Program-made: the position numbers and the translations under genes | From: Certhia americana | Lineage: Eukaryota > Chordata > Aves > Passeriformes > Certhiidae | NCBI GenBank assembly: GCA_018697195.1 | Contig: JAGMWU010000027.1 | Coordinates: forward strand, 15,577,219-15,641,218 | Reading direction: 5' to 3' | DNA length: 64,000 nt | The notes under the pieces: model-generated | Database searches by the model: none | The model's input: only the letters and a program-made list of their open reading frames with translations | Told to the model about the DNA's origin: nothing | Shown: one piece after another, positions 1-64,000 of the stretch | Position numbering within the stretch: position 1 is the stretch's first letter | Layout: the number at the start of each line of letters is the position of its first letter

Positions 1-668
1 GAATTGTAGAAAAAAACAGTAGGGTGAGCAAATGTTCAAGGAAGACTAAGGGGATCAGGGGCTCTATCTTTTGGGAACCAGAACATCTCAAGAGCCCCTA
101 GTAAAATTGAAATTGGGTCCCCACTGAGAGGAAGTAGAATTTTTAGTGGATACAGGGGGTGGAGAGATCGACTATTCAGGGATTACCCACTGGTTGCTAT
201 TCCAGTAAAGACCACAAGATGGTAGTACGGGCGAAAGGAGAACCCTTTAAAGTATATGTGACAAGAGATATTGAAATAGAGACCCCTCAGAAATATGGAT
301 TGGGAAAATTCCTAATAGTTCCAGAAGCAGAATATAACCTTTTAGGGCGAGATCTTATAGTAGAATTGGGAATCAATTTAGTGGTAGAAAATCAGAAACT
401 TATGGTCAAGCTCTGTCCTTTGACCCAGGCTGATGAATTGGAAATAAACCAGAATGTATGGTATAGTGAAGGGAATGTAGGGAGAATGGGCATTCCTCCC
501 ATGAAAATTTCCATCCAGAACCCTGAATACCTGATTCAGGTTAAGCAGTATCCATTATCACTTGAAGGAAGAGAGGGTTTAAAAACTATAATTCAAAGGT
601 TAATTCAGCAAGGAGTCCTAGATCCTTGTATGTCATCACATAATATCCCAATACTTCCTGTCAAAAAG
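1..668 (+). pseudogene. Gamma-type ERV protease to RT N-terminus, fragment
   Basis: Decayed retroviral pro-pol piece that runs off the left edge of the window. The retropepsin signature L-V-D-T-G-G is at 143-160 in one frame; the rest of the protease, including the C-terminal N-L-L-G-R-D-L motif at about 336-356, continues in another frame from 159, so at least one frameshift lies just after the active site. The following segment carries Q-Y-P-L-S and I-P-I-L-P-V-K-K, the start of a gamma-type reverse transcriptase fingers domain, and similarity stops near 668. The same protease/RT boundary is seen in provirus E of this window, so this is a relative of E. Not functional. Confidence 0.85.
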
Positions 669-1079
669 CATCAGGGACCAATTGTCAGGGGGTATGGGGG
701 CAGTACAAAGGTGAGGTTGGGGTATGGAAGCTAATGGGGAAATAGGGAGGGAGTGACTGAGGAACACGGGAACGGAGAGTGGATTAACAGGGCTGACTGA
801 GGGAGCAGAACAGGGGTACATTGGCATAACAGAACAAGGTATCCTGTGAGAGAAGCCTCTTATGTCTCCCCAACCCAGGGAATGCCTCTCAGAGTCCACC
901 GACCTCCACATCCACCGGCTCGCCTGCCATTACCCACATGAAGAGGCGTCTGCGCTCTCACCACAGCGCCACCTGCAGCTGTGGAGAAATCATAGCACCT
1001 GCCCTGCCTTGGTGGGAGCAAACAGTGCCCCTGCCGGTTGTTACCATAACTACACCAAAGGGGAAAGTAGTTGACAGCT
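669..1079. other. No gene recognised
   Basis: Sequence between the gamma pol fragment and the LTR-A-like remnant. I see no retroviral motif and no credible open frame; the open frames present have no recognisable domain. It may be LTR sequence of a family I cannot identify. Confidence 0.5.
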
Positions 1080-1330
1080 GAGAGAAAGGTGTTATTTGGT
1101 CTCTGTTTTTTTCTGTTTGTTGGCACTGCTGTTGTTGTTTGTTTGCCTTTTTATACATATATATATATATATATATATATGTAAAGAATTGTTATTCCTT
1201 TTCTCGTATCTTTGCCTGAAAGACCCTTAATTTCAAAGTTATAATAATTTGGAAGGAAGGGGGTCACATTTTCCATTACAAAGGAGGTTCCTGCCTTCCT
1301 TGGCAGACACCTGTCTTTCAAACCTAGACA
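1080..1330 (-). mobile_element. LTR-A family fragment
   Basis: The right end, read on the minus strand, begins TGTCTAGGTTTGAAAGACAG, matching the terminus of the three fuller LTR-A copies (5258-5972, 6758-7511, 13652-14418). The TTGTTATTCC segment and T-rich stretch further in also match. An (AT)n tract at 1157-1180 interrupts it. The inner end is not delimited and no target duplication was found. Confidence 0.6.
1157..1180. repeat. (AT)n microsatellite
   Basis: About 12 uninterrupted AT units inside the LTR-A fragment. Confidence 0.95.
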
Positions 1331-1429
1331 GATCTTGATGCCCAACATTTGGCTAGAGGACATTGAGAGGAAAGGGTGAAAAAGATATAACAGTACCTGG
1401 GTAAGCTATTTTTGTTTGCTGAATAGAGA

Positions 1430-2980
1430 AACCTTGTTAGGCTGCACCATGTGGTCTAGCCTACCCTGATTTGGTTGGTACATGGCTGTGGCTACACTTT
1501 TCCCATTTGCAGCTCCTTATCTAAACATGGGTCCTATGACTAAGGCTGCTGTGGCTGTTATCCAGTTTGCACGATGGGTCAACAAGGTGAGGAATTCAAT
1601 ATTTATAAACTTCCTCTGGAATGTGGGCAGATAGCTATGTATCATGGGCTAAGTTCATATCTTTGGGGCTTCATTAATGGTACCCATTGTGAGGAAGTAA
1701 CACCATGGGAAGTTGTCTCCCAACCCTTCACTCATTTCTTTGAGCCTACCTCACCAGCTTTCAAAGGGTTCAAATGTTCTCTAAATGCTAATGATATCAT
1801 ACAGTGGCTAGTGTTACTGATAGGCCTATTCTATTTCGCATTCAGAGATAATATGAGATTGACTTGGATAACCACCCTGACATCTATGCCAGAGACTAGG
1901 GATGCTGCCCAACAGCCTGACGCTGCCCAACAGCCTGACACTGCCCAACAGCCCACCTCAGAAAAGAACCACCCAGATTGGATGGGGGTAATGGAGAAGA
2001 TACACCAGGTGCTGAGGGAATACACTTCCCCAGCTGGTGGGAAACCCTGTCCGTGCCTCAAAGAGAGTCTGATGGTGCAGCCATGGAGCCCACACATGTT
2101 ACAACCGTCCAGGTTCCAACTGAGCCACAAGGGCAGCCACAGCCAGCAGCACTTGCCCCTGTGCAGATGAGGAAGTATAAGACCAAATCAGTACACCCAG
2201 TTAATGATGATGAGGAATCAGGGCCCTCACAAACAGCAGGGAGCCGGAGCCCGAAATCATCACTGAGTCCCTGTCATATGACAGCCTCTGTAATCTTCAA
2301 AAAGACATTGTGTGATGGGGGCATGAGGTTTATGCAACCTGGTTACTTCGGGTTTGGGACCTTATAGGCATCCAGGTGTGCAACTGGATAGTGGTGAAGC
2401 AAGGAATTTGGGATCCTAGATCCAGGATGCATGTATTAATCAGGTGTTCATGATGGAGCCAGGGCCTCTTTCTCTCTGGGAGCGGCTTTTAATAAGTGTA
2501 AGAGAGAGGTTTGTTCATAGAGACAAAATGCAAGAGCACCATCATAGAATGTGCTGGAAGACCCTTGAGGAAAGGATCCAACAGCTGAGAGAAGTAGCAG
2601 TATTAGAGGTACTCTTTGGAAGGGAAGGAAAGCATGATAATGACCCTGACAAGTTCAGGTGCACAGGGCAAATATTGTGGATTGTGGCAAATCTAGGGCC
2701 ATCCCAATACACCACCTTCATTGCAATGATTAATGCTGAGGACAACTGGGAGAGTGGGTTCCGTAGCCAACAAGCTCAGGAATTGTGAGGGTATGGTCAG
2801 TGGCCTGATGCACACTCATGTCTCTGCTGTGGTTAAGAGCCTCAAAGAGGACTTTAAAGAGGAGATTAGGGAGGTGAGGGAAGATGTGAGGAAGAACACT
2901 GTGGCACCGGTGCTAGTCACAGGCCCCAAAGTCAGACCCCAATGTCCCCCAGCAAGGCAGAGGGTATACACGCCATGAGA
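1430..2980 (+). pseudogene. ERVL-like gag region
   Basis: Three overlapping frame-shifted blocks (1574-2170, 1978-2367, 2444-2978) that together resemble the gag region of avian class III (ERVL-like) elements. The first block has a hydrophobic segment near residues 78-91 and a hexapeptide repeat D-A/T-A-Q-Q-P x3. The third is a charged helical region. The protease-like and RT segments of the same orientation downstream (3233-3623 and 4557-5198) support one element. Assignment rests on recognised family character plus order, so the clade call is less sure than the retroviral call. Broken by several frameshifts. Confidence 0.55.
1901..1954 (+). repeat. 18-bp tandem repeat, three units
   Basis: Three near-perfect 18-bp units coding for D-A-A-Q-Q-P, D-A-A-Q-Q-P, D-T-A-Q-Q-P in frame within the gag-like segment. 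Confidence 0.9.
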
Positions 2981-3232
2981 TGACCTGTGGTTCTTCCTGT
3001 GTGACCATGGAGAAGATATGAGAAGATGGGATGGGAAACCCACTTCTGTCCTGGGAGCATGGGTTCGTCAACTCAAGGACGAAAACACTAACCGAGGGAG
3101 TTCTGCTAAAGTGAAGGTAGCCTCAGCTTGCTGTGACTGAGCTGCCAAATATAACAGAAGGGAGGATGATATGTCAGATCCACTTGAAGGAACCTCTAGA
3201 ATGTATGCCCAGGGAGGGAATGATAACCAGGG

Positions 3233-3623
3233 CTAGAGGGGCCCTGCCTCTAGCCAGGTAAAAGCACGGGAGAATTGTGTGGTTTGGATGGTGTGGGTCT
3301 GATGGCCTGGCAAATCAGAGCCACAAAAATATGAAGCTTTGGTTGATACTAGTGCGCAGTGTACCCTAATGCCATCAGGACATGTGGGGGCAGAACCTGT
3401 TTCTGTTAGTGGGGTGACAGTGGGATCATAGCAGTTGACCCTGTTGGAAGCTGAGATGAGCTTTACTGGAAAAGACTGGCAGAAACATCTGATTGTGACT
3501 GGTCCAGAGGTCCCGTGTATTCTGGGCATAGAGTTCCTCCGGAATGGCTATTACAAAGACCCAAAAGGACTCAGCTGGGCTTTTGGGATAGCTACTGTGG
3601 AGGTGATGCCTTTTTCAACCTAG
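3233..3623 (+). pseudogene. ERVL-like retropepsin remnant
   Basis: Reads A-L-V-D-T-S-A-Q-C-T-L-M-P at about 3336-3374, the retropepsin active-site region with the catalytic glycine of D-T-G replaced by serine (3345-3353). The flap/C-terminal part follows in the same frame after one in-frame stop near 3430, with I-L-G-I-E-F-L near 3519. It lies downstream of the gag-like segment and upstream of an RT in the same orientation. Loss of the glycine and the stop make it inactive. Confidence 0.7.
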
Positions 3624-4084
3624 AAATGAAAAAACACACTTTCAAGATAATATTAATATAGGAGGTAATATAAAAGTGGATCTTTATTGAAGGCCTCCAG
3701 GGACAGTTATGGAAAAATGTCTTCAGAAGCCCACCACCCATGGGGGTGCATACAGTTTTATGTTTGGTAAATAAGCATAATTGACAAAAAGCATCAATTA
3801 GGAGTACAAGTAGTGATGCAATTCCTCCCAGTACAAGCCCCTTCTAAGTCCTCCCCCCCTCAGATGGGTTTGTACTTTTGTTGATGAAAATGTGTCTTGA
3901 AGAGTTGTTTTTTGGCATTGGTATCCTGGGAGAAACAAGATAGGATAGGGACTTTGGAATATGTTTTGTCGTTCTGCATAGGGAAAGGGCATGGAAAACT
4001 ACTGGGAAAACTAGCCACTGATACAATAGGTTACAAATATATGTGCAAAGAATGCAGAGAATATATAAAAGAAAAAAAAAGGTA
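3624..4084 (-). other. Possible solo LTR remnant, no gene
   Basis: This 460-bp block separates the protease and RT of the ERVL-like element. On the minus strand it has AATAAAG (complement of 3683-3688) and an AT-rich TATATATT near 4064. No TG/CA ends or target duplication could be fixed, so an LTR is only a guess. Confidence 0.3.
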
Positions 4085-4090
4085 AAACCC

Positions 4091-4550
4091 TGAAGCGTCC
4101 GATTCTAGACCGGATGAGATAACCAGCGCTTCATCTCAGGTCACCCACCCTATGGCGTCTTTGTGAGAGAGACACTCTGATTCGGTCGTCCAGAAACAGA
4201 ACCTTTTAATACCGGGAAAATAACAAACTATAAGCCGTGCACAGTACAAGGGAGCAGACCGAAAAAGAGCGGGAAGGTCCAGGGTAACAGCATTCTTAAG
4301 CACGAACATGGGGGAGGGGTTTAGGGTGGAGAAAGTAGGGATAGTCCAATGGGGGAAAGCGATTAGGAATATGAAAAATATTGCAGCAAAAGTAAACCAA
4401 TAACAACAATGAGAACTGAGAACTTTCTGGAAATGATTTCCATAAACCAAATGAGGTAATTGGGTGTGGGTACCAGCTCACCCTGATTGAGAGCTGACCC
4501 ATGGTTTGGAGTTAAGATTTCCAACCCTATCTGCAGGGCAGACCACTACA
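4091..4550 (-). mobile_element. Solo LTR-H, TSD AAACCC
   Basis: A 460-bp LTR beginning TGTAGTGG and ending GGACGCTTCA on the minus strand, flanked by a perfect 6-bp duplication AAACCC (4085-4090 and 4551-4556). A second copy of the same family lies in plus orientation in the env gene of provirus D (52737-53195). The 6-bp duplication fits an ERVK-type integrase. No internal sequence remains, so it formed by LTR-LTR recombination. Confidence 0.95.
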
Positions 4551-4556
4551 AAACCC

Positions 4557-5198
4557 CAAAACAACATCAGAGACAGAGGGCATTAGGCAATTGAACACCT
4601 TGCCTGGACTGTCAGAAAATCCCTCTGCAGTAGGACTTCTGAAGGTGGAGGAACGAGTAATAATTGTCACCTTGGTAGCACACTGCCAGCAGTATTGAAC
4701 GAATCGGGATGCCATGATCCCCATCCAGAAGATGATTTGTGAGCTGGAAAGCCAAGGGATGGTCAGCAAGGCCCACTCACCCTTCAACAACCCCATTTGG
4801 CCTGTGCGCAAATCTGACGGAGAATGGAAATTGACAGTAGACTATCATGGCTTGAATGAAGTGACTCCACCATTGAGTGCTGCTGTGCCAGACATGCTGG
4901 AACTCCAGTATGAGCTGGAGTCCACAGCAGTGAAGTGGTATGCCACTACTGACATTGCTCATGCATTTTTCTCCATTCCTCTGGAAGCAGAGTGGAGGCC
5001 TCAATTTACTTTCAGCTGCAGGGGTGCACAGTACACCTGGAACTGACTGCCCGAGGGATGGAAACACAGCCCCACCATCTGCCATGGACTGATCCAGGCT
5101 GCACTGGAAAAGGGTGAGGCTCCAAAACATCTGCAGTACATCAATAACATCACTGTGTGTGGGAACACGGCAATGGAAGTGCAGGACCTCAGGACATC
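4557..5198 (+). pseudogene. ERVL-like reverse transcriptase fragment
   Basis: RT fingers and palm: N-P-I-W-P-V-R-K near 4790, L-T-V-D-Y near 4828, T-D-I-A-H-A-F-F-S-I-P near 4950, and L-P-E-G-W-K-H-S-P-T after an in-frame stop at 5044. The catalytic box reads Y-I-N-N (5137-5148), so both catalytic aspartates are asparagine, each explicable by one G-to-A change. The fragment is cut at 5198 by the minus-strand ERVK LTR (LTR-L). It continues the ERVL-like gag-pro upstream. Inactive. Confidence 0.8.
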
Positions 5199-6277
5199 TG
5201 AACAATGAACAAATGTGATTACGCAGAAGCTACATTATTGTTTACATGATGCTCTAGTGTCTTGGTTTGGAAAGACAGGGACCAAAAAAAAAGGGGAAAC
5301 TTCCCTTGGGGTTTGTTATAATTCCAAAATTGAAGGAGAGGTCTTAGGCAACGATAAGGAGGGTAGGAATAACAGTTCTTTACTAGTTAGTCTAACAAGG
5401 TAAATTAACAATAATTACAATATTGACAAAAAACAGAACTAGAGGAGAAAAAAAACCAAAACAACAAATCTGTCACAGTTCTTCCTTTGGTAACCCCCCC
5501 CCCCCCCCCAACCCCCTCAGTACCGTCACAAGCAAATAGGCTAGCAGCAGCTCTAGGAGGGTGAGATGATTCCGAGGGTTCACAGTGGCTGGAGCTGTTG
5601 GAAAAGTGTCCCGGCTGGGCAGGGGCTGTAGAAACACAGCGTGGGGAGACCTCGAGCAGAACTGAAGAAACCGTGGGTGCAGGGCAGGGAGGAAACGGGT
5701 TCCCAAAATCCCGGGGGACACACGAAGAGACGGTGTTCCGATGGAGTCCCAGGTGAAGGGAAAGGTGAGAGCTCTCCGCCTCGCCAAGACGAGCAGCCCC
5801 GGCAGTTCCCCCAGAGCAGAAAACTGCTCCGAGCAAAGTGAGATCAATGTCTCTGGGTAGCTGCTTCTTTTGTTTGACCTGAGCACCCATGAGTACCGAA
5901 AAGCACCCAGCCATTAGCTTCTTAGCAACTTCTGGGAAAAAATTCTATAAGAAATTAACCCAACCCCCAACATCTAGTTATACTTTCTGAAACCACTGCA
6001 CATGTGATAATGCATTACTTGATTGGTGGCTCTATGTTGTTCATGAGCCCTGCCCGCACCTTTCAGGAAATATGATTGGTTACAGTCCAGTGCTTCACAG
6101 CCCTCCTTTATCTAGTTCTTGCAATCTTGGTATTTTGTTTTTCAGCTTCTTCTTTCCTAATTTAGCACAATTTATGTTTCAGTAACCTTGACAAATTCCA
6201 GAGGTTCTGATAAGAATAACTAGAAATGGTTTGGCTGGAGCACACTATGGCCTAAGGTATTCAGATACATTGCTACA
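5199..6277 (-). mobile_element. ERVK 3' LTR (LTR-L), split by solo LTR-A
   Basis: LTR of the same family as the ERVK1 3' LTR (18673-19043). Read on the minus strand it begins TGTAGCAATGTATCTG at 6277 and ends TTGTTCA at 5199. A solo LTR-A interrupts it at 5258-5972. Removing that insert leaves about 360 bp, matching the 371-bp copy of ERVK1. Confidence 0.88.
5258..5972 (+). mobile_element. Solo LTR-A, TSD TCTAG
   Basis: A 715-bp LTR, TGTCTTGG to CCCCCAACA, with a perfect 5-bp duplication TCTAG at 5253-5257 and 5973-5977. It sits inside the older LTR-L, whose sequence continues on both sides. It contains a long C tract (about 5493-5510). Transcriptional polarity is unresolved; the strand given is relative to the other LTR-A copies. 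Confidence 0.93.
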
Positions 6278-6757
6278 CAGAAGTATTCGAGAAAGGAGAT
6301 AAAATCACTCAGATTCCATTGGAAGCTGGCTTTGCCATCAAAAAGCACAAAGTCAAGGGTCCTGCCTGAGAGATCCACCATATACTGGGGCAGGAGAAAG
6401 ATATAAATCTGGTTCTTGTTCAGGGTCAATTGGATCAAGATCAAAAGGATCCTTTCTCTCTGGATCATCCTCCTCAGGTGATGTTTCATTAGCAAAAACA
6501 ATAGTATCTGACAGCAATGCAGGCAGAGCATCTGAAAGGACACGATCCACTTCCTTAAATTGTTGCAAAGCTGAGTATACCACACTCCAAGTAATAATAT
6601 AATCAGGGTGGACATTGAGATGAGTAATTGGACAGTTTTGAAAACATTCGCCAGCCTTTAGCCAGTGAGTAATGTCATAGGAGCCATATGATGGGTACCA
6701 GGGACAAAATTGTCTGACGCATATAAGTAGCTGTGTAAGTCTTTGGGGTTAGAGTTT
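6278..6757 (-). pseudogene. ERVK Gag matrix remnant joined to an env-end segment
   Basis: On the minus strand an open frame of about 77 codons (6353-6583), extendable upstream in another start context, resembles the betaretrovirus-type matrix region: a W-L-K helix, then an acidic tract E-E-D-D-P-E-R-K-D-P. About 50-80 bp further on, the sequence already adjoins the 3' LTR. The whole of CA, pro, pol and most of env is therefore missing, a very large internal deletion. Its upstream end is interrupted by a solo LTR-A at 6758. Confidence 0.6.
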
Positions 6758-7511
6758 TGTTGGGGGTTGGGTTATTTTCTTATAGATTTTTTTCCCAGAA
6801 GTTGCTAAGAAGCTAATGGCTGGGTGCTTTTCGGTACTCATGGGTGCTTAGGACCAAACAAAAGAAGTGACTAAGGCAGAGACAGAGAGGCACCATCTTC
6901 ACTTCGCTCTGGGCAGTTTTCTGCTCTCGGGAGAACGGCCAGGGCTGCTCCTCTTGGCGCGGCAGAGAGCTCTCACCATCCTTCACCTGGAACTCAGTCG
7001 GACCACCGTCTCTTCGTGTGTCCCCCGGGATTTTTGGGAACCCGTTCCCTCCCTGTCCGGTCAGGAGCTCCTTCTCCCTGCCCTGCATCCACGGCTTCTT
7101 CAGTTTTGTTTGAAGTCTCCCCACGCTGTGTTTCTGCAGCCCCTGCCCAGATGGGACACTTTCCAACAGCTCCAGCCACTGCCAACCCTCGGATACATCT
7201 CATCCTCCCAGGACTGCTGCTAGCTCTGGTAGCTTGTAGCGCTACTGAGGGGGGTGGGGGGTGCCAGAGAAAACTGTAACTGGGTTGTTGGTTTTTTTTC
7301 CTTTTCTTCTCTAGTTCTGTTTGTTGTCAATATTATAGTTATTATTGTTAATTTACCTTGTTAGACTAACTAGTGAAGAACTGTTATTCCTACCCTCACT
7401 TCGTTGCCTGAGACCCCCCCTTCAATTTTAGGATAATAACAAGTCCAAGGGAAGTTTCCATTCCTTTTTTTGGTTCCCTAGCAGACACTCCTGTCTTTCC
7501 AAACCAAGACA
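6758..7511 (-). mobile_element. Solo LTR-A, inverted copy
   Basis: A 754-bp LTR-A in the orientation opposite to 5258-5972: TGTTGGGGG at the left and CCAAGACA at the right. Flanking pentamers AGTTT and GATTT are similar but not identical, so the target duplication is eroded or my ends are off by a base or two. It interrupts the minus-strand Gag matrix remnant. Confidence 0.88.
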
Positions 7512-7699
7512 GATTTATAACCCTGTTCCCTGGTAATGCTTAACAGACAGTCTTTATGTAGTTTTTGCGATTTCATTGCACTTTGCCCCATTGTAAGAAA
7601 TGCTTCCTGACTGCATGCAAAGGCTGACCTGTTCTATAGCCAGAAATGAAAGGAGCTCCTTGGTGATCAGCTGAACACACCCAAAGTTGATTTGGTCAT

Positions 7700-8098
7700 T
7701 GTTGAGGTCTGCGTCGGAGAAGGGAACAGACAACACACCAATATGATGTGGAACTGATTCCAGTTTATTAAGCAAGTGAAAAACCTTATATATGTTTTGT
7801 GTACGTGCAAGATACAATCAGCATAGTTTGTGCCAAAGGCTAAAAATATATCTTTTCATGGTCAAATCTCCAGATGTTCAGCTTCATTCCTCCCGTGCTG
7901 TCAGCGGAACGTTTTTATGGTCTTGTTTATCTTTCTCGTGATTCTCTGCCGGTAACCTCCTAACTTGGGCTGCTATGTTTAACATTCCTTTGTCTAGCTT
8001 CTGTTTCTTCTGCCTCACACAATTTATGATCAAAGACACATTACGGGATTCTCTTGTACCCCGGCTGGAGGCTTATGGCCCCTGTAAAGGTCCCAACA
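7700..8098 (-). mobile_element. Solo LTR-Q, TSD GGTCAT/GGTCAG
   Basis: A 399-bp LTR, TGTTGGGACC to CAACA on the minus strand. It has a TATA-like ATATATAAGG and an AATAAA (complement of 7764-7769) in the right order. The 6-bp flanks GGTCAT (7694-7699) and GGTCAG (8099-8104) differ at one base. The sequence to its left (7512-7693) shows no recognisable gene. Confidence 0.8.
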
Positions 8099-8142
8099 GG
8101 TCAGGGTATGTCACAGGACTGGATCACATCAACAATAATGAT

Positions 8143-8160
8143 GTCCCTGTTCAGGCACCA
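8143..8160 (-). promoter_or_regulatory. Primer-binding site, tRNA-Lys type
   Basis: Minus strand reads TGGTGCCTGAACAGGGAC, the complement of a tRNA-Lys 3' end with one change from the usual TGGCGCC form. It lies two bases past a CCACA LTR end, the normal PBS position of a minus-strand provirus. Confidence 0.85.
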
Positions 8161-8162
8161 TT

Positions 8163-8400
8163 TGTGGCATATGAATGCGAGAGGCATGACCTAAAAGCAA
8201 GTGAATCTGGTTTATTGAAATGTTAAGACAGTATTTATATTTTTTAGTGTGAGAAACTGTGTTCAGCAGTTTGCTCAAAAGCAGTTACAGGCCCATAATA
8301 AATCTTTTGTCTTGACAGTTTGTATTTCTTCTCTCAAGGTTTACAGGCTTGACAAACAGAACACATTTCCTGTTTTCAGATCGTGTGTAATCCTCTTTCT
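8163..8400 (-). mobile_element. 5' LTR (LTR-M) of a minus-strand provirus, start not fixed
   Basis: Abuts the Lys-type PBS. The minus strand carries TATAAATA (complement of 8232-8239) and AATAAA (complement of 8211-8216) upstream of the U5 end. The outer end cannot be placed precisely; it lies somewhere before the integrase remnant at about 8400. The family differs from LTR-L and LTR-Q. Confidence 0.6.
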
Positions 8401-8822
8401 TCCATGTTTCTCAGCATTCTTGCTCACGTGATGCAATGGCAGCTTCCTCTGTAACTCCATAAGTGACACTTGGAATGGGCCATGCCACTTGACCACCAGG
8501 GGTGCTTCTTCCTACTCCTTAACTAGGACTCAGTTGGATGTTATGAACAGCAAAGTCCAAAGGGAGGGGCTGTGCTAGCTGAGCTTCTTGTTGAAGGGAT
8601 TTCACAAGAGGCAGTATCCTGGCCACATATTGTTTTGAATATACATCACTTATCTCTACACCCACCCCCCACCCCCCCAGTAGGTTGAGAATTACCAGGG
8701 TAATGAATTCCAAACATCGATTCAAAGTGAGATAACTGAATCTCTCTTTTGGGTCTGGCCCTTAATCTTGCCAAAGCCAATGGCAAAAGCCGTACCCATG
8801 GCATCTTAGTGGAAGTTAAATG
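8400..8822 (-). pseudogene. Gamma-type integrase C-terminus remnant
   Basis: Minus-strand frames give W-V-R-L-L-P-L-A-L-A-R-L-R-A-R-P followed by F-G-I-H-Y-P-G, the helix after the integrase catalytic core. After a frameshift comes K-W-H-G-P-F-Q-V, the SH3-like C-terminal domain. This order is typical of gammaretroviral integrase. The segment ends at the ERVK1 gag junction near 8822 on one side and LTR-M on the other. Inactive. Confidence 0.7.
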
Positions 8823-10740
8823 TGCTACAGCAACTGAAGGCAGAGCTAACAGCTGAGGCAGGGGTAGCAGCTGCGTTAGAACTACAAGACCCTGCGTCCG
8901 CTTTTCTGACCTTTGCCTGAGAATTCTTTGGGGGGAAAGAACCAGTGATACCATCCCTACCTGCAGCAATCCTGGAGCCGAATCTTCCCCCAGCTTCACA
9001 AGCGGTTTCAGACAGTAATAACGCAGACGCACAATCCACGTCGGCCCCACCGTCTGCGCAATCCGCCCTGGTCCTAGAGCCCGCGCCAGAACCAGAGAAG
9101 ATGGAAGTGAAAGTTTCATTACTTCCGCCCGCAGTATCCCCGAAATAGTTAACGATCGCAGTAGGAGGGCGAGTATATCCCCCACTGCCTCCTTCACCCG
9201 CAGAGTCACCTCAGCCTAGCTATCACAGTGTTTCAAATGCAAATCATGGGTATTCAGATGCAGATCGTTCACTCTGACTGAAGGAGGCAGGAGAGAGAGA
9301 TAGCTGAACTCAGAGATTTAACAGCAACCAATGAGGGAAAGAGAAAAAAACAGAGAAAAACAGACAGCTGCCGATGGCGGAAGGGAGAAAAAATCATGAG
9401 TCAATTGAGAGATCAGTTTATTTCAGTAACGATCCTCTGGATTGCTTTAACAGCGAGAATCACCAAAATAGTCCCCATAGAAAGTTCACACGCACTGCGA
9501 TTCCTGATGAGGAAACAGTTTGGCGCGAGGAGGAGAGAAGAAAACAGCGGGAGCGAGAGAGAGATGAGAGAAGAATTCATCAGGAGACAGATTACGATCG
9601 ATACCGTGGAATGCGCAGAATATCCCATCCTCTGAATTTCCCCGATGACCAGGAGTGTACGCATCAGCGAAAGGAGGAGAGAAGCCCGGAGTGAAGAAAA
9701 GAAAGTTTTGAACGCAAATTCTCTAGCCGCCCTGTTTCCAAAGATGACTACAACCCAGCACGGCGCTGGCAGGGAATCATACGAGATGCCTTAATTGAGG
9801 GTGAGTTCATTCTCCAAGCTCTCCAGTAGTTTCTGCTCCAAGTAATCCAAATCAACACCAGTGAGTGGGGCTGGACTGGAAACTTGTCCGAGAAGAGCAA
9901 AAGGCTATTATGCAATATGGACTAACTAATCCATATGTGCAGACCTTGCTAGACCACATTTTGACTAGCAGTTGAATGGTTCCTTTTGATTGCAAAAAGC
10001 TGGCAGAAACCTTTTAAAAACCCACACAGAGGCTGCTATGGAAATCAGACTGGGAAAGACAAGTGAAAGCTGCCCTTATGGACAATACTGGACTCCCCCG
10101 GGGGGACCCTCAGCTATTTGCCACCCCAGATATGATGCTGAGGAAAGGGGCTTTTGCTGTTCCACAAGTTCAAGCTCGTCTAAACACAGCAGTTTTGTAG
10201 CAATCGCAGAAGTTAACAAGGGAAGCATTTCATGCCATCCCAGACATGGGACTTCCATCACCATCCTATACCACGATTAGACAGGAGGCAAAGGAGACTT
10301 ATGAGTTTTCTAGATCGTCTTAGAGATGCAATCGATCCAGTTCCAGGAATGTCTCCAGATGTGAAAACAGCCCTGGGTATGCAATTGGCAGTAGATAGTG
10401 CTAATTCTGCTTGTAAGAGAATCCTTCAAACTCTGCCATGATCTGCTACTTTATTAGATATGATTGAAGCATGTTTGAGAGTTGGAACTCCAGAAGAAAA
10501 CGCCACTTACCTGGTAGAAGCAAGGGCTGTTGCCCTTTAACCACTAATTCAACAAGGAAAAGGCGCTGCGAAAGTGATATGTTTCGGCTGTGGTAGGCCT
10601 GGTCATGTGAAAGCACAATGACAGGTTAATGCTCTTCAGAAAATTAAAGCAACAGCGACATCTTCTGGTTTCTTTGGAAACTGCAGTGGATGTGATAAGT
10701 TCGGCCATAGGGCCTCTGAGTGCAAGTCGAGACGCAAGAA
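8816..10740 (+). pseudogene. ERVK1 gag, 5' truncated
   Basis: Betaretrovirus-type gag with stops and shifts. A helical then proline/alanine-rich segment lies at 8816-9148; a highly charged R/E/D-rich linker at 9374-9694; capsid at about 9850-10540, including the Y-E-F-x-x-R-L-R helix near 10290. The nucleocapsid has two zinc knuckles. The first (10580-10621) has TGA where the last Cys of CX2CX4HX4C is expected. The second (10682-10723) is intact. The N-terminal Met-Gly region, leader and 5' LTR are absent; sequence changes to the inverted integrase remnant at about 8822. Confidence 0.82.
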
Positions 10741-10779
10741 AGATGAAATGCCGTGGGAAACGGGAAGCAGAGCGCGAAA

Positions 10780-11570
10780 GGGGGATGCGCAATGACACAA
10801 ATGCTCCCTCACAACCAGGCGGCTGCCTGGATGTCCTCAACTCAACAACAGCAGGAGGCGGCGGAGTGGATTTGCACACCACAATAGAAGTAACTCTTCA
10901 AAACACTGATGTGCAGGTCATCCCATCAACAGCAAATGGACCCTTATGGTATGGACTCAGTGTTCTACTGATAGGGAGATCATCCACATCAAAACATGGC
11001 ATTTTTGTTCTGCCTGGACTAGTTGAAGGCAGATTATTTGGGTAATATTTGGATTATGGTGAAAATGTTAAGATCACCCATTAACATTCCACAAAGCACC
11101 CGATTGGCACAGTTAATTCCTTTTGAAGCCAAGGTTTCTAGACAAGGGGTCATGCAAAGGGGGGATGGAGGTTTTGGGTCAACAGGAACCCCTCAGGTAA
11201 TGTTTACGTTACCTGTATCAGGAGCAAAACCAATTAAACCTATTACTTTTCATCACCCTGATGGAGGAACTCTGGGCAAAAGGCGCACTGCTGGACACAG
11301 GTTCAGATGTCACCATTGTTCCCTCTTTTGCCTGGCCTGTAGCATGGCCTCTGGATACCCTGGAAACACCAGTTATGGGGGTGGAAGGAGTGCAACTAAC
11401 TTGAATTAGTAAAACACTCTTAACAGTGTAGGCTGAGGAAGAAAAACATGTTTGTGCCCAGGTGAAACCTTACATGATGAATACAACAATCTGGCTTCTG
11501 GGACGGGATGCACTGAGCCAAATGGGTTTCTGTCTCACCAATGAGGGTTTTTAGCAGTGGTCATTGGGGG
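10780..11570 (+). pseudogene. ERVK1 dUTPase-protease
   Basis: dUTPase motifs G-V-D-L-H-T-T near 10863 and L-L-I-G-R-S-S near 10970 lie in one frame, with the continuation I-P-x-x-T-R-L-A-Q-L-I-P-F near 11078 in another. The protease follows with L-D-T-G-S-D (DTG at 11294-11302) and L-L-G-R-D-A-L near 11500. The gag, dUTPase-pro, pol order is that of betaretroviruses. Several frameshifts and stops break it, although the protease triad itself is preserved. Confidence 0.82.
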
Positions 11571-11579
11571 ACGGCCAAT

Positions 11580-12630
11580 CCTAAAATTAAAATGGCTAAC
11601 AGAAACACCAATATGAGTTGACCAATGGCTGCTGTCTAAAGAAAAGCTTGCCCATGTTCACAAATGGGTTGATAAGCAATTGGAAAAGGGACATATTATG
11701 TCTTCTACAAGCCCATGGAATGTGCCCATCTTTACAGTCCCTAAAAAATCAGGAAAATGGAGATTGTTACATGACTTCAGAGCCATTAATGCTGTAATGC
11801 AAGATATGGGACCCCTGCAGCTTGGCCTACCTTCGCTCTCAATGTTACCTGTCAATTGTCAACTGATGATTATAGACTTAAAAGACTGCTTTTTCACAAT
11901 TCCTCTGCACAAGGATGATAGTGAGAAGTTTGCCTTCTCAGTGCCACCCATTAAAAAGGCAGAGCCAGCAAAGAGGTATCAATGGGTTGTATTGCCACAA
12001 GGAATACATAATTCCCCTATGATGTGCCAAATGTATGTTGCTTGGGCACTATCACTGCTGAGAAAACGGTATCCACAGTATCTTATCCATCATTACATGG
12101 ATGATATTCTGATAGCAGGAAAACACTTAGATGCAGAAAACTTGCTGCCTGTCTTACAGCAACAATTGCAGGAGTCAGGCCTTCAAATTGCCCCTGAAAA
12201 AGTCCAACAACAGGCCCCATGGAAATATTTGGGAATGCTTATTACTGAAGCCCAAATTCAGCCTCAAAAATTAACAATTTGTACAGAAATTTGGACTTTG
12301 ACAGATGCTCAAAAATTAATTGGAGACATACAGTGGATTCGTAATACCTGTGGCATAACTAATGAAGACCTTGAGCCCCTAATGCCATTATTAAGAAGGG
12401 GAAATCAGGCCAATTTGCTGTGTGAACTCACTAAAAAACAACAGAAGTCTCTGACTCAGATTGCCACTAAATTAGGTAATTCCTTTGCATATTGTTGGTC
12501 TCCTACTTTGCCATTGTATGTGGCTGTGCTGAAAAAGGAAAAACACGTGATGGTTATATTGATGCAGTGGGATGGCCAGGCTAAACAGTCACTAAAAATC
12601 CTGGAGTGGGGTTTTTTGCCATTCAATTAG
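11580..12630 (+). pseudogene. ERVK1 reverse transcriptase, longest clean RT in the window
   Basis: An uninterrupted 316-codon frame from 11680 covers RT fingers, palm and start of the thumb. Visible blocks: S-P-W-N-V-P-I-F-T-V near 11712, [12 protein letters not shown] near 11746, L-K-D-C-F-F-T-I-P near 11878, L-P-Q-G near 11992, and the catalytic Y-M-D-D at 12094-12105. It is the only RT here with an intact Y-x-D-D box. The frame is lost after 12630, before the connection domain, so no full pol can be made. Upstream protease and downstream RNase H share its orientation. Confidence 0.88.
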
Positions 12631-13646
12631 AACAAATCCTTGACCACACAAATGGAGGCTATAGCAAAAATTGTGATCAAGGCATGGAAATGGACATTGG
12701 AAATTGCAGGAATGGAGTCCCAAAATCATAACTTTAGTTGTTTTAACCTCCTGTTACATCAAACCCAGTTTGGCAGGGGAGCGTGGCTTAAAAAATGGGA
12801 TGGGTATGATGGATGAGGCTCTGAGATGTTCTTTAATCCATTGGAGTGACCATATGTGCTCTCTGGGCAGCATTCACAGGCCACATGGCTTGGAGCTGCT
12901 TCCAGAGGGCATCTGGTCCAGAGGCCTGAATCGAAAGATGAGGGGGCATGGCTAACTTAGCTAGATATAGAGTTTACCTGGGATAGGTGTCCAATTGTAG
13001 CTATGGGGCAGGGGCTTGACCTTATAAGTCTAAAGTTTCAGCTTCCTGCTCCCCAGGGTCCTAGGCCCACTCCTTGGTGCAGAGAATTTGGGCCTGTTTT
13101 TTTTAAATTTATCCCATCTAATTGGATGGCTACACAAAATATTCTTTTCCCATTTACAAAATATTACTTGCAATGGTCATTACAGAATTCATATACCTTA
13201 AAATGGGCATTGTTGAACTATCCAGGTCTTATTAGCACTCATTTTCCTCCTCATAAGCTTTTTTCTTTGCATCAACAGGTCGAAGAATTGCCTTGGTTAT
13301 CAAGGCAACTTGTAGAAGACCTCATGGTTTTTACTGATGCCAGTCAAAAAACTTCTAAAGCAGGTCTTACTTGGCAGGATAAAGGCAAATGGCTCAGTGA
13401 AATCCTTGAGGGGCCAGGGGAATCTTTGCCAATTCTTGAGTTACATGCTGTTATCAGAGTATTTGAAAAGTGGCCAAATGATCCCGTTAACATTGTTTCT
13501 GATTTTCTCTATGTAGTAGGTGTTGTTGAGCACATGGAGCGAGCATTGCTAAAAGAAATTCAAAACCAGCAGTTGTGGCAACTCTTTGCAGTTATGGCAG
13601 TTAATCAATTCTCGCACACAAGATTATTTTATCACCCATATACGAA
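12631..13646 (+). pseudogene. ERVK1 RT connection and RNase H
   Basis: The stretch 12631-13000 is broken RT connection sequence with many stops. From 13003 a 218-codon frame holds the end of the connection domain and RNase H: F-T-D-A-S with its Asp at about 13336, L-E-L-H-A-V near 13435, and V-S-D-F near 13498, the D-E-D catalytic set. The frame ends where solo LTR-A inserts at 13652, before the last RNase H helix. Confidence 0.8.
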
Positions 13647-13651
13647 GTCAG

Positions 13652-14418
13652 TGTCTTAGTTTGGAAGACAGGGGTGTCTGCTAGGGAAACAAAAACAGAA
13701 ACTTTCCTTGGACTGGTGAATACAAAACCTCCTCCTTCGGAATTGTTATAAATCTGAAACTAAAGGGGTCTCAGGCAAAGATGTGAGAGTAGGAATAACA
13801 ATTCTTTACTAGTGTGTCTAACAGGATAAATTAACAACAATAACTATAGCGTTAACAACAAACAGAACTAGGGAAAAAAACCAAACAACCCAGTCACAGT
13901 TTTCCTCTGGCACCTTCCCCCCTCCTGTACTGTTACAAGCTACTAGAGTGAGCAGCAGTCCCAGGGGATGAGATGTATCCGAGGCTCGGCGGTGGTAGCT
14001 GGAGCTGTAGAAAACGTTCCGGATAGGCAGGGGGTGCAGAACACAGCGTGGGGAAACCCCAAGCAAAACTGAAGAAGCAGCAGGTGCACGGCAAGGAGGC
14101 AGCAGCTCTCGGCAGGGCAGGGACAGACCAGGTTCCAAAATCCCGGGGGACACACAAAGAGATTGTGATGGGTCACTCTGAGCTGAGCTCCAGGTGAGGG
14201 ATGGTGAGATCTCGCTGCAGTCAAGAACTGAGCAGCCCTGTCAGTTCCCTCCAAGAGCAAAAACTCCCCAGAGGGAAGTCCAGGTGCCACCCTGTCCCTG
14301 ACTTAGCTGCTTCCTTTGTCTTTTCCAAGCACCCATTCGTACTCTTGAGCACCCAGCAATCAGCTTACAAGCAAGTTCTGGGAAAAAATTCTATAAGAAA
14401 ACAACCCAACCCCCAGCT
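13652..14418 (+). mobile_element. Solo LTR-A in ERVK1 pol, TSD GTCAG
   Basis: A 767-bp LTR-A beginning TGTCTTAG, flanked by a perfect 5-bp duplication GTCAG (13647-13651 and 14419-14423). The ERVK1 pol similarity resumes after it, so it is younger than ERVK1. Its last bases read CCAGCT where the 5258-5972 copy has CCAACA. Confidence 0.92.
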
Positions 14419-14423
14419 GTCAG

Positions 14424-15176
14424 TCTGGGCTAGCAGAAAGTCTGGCCTTAGGAAACGAGAAGGCTGACCAATTGGTGGCACCAGTTTGGGCGTCTGCTTC
14501 TCCCAACATTGGTAAGTTTGTCTAAGCCAGAAGAGCTCAAAAAATTCTCCCCAAAGTGCACAAGTTTTACACAAACTATTTGGAATCTCGTTGCAGGATG
14601 CTCAAGGAATTGTCACAACCTGTCTGCAATGTCAGAGTATTGGTGGCTTGGGTCCCGAGGTTAATCCTCACTGCCTAGGACCACTGCAATTATGGCAAAC
14701 TGATGTGACTATCTATGCTCCTTTTGGTCACTTTAAAGGCATTCATGTAGCTATAGATACTTTTTCTGCCATGGTTTGGGCCACTCCTATGACAAGCGAA
14801 GGGTCTCATGTCATTCCACACTGGCGAGGCTGTTTTGCTGTAATGGGCTTGCCTCAGAAAATCAAGATAAGACAGTGGGCCAGGGCATCTAGCTGGACAG
14901 ACCAAAGATTTCTTGTCTTGTTGGGGAGTGAAGCATAGCACAGGCACTCCAGGTAACTCCACAGGTCAAGCTATTATTGAAAGTGTAATAGGTATATACC
15001 CAAGTTTGTTAATCAAATCTCAACTATCTATGAGCACCTGGCCAAGGCTTTGCGGGGGAGGGAGGGGGAAGCTGCCTGAATCAACAGAGGTACTTTGAGC
15101 AAGATAAACATCATGCATCCTGTCTGCAGATAATGTAAAGGTTTTTGTGTATTTGCACAAGCCAGCGGGGAGTAAA
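14424..15176 (+). pseudogene. ERVK1 integrase, zinc and catalytic domains
   Basis: Resumes pol after solo LTR-A. The zinc domain keeps C-L-Q-C near 14621-14632, but the His pair region upstream is degraded. The catalytic core begins L-W-Q-T-D-V-T (first Asp at about 14702) and I-D-T-F-S near 14755. The region expected to hold the second Asp is altered around 14865, and T-G-Q-A-I-I-E, with the catalytic Glu, follows in another frame near 14965-14985. The assembly gap cuts it at 15177. Confidence 0.78.
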
Positions 15177-15576
15177 NNNNNNNNNNNNNNNNNNNNNNNN
15201 NNNNNNNNNNNNNNNNNNNNNNNNNNNNNNNNNNNNNNNNNNNNNNNNNNNNNNNNNNNNNNNNNNNNNNNNNNNNNNNNNNNNNNNNNNNNNNNNNNNN
15301 NNNNNNNNNNNNNNNNNNNNNNNNNNNNNNNNNNNNNNNNNNNNNNNNNNNNNNNNNNNNNNNNNNNNNNNNNNNNNNNNNNNNNNNNNNNNNNNNNNNN
15401 NNNNNNNNNNNNNNNNNNNNNNNNNNNNNNNNNNNNNNNNNNNNNNNNNNNNNNNNNNNNNNNNNNNNNNNNNNNNNNNNNNNNNNNNNNNNNNNNNNNN
15501 NNNNNNNNNNNNNNNNNNNNNNNNNNNNNNNNNNNNNNNNNNNNNNNNNNNNNNNNNNNNNNNNNNNNNNNNNNNN
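15177..15576. other. Assembly gap, 400 N
   Basis: Exactly 400 N, the same length as the gap at 37117-37516, so this is a placeholder rather than a measured length. Integrase lies on both sides. Confidence 0.99.
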
Positions 15577-15744
15577 TGGAACAGGAGATTCCCGGGCTGC
15601 CCAGCGCTGTTTTGCTTATTGCCGCTTGCTTAATAAAATAATTTTCTTAATTGGCTTGACTCTGTCGGATTGAATTAGACAACTAACTTATAACAAAAGG
15701 ACACATCAGGTACTGAAAGGGCTGCTTGATAAAAAAAAAAAAAA
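15577..15744 (+). mobile_element. 3' part of an unidentified LTR
   Basis: After the gap the sequence has AATAAAATAATTTTC near 15634 and then U5-like sequence before integrase resumes at about 15745. The gap therefore probably hides the rest of an LTR inserted in the ERVK1 integrase. Ends are not visible. An A tract sits at about 15731-15744. Confidence 0.45.
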
Positions 15745-16748
15745 ATGGGGGAGGATGGGCTGAGCCCACAGGACAGAGTGCTGAAAGCAGTTTATGCTAT
15801 CGATCATCTATGGTTAGTAGGTAATCGTAGTGACCCACAGGAAACACATTATTCAGGTTCGCAGCAAGATTCTGAATTGATACAGCAGCAGCCAAAAGTT
15901 TGTTTAAAAAAACCTATGAAAGTGTTGGAGTCTGGAATTATGAGAAATATTTCTTTGCATGTTTAAGAGATTTTAAGATCTCTGACAAACAGTGTTTTTA
16001 ACCTTTGTTCATGGAAAAAGGGCTTTTAAGCTCTGGAATGAAGCAGAGTTTTCAAGAATGTGTATTAGATAGTAGAAAAATGTGTAGGTGCATCACAGGG
16101 TGAGAATTTTAGATATAAGGGGTTTTAGGATGGGAAGCAGGTGAAGACAAGATGGAGAAGTCCACGTGGCTTTTGGGCTTCCTCTTTCTTCCTCATCTGC
16201 TCCATGTTCTGCAGTGAGATGGCACGTTATAGTTGGTTTAGAATAGAGTCTAACTTTCTAACATGGATAATAGTTATTGGAGAAGTATTATAAATACTGA
16301 TTAAGTGGATTGTAGTATAAATGTACACACCACCCTGTGTAGGTGGGATTCGGGGTTTTGTGCCTTGAACTGACCTGCAATGAAGAGCTCTTCTGGTCAG
16401 GAACAGAATGTATTGATAAGAAAGAATAAACAATGAATGAGAACAACAGAAGAGATGACTCACGGCCTTTCCTTTGATCTCGGGGCTGGGGGAAAACGAC
16501 TCTGTTTGCATTCTTGGGTCATGGAAAACAGATGGCGGAGAAAAACACACAAAAATATTTTTTATAAACCCAAGATGAAAGGGTTGTGGGAAGGACCTGC
16601 AGAGTTATTAATGTGGGGAAGGGGTTATGCTTGTGTCATTGCAGACAAAGGACCCCGATGGATACCAGCGAAGTGGGTTCATCCCTGGCTTGAGAAGGGC
16701 ACTCTGATCCCTAATATCACAAATGAACCAACAACCAACATTACCTGA
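15745..16748 (+). pseudogene. ERVK1 integrase C-terminal region, split by solo LTR-B
   Basis: 15745-15922 gives a helix and linker rich in Q and D. 16582-16748 gives W-E-G-P-A-E-L-L near 16590 and G-P-R-W-I-P-A-K-W-V near 16650, the DNA-binding C-terminal domain of ERVK integrase. The two halves flank LTR-B, and the K-P-M-K / M-K-G junction sits on the target duplication. The pol frame ends at about 16748, immediately before env. Confidence 0.85.
15923..16575 (+). mobile_element. Solo LTR-B in ERVK1 pol, TSD TGAAAG
   Basis: A 653-bp LTR beginning TGTTGGAGTCTG and ending ACCCAAGA, with a perfect 6-bp duplication TGAAAG (15917-15922 and 16576-16581). AATAAA near 16424 sets plus polarity. It is the same family as 55306-55920 (minus) and 58859-59576 (plus). 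Its 3' terminus is GA rather than the canonical CA in all copies. Confidence 0.93.
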
Positions 16749-18650
16749 AAATATCACTTGTCCACAGAAATGTGAAGGCTTTTGCTACTCTTGGTTAAGG
16801 CTAGAATGTGTGAGGTGTCGATTAGATAGGTGATATCAGTTTAGAGGAAGGAGCTTTCCAAGGTGTAATGAGTGTAGACATCGGCACACCCCAGAATTTA
16901 ATACCTGGGTAGTGTTATCCCAAGTGACAGGAACAACAGTTAATTCCCCTGAAATCTATAGGGAAGCGTTCAGCTTGTTTGAGTATCGGAAGCAATTGAG
17001 GCACGCTATTCAGTGGTATCATAATGACTCCAGAAGCTTGAGCAAAGAGAGAGGGAGAAAAAGATCAAGGCTATTGAATGTGGGAAAGGAATATTTATCC
17101 CTAGGACTTGGGGAGTTAGACCTGATCAGTGGGAACAAACGAAGTAGTGGTGGGAAGATAAGAACCAAAGAAGACGGAATAGGACAAGGGCGCAAAGAGC
17201 TAGAGGCACAGTCAGTTTAGATTTTGTCCCTGATCTCGTAGGGGAAGGATTTTTCACCAATCCTCAGGATGAAAAATAGTTTTAAACTAGATTTGTGGGG
17301 GTTTGGGAGTTTCTATTACTTGTAATATATAGTAGCATCAGTAGTACAGAAGAAGTTAACCCACCAGGATGTAATTGACAGTGTGGCTTGCTTGCGTCAA
17401 TGTTACTGGGGTGGATTCTTTTTGTTTCTCCTTAGCCATGCCAGGAGATTCTTTCTGTACATGTTTAATTGGTATCCCAATAAGTAATCTTACTGGTTCT
17501 GCAAAATGGGTAGGAACCAGAGGAAAGCCATACGTGGAAGCAAACAGATCTGATGCGGAAAATCACTGGTGTAACATAACCAAAGAAAGTAAAAAATTGG
17601 ACATATGCAAAAAATTGTGGATTTGGCCAAACAGAGAAGGCTTTCAAGCAGGTATGATAACACAGTCACTGAGTGAAAGTGGACTAGAGCCTCAGGAACT
17701 AGACCTGTTAGGGTCAGTACTTGGGAATTATTGCTTGTTTTTTAACTTTTTTAAAGCCAAGATCAACTGATATGAGCAACATCCTAGTCCCACATCCCAA
17801 AAATAATAGTGTCATCCTTAACCCAAATTCTCCATGGTACAAAAATGTAGCTGAATATTGCCACAATTGGACTTTTCCTGGAAGTGTTGGTGAAAATGGG
17901 ACTGTAAGAAAGCTACCACCAGGTATTTTTTTAATTTGTGGAGATAGGGCATGGGCCTCTATTCTGAGCAATTCATATGGTGAAACTTGTTATTTAGAAA
18001 AACTAGCCATGTTTGCCCCAGCATGCGTGAAATGCTGAATCAGACCATTTGGAGAGCAGGATATAGCAAAAGAACTAAAAGAGCAATCACAAGTTTGAGA
18101 TCTTATTGTGACAACAAAGTAGTGTTTTGGGGTGCTCCAGTATGAATAATAGCATCAGTTCTTATCCAGGTGTTGCTGCTCCTCAAGCTTTGGCTACGCT
18201 TAATAAGTTGGGATGCTGGATGGCCAAACAGCTAAACATAACTTCAGATATTTCAAATCAGATGTTCACTGATGTAGATAGGATTAGACATGGCACACTG
18301 CGGAATAGAGCTGCTATAGATTTTTTGTTTTTAGCACATGGGCACAGGTGTGAAGAATTTGAAGAGATGTGTTGTTTGACCCCCTCTGACCATTCTGTAT
18401 CCATTCAAAAGAAACTCAAACAATTACAAGATAACATGAAAAAGTTGACAAAATGCAAATGACTGGGGTTTGGATGAATGGTTTGAGGGTTGGGGAAATC
18501 ACTGGATGGTTGAAAGATATTATCACGGGAGCTTTGTTGTTACTATTAGTCATTATTATTCTGCTTTGTATTATTCCGCTTTGTATTATTCCATGCTTAA
18601 TGAGATTAGTGACCCCCTTGGTGGAAAATACAGTGAAAAGAGTTTTGCTA
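16749..18650 (+). pseudogene. ERVK1 env (surface and transmembrane subunits)
   Basis: Surface-subunit remnants lie at 16750-18110 in several frames, with a cysteine-bearing segment at 17375-17650 and another at 17721-18038. The transmembrane subunit occupies 18127-18462: a fusion-peptide-like V-A-A-P-Q-A-L-A-T-L near residues 16-25, a heptad region, an immunosuppressive-domain-like stretch at residues 58-73, and a C-X6-C-C motif (Cys 75, 82, 83). The membrane anchor is about 18530-18610 in another frame. This C-X6-C-C, covalently linked type is found in alpharetroviruses and gammaretroviruses, so the element joins betaretrovirus-type pol to that env type. Many stops make it inactive. Confidence 0.8.
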
Positions 18651-18672
18651 GTGCAAGAAGAAGAAGGGGGAA
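18651..18672 (+). promoter_or_regulatory. Polypurine tract of ERVK1
   Basis: A purine-rich run, GAAGAAGAAGGGGGAA, ends directly at the TG of the 3' LTR. It is the expected plus-strand primer site. Confidence 0.85.
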
Positions 18673-19043
18673 TTGTTGCAATGTATCTGAACAGCTTAGG
18701 CTATGGTGTGCTCCAGTCAAACTGTCTCTAGCTGTTTTTATCTGCACCTCTGGAATTCTTCAAGGTTACTGAAACATAAATTGTGCTAAATTGGGAAAGA
18801 AGAAGCTGAGAAACCTAATACCAAGACTACAAGAACTAGATAACGAAGGCCTATGCAGCACTGGACTGTAACCAATCATATTTCCTGAAAGGTGTGCGCA
18901 CAGCGTGTAAATGGCGCATGAACAAGACAGAGGCAGCAATCACATAATGCGTGATCATGTGTACAGTAGTTTCAGAATGTATAACTAGAGCATAATGCAA
19001 ACAATAAACTGGCTTCTGCATAATGACATTGATTCGTTGTTCA
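18673..19043 (+). mobile_element. ERVK1 3' LTR (LTR-L)
   Basis: 371 bp, TGTTGCAATGTATCTG to TTGTTCA, preceded by a polypurine tract and containing AATAAA near 19002. The same family occurs split at 5199-6277. No matching 5' LTR is present upstream of gag in this window. Confidence 0.88.
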
Positions 19044-19103
19044 GTTGACCTGAACTCCTGCATGTTGGCTCCCCTTGGCACTGTGCCTGGCACACAACTC
19101 CTG

Positions 19104-19106
<3 letters not shown>

Positions 19107-19150
<44 letters not shown>
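19107..19150. repeat. (AC)n microsatellite
   Basis: About 22 uninterrupted AC units, with further CA-rich sequence to about 19225. Confidence 0.97.
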
Positions 19151-19153
<3 letters not shown>

Positions 19154-19289
19154 CCTCATATCCTTGCACATACGTGGCCCCTGACACACATATATGCCAC
19201 ATACCCAAGCACACACACACAGACCCTTACACCCCCCTGCCCCCCCTGTTGTGCTGCTAGCACCCCACCACGGCTAGCTGGAAGTCCCT

Positions 19290-20420
19290 GCTAGTCACAT
19301 GCATTCCCATGCCTTGCATTTCCTTGCTTTCCCCTCTGTGGCCTTCCTTCAGCCTGCCTTTTCTCCACTGCCTTGCACTGACTTACTCATCCATCCCCAA
19401 CTGGACATCCTTACCCATTTGTCCATGTCTGGCCTTGCCCTTCCTTCTCCTTCTAGGACTTTGATTGCCTTGTCTTGCAAAGCCAACACTTGCCTTGCCT
19501 TGCCCTTGAACCCCTCCCTTGACTTGCATTACCTTCCTCACTCCTCCCCCACCAGGAATTCAAGACCCCTTTTATATGACATTTCATGGCCTTGCCCTGC
19601 CCTGTCTACACCTCCTATGACTCTCAAAGTTCTCATGTATCCCCAGTGTTTCAGAATCACATGAGAGGAAGTCCAGGGGAGGACACATGCTGCCACACTC
19701 AGCTTTTCTATGGCACCAATTTTTGCATGTCTTGGATTTTGGATGGGCAGTTAACATTTGTCCCTTGGGCTCCAGTACCAGAATAACATCTTTTGCATAT
19801 GAAGGAAATCAGGTAGGCCAAGTGTTTTAGGTGCAGATTAGAGATGGTCCATGTGAGATCAAGGCTGGACAGAGCAGTCTGTCCTGGCCACTTTTGTATA
19901 CCACCAATCTTTGAATGTACCTCTCACCTACCTTGCCTTGCCTTGGCAACCCACCAGTTTCCTTGCCTTGCCCTGATAACCCTCTCGAGACTGCATTCCC
20001 TTGCCTGCCCATGCCCCACCCTTGACCTGCCTGCTGCTTTCCTCCAGTGTCTTGCCTTGCCTAGCCCTTCCTGTTTCTGCCTGGAATTTGCATCACTGGG
20101 ATTACTTTCCTATGCCCAGCTATGCCAATAACTTCTGGGCTTCTGGGCCTTCTCTCGCCTATCACTCTATTTGCTTTCCCCTCACTGCTCTGGCCTTACT
20201 TAACTCTCCCCTGACTTGCCTACAATTGCCTACACTTGGTTTGCATTGCCTTGCTTACATGGAAAGCAAGGTAAAGAGTGATAGGCAAGGCAAAGTAAAG
20301 CAAGGAAGTTGTTGGTAGGGTGAGGCAAGGCAGGTGTAGGGAAGCAAAGTAAGTGTAGTCTAGGAAAATCTAGGCAAGGTACTGAAGGCAGGGCAAGGCC
20401 AAGTAACTCAGAGTGCCTTT
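19290..20420. repeat. Degenerate CCTTG-type repeat with a strand switch
   Basis: About 1.1 kb with no gene. From 19290 to about 20255 the plus strand carries many CCTTGC/CTTGCC words. From about 20260 to 20400 it carries the complement, GCAAGG/GGCAAGG. The switch near 20258 has complementary arms. Open frames here are low-complexity artefacts. Confidence 0.75.
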
Positions 20421-21189
20421 CCTTGAGAAGCAAAGAATAGTGCCAGTGTTGGTGGAGAAGATGTTAAAGTACCATGGAGAGGTATCGTCCAGCAAGACAT
20501 TTCTCTCCTGTCCCCTTCTGTGTGGGAGCAATTGTTGGGCACATGCAATACTAGAGGTGGTATGCAACTTTTGCTTGGTAAGTTCCCGAACGAGAATGAC
20601 AATGCTTTTTCATGGGAAGGAAAGCATGTAACCCCAGTGTTGGAGGTGCAGAGAAGGTGAAGGGTGGCAGCAGCAACTTTCAGTCCTGGCATATTTGGTA
20701 TTGAAGCACTGCCTCAATTTGTAAAATTGTGGAGTCAGTATTTGTGAGGACTGGATCAGATGGGATGGATAATGATTTGGCCCAGGCTCTGTATTCAGAC
20801 AGTATTAACATGAGGTCATGGGAAAAGAGATACTGAAAGAAGGTTACCCAGGAGTGGGTCAGGTCTCAAGTTCTACCTCTCTGTTAGTTTGGAATGGCCT
20901 GGTCCCTGTCCTGGGTACAGGATTGGAAACCTGCCCTCAGGCCGCAAAAGCAGCTCCCTGTGCCATCTGATGATGTCACTGCATGGATTGCCCCCTCTGC
21001 CCCTCAGCTTTCCCTCCCGGCGGCAGTGAACACCCCGCCTCTTCCCCTGCTGACGGTGGAAGTTGTGGCTGCTGCTGAACAGGCAGCAGTGGCGGTGCTG
21101 GCAGCTGCGTGGACAGGTTAGAACACGGTGACGGTAGAGATGCTGCAGGGGGCGTGATTTCTTTAACCCCTCAGTCTGTTCCGCCTGTG

Positions 21190-21490
21190 CAGGCGGCGGT
21201 ACCAACACTCTCCTCCGTCAATACAAGGGTAACACCAGGACCTGCTTCGCTCCCAACACTGCAGCTTGCTCAGCCCACCCCGCCCGTTTAGGGGGTGGTG
21301 ATGACACCTCCCTTAGTGGCTCTGGGGGTGGTACCAGTTGTTGCTTCACCACTAACGTCACAACCCTCCCCGTCCATTCTGGGGGTGGTGCCAATGCTCT
21401 CCTCTGTCGATAAGGGGGTAGTGCCGGGACCTGCTTTGCTCCCAACACCACAGCTCACTCAGCCTGCCCAGGCGGTGGTGCCAATGACTC
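21190..21490 (+). repeat. Degenerate ~188-bp repeat in the proline-rich gag region
   Basis: Segments starting near 21202 and 21390 share CTCTCCTC, GGGACCTGCTT and CTCAGCC blocks in the same order at an offset of about 188 bp, and code for similar P/V/L-rich peptides. An internal duplication. Confidence 0.6.
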
Positions 21491-22570
21491 CCTCATGACA
21501 CCTCAGGGGGTGGTGTTGGTTGCTGCCTTGCATCCAGCGTCAGCTCCTGCCCTGCCCGCAGGGAGGGGGGCTGCTGCCCTGCTATCTGCAGGCGGGCCCC
21601 CCCATCAGTGACTTTAGCTGTCACATCTTCATCCATCAGCTGAGCACCATTTCCACCGGATCCATCTTCGCCCGACATCATCGATACCAGAGATGACCAA
21701 CGATCTTCCTTTCATGCCTCTGTGTCATGGGGTCGACACTGTGGTGCACCTTCGATCTCTCCCCGGAGTCACCTTTGGACACACCCTCCATGTTTGGTCA
21801 CTGTTAGACTGAAAAATATTTGTAGTTTCTTGGAGGCAGTCAAGCAATGGCCTTTGCAACAAGGGGACTGGGACTTGTTGGAGCAACTGGGAAGGCCTTG
21901 GGGTGGTGTCCAAAGTGAGGAAGGGGTAGAAGACAGCATTCAGATGAATGATTGTGGGTCTGATTCAGCCTTTGGGGAAGGGACACAGCAAAGCTGTGGA
22001 AGTGAGGCTCAGCCAAAGGGGGAGGCTCAGGCCATTCCTATTTTCAAAGCTGTCTCTAATACAGGGAAGCATGATAGACATGAGGTAATTGCCTGGCGTG
22101 CAGTCCAAGATTTGCAAGATAAAGTTGCACAATATGGGCTTGGTTCTACACAGGTGATGCAAATCATCAGAGTATTGAATACAGATTTGCTAGCCCCATA
22201 TGACATTAAGCATATAGCCCAAGTGTTGTTTCAACCTGTGCAATTCAAAGTGTTTGAAGATAATTGGAGACAGATGGCTGACAGAGTAGCTCTTGAAAAT
22301 ATGCAGCACCCTCAGATGGATCCCAGGTTTGGCGTGGGAACCAATGCCCTTATGAGTCAGAAGGCTTTTGCTAATCCTGATCTTCAGGCTATCTAGGACC
22401 CTCTGGTTCTTGAACAGTGTCAAAAAATAGGCTTTGCAGCATTGGTGAAAACTATAGAAGCAGCTGCTCCCAAGCTGAGATATGTAAAAATAACTAAGGG
22501 TCTCCGACAAACATTCTTGCCATTCATAGAGAAAGTGACAGCAGCCTTGGAAAAGCAGGTAGAGGATGAG

Positions 22571-22875
22571 TGTTGCAATACGACACGAATGAACACACAC
22601 ACACACACAACACCTTTCCTCGAGCAAGGCAGAAGAAGAAGAGGAAGTTTATTATAAAACTCTGATTTATATAGATTACACACATTGTCCCTTGATTAGT
22701 CTAACAGGTGATCTCCTCTGAGACCACACTGGTCAAACCATAGGTCCATCAACTCTCACTTCCTTTTTAGAAAGGAATGTAAGCAATCGTTTACAGAGAT
22801 GTGTGTGTGTGAATCTGACTCCAGAAATTCAAAACATCAGAAGGCTAGATGAAACATGCAAAAGCAAGGGCGACA
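22571..22875 (-). mobile_element. Solo LTR-F in ERVK2 gag, TSD GATGAG
   Basis: 305 bp, TGTTGCAATACGACACG to AAGGGCGACA on the plus strand, with a perfect 6-bp duplication GATGAG (22565-22570 and 22876-22881). It is the same family as the two LTRs of ERVK3 (42442-42747, 47537-47842) and the solo copy at 61170-61475; comparison with the AATAAA-bearing copy gives minus polarity. Capsid similarity resumes directly after it. Confidence 0.95.
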
Positions 22876-23228
22876 GATGAGCATCTGAGACAACTGTTGT
22901 GTAAACAGTTGGCAAGAGATAACGCAAATCACGACTGTAAAAAGATTATACAGGCTCTGCCAGGAGACCCATCAGTGATTGAAATGATCCAGGCATGTGC
23001 AAATGTAGGTTCCATTGACCATGAGGCCTCTACTCAAGGGGCTGCCATATGGCGCCAGCGAACAGCCTCAGGGGAGGGACAACAGAAACAGGGGAAAAAC
23101 AAGGGGAAAAAAAAAAAGCAGAAACTACAGCAATAAAAGGCTGAGACAGCCTCATTACTATGTGCCAGGTGTGCAAGACCAGATCATTATGCAAGTCAAT
23201 GCAAGGCTAAGACACATGCTAATGGACA

Positions 23229-24010
23229 GTGCTTGTCAGGTCCAGGAAATGGGCAGACAAATCCCAAGGGGTACAGCTTGTTCAGATACAAGCAGTGCTT
23301 CACAGCACTGGCACAGGATTGCTCAGCTGGTTTACAGGTGGCACCCACAGCTCAGCCGGGTTGGATGTACACACCGCAACAACAGTAATCCTAGACTCTA
23401 ACAATGTACATAAGATTCCCTTGGATGCCTCTGGACCTTTAGGCCAAGGGCTGAGTGCACTGCTTGTGGGAAGATCTAGTGCCACTCTCCAAGGAATCTT
23501 TGCACATCCAGGAGTCATTGATTTTGACTTTACAGGTCAGATCTGTGCTTTAGTTTCCATGCCTTCCCTCCCATCACTATCCCAGCAGGAACTCAAATTG
23601 CTCAGCTTGTGCCTTTTTGCTCATGTTTCCCCAGGACTGATCAGTGAGATCGTAAAGACAGTGGCTTTGGATTCACAGGACCGCCACAAGTCTTTTGCAC
23701 CATGAATATCTCTGATCAGCTACCACAGATGTTGTGTGCTCTGGTTTTATCTGGCACCAGCCCACCTCAGATTCAGCTCAGAGGTTTTATTGACATGGGG
23801 GAGGATGTGATGGAGATCTCCCTTTCTGCATGGCCTCCCACTTGGCTGATGGCCCCACTTGGTCAGGCCATTGAAGGCTTGGGGAGCCCAACACAGTCCT
23901 TTGTTAGTCAACGGCCTTGGTTGATCAAAAAAGGGCAGACAGCCTCAGTCCGACCCTACATTACCGCAGCTCCAATCAACCTCTGGGGGTGGGATGTCTT
24001 GGCAGCCTAG
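23229..24010 (+). pseudogene. ERVK2 dUTPase and protease
   Basis: dUTPase at 23229-23705 has G-L-D-V-H-T-A, L-L-V-G-R-S-S and G-V-I-D-F-D-F-T-G-Q-I motifs, close to a complete domain. A protease frame overlaps its end at 23702-24010. There the active site reads F-I-D-M-G-E-D (23792-23800 for D-M-G), so the catalytic threonine of D-T-G is methionine, a single C-to-T change. The protease end W-G-W-D-V-L precedes RT as in betaretroviruses. The protease is inactive by motif. Confidence 0.85.
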
Positions 24011-24051
24011 GGAGTGCGAATTGAAACAAATTTTTAACTGGGGCCATTGCA

Positions 24052-24299
24052 ATGAAGGGCGCAAAATATCCTATGCCACCTTTACAATGGCTGGTCAATA
24101 CATCTATTTGGCAAACCCAGTGGCCCCTGACAAAAGACAAATTGATTGCCTTTCGCCAATTGGTCCAAGAACAGTTGCAACAGAGACACATTGAACATTC
24201 TACTAGTCCCTGGAATATCCCTGTTTTTGTCATAAAGAAAAAATCTGGGAAATGGAGATTGTTACAGGATCTCAGGAAAATTAATGCAGTGATGGAAAG
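24052..24299 (+). pseudogene. ERVK2 RT, N-terminal part
   Basis: RT fingers: W-P-L-T-K-D-K-L near 24120, S-P-W-N-I-P-V-F near 24208, K-S-G-K-W-R-L-L near 24241, I-N-A-V near 24280. It is cut at 24299 by the C1 element and resumes at 27285 on the far side. Confidence 0.88.
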
Positions 24300-24655
24300 T
24301 GTGGAAGAAGAGTTAGAGAATAAGGGACATGTGAATCTACATCAATTTGCAAGTTTAGAGTTAGCAAAGTTTAAGACTCAGCTAAGCTGACAAGGTCACC
24401 GTGCTCTTGTAGGAGAGCATTATAACAACAAGGAAGTTTTGTAGCTGATAAAGGGGGAAAGGAATGTTAACACTGATCCACAAGTGTAAGAAACTAAGAG
24501 GAGTTAATGTTTCTGTGAGTAGCAAATGATTAGCCTGCTTTTGCACTACGTATGAGCTTCATTATGAATTGTATAAAAGACATAACTAACGGAATAAAGT
24601 TGAGACTTACTGATCTCTCATATTGAGAGCAGTCTGTCTCCCGCTGACCCCAACA
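24300..24655 (+). mobile_element. C1 5' LTR
   Basis: 356 bp, TGTGGAAG to CCCAACA. TATAAAAG near 24570 and AATAAAG near 24592 lie in promoter and poly-A order. Confidence 0.93.
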
Positions 24656-24657
24656 AA

Positions 24658-24678
24658 TGGCGCCCGATCAGCAGGGAC
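24658..24678 (+). promoter_or_regulatory. C1 primer-binding site, altered Lys type
   Basis: TGGCGCCCGATCAGCAGGGAC starts two bases after the LTR. C2 has TGGCGCCCGAACAGGGAC, the standard tRNA-Lys complement; C1 carries a three-base gain and a substitution. Confidence 0.85.
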
Positions 24679-25459
24679 CTGAGAGGACCTGCAAGACTTA
24701 GTGGCCATGAAGCCACAGGAGAGAGAAGCCACAGGGGTCCGTGCAGGTGTTCAGGTCTTCTGGCGGCATAGACGGTGATAAGCAGACGATAGAATCTGCC
24801 GCACCCCAGGCGACCTCAGCGGAGAGTCCTAGCCAATATGTGCTACCGAAACCTCGCAAAACTGCAACAGTGCTGATGGTATCAATGAAGAGGCAAGCAG
24901 CAGGTGATTTACTTACTTGCTTCCCAGAGAAGCGTTAGATTAAGAGAATAAATCTTCGTAAGGAGCTCCCTAATCCTTTCACGTATAAGACTTTTACATT
25001 TTGTGCCTTGAGCTGACCTGCTATGAAGAACTCTGCAGAACTCTGGCTAGAAAAAGCAAAACTTTACATTCTCGAGTGACAGAAGAAAAACAGCCAGAGA
25101 AAAAGACTGAAAAAATAGGAAAGGACTCTAAAACTCTGCATAAGAAAAGTGCTATAAACTTGACCGAGAGAAGAGGAAACCGAAGGCGCCTCGGGAACTC
25201 CTCCATTTGGACCTGCAGGACGGGACCAGGAAAGCTACCGGAGAGATTTTACAGACACATATATGGGTGAGATGGTTCAGACATAAGATCACACAAAAGG
25301 CTTGTTCTCACAGAACAGCTGGGCATTTTCACAGCAAGCCCACAAGATACAGCGGCCTTGAAGTTACTGTCTTAACAGCAGACAGAAGAACTCCCACCAG
25401 AGTAGGGGGGGAGGGGAAAGATCACTCCTGAAAAGTTAGGAGAGACAAAAAACCTTAAG

Positions 25460-25960
25460 CCTCGGGGGTGCAGGGGATACGTTGCCTTTGCCCACCCCGG
25501 GCGGGGAGCACCGCGAGAGCCACAGCGGCTGCCGGGGGCAGATGGCGGGGGACCGGCGCGGAGATGCGCGGCGCAGCAGTGACCGGGGCGGCGGCGGGCG
25601 TGCGCGGTAGCGGTGGCCCGCGCCGGGACCGCGGCAAGCGGCGGCAGAACGGTGCCGGTAACCAACAACGCGGGCAGCACATGCGTCCGGCACGGACGGG
25701 CACAAGAGGCGCGGCGGGGAGCGGAGTGCAGCGCGTGTGACTGGTGCAGGCGCGGCGGCTACAGAAAAAGGAAAGAAAGCAGTGAGAAACGCAGTGACCG
25801 CGGGGGCACGGGTACCCCCCTCCTCCGCAGACACGGCGGGGCTCAGAGAAAAGCGAGAAAGTGCTTATCTCGTGTGCAAACATTGGCAGAGCCGTCCCAA
25901 AGCAGGAGCCGGGGGCGGGCCGTTGCCAGAGCAGAAGTTTTTTTTTTCATGTCTCCAAGG
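25460..25960 (+). other. GC-rich insert of element C with a small open frame
   Basis: A strongly GC- and CpG-rich block in an otherwise AT-rich element. A frame at 25468-25740 starts M-Q-G-I-R-C-L-C-P-P and is rich in Ala, Gly and Arg. The C2 copy has a frame with the same first ten residues and similar composition (36543-37013, minus, 156 codons). No domain is recognised. It could be a captured host CpG-island fragment, a structured RNA region or a small coding frame; the composition alone can keep frames open. Confidence 0.5.
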
Positions 25961-26928
25961 AGACGGGGACGGGGAGTGGCCAGGACTCAAAACACCAACG
26001 AGTTACGGTTGTCATAGAAACCACAGCGTTGCACAGCAGCGCCACCAGTGGTGGAACAGAAACATTGCAGCATTTTAGTCAATTTCATTTCAGATAATAA
26101 CCTGGGGAAGAGAGTGTGTTTGTATCTTAACAGGTGCAGAACAGAAAATGAATTTGAACAAAAAGCATGAAACTTTGCTGAAAAAGAAACAGATGAGAAA
26201 CAACCCCAAGAGAATAGAGACAAGAGCATGCAAATGTGAACCATACTGGTGCTGACATCACAGACTTTGGCCATCTTTTATATAAAGGACTGTAAACTGA
26301 ATTTTATATAAAAATGCAATACAAATTGTTTTGTAAATCACAGAAATTACTCTACTGATCACAACATCCAAACAAGTTCCATTGCAATTGCTAAAAAAAA
26401 GTGTTGCTCATTTCTGAGGACAAATTTGGCTTGTCATTCCTCAGATGTTAAAGGTAATACAATGCAATATTAAAAATAAAAACATCAAAGCAAAAGATCT
26501 GTTGATTAACATAATCAAAATTAGAGTGATAATTTTATCACATAGAAAAATAAAAAATCCATAATTGTTCTTCTAACAAATGCAATGGCAAGAGCAGTGC
26601 TGAAACAATTGGATGCTGTGTTCAACCAATTTGAGATTTTCATACACATGGAAAAAGTTTCTAAAATTAAGTTTGTATGTATTAATAGATATTGTAATTA
26701 TTTTAATGTTTTATATCTCTTGTAAAGTAGCATATTATAATTAGCTTAAAATAGAGTTTAACCTTTTAATAAAGATAATAGTTATTAAAGTAAAATTTAA
26801 TTAAGTAAGGCATAAAATAGTAAAGCATTTATCCTTTTATTGATAATAGAGAGTTGAATAATTTTAAAATGTATAACACGTAAAATTAGCAATGCTATGA
26901 TAGTTGCCCAAAAAGAAAACAAGGGAAT

Positions 26929-27284
26929 TGTGGAAGAAGAGTTAGAGAATAAGGGACATGTGAATCTACATCAATTTGCAAGTGTAGAGTTAGCAAAGTT
27001 TAAGACTCAGCTAAGCTGACAAGGTCACCGTGCCTTTGTAGGAGAGCGTTATAACAACAAGGAAGTTTTGTAGCTGATAAAGGGGGAAAGGAATGTTAAC
27101 ACTGATCCACAAGTGTAAGAAACTAAGAGGAGTTAACGTTTCTGTGAGTAGTGAATGATTAGCTTGCTTTTGCACTACGTATGAGCTTCATTATGAATTG
27201 TATAAAAGACATAACTAATGGAATAAAGTTGAGACTTACTGATCTCTCATATTGAGAGCAGTCTGTCTCCCGCTGACCCCAACA
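26929..27284 (+). mobile_element. C1 3' LTR
   Basis: 356 bp, nearly identical to the 5' LTR. It is preceded by a purine-rich AAAAAGAAAACAAGGGAA at about 26910-26927. Confidence 0.93.
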
Positions 27285-28060
27285 GAAAGGATGGGGGCAC
27301 TGCAACCAGGTATGCCCTCGCCCACCATGCTCCCTGCAAGGTGCGGCATCTTGATCATTGATTTGAAGGTTTGTTTTTTCACAATTCCTTTGTGCCCTGC
27401 TGACAGGCCAAAATTTGCCTTTACTGTGACTGCAATTAACAATGCTGAGCCTGGGCAGTGATATCAATGGAAATTTTGCCACAGGGCTGTCGCAACAGCC
27501 CAACTATTTGTCAATGATACATGGCTCAGGCCTTGTCTGGACTTTGCAAGCAGTTTCCTAACTCGTATTGATATCATTACATGGACAGCATCCTGGTGGC
27601 AGCTTCTACCCAGAATGAGTTGCTGAGGATACAGCCTCAGCTGTTTGCTACCTTGTGCTGTTATGTACTGCAAGTGGCCCCAGAAAAAGTCCAGTAGCAC
27701 CCTTCTTGGAAATATTTGGGGGTCAAAATTTTGGACCAAACCATTCACCATCAAGAGGTGCAATTCATGGATCCTGTTAAGACTCTGAATGATGCCCAGA
27801 TATTGCTGGGTGTTATCGGTTGGTTACGTCCTTATTTAGGGCTGACCATGGCACAGTTGTCCCCATTTTTTGACATTCTAAAGGAGGACTCTGACCTGAA
27901 TTCACCTTGGAGATTGACCCCTGAGGCGCAGCAAGCTCTGGAGGAGGTGCAGCAAGCCTTTTCTGCTCATCAGGTATATCAAGTAGATCCTTTCATTGAC
28001 ATCACTGTTTTTATCATCAGTCCAGACTTACCTCATGCAGTTTTCGTTGGCCAATGAAGT
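27285..28060 (+). pseudogene. ERVK2 RT, palm to thumb
   Basis: Resumes after C1. [12 protein letters not shown] near 27352 and K-F-A-F-T-V near 27410 are palm motifs. The catalytic box reads Y-M-D-S (27578-27589), losing the second aspartate. The thumb and connection region is at 27716-28057, with S-P-F-F-D-I-L-K near 27862. Frameshifts at about 27460 and 27700 break it. Confidence 0.85.
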
Positions 28061-28865
28061 GATAAATGGTATGATCCCTTGCACATTTCCGAATGGGTCT
28101 TTTTGCCACATCAGCCAAAAAAGACAGCACCCACGGTGTTTGAATTGTTTGCTCAATTGATAATCAAATGCCATCAGGGATGTTAACAATTGATGGCATC
28201 TGATCCTGCAAAAATTATTCTTCCTATAGAGCGGGAGTCCTTTGAATGGAGCTTTATTAATAGTGCTCTTTTACAAAGTGCATTGCAAAACTTTTCAGGG
28301 CAGATTGCCTATCATCTGCTCAGCCATAAGCCATTGCAAATGGCAAAAAACCCCAAGCTGTTGTTGTGACCCAAGAATAGTCAGGTGCCGGTGCAAGGTC
28401 CCACTGCCTTTACTGATGGGTCAGGCAAAACAGGGAAAGCCATTGTTACCTGGGAGGATGAATCTGGATGGCAAGTGTTGGAAGGCCATGAATCAGGCTC
28501 GGCTCAAATGGTTAAATTGTAGGCTGTCGCCATGGCATTCCAAAGATTCTCTCAGGTACCTTTGAATTTGGTCACTGACTCTGCTTATGTTGCAGACATA
28601 ACTCAAAGTTTGGATTTCTGTCTTCTGAAGAAAGTCAACAATGCAGCTTTGTTTCAGCTGTTGAAAACCTTATGGTGTGCAATTCAGACCTGAGTTCATT
28701 CATATTATATTCTACACATAAGCCATACAAATTTGTCAGGTTTCCTAGGCAGAAGGTCATGCCAGAGATGATAGGTTAGCTAACCCTGGATGGGTTGCAC
28801 CTCAGCCTGACAAGATTGCACAAGCCAGAGCGTCACATGATTTTTTCCATCAGAGTGCACATACT
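28061..28865 (+). pseudogene. ERVK2 RNase H region
   Basis: F-T-D-G-S-G-K near 28409 (Asp codon at 28415) and V-T-D-S-A-Y near 28569 mark two RNase H catalytic positions. Frames shift several times between 28060 and 28860. The H-Q-S-A-H-T-L-type integrase zinc region begins near 28850. Confidence 0.75.
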
Positions 28866-29501
28866 TTGCAAAAACAATTTCAGTTAACGGTAACTGAGGC
28901 TCGTTACACTGTCACTTCATGTGCTGACTGTCATGGACTTGCTGCACCTTTACCAGCCGGGGTGAGCCCCAGAGGCCTGAAGGCCCTGCAGCTTTGGCAA
29001 ACAGATGTTACCCACATTGCTGAGTTCGGCAGGCTTAAGTATGTGCATGTGTCTATTGATACTTTCTCTTCCACCACGTGGGCATCTGCTCATACAGGAG
29101 AAAATGGTCCTGATGTGATTGTCCATTGGAGGATGTCTTTTGCGGTTTTGGGCATTCCTTCTGCTGTGAAAACTGACTATGGCCCTGTTTATGTCTCACA
29201 AAAGATGTGGCAATTTTTGCATTTGTGGGGAGTTTCCCATAACCTTGGCATTCCACATTCCCCAACAGGTCAAGCCATTGTTGAACACGCTCATGGTACC
29301 CTAAAGTGTGTTTTGGACAAACAGAAAAAGGGAATGAATGCCTGGAGAAACTCCACACAGTCGATTGGAAAAAACTCTGTATACAATCAATCACCTTACA
29401 GTGCCATCAAATTCAAACAACCCTATCATTGTAAATCACTTTGCCTTGTTACAGGCTTCAGACGAGATACGCATACCCCAAGCGAAGGTTTGGATACGTG
29501 A
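28866..29501 (+). pseudogene. ERVK2 integrase with intact D,D-35-E
   Basis: A 211-codon frame. The zinc-domain Cys pair is C-A-D-C (residues 19-22). The core has Asp47 (about 29004), Asp104 (29175) and Glu140 (29283), with exactly 35 residues between the last two. I-P-H-S-P-T-G-Q-A-I-V-E is clear. The C-terminal domain expected after residue 170 is shifted to another frame and fades by 29570. No env follows. The core is remarkably clean for an element otherwise so broken. Confidence 0.85.
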
Positions 29502-30839
29502 CCTAACCATGAATAAGCCCTCGACCCACACAGTTGTGAAGGCAGCTACCAGGCCTTGTGGCCTTTGATGCTGCCTTCTGCCCACATAGCAGCTCTGATG
29601 CATTAAAATCTACCTTTGGCTACTACATTGGACCCATCCCATTTTTATAGCCCCACTCCCCCAGCCAAACCGGGTCAGAAGTAGCAGGAGAAACCCTTCC
29701 CCCCAGACTGCTACAGGTATCCATCTTTGAAAGGTGGTCTCCTGAAAGATTAAATTTGGCATGTGGTTTCCACTTCTCAGAGGTGGCCTTCTGAAATTTT
29801 TGCAGCACACATCTTTTGGACAAGGTAAGCAGCTATGCTGAGTCTTGGTGTGCAGCTGATCAAGTGCCCCAGGCAGGTAATGCCCAGTAACAGTGTTCTG
29901 GCACCTTTGTATGGGATCAGTTCCTGGATGTTTTGTATTTTGGAGGAGGAAATTCCATTAAAAGAAATGGCTTAGAGTCCCTCTGTCTGACAAAGAAAGC
30001 AAGTTTGGATGTGCACTTTAGGTGATCTTTGTGAATTTAAAGGCTTTTCTCAATAGGTAGTTCTCTGGGTTAGAGCTGTTGAACTGTCAGGAATGCAGAT
30101 GCCAAGCTGTTGAGCTTTTTGTCCTGGTAGCTTTAGTGTGTCAGCAGTCCCTGGGGCTGTTCCATTTGGATCCTCACTCAGTGAGACTGAAGGCTTAGGA
30201 CAGTACTTGGAGCTGAGAAGGAAACTACCAATAGCAGGGTGTGTTCTGGTAGCTTGATGGGTGTAGTTGAAGTTGTAGGTAGCAAGAGATTTCTCAGCTG
30301 GCACTTTTGTGAGCTCTGGTTTTGCGAGATGTTTTCTGGTTTGTGGCCAGACTCTCCAAGGGTTAAAATATTTGTTAGGGCAGTGGAGTTTGTGTTGCTG
30401 CTTGAGTATAATGCAAAGAAGAGTATGCACTTGGAAGGGGAAGATCAGTGAAATCTTTTTGTCCTGACACAGTTGATTTGAGAGCAGGGACATTTCTAAC
30501 TAGGCTCTGCACCTGGGGTGGTCTTGAGCTGGGTGAGATTTCCTTCTTTTTTGAGTCGACAGCGTCATTGTGTGGTTGTTTTAATGAGCACTGACAGTGC
30601 CCAGGAAAAAGCCAAGCACTTTTCTAGCCTGGCCCTATTTGCGTGGGAGCAGTTCGTGGAAGAGCACTGCTGTGGATCCTGGCTTTTGCAGATTAACAGA
30701 TTGTGATCTTGCATGTAGCGGTGAAGGAAGAGGAATCTTTTCATTGAAGGCTGTGCAGATTATAGGCCACAAAAGAAAAGACAATTCCAGCACCACCTCT
30801 TGCTTTTAGAACCTTTTCTGTGTTCAACGTGTAAGTTGC
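29502..30839. other. No gene recognised
   Basis: About 1.3 kb without recognisable retroviral, host or RNA gene. I found no env after ERVK2 and no LTR ends. Open frames are short and lack domains. Confidence 0.5.
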
Positions 30840-31990
30840 ACCCACTAAACAGCATCAAAATCCGTGGAGATATTCACTTTCTCTCAAGCTCTGTGGACCA
30901 TCTTATCCTCTCACTCTTGCAGGTCTCAAACTCCTTCAAAATGTCCAGCAGCTGCTTTCAAAGAGAAAGTCCGAGAACAAAAATCCAGGGCCAATCTTCA
31001 CCTTCCCTTTGAAGTCTGTAAGCTAGATGAAACACACTAGTGATTTGCACTTTCCTTCTCAACTATATATATAGCATCATCACATTCTCTCAAAGTGGCA
31101 GAGTCCATCCTTCTAGTGAAGCGATTCCAGCTGCAGATCAGACTGAGAGATGTGCTAGGACAGAAAACATTTGCTGACCTTCCCTCTTCCCTGTAAAAAC
31201 TAATACTTGCGGTGCAAACACTTCCACACAACACCTTCAGTGTCATCGAGTCGAAGAAGCTAGAACTCACACAGATGGAAGTGTCAGGTCAGTAGATGTT
31301 CTTAAAGAACCCCTCTCTAAGTAGCATTTAAATAGGCACAACACAGTGCAGCTCTGTGCTTTCCTTCTCAGATAGACATGCCATCACATTTTTCACTTTT
31401 GCAGCTTCATTGATAACTTCCAGCAGCTACTTTCATAGGAAAAGGCTCTAGAAGTAAAAGCCAGTGCTGGGATGCACCTTCGCCAAGCCGCACGTAAGCC
31501 GCATCAAACACCAGTGACAGTGCACTCTGTACTTCCCTTCCCCACTGCATCTACCTTTGTATTCTCTGTATCTTGGAGCCTAAAGGTAAGCACACTTGTT
31601 TCCTCAGAGGGCTGGAAGAGAAATAGATAGCAGCATAGGTAGCTCTCATTGAACTTCCTGCTTGTGACTGCCAACATAAATTCAGCCAGCAAGTAGGTGG
31701 CAGCCATGCGCCTTATGCAGTCTGTATGCTGTGCACACAATCATAGTGCTCTGCTTCTTTGCTGTCACATTTTCATTCTCCTGTCGGTCAATAGTCATCT
31801 ACTTCTCACATAGAACCACTGTACTGGCAGTGAAGTGCTTCAGCACACTGCTTCTGCCAAAACATGCCTGGGCCATGCACTTTCCTTCTCTGTGCTATTT
31901 AGCACCACGTTCTGCCTGACTTGTATTCTGAACATAAACAGAAAAATTTTCGGCTACATCTTGCACAAATTTAATTTTCTTAAAATTTTA
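30840..31990. repeat. Degenerate tandem repeat, unit about 190-250 bp
   Basis: The phrase CCAGCAGCT(G/A)CTTTCA recurs at about 30948 and 31418. The phrase GCACTTTCCTTCTC or a close variant recurs near 31048, 31358 (GTGCTTTCCTTCTC), 31530 and 31880. CACATT(C/T)TCTCA-like and GAAACAC/CAAACAC words recur in the same order. Units are strongly diverged and of uneven length. It precedes the PBS of gamma provirus E and might be part of its U3. Confidence 0.5.
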
Positions 31991-32019
31991 ACTGAGAAGT
32001 GGGCTTCACTTCTCATAAT

Positions 32020-32037
32020 TGGGAGCTCGTCTGGGAT
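32020..32037 (+). promoter_or_regulatory. Primer-binding site of gamma provirus E, tRNA-Pro type
   Basis: TGGGAGCTCGTCTGGGAT differs at two positions from the usual tRNA-Pro complement used by gammaretroviruses. It lies a few bases after a TCTCA that would end the 5' LTR; the LTR start is not visible to me. Confidence 0.8.
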
Positions 32038-33169
32038 GGATGCTGCTTCTCCGTGGCCCTAGGAGATTTCAAGCCAGAGGCACGCCAAGCTGATTTCAGT
32101 GGCTCAATCAGCTTCTTCTGGCATCATCAGCAATTCCAGGCTGACACCCCATGAACAAGAAGGGACTCATAAAGCAAAATAAAGGGGGAAGGATAAAGGG
32201 TCCCTGAGAAACCATGGTAACTGGGCCACAATTCTTGCACATGAAGACCTGGACAGGAAAAGGGACTGTAAGTACTGTGCGGGGGGCAGTGTACGGGGGA
32301 TTGACTGGTGTGCATGTGAAACACGGACTGGACAGTCTAGACCTGTGGAGTGAGTGCAAAAACTTTCTAGCTGTGGTTCTGTGTCTCCACAAGGAGACCA
32401 GCTGGCAAAGAGATGAACCAAAAGGCAAAGACTGAGTGATCCCCTGGGGTATCTGCGATAGGGTCCCAGGGAGGGGTTGGACCACTAAGATAGAGAAAGG
32501 AGAGGGAGCAATTTCCTAGGCAGCCCACTAGGAAATAGGGAACGGGAATAAAGGTCCCCAATTTCAAAAGGTTGCCAGATTGAGGGTTGGGGTCCATGAA
32601 GGCTGGAAAAATTCCTCCAGATGGGAAGTGTGGATTTGAAGGTTACAAAAATATCCTATATCCAAGAGCATCTGCAGCTGGCCAATAACATTTGAGATAT
32701 TGATCATATACCCTAAATTAGAGTATTTTTACTTGATAAGTAATACCCGTAAGTGAAGGTTAACAAGTGATTTGAAAATAAAGGTACCTTATTGTTGTGT
32801 TGTCATTCTGTTATTATAGTGGAGTGAGTGAGTGAGTGAGTGAGTGAGTGAGTGAGTGAGTGAGTGAGTGAGTGAGAGTGAGATGTGATGTGGACATGGG
32901 GCAACTGCAGGGTAAGTACAAGGCCGTGTCTGCTTTTCCTTGGCCTGGCAATGGGAACAGCTGAAGAGGGGCAGAGCAAATGACTGTGGGTTAATGTGTA
33001 GGTTATGTAAGTTGCTGGTTTGGAGTTCAGCCTTTGTGTCTGAAAGGAGGTGGATTGTGTTGCTGGAGAGGAAAGATTTTCTGTGCTTAGTGTGGGAAAC
33101 AACTGTGAGGAGTAGATGGTGTCCAAGCTGCTGGAAGAGTGAATTAGAGCAAAGGAATAGGGATCAGGG
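32038..33169 (+). other. Leader of provirus E
   Basis: Untranslated leader between PBS and gag, long for a gammaretrovirus. It contains a (GAGT)n microsatellite and no recognisable gene. A packaging signal is expected here but cannot be pointed to. Confidence 0.55.
32822..32877. repeat. (GAGT)n microsatellite
   Basis: About 13-14 tandem tetranucleotide units in the E leader. Confidence 0.95.
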
Positions 33170-34770
33170 ATGAGCAGGTATGGTCCCAGGAAGATGGGAC
33201 AAGGAACAAGTAAGTCAGGTCCAAGGAAGAAGGGCAGTAAAAGGGCGCCGGCAGACATACCCCAGGACAGTCCCCTAGGAATTAAGTTAACTAACTGGGA
33301 TAGTAATCCATGTACAAAAGGAAAAGATAAAGTCAGAATGATTCAGTATTGCCTGATAGAGTGGATGAAAAAAGAAATAAGATCTGATCATGTCTACTGG
33401 CCTAGGTACGGATCCTTTGAGGGTTGGATTTGTCAAGCTTTAAACATATTTGTAAATGCAAAAGAACCTCTCAATCCTGAGGAAAGTGAATATGCCTTCT
33501 TCTGGACTGGAGAAATTTGGCCCCAGAAGATAAATGTTTTTAAGGTTTCATAAGCCTCAGAGACAGAGCAAGAAGAAGAAAAGAAGGAAAAGAGGTGGGA
33601 ACCACTAGAGGCATTACCCCCTCCATACCCTCCTGCTGGTCCAGTGGCCCCTGCTGCTTCACCAGCTCCCCCCTCACTGGTGGGGGACCATACTACCATA
33701 CCAAAACACTGGGGGAAGTTCAGTAAAAACTCGAGGGCTGCTCCATAAGTCTTCCCCTGCCACCACCCCACAGCAAGGGAAAAAGGCCTTTCCTAAGGTC
33801 ATGATGAGTGAGGGACAGAAAGGCTGGTCTGATTTGGAAAGAGATCAAGAAGTCAGCTTATTTCCTTTAAGGGAAGTGCCTATGGGGGGGGCGGGGGGGG
33901 GGGGGGGGAATAGGATTTGTAAATGCTCCTTTGACTTTTTTGTAAGTCAGAAATTTTAAAAAGGAAATTAAAGGGTTATTAGAAGATCCCATAGGTTTAG
34001 CTGAACAACTGGACCAATTTTTAGGCCCCGACATTTTTACTTGGGAAGAAATGCAGTCAATAATGGGTATTATATTTTCCCAAGAGGAGAAGCAGATGAT
34101 TAGAGCTGTTGGAATGAGAATTTGGGAAAGACAAAATCAACAGGGTCTGCCAGGGGACCAGAAAATGCCAATAGTATCTCCTAATTGGAATCACAGTGAT
34201 GCAGCAGGACAAGGAAATATGAATGATTATCATAATCTGACAATCAAAGGGATAAAAGAGGCAGCACCCCAAGGGCAAAATGTTAGCAAAGCTTTTGATG
34301 GGCAGCAAGGAAAGGAAGAAACTCCAGTTGAATAGCTAAAGAGGCTCTGGAAAAACATATGGCAGTACTCCAGGACAGTCCCTGATAGTATGGCAGCCCT
34401 ATTAAAAGTTCACTTTGTCACGTGTGCCTGGCCAGATATTAGGAAAAAAGTTGGAAAAAAATTGACGAATGGCAAGATAAGGGTTTAAATGAATTATTGA
34501 AAGAAGCTCAAAAAGTTTATGTGCAGAGGGATGAAGAAAAAGTCAAGGAAAAAGCTAAAATTATGGGAGCCACCATGTGAGAAAGTGACCCCTTGAGGAA
34601 TCTGCAGCCCCCAGGTACTATTCCCAGATATTTGGATTTTAGAGATAAGGAAAGGGCAATAAACAGGGCTCCTTTATGATCAAGGTCTCAGGAGCAAACT
34701 TGAAATGCCTGTTTTTATTGTGGAAAAGAGGAACACTATAAGAGAGATTGACCTTGCCGGAACAAGGAAC
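33170..34770 (+). pseudogene. Gamma provirus E gag
   Basis: The likely start is the internal M-G-Q-G-T-S at 33194, which gives an N-myristoylation signal. The matrix runs to 33553. A proline-rich segment follows in another frame, with a P-P-P-Y late-domain motif near 33620 that would recruit the ESCRT machinery through NEDD4-type ligases. The capsid is in pieces at 33800-34560, disrupted by a long G tract at about 33884-33908. The nucleocapsid knuckle near 34718 reads C-F-Y-C-G-K-E-E-H-Y-K-R-D followed by TGA where the final Cys is expected. Order and motifs are gammaretroviral. Inactive. Confidence 0.82.
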
Positions 34771-34885
34771 TGAAAGTATTCAAAGAGGTACACTCAGAAG
34801 AATTAACAGATTAGAGATGTCAGGGGCTCTATTTCCTGGGGGATAAATACCACCTAGAGCTTTTGATAACTTCAAAAGTAGGCCC

Positions 34886-35246
34886 TTGGAGGAGGCGTTA
34901 GAATTTATAGTTGATACTGGATCAGAAAGAACTTGTGTAGTTACTGCTTCAAAGAGGTGTGAAATAAGCAAAGACACTATAAAAGTAACGGGAGCTAAAG
35001 GGGAGGGGTTTAAGCTTCCTGTAATCAAAAACATAGCAATTGAAGGGGAAACTAGAATAGGGGTGGGAGATGTCTTCATAGTCCCTGGAGCAGGTTGCAA
35101 TTTATTGAGGAGAGACTTGTAGGTACAATTAGGAATAAGGGTTATACCTGAAGAAGGGAAAATGATAGCCAAAGTGATAAAACCATGCTGAAAAGATGAG
35201 GAAAGGATTAACAAGGAAGTTTGGACTGGAGAAGGAAATAGGGAAG
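34886..35246 (+). pseudogene. Provirus E protease
   Basis: Reads F-I-V-D-T-G-S-E-R-T with D-T-G intact near 34913, and ends N-L-L-R-R-D-L followed by a stop at 35121. Sequence toward RT continues to 35246, where provirus P is inserted. The E reading resumes at 61692 in the same frame. Confidence 0.85.
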
Positions 35247-36542
35247 TGTATTTGTTTTGGTTTAAGGTGTTGGGGTCAGCGGGAGACAGACGGCTCTCAA
35301 TATGAGAGATCAATGTCTCAACTTTATTCCATTAGTTATGTCTTTTATACAATTCATAATGAAGCTCATATGTAGTGCAAAAGCAGGCTAATCATTGGCT
35401 ACTTACAGAAATGTTAACTCCTCTTAGTTTATCACACTTGTGGATCAGTGTTAACATTCCTTTCCCTCTTTATCAGCTACAATATTCCGTTGCTGTTATA
35501 ACATTTTTTTACAAGGACATAGTGTCTTTGTCAGCTAAGCTAAGTATTAAACTTTGCTAACTCTGCACCTGCAAACTGATGTGGATTTACATGTCCCTTA
35601 TTCTTTAACCATTCTTCCACAATTCCCCTGTTTTCTTTTTGGGTAACCATCATAGCATTGCTAATTTTGCGTGTTATACATCCTAAAATTATTTGACTCT
35701 CTATTATTAATAAAAGGATAATGCTTAACTATCTTATGCTTTTCTTAATTAAATTTTACTCTAATAACTATTATCTGTGTTAAAAGGTTAAACTATTTTA
35801 AACTAACTATAATGTGCTACTTCACAGCAGATATAAAACATTAAAAGAATTACAATATCTATTAATACATACAAACTTAATTTCAAAAACTTTTTCTATG
35901 TGTATGGAAAAACTCAATTCATTGAACACATCTTCTAATTGTTCTAACACTGCTTCTGTCATTGTATTTGGTAGAAGAACAATTATGAATTTTTTCTATT
36001 TTTCTATGTGATAAAATTATCACTCTAATTTTGATTATGCCAATTAACAGATTTTTTTGTTTTTACGTTTTCATTTTCAATATTGTATTGGATTGCCTTT
36101 AACATTTGAGGAATGACAAGTTAAATTTGTCTTTAGAAATGAGCAATACTTCTTTTTGGCAACTGCAATGGAACTTGTTTGGATGTTGTGATCAGTAGAG
36201 TGGGTTTTGTGATTTACAAAACAACTTGTATCACATTTTTATATAAAATTCAGTTCACAGTCTTTTATATAAAAGATGACCAAAGTCTGTGATGTCAGCA
36301 GCAGTATGGTTCACGTTTGCATGCTCTTGTTTCTTTTCTTGGGGTTGTCTCTTGTTTGTTTCTTTTTTAGCAAAGTTTCATGCTTTTTGTTCAAATCCAT
36401 TTTTTGTTCTGCACCTGTTAAGATACAAACGCACTCTCCCGGTTATTTTCTGAAGTGAACTTTTACTAAAATGCTGCAATGTTGCAATTCTACCACTGAT
36501 GGCGCTGCTGTGCAACGCCGTGGTTTCCATGACAACCGCAAC

Positions 36543-37013
36543 TCATTGGTGTTCTGAGTCCTGGCCACTCCCTGTCCCCGTCTCCTTGGAGACGTGAAAA
36601 AAACCTAAAAAAACTTCTGCTACGGTCACCGCGTTTTTCTGTGCTTTTTCTCCTTTTCTCTGTGCGCGGCTGGCTGTGTAGCCGCTGCGCCTGCACCTGT
36701 CACGCGCGCTGCCTGCACCGCGTCGCTGCCGCCACTGCGCACGCCTGGCGCGGCCCCGGTCCCCGCCGCGCCGCTTGTGCCCGTCCGTGCTGGACGCACG
36801 CGCGTGCCCGCGTTGTTGGTCACTTGTGCCTCGCAGCCGCCGCTTGCCGCGGTCCCGGCGCGCGCCGCTGCCACCGCGCACGCTCGGCGCGGCCCCGGTC
36901 ACTGCTGCGCTGCACGTCCTCGTGCCGGCCCCCGCGGTCTGCCCCTGGGCAGCCGCTGTAGCCCCCGCGGTGTTCCCTGCCCAAGGTGGGCAAAGGCAAC
37001 GTATCCCCTGCAC
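36543..37013 (-). other. GC-rich block of C2 with a 156-codon frame
   Basis: Counterpart of the C1 block at 25460-25960. The minus-strand frame begins M-Q-G-I-R-C-L-C-P-P, as in C1, and is Ala/Gly/Arg-rich throughout. No domain, signal peptide or membrane segment is evident. It could be fortuitous in GC-rich DNA; shared start and frame in two copies is the only hint of coding. Confidence 0.4.
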
Positions 37014-37116
37014 CCCCCAAGCTGAAGTTTTTTTCCTTTCCTCATAACTTTTGGAGTGATCTTACCCCTCCCCCCCCCCCCCCCCCCCCCCCCCCGCTCT
37101 GGTGGGAGTTCTGCTG

Positions 37117-37516
37117 NNNNNNNNNNNNNNNNNNNNNNNNNNNNNNNNNNNNNNNNNNNNNNNNNNNNNNNNNNNNNNNNNNNNNNNNNNNNNNNNNNNN
37201 NNNNNNNNNNNNNNNNNNNNNNNNNNNNNNNNNNNNNNNNNNNNNNNNNNNNNNNNNNNNNNNNNNNNNNNNNNNNNNNNNNNNNNNNNNNNNNNNNNNN
37301 NNNNNNNNNNNNNNNNNNNNNNNNNNNNNNNNNNNNNNNNNNNNNNNNNNNNNNNNNNNNNNNNNNNNNNNNNNNNNNNNNNNNNNNNNNNNNNNNNNNN
37401 NNNNNNNNNNNNNNNNNNNNNNNNNNNNNNNNNNNNNNNNNNNNNNNNNNNNNNNNNNNNNNNNNNNNNNNNNNNNNNNNNNNNNNNNNNNNNNNNNNNN
37501 NNNNNNNNNNNNNNNN
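37117..37516. other. Assembly gap, 400 N
   Basis: The C1 copy has only about 54 bp between the same two anchors (25322-25375), so the true missing length is probably far below 400. The gap follows a long C tract, a common cause of sequencing failure. Confidence 0.97.
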
Positions 37517-38168
37517 CAGCTGTTCTGTGAGAACAAGCCTTTTGTGTGATCTTATGTCTGAACTGTCTTACCCACATATGTGTCTGCAAAATTGATCTGG
37601 TAGCTTTCTTGGTCCCGTCCTGCAGGCCTGCAGGTCTAAGTGGAGGAGTTCCCAAGGCACCTTGGGTTTCTTCTTCTCTCGGTCGAGTTTACAGCACATT
37701 TCCTATGCAGAGTTTTAGAGTCCTTTCTTATTTTTTCATTCTTTTTCTTTGGCTGATTTTCTTCTTTCACTTAAGAATGTAAAGTTTTGTTTTCTCCAGC
37801 TAGAGGTCTGCAGAGTTCTTTATAGCAGGTCAGCTTAAGGCACAAAATGTAAAAGTCTCATACATGAAAAAAATAGGGATCTCCTTATGAAGATGTATTC
37901 TCTTAATCTAATGCTTCTCTGGGAAGCAAGTAAATAAATCATATGCTGCTTGCCTCTTCCTTGATACCATCAGTGCTGTTGCAGCTTTGCAAGGTTTCGG
38001 CAGCACGTATTGGCCTAGGACTCTCCGCTGAGGTCGCCTGGGGTGCGGCAGATTCTATCGTCTGCTTATCACCATCTTCACTACCAGAAGACCTGAACAC
38101 CTGCGCGGACCCCTGTGGCTTCTCTCTCCTGTGGCTTCATGGCCACTAAGTCTTGCAGGTCTTCTCAG

Positions 38169-38186
38169 GTCCCTGTTCGGGCGCCA
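38169..38186 (-). promoter_or_regulatory. C2 primer-binding site, tRNA-Lys type
   Basis: Minus strand reads TGGCGCCCGAACAGGGAC, the standard Lys complement, two bases after the CAACA end of the LTR. Confidence 0.93.
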
Positions 38187-40303
38187 TTTGTTGGGGTCAG
38201 CGGGAGACAGACGGCTCTCAATATGAGAGATCAGTAAGTCTCAACTTTATTCCGTTAGTTATGTCTTTTATACAATTCATAATGAAGCTCATACGTAGTG
38301 CAAAAGCAGGCTAATCATTGGCTACTTACAGAAATGTTAACTCCTCTTAGTTTATCACACTTGTGGATCAGTGTTAACATTCCTTTCCCTCTTTATCAGC
38401 TACAATATTCCGTTGTTGTTATAACGCTCTTTTACAAGGACATAGTGTCTTTGTCAGCTAAGCTAAGTACTAAACTTTGCTAACTCTGCACCTGCAAACT
38501 GATGCAGATTTACCTGTCCCTTATTCTTTAACCATTCTTCCACACTAAGGTAAATTTGGGAGAAAATTTTTCAAGGTTTTTTTTGTTAGAAAATAAATGT
38601 AAGGGTTTTTTTTTTTTAATTGGTTTAGGAAAAAAATTTTGGAGATTAAAAAATGGAAAAAATTGTTTATTTAATAGGTAAAGTACTTTTTAGAATAAAA
38701 ATTAGAAATATTAAATAATAAATTTTTTTGTTGTTTTGAACAGCTGATAAATTTAGAAATTTCTTTTTGTGGGTTGTAGTTTGGTTTATTTCATTTATTG
38801 CTTTTTTTTTGGTATTGGAAATGTTGTAGCCCAGGCCAGGCCCTGGTGGGTTATAGGTGTGAGAATTTGGGGTTTTTTTTGGTTTTTACTTTAGAGTAGG
38901 TTTGAATAATCTTAAGAAAAAGAAAAAAAAATATAGTTTGGAGAATTTTTTGTTTTACTTACTTAAAAAATTATTAAAAATTAAAGGAGAGGTTTTTTTG
39001 TTCTTTGTATTGTAGATATTGTAGATAATATAGGCTGTGTGTGAGGAAAGTTGAAATTTTTTAATGCTTTGAAAATAATTGTTTTAGACATTTTCTTTTC
39101 TTTTTCTTTGATTTTAGATTTAGTTTTAAAGGTGTAAAATTTATTTTTTAGTTAAATAGATGAATGGGGATATAATTTAGTATTAACTCAGTATATTTTG
39201 CTTTATATTTTTATATTGTTAGCTTAATATTAATATATATTTTAATTTTATATATATAGTACATAGTTATATATAGATAATGGTAGTGACATTTAGTAAA
39301 TAATGATATTCACATATGGTTTTTAATTAATTAAATTTTTTTGAGGTATATATTGTGGTTTTTAATTTTTTTGTATTATTTATTATGTGTAATTTGGTTT
39401 TTGAGTAAAGATAATTTTATGGATGGGTTTGTTTGTATTTAAGATAGAATTTATTTAAATTTTTAAAATAAATTTTTATATGTATTATTGGAATTTTTTT
39501 TTATTTATTGTACGTAGGGGTTTAGATTGGGTAGGGTTTGTTTGGTTGGTGGATTTTCGGGTGAGAATTAATTAGGTGGTTTTTGTTAGATATTGTTTTT
39601 AATTTTTGAAAGATTTGTAATTTACTATTTTTAAGGTGGTTTTAATAGTTAATTGTAGTTTTTGACTTTGTAGTTCGTATATGGTAGGGGACATGGCATA
39701 TTTATTTAATGTTATATTTTTACTTTAGGCATTGATAAGGTTGTTTTTGAAATGAGTTTTTTTGTTTGATTTAATGTTTTAAGGGCATTATATTTATATA
39801 GGATTTGTTTTTTAAGTTTTAGGATAGTCTTATGGGTTGTAGTGTGAAGTATAGGGTAGGTTTTTAACTATTTAGTGGTGGGTCTTATAATTGTGAGCAC
39901 ATAGTGTTTATTTTAGTGTGTTTGGGGTAGTGTGATATAGTAAATTTGTTAAGGTTTTTTATATTTATATTTGGATTATTTTTTATTATATTAGAGGGGT
40001 TTAATTTGATTTGTTTGATTGTAGTATGTGTTTTATAGTTATGGATAATTTGAGAGATGTTGTTTATGGTTAGATTTATTTTTTGGTTTTGTGTTTACTT
40101 AGAGGTGGCATTTTTATTTTGATGACGAGGTATTATGAGCTTATTGAGTTAGGAATAACTTTTTTTTGTGCTGCTAATTTAAGTTTGGTTTTGATACTTT
40201 TATTTTTGTAGTTTGATTTATTTGTTTGTTGTTTTGGTGTTTTGATGCCTTAGGTTTTAGCTATTATATTTTTTAGACCCTGTGCTGTTTCAGTGAGTAG
40301 TTT

Positions 40304-40692
40304 TGGGTTTCATATTAAGTGCTACTAAGCTCTCTTGGCAGTGTGGATAGACAAAACAATTCCTTCTCTAGTTTGATATCAAGGACAACTTTCAGGTCCA
40401 GGAACGAAAACAACAGTGAAGTGAGAAGAAAAAACAAGGAGGATGAAGCTTCATAACCTGAAGCTATGTTTGGACAATTGATTCTAATATGCTAATGAAC
40501 CAGAACTTATAAAAATGTGAGACCTCGTGACCCGGGGGGGCATTTTTGTGACCACTTTGGGGTGCATCTTGAGTGTGGTCCATCTGGACTCTTGCGTTGC
40601 CCAAGTGTACTCATTGAGACCTTTTAATAAATACCTACTTTATCCTTTGCCCTGTCTAGTCTCTGTTCCAGGTCAGCCTCCAGAAGGCATCA
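40304..40692 (+). mobile_element. Solo LTR-J inside P, ends tentative
   Basis: A normal-composition island in the C-depleted P body, with TATAAAAA near 40507 and AATAAATACC near 40627. A 4-bp GTTT at 40300-40303 and 40693-40696 is a possible target duplication with TG...CA ends, but it is short and could be chance. Confidence 0.6.
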
Positions 40693-40913
40693 GTTTTATA
40701 TTAGTTTTATTTTTGGGGACATGGGTATTTATATGATAAATTTTAATAGACAATATTTTTATTTTGGTAGTGATTTTTAAAAGTTATTAGTAGTTTAAAT
40801 TGGTTTTTTACATTGTTAGTTTTTGGGGGTTTTTTAGCCATCCCCACAGAGTATTGGTTATTATTTATGAATTGGTGTAGACCTATAGATTTGGTTACTT
40901 TTTTTTATAGTAA

Positions 40914-41264
40914 TGTTAGTATAGGGTTAAAAAGTTCTGAGTTTAAAATGTTCTGAAAATCATGGAAAAAAAATCAAATGTAAATCTGAGGGAGGTAGGA
41001 AAAGAATGTTACGCATTGTTTTTGGCAGGCCATGTGAAATTGTACCTGTGATTAAGTGTACTTACGATACCACATAGAACAATATGAGTATGATTAATAT
41101 TGCTTGAACAATTATAGTTATATAATTGAATAGTATAAATATGTACATTTTGAGCAAGGCCGACAGAGCTAGATTTGGGTTTGTACCCCTAGCACCCTGG
41201 CCGCCATTAATAAAAGCATCTCACATATAATCCATCTCTGATTATGTGCGTCTGTATGCTAACA
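40914..41264 (+). mobile_element. D 5' LTR
   Basis: 351 bp, TGTTAGTATAGGG to GCTAACA, with AATAAAAG near 41208. Confidence 0.92.
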
Positions 41265-41267
41265 TTT

Positions 41268-41285
41268 TGGCAACCATAGATGGGA
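41268..41285 (+). promoter_or_regulatory. D primer-binding site, tRNA not assigned
   Basis: TGGCAACCATAGATGGGA starts three bases after the LTR. I cannot match it with confidence to a tRNA; an Arg-type complement is one possibility. Confidence 0.7.
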
Positions 41286-41521
41286 CCCTGTGAGTGCTGC
41301 TGAGCGAGTTTGCGACCTAATCAGACTCCAGCCGGCACCAAGGGATTCTTAGGGAGCCCATTGACCGCGACCGACTGCCACCTCACAACGTCCCTCTGGA
41401 GAGGTAAGGTGATTTTCAGTCTGGTCTGGTGCCTGCTGATAAGACGCAGCAAAAGCTATGCATGGTTGGGCTAAGGAATTCCTAGTAATGCCTAGGCACT
41501 GTCCGTAAGACAATCGCAAAA

Positions 41522-42441
41522 GTGTTGCAGGCTTGGCATTTGGTGGTATTTTGTATCTGTAATATGGAGAGGCTCAAAGGGTTTTTGGGTGGCAATGCCT
41601 TCATACCCAGCACTTCTCCTTTGGGGTGCTTATTGGCACATGGGAAACAGGGTAATTTTGGGCAAGATTTACGTAAGGATAAGTTGATTACTTATTGTAA
41701 CATATGGTGGCCAAAATATACCTTAGAGAGTGGGGAAAAGAGGTCGGAGAATGGATCTTTGCAATATAACACTATTTTACAATTAATGTTGTTCTGTAAA
41801 CAAGAGGGAAAATGGGACAAAGTTCAGTATGCTGACTTGTTTTTCTATTTACAGGAAAAACCGGAAGGGCAAGCTGAGTGTGGATTAATGGTAGTTAAGG
41901 TATGCGTGGATGATAAGTGTGCAGCGTGTGTGAAAAGGAAACATTGTTTAGACCATTTGGCACTAAAAGAAAGTTTGTATCAGAAAAACTATATGGATGA
42001 TGATTTACTAGTTACTCCAACAGCTCCAGATGAACCTGATCATTCACTTGACCCTATTTCACCTAACCCACTTTACACTACTTCACCTAATTTCATTTCA
42101 CCTGTCCCTCTTCACCCTCCTCTTCCACCTTCACCCATTCCTTCTTCCCTAGGAGACGATCAGAATTTAACTGTGATACAGAGAAATAGAAAGAATGTGG
42201 GTGGAGAAGAGAATAATAGTGGGGGTGAGGAAACTGAATCAGTGACCCCAGTATTCCACTGAACTCGGTAAAAACATGTCCCAGTACTGTCTAGAACAGG
42301 AAAGAGCTTATTAGGCTTGGGTAGGCAAAGGAGGACTGTGATTGCCCCCTTAAAACAAGGAGTGGGAGCAGAAGGACCAGTGTTTGTAAAAGTACCTTTT
42401 ACTCCTGGAGACTTGGTAATTTGGAAGCAGTTGGCTGAAAC
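41522..42441 (+). pseudogene. D gag, matrix and proline-rich part
   Basis: A 246-codon frame (41522-42262) with matrix motifs S-P-L-G-C-L-L near residue 32 and N-G-S-L-Q-Y-N-T-I-L-Q-L near residue 77, then a proline/serine-rich region. The native start is unclear because no M-G appears in frame. A stop at 42262 precedes the capsid N-terminus (42317-42441), which is cut by ERVK3. Capsid resumes at 47843. Confidence 0.85.
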
Positions 42442-42747
42442 TGTCGCAATACAACATGAACGAACACACATGCACACAACACCTTTCCTCAAGCGAGGCA
42501 GAAGAAAAAGAGGAAGTTTATTATAAAACTCTGATTTATATAGGTTACACACATTTTCCCCTTGATTGGTTTAACCGATGACCTTCTCTGAGACCTCACT
42601 GGTCAAATCATAGGTCCATCATCTCTCACTTCCTTTTTAGAAAGGAATGCAAACAATCATTGTTTACAGAAATGTGTGTGGGAATCTGACTCCAGAAATT
42701 CACAACATCAGAAGGCTAACAGAAAACATGCAAAGGCAAGGGCAACA
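42442..42747 (-). mobile_element. ERVK3 3' LTR (LTR-F)
   Basis: 306 bp. On the minus strand it begins TGTTGCCCTTGCC and ends TTGCGACA. It follows a purine-rich tract. Confidence 0.92.
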
Positions 42748-42766
42748 TCTCACCTTTTTTCCATTT
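42748..42766 (-). promoter_or_regulatory. ERVK3 polypurine tract
   Basis: The minus strand reads ATGGAAAAAAGGTGAGA directly before the 3' LTR. Confidence 0.8.
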
Positions 42767-42942
42767 AAAAAAGAAAATTTAAAAAGAAAAATGAACAATA
42801 TTTAATGTCCATTTGTGTAGGAGTCATCAGAATGATCACTTGCATCATCTGCATCTGAACCGTTACTTGATGATCCATCCACTGAAGACTTTCAGTTTGG
42901 TCACAGTTTCCATGTTGCCTGTTGGCTGCAAAAGTGACAGGG

Positions 42943-43900
42943 TTATTTGAGTTTTTGGGGCACAGTAAGATGATTGATGGTGTACAATGCCTTTGCCAAT
43001 CGACTGTGCGGGGTGTCACCCTGCATTCCCCGTTTTTGTTTTTGAAGAACCCACTTCAGAGTACCATGAGTGCATTCTACAAAACTTGACCAGTTGGAGA
43101 ATGAGGGATACCAAACTTGTGTGACACACCCCACGACTGCAGGAACTGCCGCACCTGCTGTGATGCGTAAGCAGGAACATTGTCGGTTTTCACAGCAGAA
43201 GGTTTGCCTAGAACAGCAAAGGCATGCCTCCAGTGGGCAAGGACATCGTGGGCCTTTTCTGCAGTGTGAGCAGAGGCCCACATGGCAGAGAACGTGTCCA
43301 CCATGACATGCACATACTTGAGCCGGCCGCACTCGGCAATCTGGGTGACATCAGTCTGACAAAGCTCCAAGGCCCTAAGGCCTCTGGGGTTCACCCCAGC
43401 CAGTAAAGGTGCAGCCAGTGCGTGACAGTCATCACATGACTCAACAATGTCACAAGCCTCAGTAGGCGTCAGCTGAAACTACTTTTGCAAGGTCTGTGCA
43501 TTCTGATGGAAAAACCCATGCGATGCCTTGGCCTGCGCAAGCATGTCAGGCTGAGGTGCTACCCACACTGGGCTAGCCAACTTGTCAGCCCTTGCGTTAC
43601 CTTCTGCTACAAACCCTGGCAAAGCGGTGTGACTTCTCACATGCAGGATGTAGTATGGATGAACGCGGTCCTGAATGGCACACCACAAGGTCTTCAGTAG
43701 ATGAAACAAGGCAGGATTACTGACCTCCTTTAAAACCGAATAACCCAATCGTTGTGTGATGTCAGCCAGATAGGCTGAATCTGTGACCAAATTGAAAGGT
43801 TCCTGGGAAAACTTCTCAAAATGCCATGACAGCAGCCAATTCAACCAATTGGGCTGGCCCATCCTCATGGCCTTCCAGAACTTGCCACTCAGTCCCATCC
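42943..43900 (-). pseudogene. ERVK3 RNase H and integrase
   Basis: RNase H end at 43479-43898: V-T-D-S-A-Y-L-A-D, then H-V-R-S-H-T and G-N-A-R-A-D-K-L-A. The zinc-binding F-F-H-Q-N-A-Q region of integrase follows, and after a stop C-D-D-C. The integrase core (43077-43394) has Q-T-D-V-T-Q and V-K-T-D-N. A frameshift falls immediately before the catalytic Glu, which reads F-V-E-C-T-H in the next frame (42943-43332). No C-terminal domain or env follows; 42748-42943 is short non-coding sequence. Confidence 0.82.
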
Positions 43901-45200
43901 CTCCAGGTAACAGTGGCCTTTCTTGTTTTCCCCAAACCGTCAGTGAAGACAGTGGGTCCTTACACTGGTTCTTGGCTATTTTTTGGGCCGCAAAGAGATT
44001 TTTATGAAATTTTTGCTACCTGTAGTAGCTTGTGTTTGGCAGATGACAAGTGATCTGCCCTGAAAAGTTTCAGAGCACTTTGCAGGAACACACTGTCTGC
44101 AAGGCTCCATTCAAAATCCTCCCTTTGTGTCAGGAGTATGATCTTTGCGGAATCTGCCCCCATTCAATTGCAAACACCATTGTCAGCCTTTGCCTATTAC
44201 GTGAGCAATTAGCTCAAAACTTCAGTTGCCGTCTTCTGCGGCTGATGAGGCAGAAAAACCTATTCCAAGACATGCAAGGGATCAGACCATTCGTCATTCC
44301 ATTGGTCAATGATACCTGTGGGATGTGAATCTGGAGTGGTAGTGAACACAATATCAACAGCAGGATCAATGCGGTAAACTTGGCAAGCAGAAATTAGCTT
44401 GCTGAACCTCCTCTAGCACTTGATGTGCCTCAGGGGTCAATGTCCGAGGTGATTTCAAATCAGAGTCTCCCTTTAATAAGTCAAACAAAGGACACAATTG
44501 TGCATTGGTCAGTCCCAGATACGAACGTAACCAAGTGATGACACCTACCAATTTGTGAACATCACTCAGTGTCTTCACCAAATGCACAAATTGCACCTCC
44601 TGGAATCAGATTATCCATTCCACAATTTTTGACCCCAAATGCTTCCATGGAGGTCATTGTGGAACCTTTTCTGGAGCTACCTGCAGCCCATTTGAATTCA
44701 AAGGATCAAGCGACTGAGGCCAAATCCTCAGCAGCCCATTGTGGGTGAACACAGCCACCAAAATGTTGTTTGTATAACAATACAGACGGGCATCAGGAAA
44801 CTGCCTGCGAACTCCAGACAAGGCACAGGCCACATACCATTGGCATATGGCTGGACTGTTCCTCATGCCCTGGGGCAAATTTGCCATTGATACTGCTGTG
44901 CGGCTCAGCATTACTAATTGCTGATACTGAAAAGTGAATTTCGGTCTGCCATCGGGATGCAAAGGAATTGTGAAAAAAAACCAATCCTTCAAATCCACAA
45001 TGAGAATTGGCCAGAAGCACGGTAGTCGCCGGCATGCACGCCTGCAATGTCCCCATGCCTTCCATCATGGCATTGACTTGTCAGAGGTCTTGTAACAACC
45101 TCCATTTCCCAGACTTATTCTGGATGCAGAGGACAGGAGTGTTCTAGGGACTAGCAGAAGGCTCCAAATGACCCTGGCCCAATCACTCCTACACCAGTTC
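43901..45200 (-). pseudogene. ERVK3 reverse transcriptase
   Basis: RT pieces in several frames: M-E-G-M-G-T-L-Q near 45060, D-L-K-D-W-F-F-F-T-I-P near 44990, L-P-Q-G-M-R-N-S-P near 44870, thumb and connection at 44366-44596. The catalytic box reads Y-T-N-N (44765-44776), so both aspartates are asparagine. Broken by frameshifts at about 44998 and 44650. Confidence 0.82.
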
Positions 45201-45221
45201 TTGAAGGGTGACTAATGTGTT

Positions 45222-46230
45222 TTAAGAGAGCTGCCACTCCAGAGGCCAGGCAGCAAGGGAAAGGATCGTGCACTCCGCTCCAGAGTCGCAAAGGTGCTTC
45301 TCCTCGAGGAAAGTGGCAGGATGCAGCTCCACATTGTGCGTCTGCAGCACTCGATCCACGAAGCTCCAGGGCAGACTTCGGGAAGAGCTTCCTGCACCAT
45401 GTGGATGGCCCTCAGACAGGCCAGTGGTCCAGTGAACTGGAGGCAGCCCAGGAAATCCAAAGTTGCCGTCTCCTTGCACCTGTTCAACCGCCCTAGGGAC
45501 AGAGAACTTAAAAAACACAAGGTGAACAAGCCCTGTTTGTCTAGGGATAGCGATAGAGGGGTTTGGCGTGGACACCGTTGCACAATTCTGTCCCGTAAAA
45601 TTCGCCTCAACCAACCCCATGTGCACAATCATGTCTTCCCCCAAGGGACCAATGGCACTCAGGGGGACCTTGTGCATCCCACTGGCTCCTGCCACAGCCA
45701 TCCCAGCGGAGCCCGCGCCAGGTACGGAGCAGAGCGGGCCCGCCCCAGATCCACCCCCCTCGGGTGCGGGGGAGGGACGGGACGCAGAGACAGACGCTGC
45801 CGCCGGAGCCGCTGCCGCGCTCGGCGTATCTGCTGCGCATGTGCCCCCCTCTGCCACAGCCGGCAGGGGAAGCGGGGGGGGAGCAGAGTCCGGGACCGCT
45901 TCCAAGGCGGTCCCGCCCTTCACCGATTCCCCGACCGCATGCATTGTCTCCCCGGAGCAGAACGGGACGGGTCGACCGTCATCCCTGACCGGACAGGACA
46001 AGAAATCGGTCAACACCCCCGCTCTCGCGGCTTCCACCACCTGCGCATGCTCGACAAGTTGTCCTGACGGGGCAGACCCCGCCACCGCCCCCGCCCCCCC
46101 CCCGAACACATGATCGGTGGCGGCAGACCGGAGTACACCCCTGCCGCCACCACGGGATACGTGGTCATGGAATCAGATGCGAGCAGGGCCGGGAACTGAC
46201 CCAGGGCTTCCCTGCCGCCTCCCAGCATAG
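45222..46230 (-). pseudogene. ERVK3 Gag proline-rich region fused to dUTPase and protease
   Basis: One 295-codon frame (45222-46109). The first half is Ala/Pro/Gly-rich, like the Gag region of ERVK2. It then runs directly into dUTPase C-terminal sequence: H-K-V-P-L-S-A-I-G-P-L-G near residue 144, then E-A-N-F-T-G-Q-N. Protease follows with C-D-S-G-A-E-C-T near residue 276. Capsid, nucleocapsid and the first dUTPase motifs are absent, so a deletion of about 1 kb has joined the parts in frame. D-S-G is a tolerated variant of D-T-G in aspartic proteases. The GC content is much higher than in its surroundings. Confidence 0.72.
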
Positions 46231-46236
46231 GAGAGG

Positions 46237-46934
46237 TGTTGAGAAAGAGTTAAGAGTTACTGTTTGTTATGTTATTGTTGCATAGTTAATGTTTTTGTTG
46301 TGTTAATAGTTAGTATGACTATTAAATAATGTTAACCAATAATAAAAACAATCACTTATTTTGTACCCCCCCACACTGTATCTTTACCCTAAGTTGCTGT
46401 ATCCTGTTTCGTGTTCCTGCATCCACTCTCCCAAGATACCTGTATCCTGTTTCCTGTTTCCATCGGGTCCCGCCTCCACTGCTCCTCTACATATGAAGTC
46501 TAAATAGCTCCACCCAGTATGCAAACCATGTGAACTCCCATGAATCTAGGCGACTACCGGAAGTGAGACCACCGTATGCAGACCCCTGAAGCCTGAAAGC
46601 CGATGCACAAATATTGTACAAAACCGTGCTGGAAGACTGGGCAGAACAACAGATTATTGTGGAGCTATTTTGTCATGTCGCTATAACCGCAACAGAACCT
46701 GCTCAGAGCCACCCCCTAGACCTCGACAAGCCAAAAATGGGAAATCTCCTATAGAACTCCTGTGAGCTTAGAGCCCCCAGCTCTGTTTTCAGGCAAAGCT
46801 GCTTGTACCTCCTCCTCTTCGTTGTCTGCAGCGAGCAGTGGTTGTGAGCGTGACCCCTCAAGCCCCCACACAGGCTAATCTAATAAAGGCTTAAAAAGGG
46901 AGTAGAAGGTCTCCTGGCCCTTTTATTCTTTTCA
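46237..46934 (+). mobile_element. Solo LTR-I inside ERVK3, TSD GAGG
   Basis: 698 bp, TGTTGAGAAAG to CTTTTCA, with GAGG at 46233-46236 and 46935-46938 (a 4-bp duplication, as in gamma elements). AATAAAGG near 46879 sets plus polarity. It splits the ERVK3 Gag between matrix and proline-rich region. Confidence 0.78.
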
Positions 46935-46938
46935 GAGG

Positions 46939-47425
46939 CACAAAGGGACGGCGGACCCTTTACAGTCTGCCGGGGTGGGGTGGTGAGGGGCCAGCATGGC
47001 TCCCTCGGGGCTGTCAGGAGCCCACGGGGCTCTGCACATCAGAGCGACCCCGCAGGGGGCAGGCGGGGGCCCTGCCTCTCGGAAGAGCCGAAATCCCCCT
47101 GGGAACTCCGCGAAGTCGCCGATTTCCGAAGGGACCCAGAGCCATATAGCTCCAAGGCCAGGTTCATTGCCTTCACGAGGAACAAAAGATCCTCCACATC
47201 CTCTTTATAATCAACGAAGAGAACCACCATAAGGCGATTTCCAACCAGAGACCAAGCAGTTCTAGAGAACACCTGCGAGCATTCGGGAAAGAACCCATTT
47301 CTCCTGGCCCACAAGAACAGATTTTTAAAATCATTCTGGGAGATAGGGACATTATTTTGGTCTAAAAAGTCTGCCCAGAGTTCCAGGGCCAAGGATTCTG
47401 TTCCAAACAGCCTAAAGGTCTCCAT
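46939..47425 (-). pseudogene. ERVK3 Gag matrix
   Basis: A minus-strand frame starting at 47425 and running at least 128 codons, mostly helical, with W-A-D-F-L-D near residue 17 and W-A-R-R-N-G-F-F near residue 39. It starts about 90 bp from the PBS, where Gag should begin. Matrix identity is inferred from position and composition; there is no Met-Gly start. It is truncated by LTR-I and a frameshift. Confidence 0.6.
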
Positions 47426-47516
47426 CGCAAAAACCCGAGAGAGAAAAAAAAAACCCCAAACGAGGGGGGGGGGGAACGGGACACGACCAAAACGGCCTCA
47501 CCCAGTGCTGTCCTTT

Positions 47517-47534
47517 CTCACTCGGCCGTCACCA
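47517..47534 (-). promoter_or_regulatory. ERVK3 primer-binding site
   Basis: The minus strand reads TGGTGACGGCCGAGTGAG two bases after the GCGACA end of the 5' LTR. The first seven bases fit a tRNA-Trp type complement but the rest does not, so the primer is unassigned. Confidence 0.65.
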
Positions 47535-47536
47535 GA

Positions 47537-47842
47537 TGTCGCAATACGACATGAACGAACACACATGCACACAACACCTTTCCTCAAGCGAGGCAGAAGA
47601 AAAAGAGGAAGGTTATTATAAAACTCTGATTTATATAGGTTGCACACATTTTCCCCTTGATTGGTTTAACCGATGACCTCCTCTGAGACCTCACTGGTCA
47701 AATCATAGGTCCATCATCTCTCACTTCCTTTTTAGAAAGGAATGCAAACAATCATTGTTTACAGAAATGTGTGTGGGAATCTGACTCCAGAAATTCACAA
47801 CATCAGAAGGCTAACAGAAAACATGCAAAGGCAAGGGCGACA
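47537..47842 (-). mobile_element. ERVK3 5' LTR (LTR-F)
   Basis: 306 bp, nearly identical to the 3' LTR at 42442-42747. Confidence 0.92.
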
Positions 47843-48750
47843 GAAACTTATAGGGAAAACCCTGATAAAGTGGCAAGGGTAGTGAAAATGATTATGAAAA
47901 CTTAAAATCCAGACTGGGAAGATATCCAAATGATATTAGATACTTTAATGGATTCTACTGAGAAAGAAATGGTACTTAGGGCAGGCAAGGAGAGGGTGAG
48001 AGAAGATATTAGGAATGGATTAGTAATGAGGAATTTAGATCAGAATTTTCCCACAGAGGACCCAGGGTGGGATCCTAATACATATGAGGGCACGCGAAGG
48101 CTGAAGCGATATCAAGAGTGGGTCCAGATAGGAGTCCAGACTGCTATGCCTAAAACTATGAATTGGTCTAAATTGTATGAGGTCAGACAGGAAAGGAAAG
48201 AATCTCCTACTGCCTTTTTGGAAAGGCTTAAGGAGACAGCAAGAAAATATACAGATCTCCAGCTAGACACAGAACAGGCAAAAGTTCAGCTCACTGTCAT
48301 TTTTCTTGGGCAATCACAAAATGATATTAGAAAGAAATTACAAAAATTAGAAGAGGAAGATTTGAAAAATCTTGATAAGCTGCTCAGGGTAGCATGGAAA
48401 GTCTATAATAACCGAGAAAAGGAATTAAGTAAGAACAGCAAAATCTCTTAGCAGTCATACAAGGGAAAGGAGTAACGGGACATGGGAGAGGCAGCAGAGG
48501 GAAGGGTAAGGGTGGACTTGGCAGAGGACAAGGGGGAGCAGTCATGCCAGGACTGGGTATAAATCAATGTGCCTTTTGTAAGCAAGAGGGACATTGGAAA
48601 TGCAAGTGCCCAAACCAGTTTAACCACGGCAATCAGTTCAGCCAGGATGCTGTGCCCTTCATGGTATTAGGGGAATACAGACTTGAATCAAGTCAGAAGC
48701 TAATACAAGAACCTTGGGTAACTATACAGCTGGGGGAAAAGAGATAAATT
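47843..48750 (+). pseudogene. D gag, capsid and nucleocapsid
   Basis: Continues the capsid after ERVK3. A 173-codon frame (47930-48451) holds the capsid C-terminal half, with M-N-W-S-K-L-Y near residue 77 and P-T-A-F-L-E-R-L-K-E near residue 92, followed by a K/E-rich tail. The nucleocapsid frame (48544-48747) has one zinc knuckle C-A-F-C-K-Q-E-G-H-W-K-C-K-C (48568-48609), an intact CX2CX4HX4C. A stop near 48451 separates the two frames. Confidence 0.88.
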
Positions 48751-49010
48751 CCTGGTGGATACGGAAGCCACATATTCTGTATTAAATGATTTGAGAGGGC
48801 CAAGTGGGAACAAATCAGCCACAATAGTCCGTGCCACAGGGAAGGAGAAGAATCGGCCATTCCTACAACCCCTAGACTTGTGTTTTGGAAATAAAGTCTT
48901 AACACATAAATTCTAGTACGTCCCTGAATGCCCAATCCCACATCTAGGGTGAGATTTATTAGTGAAACTTGATACAGTAACAACATTTGAGAATGGAGAG
49001 CTTTTAATGA
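48740..49010 (+). pseudogene. D protease
   Basis: Reads F-L-V-D-T-E-A-T-Y-S-V-L (D-T-E at 48758-48766). The glycine after D-T is glutamate, one G-to-A change, which should abolish activity. Stops lie near 48915 and 48953. Confidence 0.85.
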
Positions 49011-49933
49011 AAATACCTGAATCAAAAACAGGACAAATTTTAATGATAAAAGAAAAACTGCTTCCTACTATCCCTAGGGAAGTAGAAGAAGCAGTAATTC
49101 CCCTTGTATGGGAAACAGAGATACAAGGAAAATCTAAATTAGCACAACCAGTACACATAGAATTAAAAGAAGGAACAAAAGTCGTACAGGTGAAACAGTA
49201 TCCTATAAAACCAGAAGCATGACAAGGAATAGTAAAAATCATTTATTAATTTTTAAAATACCAAATTTTAGGAGAATGTGAATCAGAATATAACACACCG
49301 ATATTCCCATTAAAGAAACCAAACAGAGAGTATAATCTAGTGCAGCATCTAAGAGCAATAAATGAAATAACTAAAGACATTTATCCAGTGGTTGCCAATC
49401 CATAGACATTGTTATCATCTGTAAGAGAAAAGTATAAGTGGTTTACTGTAATTGATTTAAAAGATGCCTTTTCCTACATTCCCCTTGACAAAGAGAGTAA
49501 GAAACTGTTTGCTTTCGAGTGGGAGACCCCAGAAAGTGGAAGAAAAACCCAACTCACCTGGACCCGACTTCCACAAGGATACAGGAATAGTCCTACCCTA
49601 TTTGGAAACCAACTAGCAAAGGAGCTGGAGACCTGGACTAAAAATGGACAAGTACCAAGAAATCAATACCTGTTGTTACAGTATGTTGATGGTATACTAA
49701 TAGCTACAGAAGAAAAGACAACCTGTGTAAAAGTAACAACTGAAATCTTAAATTCACTGGGAATGGGAGGATATAAAGTGTCTAAAGAGAAAGCACAAAT
49801 TGCACAGCAGACTGTGATTTACCTGGGATGTGAAATCTCACAAGGGCAATGAAAACTAAGTAATAACCGTATCCAAGCTTTTTGTGCTATTCCAGAACCC
49901 CAGAATTTACATGAGCTGTGAGTCTTCCTTGGG
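49011..49933 (+). pseudogene. D reverse transcriptase
   Basis: Fingers at 49100-49400 with Q-Y-P-I near 49197 and a stop at 49220. A 147-codon palm frame (49409-49852) has F-T-V-I-D-L-K-D-A-F near residue 12, L-P-Q-G-Y-R-N-S-P near residue 54 and the catalytic box Y-V-D-G (49682-49693), losing the second Asp. Y-L-G-C-E-I marks the thumb. Inactive. Confidence 0.88.
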
Positions 49934-51004
49934 ATGACAGGGTGGTGTCACCGGTGGATCATGGACTATGGACTAATTGCGAAACCCCTGTATGAAGCCC
50001 GTAAGACACAGCCGTTTACCTGGGGCAGACCACAGAAGGAGGCCTTCCTCAAATTAAAGGAGGCATTGACAACTGCTCCTGCGTTAGGATTAACCAATTT
50101 GTCTAAAGACTTTCAACTGTTTGTACATGAGAGGCAACGCCTAGCACTGGGAATGCTGACCCAATGCCTGGGAAGCTGGAAAAGGCCGGTAGGCTACTTT
50201 TCCAAACAGCTTGACAACATAAGTGCTGGATGGCCTTCATGTCTACGGGCAGTTGCAGCCACCGTGATGCTGATACAAGAAACCAGAAAACTGATGATGG
50301 GTAGAAACATAGATGACTATGTACCACACATGGTAACCACTGTTTTAGAACAAAAGGGGGGCCATTGGCTATCCCCAAGCCAGATGATAGAATTCCAAGT
50401 AATCATAACAGAGCAGGATGATGTAACATTAAAGACAACTAACCTTTTGAATCCAGCTTTGTTCCTAGGTACCACAACTGAAGAAGGCCCACTAGAACAT
50501 CACTGTGTAAAAGTAATAGAACACACCTATTCAGCTAGAGGAGACCTGAAAGACATTCCATTAGAACAACTGGACTGGGAGTTATTCACAGATGGAAATA
50601 GCTTTATGGAGAATGGGACCAGATACGCTGGATATGCGGTAACAACAATAAGTACAGTGGTGGAGGCAAAGGCCTTACCATCAAACACATCTGCTCAACA
50701 GGCAGAACTAATTGCCCTAACCAGAACACTAGAATTGAGTAAAGGAAAGAAGGTCAATATATGGACTGATTCAAAATATGCTTTTGGAGTGGTGCGCATC
50801 CACAGGGCACTGTGGAAGGAAAGAGGACTGCTGTCTTCTCAAGGTACACATATCAAACATCAAGATGTAATCCTGCAATTAATAAAAGCAGTACAAAAAC
50901 CTGAACAAGTAGCAATTATGCATTGCAAGGCACACCAATCAGGAAACTCCAAAATTTGTGAGGGAAATCGGAAAGCAAATTGGACAGCTAGGCAAGCTGC
51001 TTGA
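49934..51004 (+). pseudogene. D RT connection and RNase H, 356-codon open frame
   Basis: The longest open frame in the window. Connection-domain motifs F-T-W-G near residue 28, P-V-G-Y-F-S near 85 and S-A-G-W-P near 97 precede a full RNase H: F-T-D-G-N-S (Asp at about 50591), A-E-L-I-A-L-T, W-T-D-S-K-Y-A-F-G-V. The tether is normal for a gammaretrovirus. It ends in a stop at the RNase H/integrase boundary. Confidence 0.9.
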
Positions 51005-52212
51005 AAAGTGCAAATTGAAATGGCATTAATACCTTCAAAACCCAATATATTTCAATTTAATTTGCCTCCAAAACTGAACTATTCAACAGAAGATGAGAAG
51101 TTAGGGCATTCTTTAAATGCACAAAAGAATTCAGAAGGGTGGTATATCATTGCACTGGGACAAATAGTGGTACCCCCTTGATAATGAGAGAAATTTTACA
51201 AATTAAACATAATGAATGTCATTGGGGAGCAGAGACATTGGTGAAAATGCTAAAACGAAGTCTAATCTCATTATGGATGCTAACGATGGCAAAATCAGTA
51301 ATGTCAAAATGTGAAATCTGCCTAAGGAATAACCCAGTAGCTAGACAACAGGCACAATTAGGAAGAATTTGAATAGGAATAGAACCAGGAGATTATTGGC
51401 AAGTAGATTTTGTTGAATTGCCAAGGACCCGAGGGTACAAGTATCTGTTAGTAGGGACTGATACATTATCTGGTTGGCCAGAGGCTCTTCCCTGTCGCAC
51501 AAACCAGGCAAAGGAAACCGTTAAATGGTTATTACAAGAAATAATTCCAAGATTTGAGGTGCATCTAGGAATATCATCAGATAGGGGCCCACATTTTATC
51601 GCCACAGTAGTGAAAGAAGTGAGTAGGTTGCTCGGAATAGCCTGGTACCTACATAAACCATGGACACCCCAATCAAGTAGACAGGTAGAGAGGATGAATC
51701 AGACACTAAAAGGGCAAATTAACAAAATATGTCAAAAAGCTAAGTTACAATGGCCACAGGCTTTACCAATAGCATTGCCGAGAATCCAGATAAAAACTAG
51801 GAGTGGGATGTCCGTGAGTCCTTACAAGGTACTGTATGGGAAATCATATGAATCTCCTGAACCAAACCCAAGTGTACATATTACAGAAAAGCAAGAGGTG
51901 TATAACTATGTTTTGTCTCTTGGGAAAACTCTAGCTCGGCTTCGGAGCACCCTCATGTGGAATAGACCGCTGACTCTCGAAAATCCGGTCCACGGTATCC
52001 ATCCAGGAGACATGGTGTACATTAAAACCTGGAACTAGGCGCCACTGAAAGAAAGGTGGAAAGGACCCTACCAGGTATTGCTGACCACCTTCACAGCAGT
52101 CAAAGTAGCTGAAGTGGATCCCTGGATACATTACACCAGAGTGAAGAAAGTTCATGAACTGTGGACTGCACAGGGGGATGGGCCAATGAAGTTACAGATA
52201 AGATGTATTTAA
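51005..52212 (+). pseudogene. D integrase, catalytic residues intact
   Basis: Zinc domain at 51139-51372: H-x3-H (residues 24 and 28) and C-x2-C (58 and 61) are present. The core frame 51418-52038 continues the D-D-E set: Asp in Q-V-D-F (51406), Asp in S-S-D-R (51580) and Glu in Q-V-E-R (51688), with 35 residues between the last two. The C-terminal domain has H-P-G-D-M-V-Y-I near 52002 and, past a stop at 52036, [11 protein letters not shown] near 52058. Stops at about 51180, 51370 and 52036 break it. Confidence 0.9.
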
Positions 52213-54461
52213 CTGTTTCAAAATGTTCGGGTAATCAGTAATTGTGACAATGCCCATTTTAGGGCTATTAGTGTCATGAGCAGGAATCAGTGTTACTTTG
52301 GGATGTGAAATGTAACAGGATCAGCTAATAGCTCTTCATTCTAGAATGAAGAGAGATGTTCAAACAGGAACACAGGTGATATAGGTTTCCAATGCAATTC
52401 AAGCAGAAAATGTAATGATTGGATTAATCAAAGACTTTGCCAAAATGCAAAACACTAGTAGAATAACTGCCTGTCTGCCAATACCAAAGGCTGCAGGAGA
52501 CCCGACAAATTGGGGAATAATAACATCTGATTTACCCAAGATACAAAAGATCAAAACAATTGCATGGTAAACTGGTACCAGAGTCGAGACAAGTAATCAA
52601 AGAGACCTGGAAACTAATAGGAGAATGGATGAAACCTATGAGAAAGCAAGACTGTATTGCAAGTCATGGCAAAATAGGGGAATTTATAAAGTTGTCACTA
52701 TTGGATCATAACAATATAATATGGGAATGCTTCTTGTGTAGTGGTCTGCCCTGCAGATAGGGGTGGAAATCTTAAATCCAAACCATGGGTCAGGTCTCAG
52801 TCAGGGTGAGCTGGTACCCACCCCCAATTACCTCATTTGGTTTATGGAAATCATTTCCAGAAAGTTCTCAGTTCTCGTTGTTGTTATTGGTTAACTTTTG
52901 CTGCAATATTTTCCATATTCCTAATCGCCTTCCCCCATTGGATTATCCCTACTTTCTCCACCCTAAACCCCTCCCCCGTGTTCGTGCTTAAGAATGCTGT
53001 TACCCTGGACCTTCCCGCTCTTTTTCGGTCCATTCCCTTGTACGGTGCACAGCTTATAGTTTGTTATTTTCCCATTATTAAAAGGTTCTGTTTCTGGACG
53101 ACCAAATCAGAGTGTCTCTCTCACAAAGACGCCAAGGGTGGGTGACCTGAGACGAAGCTCCGGTTATCTCATCCGGGCTAGAATCGGACGCTTCATTCTT
53201 GCCAAAATATAAAAAGGCTAGAGAAAACGTTTCAGATACCATTCTTGTATGGAAGTGTGAAGAAAAAGATTGGAAAGATCGAACTGAGACCTGGGACAGC
53301 ACATGGTCAATGAGTATACTCCAAAAATGCCAATACATGGCAGACACCCCCATGTGCATTAAATAGGAGGGTTCTGAAAATGAGACAGACCCAGGAGTAA
53401 TTAATACTGCCACTAGCAGTAAATTAGAGGCAAATAAATTGGTGGACATGTGATAAGATTTATAATTGTGCCTCATGATATAGAAATAAAACAAATGCCA
53501 CCACTGGCAGTAGCTTTGCGAATTGGTTTTGCCTGTAGAGGAGTCAAACACAAACAAGGTAAACTGAATTATAGAGTAGCAATAGGGTGTAGTAGAAGTA
53601 CAGTTCAGAGTCCAGGACAATTTGTATGGGCCTTAAGTGATGGCACTTGGACTATCCATCTGCCTGTAGATGGTAAAGTAAAAGAAAGTACTTTAGGCCT
53701 CCCCACTTTATGCCCAATTTGGAAGAAATCCCCTATTTAAGGGAAAACATGAACTTCTACAAATAAGAACAAGACGGGAAGTTCAGGAAAATGAAAATCA
53801 GGATGAGGAAGCTTGGCAAGAACCCTCTAGTGGAGTAAAGTTTGGATGGGCCCTAGAATCCTTGTTCTGTCCTATAGCAAATAATCAAAATAGAGAAATG
53901 CTGTACAAACTTACAGGTCAAGTGGAAAGATTGGCAAGAGTCACCAGAGAAGGGTTTAAAGAATTGAATGTGCGATTACAAGCCACAACAAAAATGACCC
54001 TGCAAAACAGATTAGCCTTAGATATGCTACTCCTAAAGGAACATGGAGTGTGTGGATATTTAAAAGAACAAATAGATCATTGCTGCATCCACATCCCAAA
54101 TGTAACTGCAGATGTAGAACATGACATTAGTCGGTTAAAGCAAGTAGAACATGAAGCACAGGAAAAACAAAAAGACTTAACTACAAGTTGGATAGATAAA
54201 ATTTTTAAAGGGTTAGGATGGAATGTAAGTTCATGGATTAAATCTATCATTGAGAATTTGATAATCCTGATGATCATGTTTTTAGCAATTTTGTTAATCT
54301 ATGCTATTCTGAAAAGAGAAATACAGAAAAGAGCATCCTGGAATCAGAAGAAAATAAAAGCATTGACCCGAAACAGAAACCCGCATCCCTCATCCTCACA
54401 TCTTCTGGCCCAAGATAATGCTTATAACAACTGTAGATTTGAAGATGATCATCAAGTCTAA
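52213..54461 (+). pseudogene. D env, split by solo LTR-H
   Basis: The surface subunit is in pieces at 52216-52736 and 53202-53860; the LTR-H insert lies between. The transmembrane subunit frame 53862-54461 (199 codons) has a heptad region, an immunosuppressive-domain-like stretch, a Cys/Cys-Cys motif whose spacing is nine residues, a second heptad region and an anchor I-I-E-N-L-I-I-L-M-I-M-F near residues 129-150, then a charged tail. The frame is open to its stop at 54461. The gene is inactive through stops in the surface subunit. Confidence 0.82.
52737..53195 (+). mobile_element. Solo LTR-H in D env, TSD TTCTTG
   Basis: 459 bp, TGTAGTGG to GGACGCTTCA, with a perfect 6-bp duplication TTCTTG (52731-52736 and 53196-53201). 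It is the same family as 4091-4550. Confidence 0.95.
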
Positions 54462-54513
54462 AAACTGTATAAAGTGAAAGCATTACACTTATTATAGTAA
54501 CGTGAAATACTTT

Positions 54514-54528
54514 CAAAGGGGGGAATAA
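54514..54528 (+). promoter_or_regulatory. D polypurine tract
   Basis: AAAGGGGGGAATAA directly before the 3' LTR. Confidence 0.88.
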
Positions 54529-54880
54529 TCTTAGTATAGGGTTAAAAAGTTCTGAGTTTAAAATGTTCTGAAAATCATGGGAAAAGAAATCAAACATAAA
54601 TCCAAGGGAGGCAGGAAAGGAATGTTATTCATTGTTTTTGGTAAGCCATGTGAAATTGTACCTGTGATTAAGTGTACTTACGATAGCACATAGAACAATA
54701 TGAGTATGATTAATATTGCTTGAACAATTATAGTCATATAATTGAATAGAGTAAATATGTGCATTTTGAACAAGGCCGACAGAGCTAAATTTGGGTTTGT
54801 ACCCCTAGCACCCCGGCCACCATTAATAAAAGCACCTCTCATGTAATCCTTTTGTGATTATGTGTGTCTGTATGCGAACA
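54529..54880 (+). mobile_element. D 3' LTR
   Basis: 352 bp, matching 40914-41264 throughout. The first bases read TCTTAG instead of TGTTAG. AATAAAAG lies near 54825. Confidence 0.92.
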
Positions 54881-55305
54881 GTAATGTTTATGGTTAGTTG
54901 AATGGTTTTGAGTTTAGTGAGTTGGCTTGATTTATTATTTTTTTTAGTAGCTTTTGAGATTTTTTGTGTTGGGTTTTATATGGTTTTTTTTTACTTTTGT
55001 TTTTTTTTTATAATGTGATAAGAATTATTAGTAAAAAGAGTGTATTGTGCTTTTTCTGCTGGCAGTTGGTTGTATGGTGGAGGTTTTAGTATGTATTATT
55101 TGATTTTGTTCTTTTTTGCTAGTTAGATTAAGGTTTTCATTTTTGGGTTAAATTCGTAAGTATTTTTAAAATTTTCGGGTGACTTAGCTTTTTAACATGT
55201 GTGTGTTGTGGATGAGAGTAATTTATTTGTTTCATGTGGTATTGGTGGTATGGTGTGTAGAGGGAATTTTTGGTTTGAATATTTATTTTAGTATCGGTAG
55301 TCAGG

Positions 55306-55920
55306 TCTCGGGTTTTATATACGCGACGATGTTTTTCCCGAGAGTGTAAAAGTCTTTTGCCCAGCACCGAGATAGAAGGAAAAAACCGAGAGCCGTCTCC
55401 TCTGCTTCTTCAAGGCTGTTTATTTTTCTCTTATCAGCACAATTTCTTCTCTGACCCACAGAGATCTGTTCAGCAGGTCAGCTCACGGGGAAGTGACCCA
55501 GCCCCAAAGGTGACGATTATCTTTATACTACAAACTACGTAATCAGTATTTATAATTCTTCACCAATAACTATTTTCTATGTTAGAAGGTTAGATTCTAT
55601 TCTAAGCCAACTATAATGTGCCACCTCACTGCAGAACATGGAGGCAAGGAAGAAGAAGGAAGAAACCCAAAAGCCATGTGCTTCCTCCATCTTGTCATCA
55701 CCTGCTTACCATCCTAAAATCCCCATATATCTAAAATTCTCACCCTGTGATAAAACTATGCACTATTCTACTATTTAATACACACTCTTAAATACCCTGC
55801 TTCATTTCAGAGCTTAAAAGCCCTTTTTCCATGAACAAAGGTTAAAAACACTGTTTGTCAGAGATTCTAAAATCTCTCAAACATGCAAAGAGAAATTTGT
55901 CATATTTCCAGACTCCGACA
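55306..55920 (-). mobile_element. Solo LTR-B in P, TSD GTCAGG
   Basis: 615 bp. On the minus strand it begins TGTCGGAGTCTG and ends AACCCGAGA. The 6-bp duplication GTCAGG is perfect (55300-55305 and 55921-55926). Its composition is normal while the P sequence around it is C-depleted. Confidence 0.95.
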
Positions 55921-56659
55921 GTCAGGGTGCCAGGAGGAGCTGTGTTTTAGTGTTTATTACTTTCTAGGTAGTTTGGATTTTTTGATAGGTTGTTAAATTT
56001 TTTTTGGGGGGGTGTAGTTGGTTTTTGATTTTTTGTAGTTTTTATTTAAAAATTTTAATGGTTGACTTTGAGATTTATTAGGTACTTTTTGTTAAACATT
56101 TTAGGATAGATTTTTTTTTTTGTAGTAGAGTATGTTTCTTATATTTGATTTTGTTTTGATTAGGCAAAGAGTTATTGTATGAATGGTTTTTTATTTGATT
56201 TGGGTGAAGGTATGTTGTTGTTTAGGGTTTTATTGGAAAGCGAGTTTTTTGTGGGTAATTAGGTAAAGAGGGTTTATGATTTGTTTGTATTTAGGAATAT
56301 GCATTTTTTAAAAAGTTTACAGTGCTTAGGAAAATTTGTAGGTTTTCTGTTGGTTGGTGGAGACGTGATTTTGTTGATGATATTAGTGGAAATTTGATGT
56401 TTATTTTGTTATTTTATTTTTAGGAATTGGATTTTTTGAGTAGGTTTTTCAAGTTTGGGTTTTTTGATGGTGAAATTAGTTTTTAGGAGAATTTGGATTT
56501 TTTTAAAATACTTTTGTTGTGCTTTTTATATAATGATATTATTCATCTATTGTAGATGTTTTAGAGTTTTAGTTTTTTTAGTGTAGTTTGAATTAGTTTA
56601 TAGTAGATGATAGGATTGTATTTTTACTTTTGGGGTAGTTTGTTTTAGATGTATTGCAC

Positions 56660-57081
56660 TGTTGTAGACAGGTAAATAAAATATAAAAGAAATGCCTCAT
56701 AAAATCAGTCCTTGCTCTGCTAAATTAATAGCTAGCTTGTCACTTCTATGTGCAGCTAAGTGGCTTGCAAATTCCCATGTGAAAACAGTCTTGGGAATGA
56801 GAGTTCGTTAACACAACAAACTATTCCTGGGTGAAAAACAACTGCACCTGCAGCAAATAGGAAACCTGTCTCATGAGAATCAGTGAACAAAATATGTAAA
56901 CTAACCAAGAATAGAGAGATTTGATGGACAAGCAAAATACCTTTTACTTACCAATGGGTGAAATGTACATCTTTGGTGAAAGAAATGTATAAAAGGAAAT
57001 ATGCTGTTAAAATAAAACTTTTTTCTGCCTTGGAAACTTTTGGTCATTACTCTCTGTGTCGCGACCGTCCTGACAGCGACA
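56660..57081 (+). mobile_element. Solo LTR-K in P, TSD TTGCAC
   Basis: 422 bp, TGTTGTAGACAGG to CAGCGACA, with a perfect 6-bp duplication TTGCAC (56654-56659 and 57082-57087). TATAAAAGG near 56990 and AATAAAAC near 57012 set plus polarity. Confidence 0.95.
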
Positions 57082-58858
57082 TTGCACTCCCCTTTATGTG
57101 AAAATAAACTGGGGTTCCTATTTTGTTGTTAAAGGAATGGAGAATGTATTTGTAATATTAATAGTGGTATAGTATTTTGTTGTTTGGGATTTTAGCTTGT
57201 GTTGGAGTTTTAATGTTTGGCACAGCAGTGCTTAGTGGTGCAGTTATTTTATTTAAGATATGATAGTTTATAGTTAATTTTTTTTAAGATTTGTGTATAG
57301 GTTAAATGGGGTTGAAGGATGAGTGGGGTTTGGGTTTTTAGTTTATGGATTATTTTATGGATGGGAATTATAGTATTTTGAGTTGTTTTGTATGGTTGGT
57401 GGTGTATTGTTGAGGTGGTAATTAGTATTTGTTGGGTTTTTATTTTTAGGAATTTTATTGTAGATAGATTTTTTGATAGTTTAGGTAAGGAGTTGAATTG
57501 CTTGATTTTATTTTTATAGCTGTTCTTTTAAATGTTTATTTGAGGGTTTTTTGGGTTTTGAAATATTTATTTTGGAGGAAGTTTATGTTTAAAATGTATG
57601 GGGGTTTTGGGTTAGTGGATGGTTTTTAAATTTATTTTTAGTTAGGCTTGTATTAGTTTTTGCTAAAGTAAAATGTTGTGATTTTTTTGGTATTCTAGTA
57701 ACAGAAATAGATTTTGTTTTTACATGTTTTGATGGGATTAATGAGTATTGTGTATTACTGTTGATTAAGGTTTTATATTTTTGTGGTTTTGACGTGATAG
57801 GCAAACAAATTTATATGGTCTAAAACCCATGGTTTTCTTTAGCTTTTATTCGGCTAGAGGCAGGTCTTTTTTACGTTTTTTAATTTTTTTTTTGGGGGGG
57901 CATATGATTTGAAGGGTTTTTTAAGGGGAATGGATATGTTATTATTATTATTATATTTGGTAGTTTGGTTACGGGCTACTGGAGTTGGTTTTTTTGGTGG
58001 AAATTTTTTTTTTTTTAGTTTTGTTGTTTTGCAATTTAAATACTTGCGTTAGAGTAGTAGTAGAGTTTTTATTTTATTTTTATGGGTTTTTTATAGTTAT
58101 GTACGAAGAATTATAGTTTAGTTTGTGGGGTGTATTTTTATATTTGAGGGACATTTGTATTTGGTATTGAACTTTTGTATTGGAGAGATTTGGATACAGT
58201 TTTTTTTCTTTCTTATTAATATTTTTTTTTTGGTTTTTGTGATTTTTATTTATTTTATCTTTTTAATTTTTGTAGACATGTTTTTATAGTTGTAATTTTT
58301 GTATGTGCTGGGATATGTACAGTATCTGTATATGTTTGGAGCTTTTTTGCTTTATTAAGTATGTTTTTTTGTGTTATTTTACTTTATTATTGTCAAAGTA
58401 GAAGTGCATTTTTCTGGTTTAAGTTGTATAAGGTTTTGCTACATTATGGATGTATATGGTATTAAGTTTGGATTTTTAGTTGTTAGGTTATTTGAGAAGA
58501 TAATTTTTGTTATTTTTATTTTTTGAAGAGTCGAATCATTTGTTTTATGGTTTTTTATTGAGTTTGTTGTATATAGAGGTTGTATATAGATATTTTTGTG
58601 CTACTTTTTAGGATTTGTGCTTAGAGATTGTGAGGGTTAGCTTTTTTATTATTTTTTGTTTGATAATTGGATTATGTGATAGGGATTTTAAATGCTTCGT
58701 TTTAGTATTGGTTAGAATTGTAGCTTTGTAGTGTTTTAAAGATAGACTAACTAATTAATTATAGATTTATTAAATTGTTGAGTGCAATTGTTTTTAGGTT
58801 ATGAAGGTTTTTTAGAGAAACGGACTTAATAATGACTTCTTTTTGTGTTAGTTGTTGG
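57082..58858 (-). pseudogene. P protease and adjoining gag-pol sequence, hypermutated
   Basis: The minus strand is A-rich and G-poor. At 57748-57762 it reads N-S-N-T-Q in the context T-L-I-...-Y-S-L-I-P, where a retropepsin signature belongs. Every difference from the D-(S/T)-G-A-Q pattern is explained by G-to-A changes in the coding strand. The position is about 2.2 kb from the PBS once insertions are removed, right for a protease after gag. The rest is too altered for me to align by eye. Confidence 0.65.
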
Positions 58859-59576
58859 TGTCGGAGTCTGAAAATATGAGGAATTTCTCTTTGCATGTTT
58901 GAGAGATTTTAGAATCTCTGACAAACAGTGTTTTTAACCTTTGTTCATGGAAAAAGGGCTTTTAGGCTCTGGAATGAAGCAGGGTATTTAAGAGTGTGTA
59001 TTAAATAGTAGAATAGTGCATAGTTTTATCACAGGGTGAGAATTTTAGATATATGGGGATTTTAGGATGGTAAGCAAGTGATGACAAGATGGAGGAAGCA
59101 CATGGCTTTTGGGTTTCTTCCTCCTTCTTCCTTGCCTCCATGTTCTGCAGTGAGGTGGCACATTATAGTTGGCTTAGAATAGAATCTAACCTTCTAACAT
59201 AGATAATAGTTATTGGAGTAGAATTATAAATACTGATTACGTAGTTTGTAGTATAAATATCCACACCACCCTGAGGGTGGGAACATTAAGCTTTTAGACA
59301 TTTGACATTGAGCATTTAGACATTTAGCATTGGGAACATTAGGCTTTTAGTATTTCGTAGTGAGTAGTTGGGCATTTGTACATTTTGCAGTTACCTTTGG
59401 TATTTGGAATGATAAGAAAAAATAAATTATGAAGAGAAAAGCCTCACGCTCGCCTTTCCTTCAAGATCTCTGGATGGTGAAAGCAAAACAATACTTTACA
59501 TTCTTGGAAGACAGAAGAGATAAACAGCCGTTCGGCACAGGAAAACAAAAACCAATAATTTTTTATAAATCCGAGA
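58859..59576 (+). mobile_element. Solo LTR-B in P, TSD GTTGG
   Basis: 718 bp, TGTCGGAGTCTG to AATCCGAGA, with GTTGG at 58854-58858 and 59577-59581 (a sixth base mismatches). AATAAA is near 59419. Normal composition in the C-depleted P body. Confidence 0.92.
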
Positions 59577-60681
59577 GTTGGTTTTAATGTTTTTTTTAAA
59601 TTTTTATTATTGTTTATTGGTTAACTGGTTTTAGTTGTGTGTTTTCTGCTTCTCATGGTAGGAGTAATAGTTATTGGTTGAGGCTTACTGTCTGGTTTAG
59701 TTGTTGGTTTAGGTTTATTGTTTGGTTTAGTTATCATTTGAATAGTTGGGATGTTGGTTGTAGTTTGAGTGACTGGAGTAGCTGCTGATTTGGTTTTTTG
59801 TATTTATTCTTTGCCCTACAGTGTCTAGAAGTGTGTGATAAGTATGTTAGGGTTTAGCTTATTGTAATGAGGTTTGGTTTTTTTAAGAGTTATTATGGTA
59901 TTTTTTTAAAGTATTTTTTAATTTTATTTGGGTTTTGAATTTGTTTACGTGGAAAATTTTAGGTTATAGGGTTAGAAATTTTTTTTCGGGTTTGATTTAT
60001 ATTTTCGTATTTTTTATACTATTTAGGATTTTTTACATTTGGGTTTACTCCTGAGTCAGGGGTTTTATTAGCTTTTTTTTAAATTTTTGTTTTTATTTTA
60101 GATAAGTTGTAAACTATATAGAGGAAGCTTATTAGATTAAATATTAGGAAGGCTTTTTTAATATTTAAGGGAAACTGAAGATTTTTTAAAAGTGATGTAA
60201 CAGATTTAAAGGAGAAGAGGGAAAGGAGAGGTTTAAAAGTTTTATTTCTTGCTCTTTTTTTAATAAACTGGGTGCAATTATTAATAAACATCCAAAACAT
60301 GTTACTGGAACTGGGACGTAGGGTAGGACGAAGAAATTATAAAATATATATATTTGGATGAAATTTTAGTGCTTTTGTAACTTTTTTATAAATTATTATT
60401 ACTACATTTAGTAAAATAGCTATTTTAATTTGTGTTCTTTTGTTGTAAAAACTATGTGTTAGGAATAATATTGGAGTTATTTTTGGATAAGAAAATAAGC
60501 TTAGGGACTATAAAGGTATTAAAAATTTTTAAAAGTTTAGGGACTGGAGAAAAATGAAGGCTTTTACTGAGAGAGACATTATGAATTAAGTAATATGGTT
60601 ATTGACTGCTTTATCTTAATATAGAGTAAGTATGAGTAAAATGTAATTAGCATAGTTGTTTTTTTTTTTTTACTTTTTTAA
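59577..60681 (-). pseudogene. P leader and gag 5' part, hypermutated
   Basis: Lies directly downstream of the P PBS in P orientation. The minus strand has an open frame at 60079-60300 rich in K, N, I and F, as G-to-A editing would produce. A Gag identity is inferred from position only. The tract 60658-60672 is almost pure T on the plus strand. Confidence 0.5.
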
Positions 60682-60699
60682 ACCCCACATTGGGTGCCA
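60682..60699 (-). promoter_or_regulatory. P primer-binding site, unedited
   Basis: The minus strand reads TGGCACCCAATGTGGGGT, close to the Lys(1,2)-type complement of betaretroviruses. A 5-base spacer separates it from the ACA end of the 5' LTR. All its G are kept, whereas the sequence immediately left is edited. Confidence 0.85.
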
Positions 60700-60704
60700 A
60701 TTAC

Positions 60705-61691
60705 TGTATTTGTCTTGGTTTAGGGCAAATTTGGGAGAAAACTTCCAAAGGGGTTCTTCTAGAAAACAAATTTAAGTGGCTTTTTCTTTAACTGGTTTGG
60801 GGAAAAAATTTCTTTGGAGACAAGTGGAAAAAACTGTTTATTTAACAGGCAAAGCACTCTCTAGAAAAAAAAAAGAATAATAGTAAACAACAAAACTTCT
60901 CGCCGCTCTGAAGGGATGACAAATTTAGAATGTCTCTTTTGTGGGTTGTAGCTTGGCTTAATTAGTCTGTTGTTAGTTTTTCTGGCAGTGGGAAATGCCG
61001 TGGCCCAGGCCAGGCCCTGGTGGGTTACAGGTGTAAGCTTTTGGTGCTCTTTTGGTTCTTTAGTCCAAAGCAGGTTTGAACAGCTTTAAGAAAAAGAAAA
61101 AAAAAACCTACAGTCTGGAGAATTTATTTGCTTTAGCTAGCTAAAAATCTAATAAAAAGCAAAGGAGAGTGTCGCCCTGTTTTCGCATGTTTTTTCTTAG
61201 CCTTCTGATGCTTACATTCTTGTAGTGGAGTTTCTCACGGACTTTCATGTAAACAATGATTTTTTTCACATTCCTCTCTAGAGGAGGTGAGACTTGATGG
61301 ACTTTTGGTTTGACCTGTGTGGTTGAAGAGGTGGCAACTTCACCCTCCAATCCCTGGTCACCTTTGGAATGATATATATATCGAGGTCACACAATAAACT
61401 TCCCTTCTTTTCCTCCTTGCTCTGAGAAGAGAGTTGTCGTGAGTGTGTGTGTCTATTTGTGTGTCTATAGCGACAGGAGAGCTCTCTCCCTCAGTCCACA
61501 CTGCAGACAACACAGGCTGTGTGTGAGGAAAGATGAAAACTCTTATCTTTATGTTTTGAAAACAACTGCCTCAGACTTTTTACTGCTTCTCCCTCTCTTC
61601 CTTTTACTTTCAGATTTAGTTCTAAAGGTGTAAAACTTATTTCTGAGCTAAACAGATGAATGGGGATAAAATTTAGCATCAACCCAGGACA
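60705..61691 (-). mobile_element. P 5' LTR, unedited, containing a solo LTR-F
   Basis: On the minus strand it begins TGTCCTGGGTTG and ends AAGACAAATACA. About 675 bp after removal of the 61170-61475 insert and one target copy. It pairs with the left LTR (35247-39195) but retains its cytosines. A minus-strand AAATAAAC near 60840 is the poly-A signal. Confidence 0.88.
61170..61475 (+). mobile_element. Solo LTR-F in the P 5' LTR, TSD GGAGAG
   Basis: 306 bp, TGTCGCCCTG to ATAGCGACA, with a perfect 6-bp duplication GGAGAG (61164-61169 and 61476-61481). A TATATATATCGAGG and then AATAAAC near 61391 set plus polarity. The left P LTR lacks this insert, confirming the empty site. Confidence 0.95.
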
Positions 61692-62989
61692 GGGAGGATT
61701 GGATATTCACCCCATAAGGGTATCTATTGAGAAAGAGGAATGTCCCATACATGTGCATCAGTACCCTATATCATTAGAAGGAAGAGAAGGCTTAAAGCCA
61801 GTAAGAGAAGAAGTGATAAAGGATGGGACATTGGAACCTTGTATGTCTCCTCACAATATCATTGTTCTCCCAATAAAGAAGCCAGATGGAACTTATAGAT
61901 TAGTTCAAGATTTAAGGGAAGTTAACAAAAGGACATGGACTCACTACCCAGTGCTACCTAATCCCTATACACTTTTAAGTAAAGTCCCACCTCAACATCA
62001 GTGGTTTAGTGTGTGGATCTTAAAGATGCATTTGGGGCGTGTCCATTAGCAGAAGAGAGTCAAAATATTTTTGCTTTTGAATAAGAGGATCCAGGTACTG
62101 GACAAAAAGAGCAATTAAGATGGACAAAACTGCTGCAGGGGTTTACTCAATCCCCAAATTTATTTGGGCAAACTTTAGAGGAAATATTACAGACCTTCTT
62201 CAGCTTACCCAGTATCTTGGTGACCTTTTACTATCAGGAGAAACTGAGGCTGAAGTTAGGGAGGCCACTATAAAACTTTTGAATTTTCTTGGGGAAAAAG
62301 GATTGAGGGTATCAAAAGGAAAACTACAATTTGTGAAGTTAGAGGTGAAGTACCTTGGTAACTTAATCAGCAAAGGTAGCTACAAGCTAAATCCTGAAAG
62401 GATTGATGGGATTTTCTCTTCCCCCTCCTTCTTCAAAGAAGGAAGTTAGAAAACTGCTTGGGTTATTAGGGTATTGTAGGCTGTGGATTGAAGGATGTAC
62501 TCAGACAGTGAAGTTCTTATATGAAAAATTGACAGAGGAAGACAAGGTAAAGTGGACTAGAAAAGATGACAATAAATTAGAGGAATTAAAGTTTAAACTA
62601 GCCTCGGTACCAGCTTTGAGTTTACCCTCCTTTGAAAAGCCCTTTTATCTGTATGTGAATGTGGAAGATGGAGTAGCTCATGGAGTTTTAAGCCAGAAAT
62701 GGGGAGGAGTGAAGAGACCAGTAGCCTATTTATCTAAATTGATAGATCCAGTGAGCCATGGCTGGCCAGTACATATTCATAGCCACCACTGCCATCCTAG
62801 TAGAGGAGAGCTGTAAACTTACTTTTGGAAGTAAGCTAATTGCGTGCACACCTCATGCAGCCTGAAATGTGTTAAATCAAAAAGCTGAAAAATGGTTAAC
62901 AGATTCCAGGATGTTAAAATATGAAGCAGTTTTGACAAACAGTGATGATTTGACATTGGAGGTAGACAAAAGTTTAAACCCAGCACAAT
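61692..62989 (+). pseudogene. Provirus E RT, resumed after P
   Basis: Continues E pol on the far side of P. H-Q-Y-P-I-S-L near 61760, M-S-P-H-N-I-I-V-L-P-I-K-K near 61843, Y-R-L-V-Q-D-L-R near 61900. The catalytic box reads Y-L-G-D (62213-62224), replacing the first Asp. G-L-R-V-S-K-G-K-L-Q-F near 62304 and K-Y-L-G-N-L-I near 62350 mark thumb sequence. The connection domain is at 62403-62816. Frames change near 62050, 62430 and 62816. Confidence 0.88.
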
Positions 62990-63276
62990 TTTAATATGGA
63001 GAACCAAAGAATGATTTAACACATAATTGTTTAGAAGTTATACAGTACCAAACTCAAGTTCTAGCAGGACAGGCCATACTGGAAGGGGAAAGAATATATG
63101 TTGATGGTTCATCCAGATGCTTACAGGGAAAAAGGTTGTCAGGATATACTTTAGTCAATGGGAAAAATATGCAAACCATTAAAAAAGGGACATTATCTTC
63201 AGATTGGTCTGCTCAGTCTTGTGAATTATATGCTCTAAAGAGAACATTGGAATATTTCACACATAAGAAAGGAACC
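62990..63276 (+). pseudogene. Provirus E RNase H, truncated
   Basis: Y-V-D-G-S-S-R (Asp at 63103) and C-E-L-Y-A-L-K-R-T-L (Glu near 63220) give the first two catalytic positions. The frame is cut at 63276 by LTR-N, before the third aspartate. Integrase and env of E are not in the window. Confidence 0.85.
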
Positions 63277-63960
63277 TGTAGTGGTTTTGGTTTGCCAATC
63301 TGAAATTTCTCAACCAAGAGCAAAGCAGGCTTAAATTTGGAAAGGTATAAAGAAAATTTATTAACAGAATTAAGAGAAGAACAATAAAAATCAGAATAAA
63401 TCCTTCAGAACACTCCCCTCCCCACACCTTCTCTCTTTCCCTCTGACAATGTACAGAAACAACATCCAGAATTCTCAGTCAGTTTTACATTTCTAGAATA
63501 ATCTTTCTTCAGTTCTATTAGGGAGAGGACCCTCTCTCACTCTGCTATGGGAAAAAACTCTCCACGAAAAACAGCCACATGGAACATCTGCATTTGTGAA
63601 ATTTCCTCCCGCTTTTACAGCCTCTAATAGCTGTGCCTCTGGGCCATATCAATGTATGGGGGTTGTATTTTAGGAATAAGCTGTTCAAAAGCAAAGGTTC
63701 TCTTCATTATCTTCTCTCAGGGCAAAAAGGTCATCATCATTCATTTCTCTCTCTCTGTCCCAATTTCTCAGCAATTCATGGGATCACAGGCACTTCAACA
63801 TTTGCTCATCTGCACTGAATTCCTTTGCTCACGTCCACAATTTGAACTTTCCATCTCCCTTACACGTCTCTATAGTTTAAAGGAAATATTTAGTCCCTCA
63901 CTGATGGCGATTTACAAAGAGATGGGACCCTCGCTTTCATAACAAAGAGACAAGACCCCG
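63277..63960 (-). mobile_element. LTR-N, right end not fixed
   Basis: Begins TGTAGTGGTTTTGG on the plus strand directly after E RNase H. The minus strand has AATAAA near 63352. The right boundary and target duplication are not visible. A second minus-strand AATAAA at about 63985 suggests another LTR starts at the window edge. No coding sequence is recognised in 63277-64000. Confidence 0.6.
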
Positions 63961-64000
63961 GGTTGATGCAAGCATGAAGCCAATTTATTGAATTCATATA

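Follow-up and report, generated by a model that had tools for sequence, protein, structure and literature searches.

Near-saturated G-to-A hypermutation in an ERV-L-like provirus of the songbird Certhia americana

Results

A minus-strand provirus interrupted by later insertions

We analysed a stretch of 64,000 nucleotides from Certhia americana (hereafter the window; positions are counted from its first letter). It contains a minus-strand ERV-L-like provirus, P, which occupies positions 35248-61691 and is interrupted by later insertions (Table 1). The flanking bases, gggaag and gggagg, match at five of six positions if read as a 6-bp target duplication and at four of five if read as a 5-bp one, the length given as the rule for ERV-L in PMC6523648. 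The LTR edges are TG at 35248 and CA at 61691, and the right LTR has its inner edge at 60705.

Table 1. Features of P and of the sequences inserted into it
Feature	Position	Strand	Remarks
P 3' LTR, left end (edited), truncated by nested ERV	35248..35267	-	Same as right LTR inner edge apart from one C>T and one G>A
Later ERV inside P 3' LTR	35268..38545	-	Not C-depleted; contains assembly gap; LTRs 35268-35621 and 38189-38544, 96% alike
P 3' LTR, remainder	38546..39193	-	Editing near saturation: in piece A, 99% of reference G sites beyond the footprint
Under-edited footprint, P 3' LTR	38822..38851	+	Eight consecutive C kept
P internal, 3' end	39194..40275	-	G>A 224/238 vs R2 (L010)
Insertion in P	40276..40699 (approximate edges)		Not C-depleted
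P internal segment	40700..40906	-	G>A 32/40 vs R2; run of 7 kept sites at 40838-40847
Later ERV nested in P	40907..54884 (approximate edges)	+	Not C-depleted; LTRs about 40911-41264 and 54526-54880
P internal segment	54887..55315	-	G>A 87/98 vs R2
LTR-like insertion in P	55316..55949		55337-55920 copied at 15923-16518 and, inverted, at 58859-59281
P internal segment	55950..56650	-	G>A 146/157 vs R2
Insertion in P	56651..57119 (approximate edges)		Not C-depleted
P internal segment, including reverse transcriptase region	57120..58858	-	G>A 333/377 vs R2, two stretches
Insertion in P	58859..59559 (approximate edges)		Only moderately C-poor
P internal segment adjoining primer site	59560..60682	-	Least edited: G>A 164/216 vs R2 (81/103 and 83/113)
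Primer binding site of P	60683..60699	-	Its 7 G kept; leader immediately beyond is G-poor
P 5' LTR	60705..61691	-	Edited in part (26-41% of reference G sites); repeat inserted at about 61170-61475
Footprint in P 5' LTR	60988..61036	+	Coldest region of LTR piece A over 25 edited LTRs; overlaps the two lowest-energy local folds

Regarding the class of P, its primer binding site, which we take to be Lys-type, and the 6-bp flanks had led to a guess of betaretrovirus, and this was rejected when the reverse transcriptase comparison pointed to ERV-L. P and another ERV of the window, Q, gave 69% over 371 columns of reverse transcriptase. The best matches of the Q piece were Pr125Pol chains, presumably of foamy virus, and Q reads as ERV-L. 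By this relationship P is classed as an ERV-L-like (class III) element, and we know of no env gene in that class. Segments of P were aligned to Q with asymmetric and symmetric scores and five shuffles each, and S5 (193 vs 36.6 when shuffled) and S4 (60.6 vs 33.6) were used. With asymmetric scores, S1b (126.0 vs 132.8) and S3 (71.0 vs 90.0) stayed under the shuffled maximum and S6 barely exceeded the shuffled value (104.2 vs 102.8); with symmetric scores these three segments gave matches of 24-58 columns near the shuffled level. A search of viral contigs found no relative, and none of ten stop-free pieces of P matched a retroviral Pfam family, so the gene content of P is not readable.

P has lost G on the viral strand relative to its family

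The edited segments of P contain 1498 A, 260 C, 1283 G and 2930 T over 5971 bases (4.35% C). The interval 39421-39480, described in the earlier note as free of C, has indeed 0 C in 60 bases, and the eight longest C-free runs of the window all lie in P, the ninth being outside it. From the right to the left LTR, 615 aligned sites showed C>T at 78 of 94 and G>A at 9 of 120 (Fisher p 1.5e-31), with the reverse changes at 4 of 176 (T>C) and 3 of 191 (A>G). The pair is thus rich in C-to-T differences, as had been claimed, and the rates of C>T and G>A on the same strand are far from equal. That there were few other differences was an overstatement: 56 of the 108 mismatches in LTR piece A are not of edit type, so either P is old or the LTR alignment is partly poor.

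We then compared P with unedited-like relatives of the same genome (R2, L012, L017, L019 and others), whose LTRs hold 21-24% G; the ancestral family is therefore not G-poor. On the viral strand, P differs from R2 by G>A at 986 of 1126 sites, A>G at 42 of 1391 and C>T at 102 of 994. This amounts to about 199 G>A per kb against a distant reference, R2 being just 63-75% identical to P, so some of these changes are ordinary divergence. In piece A, the unedited-like LTR copies themselves show 8-16% G>A, and the LTR pair of R2, taken as a control, has 0 G>A and 3 A>G over 458 columns. Strand-biased, one-directional G-to-A hypermutation of a bird provirus, as proposed earlier, is upheld by these relatives, and viral G>A far exceeds both C>T and A>G, as in retroviral hypermutation of the APOBEC type. 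One could argue that long runs nearly without C reflect decay of CpG, a family poor in C, or an artefact of chemistry or assembly. We regard this as hardly conceivable: one strand is changed in all dinucleotide contexts, unedited-like family copies have normal G, and most insertions within P are not C-depleted.

Editing rises along P and differs between its LTRs

Against R2, the edited fraction climbs from 0.68-0.80 over the 1.2 kb nearest the primer site to 0.93-0.99 over the final 0.9 kb; the trend has a Spearman coefficient of 0.164 (p 3e-8), and the C>T control gave p 0.13. The LTRs are also unequal. Measured against eight unedited-like relatives, the 3' LTR is edited at 82-91% of sites and the 5' LTR at 26-41%, which refutes the idea of a clean, unedited 5' LTR. 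At the G sites of these eight references, piece A was edited in both LTRs at 38.6%, in the 3' LTR only at 51.9%, in neither at 9.5% and in the 5' LTR only at 0; for piece B the values were 21.6%, 58.9%, 17.0% and 2.5%.

A second provirus, R1, shows an asymmetry in the same direction, with 3'-only edits at 19.3% and 41.5% vs 5'-only edits at 4.3% and 2.3%. Its internal editing is 0.16-0.18 in the first 1.6 kb and 0.43-0.58 thereafter, a step and not a slope. No clear target duplication was read at R1 or R2. The argument that 5' edits form a subset of 3' edits carries weight in R1 only; in P it is uninformative because the 3' LTR is saturated. Besides, 43 LTR copies of the family, a sample picked for likeness to P, are edited at between 8% and 92% of sites outside the footprint, and the LTRs of P stand at 45% and 99%.

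The asymmetry of P alone could be explained by gene conversion, given how abundant the family is: its 5' LTR would have been overwritten later from a less edited copy, and the LTRs would then be silent on timing. We find this quite unlikely, since R1 is asymmetric in the same direction, the internal rise in P and R1 is independent of the LTRs, and mouse Mtvs have published 3'-LTR-specific edits with a displacement mechanism (PMC12548423).

The editing had been ascribed to one replication round. Each round of reverse transcription rebuilds both LTRs from one template, so the edits confined to the 3' LTR belong to the last round, and for these, at 52% and 59% of reference G sites in pieces A and B, the claim holds; edits shared by the LTRs and internal edits could in part be earlier. 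The edits in the 5' LTR and the many family copies edited to differing extents would fit an already edited element that was recopied and edited further over several rounds. This history appears unlikely to us, as the 3'-specific edits are necessarily last-round. At C/T-only sites of piece A, moreover, the 5' LTR of P lies nearer to unedited-like L012 (59 per thousand) and L008 (63) than to edited R1 (81-87). An earlier heavy round also predicts more editing in U3 than in U5, whereas the first U3 piece carries fewer of the shared edits (in noisy bins).

Sequence context points to a probable APOBEC1-type enzyme

Relative to R2, the edited fractions in P are.956 for GG,.923 for GA,.810 for GC and.764 for GT; in 20 moderately edited LTRs they are.70,.56,.35 and.30. 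On the minus strand, CC and TC are thus favoured over GC and AC. Loss of C in all dinucleotide contexts, as first described, is correct as the appearance of near-saturation, but a clear CC/TC preference lies underneath.

The host genome contains APOBEC1-, AID- and APOBEC2-like exons, and birds are not known to have APOBEC3. The APOBEC1-like exon, in the C1:29561373 region, is open, carries the HAE and PC..C catalytic motifs and has APOBEC-1 as its best match among solved structures. AID requires single-stranded DNA too, and an AID-like gene is at hand in this genome. Its preferred WRC sites are, however, edited less than SYC sites: 218/271 vs 285/302 in P (trinucleotides summed),.33 vs.53 in the 20 LTRs and 0.20 vs 0.33 in R1, and we consider AID very unlikely as the editor. 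The 'AID/APOBEC1-like' enzyme of the earlier note probably narrows to its second half, and the editor of P was likely a host APOBEC1-type enzyme with CC/TC preference, judging from context and exons.

One LTR stretch is under-edited

A GC-rich stretch of 28 bases is under-edited in 23 of 25 edited LTRs; in L067, L051 and L041, exceeded in editing by the 3' LTR of P alone, this footprint is little marked or absent. Protection by hairpins as a general rule is unsupported by pairing. In R2 folds, the kept G sites of P are less paired than the edited ones (0.392 vs 0.436, p 0.05), and the residual C of P pairs hardly better (0.529) than under random placement (mean 0.506, maximum 0.532). Pairing is as low as 0.09 in the kept run at 40838-40847. 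Hairpin protection is left standing for the one LTR stretch, where a fold, residual RNA or a bound protein are possible causes.

Discussion

We are highly confident that the minus-strand cDNA of P was deaminated while single-stranded, in two phases and likely by an APOBEC1-type enzyme, before integration. The change of C to U would have happened as the virus was being reverse-transcribed and would appear as G-to-A on the viral strand. A first phase, before plus-strand strong-stop synthesis, would have edited about 20-40% of LTR sites, common to both LTRs. In a second phase, presumably within the same round, the 3' end of the minus strand would have been displaced and single-stranded for longest, leaving the 3' LTR and the 3' half near saturation. 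The under-edited LTR stretch may have been folded or hybridised. The edited provirus would then have integrated and taken up the insertions, which are unedited.

P is an extreme case of an already known phenomenon, and the earlier description of its extent as extreme agrees with the 986 of 1126 sites and the rate per kb found against distant R2. G-to-A editing of LTR retrotransposons in zebra finch (Knisbacher and Levanon 2016, as cited in PMC6523648 and PMC6497032) likewise concerns songbird ERVs and is attributed to APOBECs. PMC12548423 lists zebra finch rates of 71.5 and 57.2 G>A per kb, lower than that of P, for which the reference is more distant; the LTR asymmetry and footprint of P are absent from the zebra finch accounts compared. 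As described in PMC12548423, mouse Mtv21 is also extremely hypermutated, with 10.8% G kept and 120.8 G>A per kb, the highest published rate compared, again to be set beside a value for P taken from a distant reference. Mtv21 and Mtv17/61/62 resemble P in having edits shared by the LTRs plus extra edits in the 3' LTR only, explained there by minus-strand displacement, but the editor is mouse APOBEC3, P is an ERV-L-like element of a bird, and the LTRs differ at 2-16 sites in the mouse Mtvs (PMC12548423) vs 78 of edit type in P. HIV-1 hypermutation by APOBEC3G, in the accounts compared, shares with P regional gradients and a CC-type preference (CCC); P differs in preferring CC and then TC and in a rise across the whole element.

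Tentatively, and with more doubt than conviction, we suggest that P may exceed every provirus yet described in G-to-A editing, that its editor, a bird APOBEC1-type enzyme, may have come by convergence to put CC first as primate APOBEC3G does, and that the family may serve as an in-vivo archive of where and how long minus-strand cDNA is single-stranded and how structure or residual RNA shields it.

Dating by LTR divergence fails on elements edited like P. P brings restriction-type editing near saturation into birds, a group not known to have APOBEC3, and is useful as a record of the timing of reverse transcription, the preference of the enzyme and its access to viral DNA. With a family of graded editing, enzyme preference, the order of reverse transcription and possible cDNA structure become testable from genome sequence alone.

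Structure of P and extent of its editing

The ERV-L-like provirus P, split by later insertions, runs on the minus strand, as the earlier note had placed it; the right LTR is therefore its 5′ LTR, and a primer-site-like stretch lies beside it. Ten 500-base bins of P contain 2-7% C and 42-54% T, and the near-complete plus-strand C loss that had been described is borne out by 260 C in the 5971 bases of the edited segments; the elements inserted between them are mostly free of C depletion. Going from the right to the left LTR, 78 of the 94 C sites read T and 9 of the 120 G sites read A, with reverse changes at 4/176 (T>C) and 3/191 (A>G), so the reported C-to-T excess holds, with similar counts under four alignment scorings. 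The C>T edits separate the 3′ from the 5′ LTR at 78 of 615 aligned sites, or 127 per kb. The 3′ LTR also carries 12 viral C>A differences (60705-61169 against 38546-38992), commoner than other transversions; most relatives keep C, and alignment noise may contribute.

Features of P, its relatives and the host genome (window positions unless a contig is named)
Feature	Position	Remark
5′ LTR of P (right LTR)	60705-61691	minus strand
Primer-site-like stretch of P	60683-60699	adjoins 5′ LTR
3′ LTR of P (left LTR)	35248-35267 + 38546-39193	interrupted by later ERV
Kept run, 7 sites	40838-40847	predicted pairing 0.09
Kept run, 6 sites	59809-59825	predicted pairing 0.38
Q, second ERV-L-like element	735-5300	no P-type hypermutation
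Q stretch 4091-4553, recurrence	52734-53195	
Near-saturated LTR copy L051	L051:1501-1839 (C17)	0.3% C over 339 bases
Near-saturated LTR copy L067	C23:6006000	
Near-saturated LTR copy L041	C21:2938610	
LTR copy L049	C1:1064055	
LTR copy L042	C27:8608052	
APOBEC_N match	C28	best solved structure APOBEC-2
APOBEC_N, three exons, one gene	C1:29571025-29572163	central exon nearest AID
APOBEC_N exon	C1:29561373	best solved structure APOBEC-1; close to AID-like gene
APOBEC_N exon (L030:1501-1728)	C1:29542778	best solved structure APOBEC-1; close to AID-like gene

None of ten stop-free P pieces matched a retroviral Pfam family. The RT region of P aligns with Q (4582-4980) at 69% identity over 371 columns, with a symmetric score of 193 where five shuffles reached 37 at most, and this alignment holds 72 G>A changes, no A>G and 6 kept G. 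The RT piece of Q gave 365 protein matches, of which 120 were listed, and every named entry there is from a bird; Pr125Pol chains ranked first in a solved-structure search, a type of match that we take to be ERV-L/foamy-like.

In the alignment to unedited relatives that the earlier note had proposed, we compared P with R2, an unedited-like provirus of the same genome (L010, L011, L033 and L034) whose own LTR pair shows 0 G>A and 3 A>G in 458 columns. Over 4947 aligned sites there were 986 G>A changes and 140 kept G, against 42 A>G, 102 C>T and 115 T>C. G>A thus makes up 64% of mismatches, or 199 per kb, part of which is ordinary change since R2 and P are 63-75% identical; among unedited-like LTR copies themselves, the G>A fraction in LTR piece A is 0.08-0.16. 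Songbird LTR editing, mentioned in the earlier note, is indeed cited in the literature, with 71.5 and 57.2 G>A per kb in two zebra finch elements and 120.8 per kb (10.8% G) in mouse Mtv21 (PMC12548423). The 199 per kb of P exceeds all three, although it was measured against the more distant R2; the references in that paper are described, in the sections available, as same-kind relatives. The literature searched, available in part, yielded no description of P, of bird LTR asymmetry or of such footprints in birds, which we do not claim to be absent from print.

Edited relatives in the genome

An LTR search of the 1.07-Gb genome (window on contig C27, 15.8 Mb) and a second search with the 3′ LTR as query gave at least 43 distinct further copies; being picked by likeness to P, the sample is enriched for edited copies. 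At G sites of six references outside the footprint, a 28-base GC-rich LTR stretch, the G>A fraction was 0.08-0.92 in the 43 listed copies, of which L044_2777 resembles a badly aligned different repeat, and 0.99 and 0.45 in the 3′ and 5′ LTRs of P. The flanks of L041 and L051 are without C depletion, like those of solo LTRs. L049 and L042 have one flank poor in C (8-11%) or G (10-13%) and are probably parts of further hypermutated proviruses. Many of the listed LTR matches sit on C27, which may perhaps be the W chromosome.

Editing context and host deaminase-like genes

Counting edits by dinucleotide, as had been suggested, gave the same minus-strand order, CC > TC > GC > AC, in P, in 20 moderately edited LTRs and in the edited provirus R1. 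Against R2, P was edited at.956,.923,.810 and.764 of viral GG, GA, GC and GT (minus-strand CC, TC, GC and AC); the corresponding values were.70,.56,.35 and.30 in the 20 LTRs (3 references, footprint excluded) and.45,.30,.25 and.18 in R1. For WRC, SYC and other contexts we obtained.33,.53 and.58 in the LTRs and.20,.33 and.35 in R1. AID is described as preferring WRC and APOBEC3G CCC (PMC5391955, relevant sections), whereas P's family is edited less at WRC than at SYC and favours CC first, then TC.

The genome contains six APOBEC_N matches. The exon at C1:29561373 is open over 154 codons, carries HAE and PC..C, and scores 154.7 bits for Pfam APOBEC1 and 156.6 for APOBEC4_like. Of its 133 protein matches, 120 were listed; almost every named entry there is a bird APOBEC1 or ABEC1, headed by oscine songbird proteins (81-87%), and on this ground we take the host to be a songbird. 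The APOBEC1-like L030 exon also has HAE and PC..C, followed by an apparent local duplication. PMC3880073 refers to homologues of A1 in birds and reptiles, and PMC5399452 describes A1 as an ancestral DNA editor; the mutator data in the sections available of both are for lizard and opossum.

An under-edited footprint

The 3′ LTR of P keeps eight consecutive C. Its editing reached 18 of 75 G sites inside the footprint and 636 of 644 outside, summed over eight references that are not independent. Among the 25 LTRs edited at ≥ 0.30, the LTR pairs of P and R1 included, 23 were edited less inside (L041 marginally); L067 and L051 were edited fully inside. In L051, L067 and L041 the footprint is mostly or wholly missing. 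When 130 windows were scanned with a correction for copy and dinucleotide effects, the coldest fell at the footprint (observed/expected 0.46).

For the 5′ LTR, local folding gave a thinned list of 583 structures, and the two of lowest energy overlap the footprint. Elsewhere in P, predicted pairing did not explain the kept sites, which form 9 runs of at least three in the internal segments against 3.1 expected. A rival explanation to folding is that residual RNA hybrids may have shielded the footprint.

Timing of editing

At G sites of eight unedited-like LTRs, piece A of P's LTRs was edited in both at 38.6%, in the 3′ LTR only at 51.9%, in neither at 9.5% and in the 5′ LTR only at 0; in piece B these values were 21.6%, 58.9%, 17.0% and 2.5%. 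As the 3′ LTR of P is saturated, missing 5′-only edits are expected and carry no weight there. The contrast does carry weight in R1 (L006 + L009, LTRs on one strand joined by unbroken sequence), where 5′-only edits were 4.3% and 2.3% and 3′-only edits 19.3% and 41.5%.

Inside P, the G>A fraction is 0.68-0.80 over the first 1.2 kb and climbs to 0.93-0.99 over the final 0.9 kb (for G>A, Spearman 0.164 and p 3e-8; for C>T, p 0.13). R1 shows a step (p 1e-16, 2735 sites), from 0.16-0.18 over the first 1.6 kb to 0.43-0.58 beyond it. If the minus strand stayed single-stranded longer toward the 3′ end, editing would rise that way, and later displacement of the 3′ LTR would permit further editing there; together these steps predict a 3′-over-5′ excess, as seen in P and R1. 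The available sections of PMC12548423 attribute mouse Mtv 3′-LTR edits to displacement.

Finally, the 5′ LTR of P differs at the C/T-only sites of piece A from LTR copies L012 and L008 by 59 and 63 per thousand and from R1 by 81-87. As it lies closer to L012 and L008 than to R1, P and R1 probably underwent most of their editing independently.
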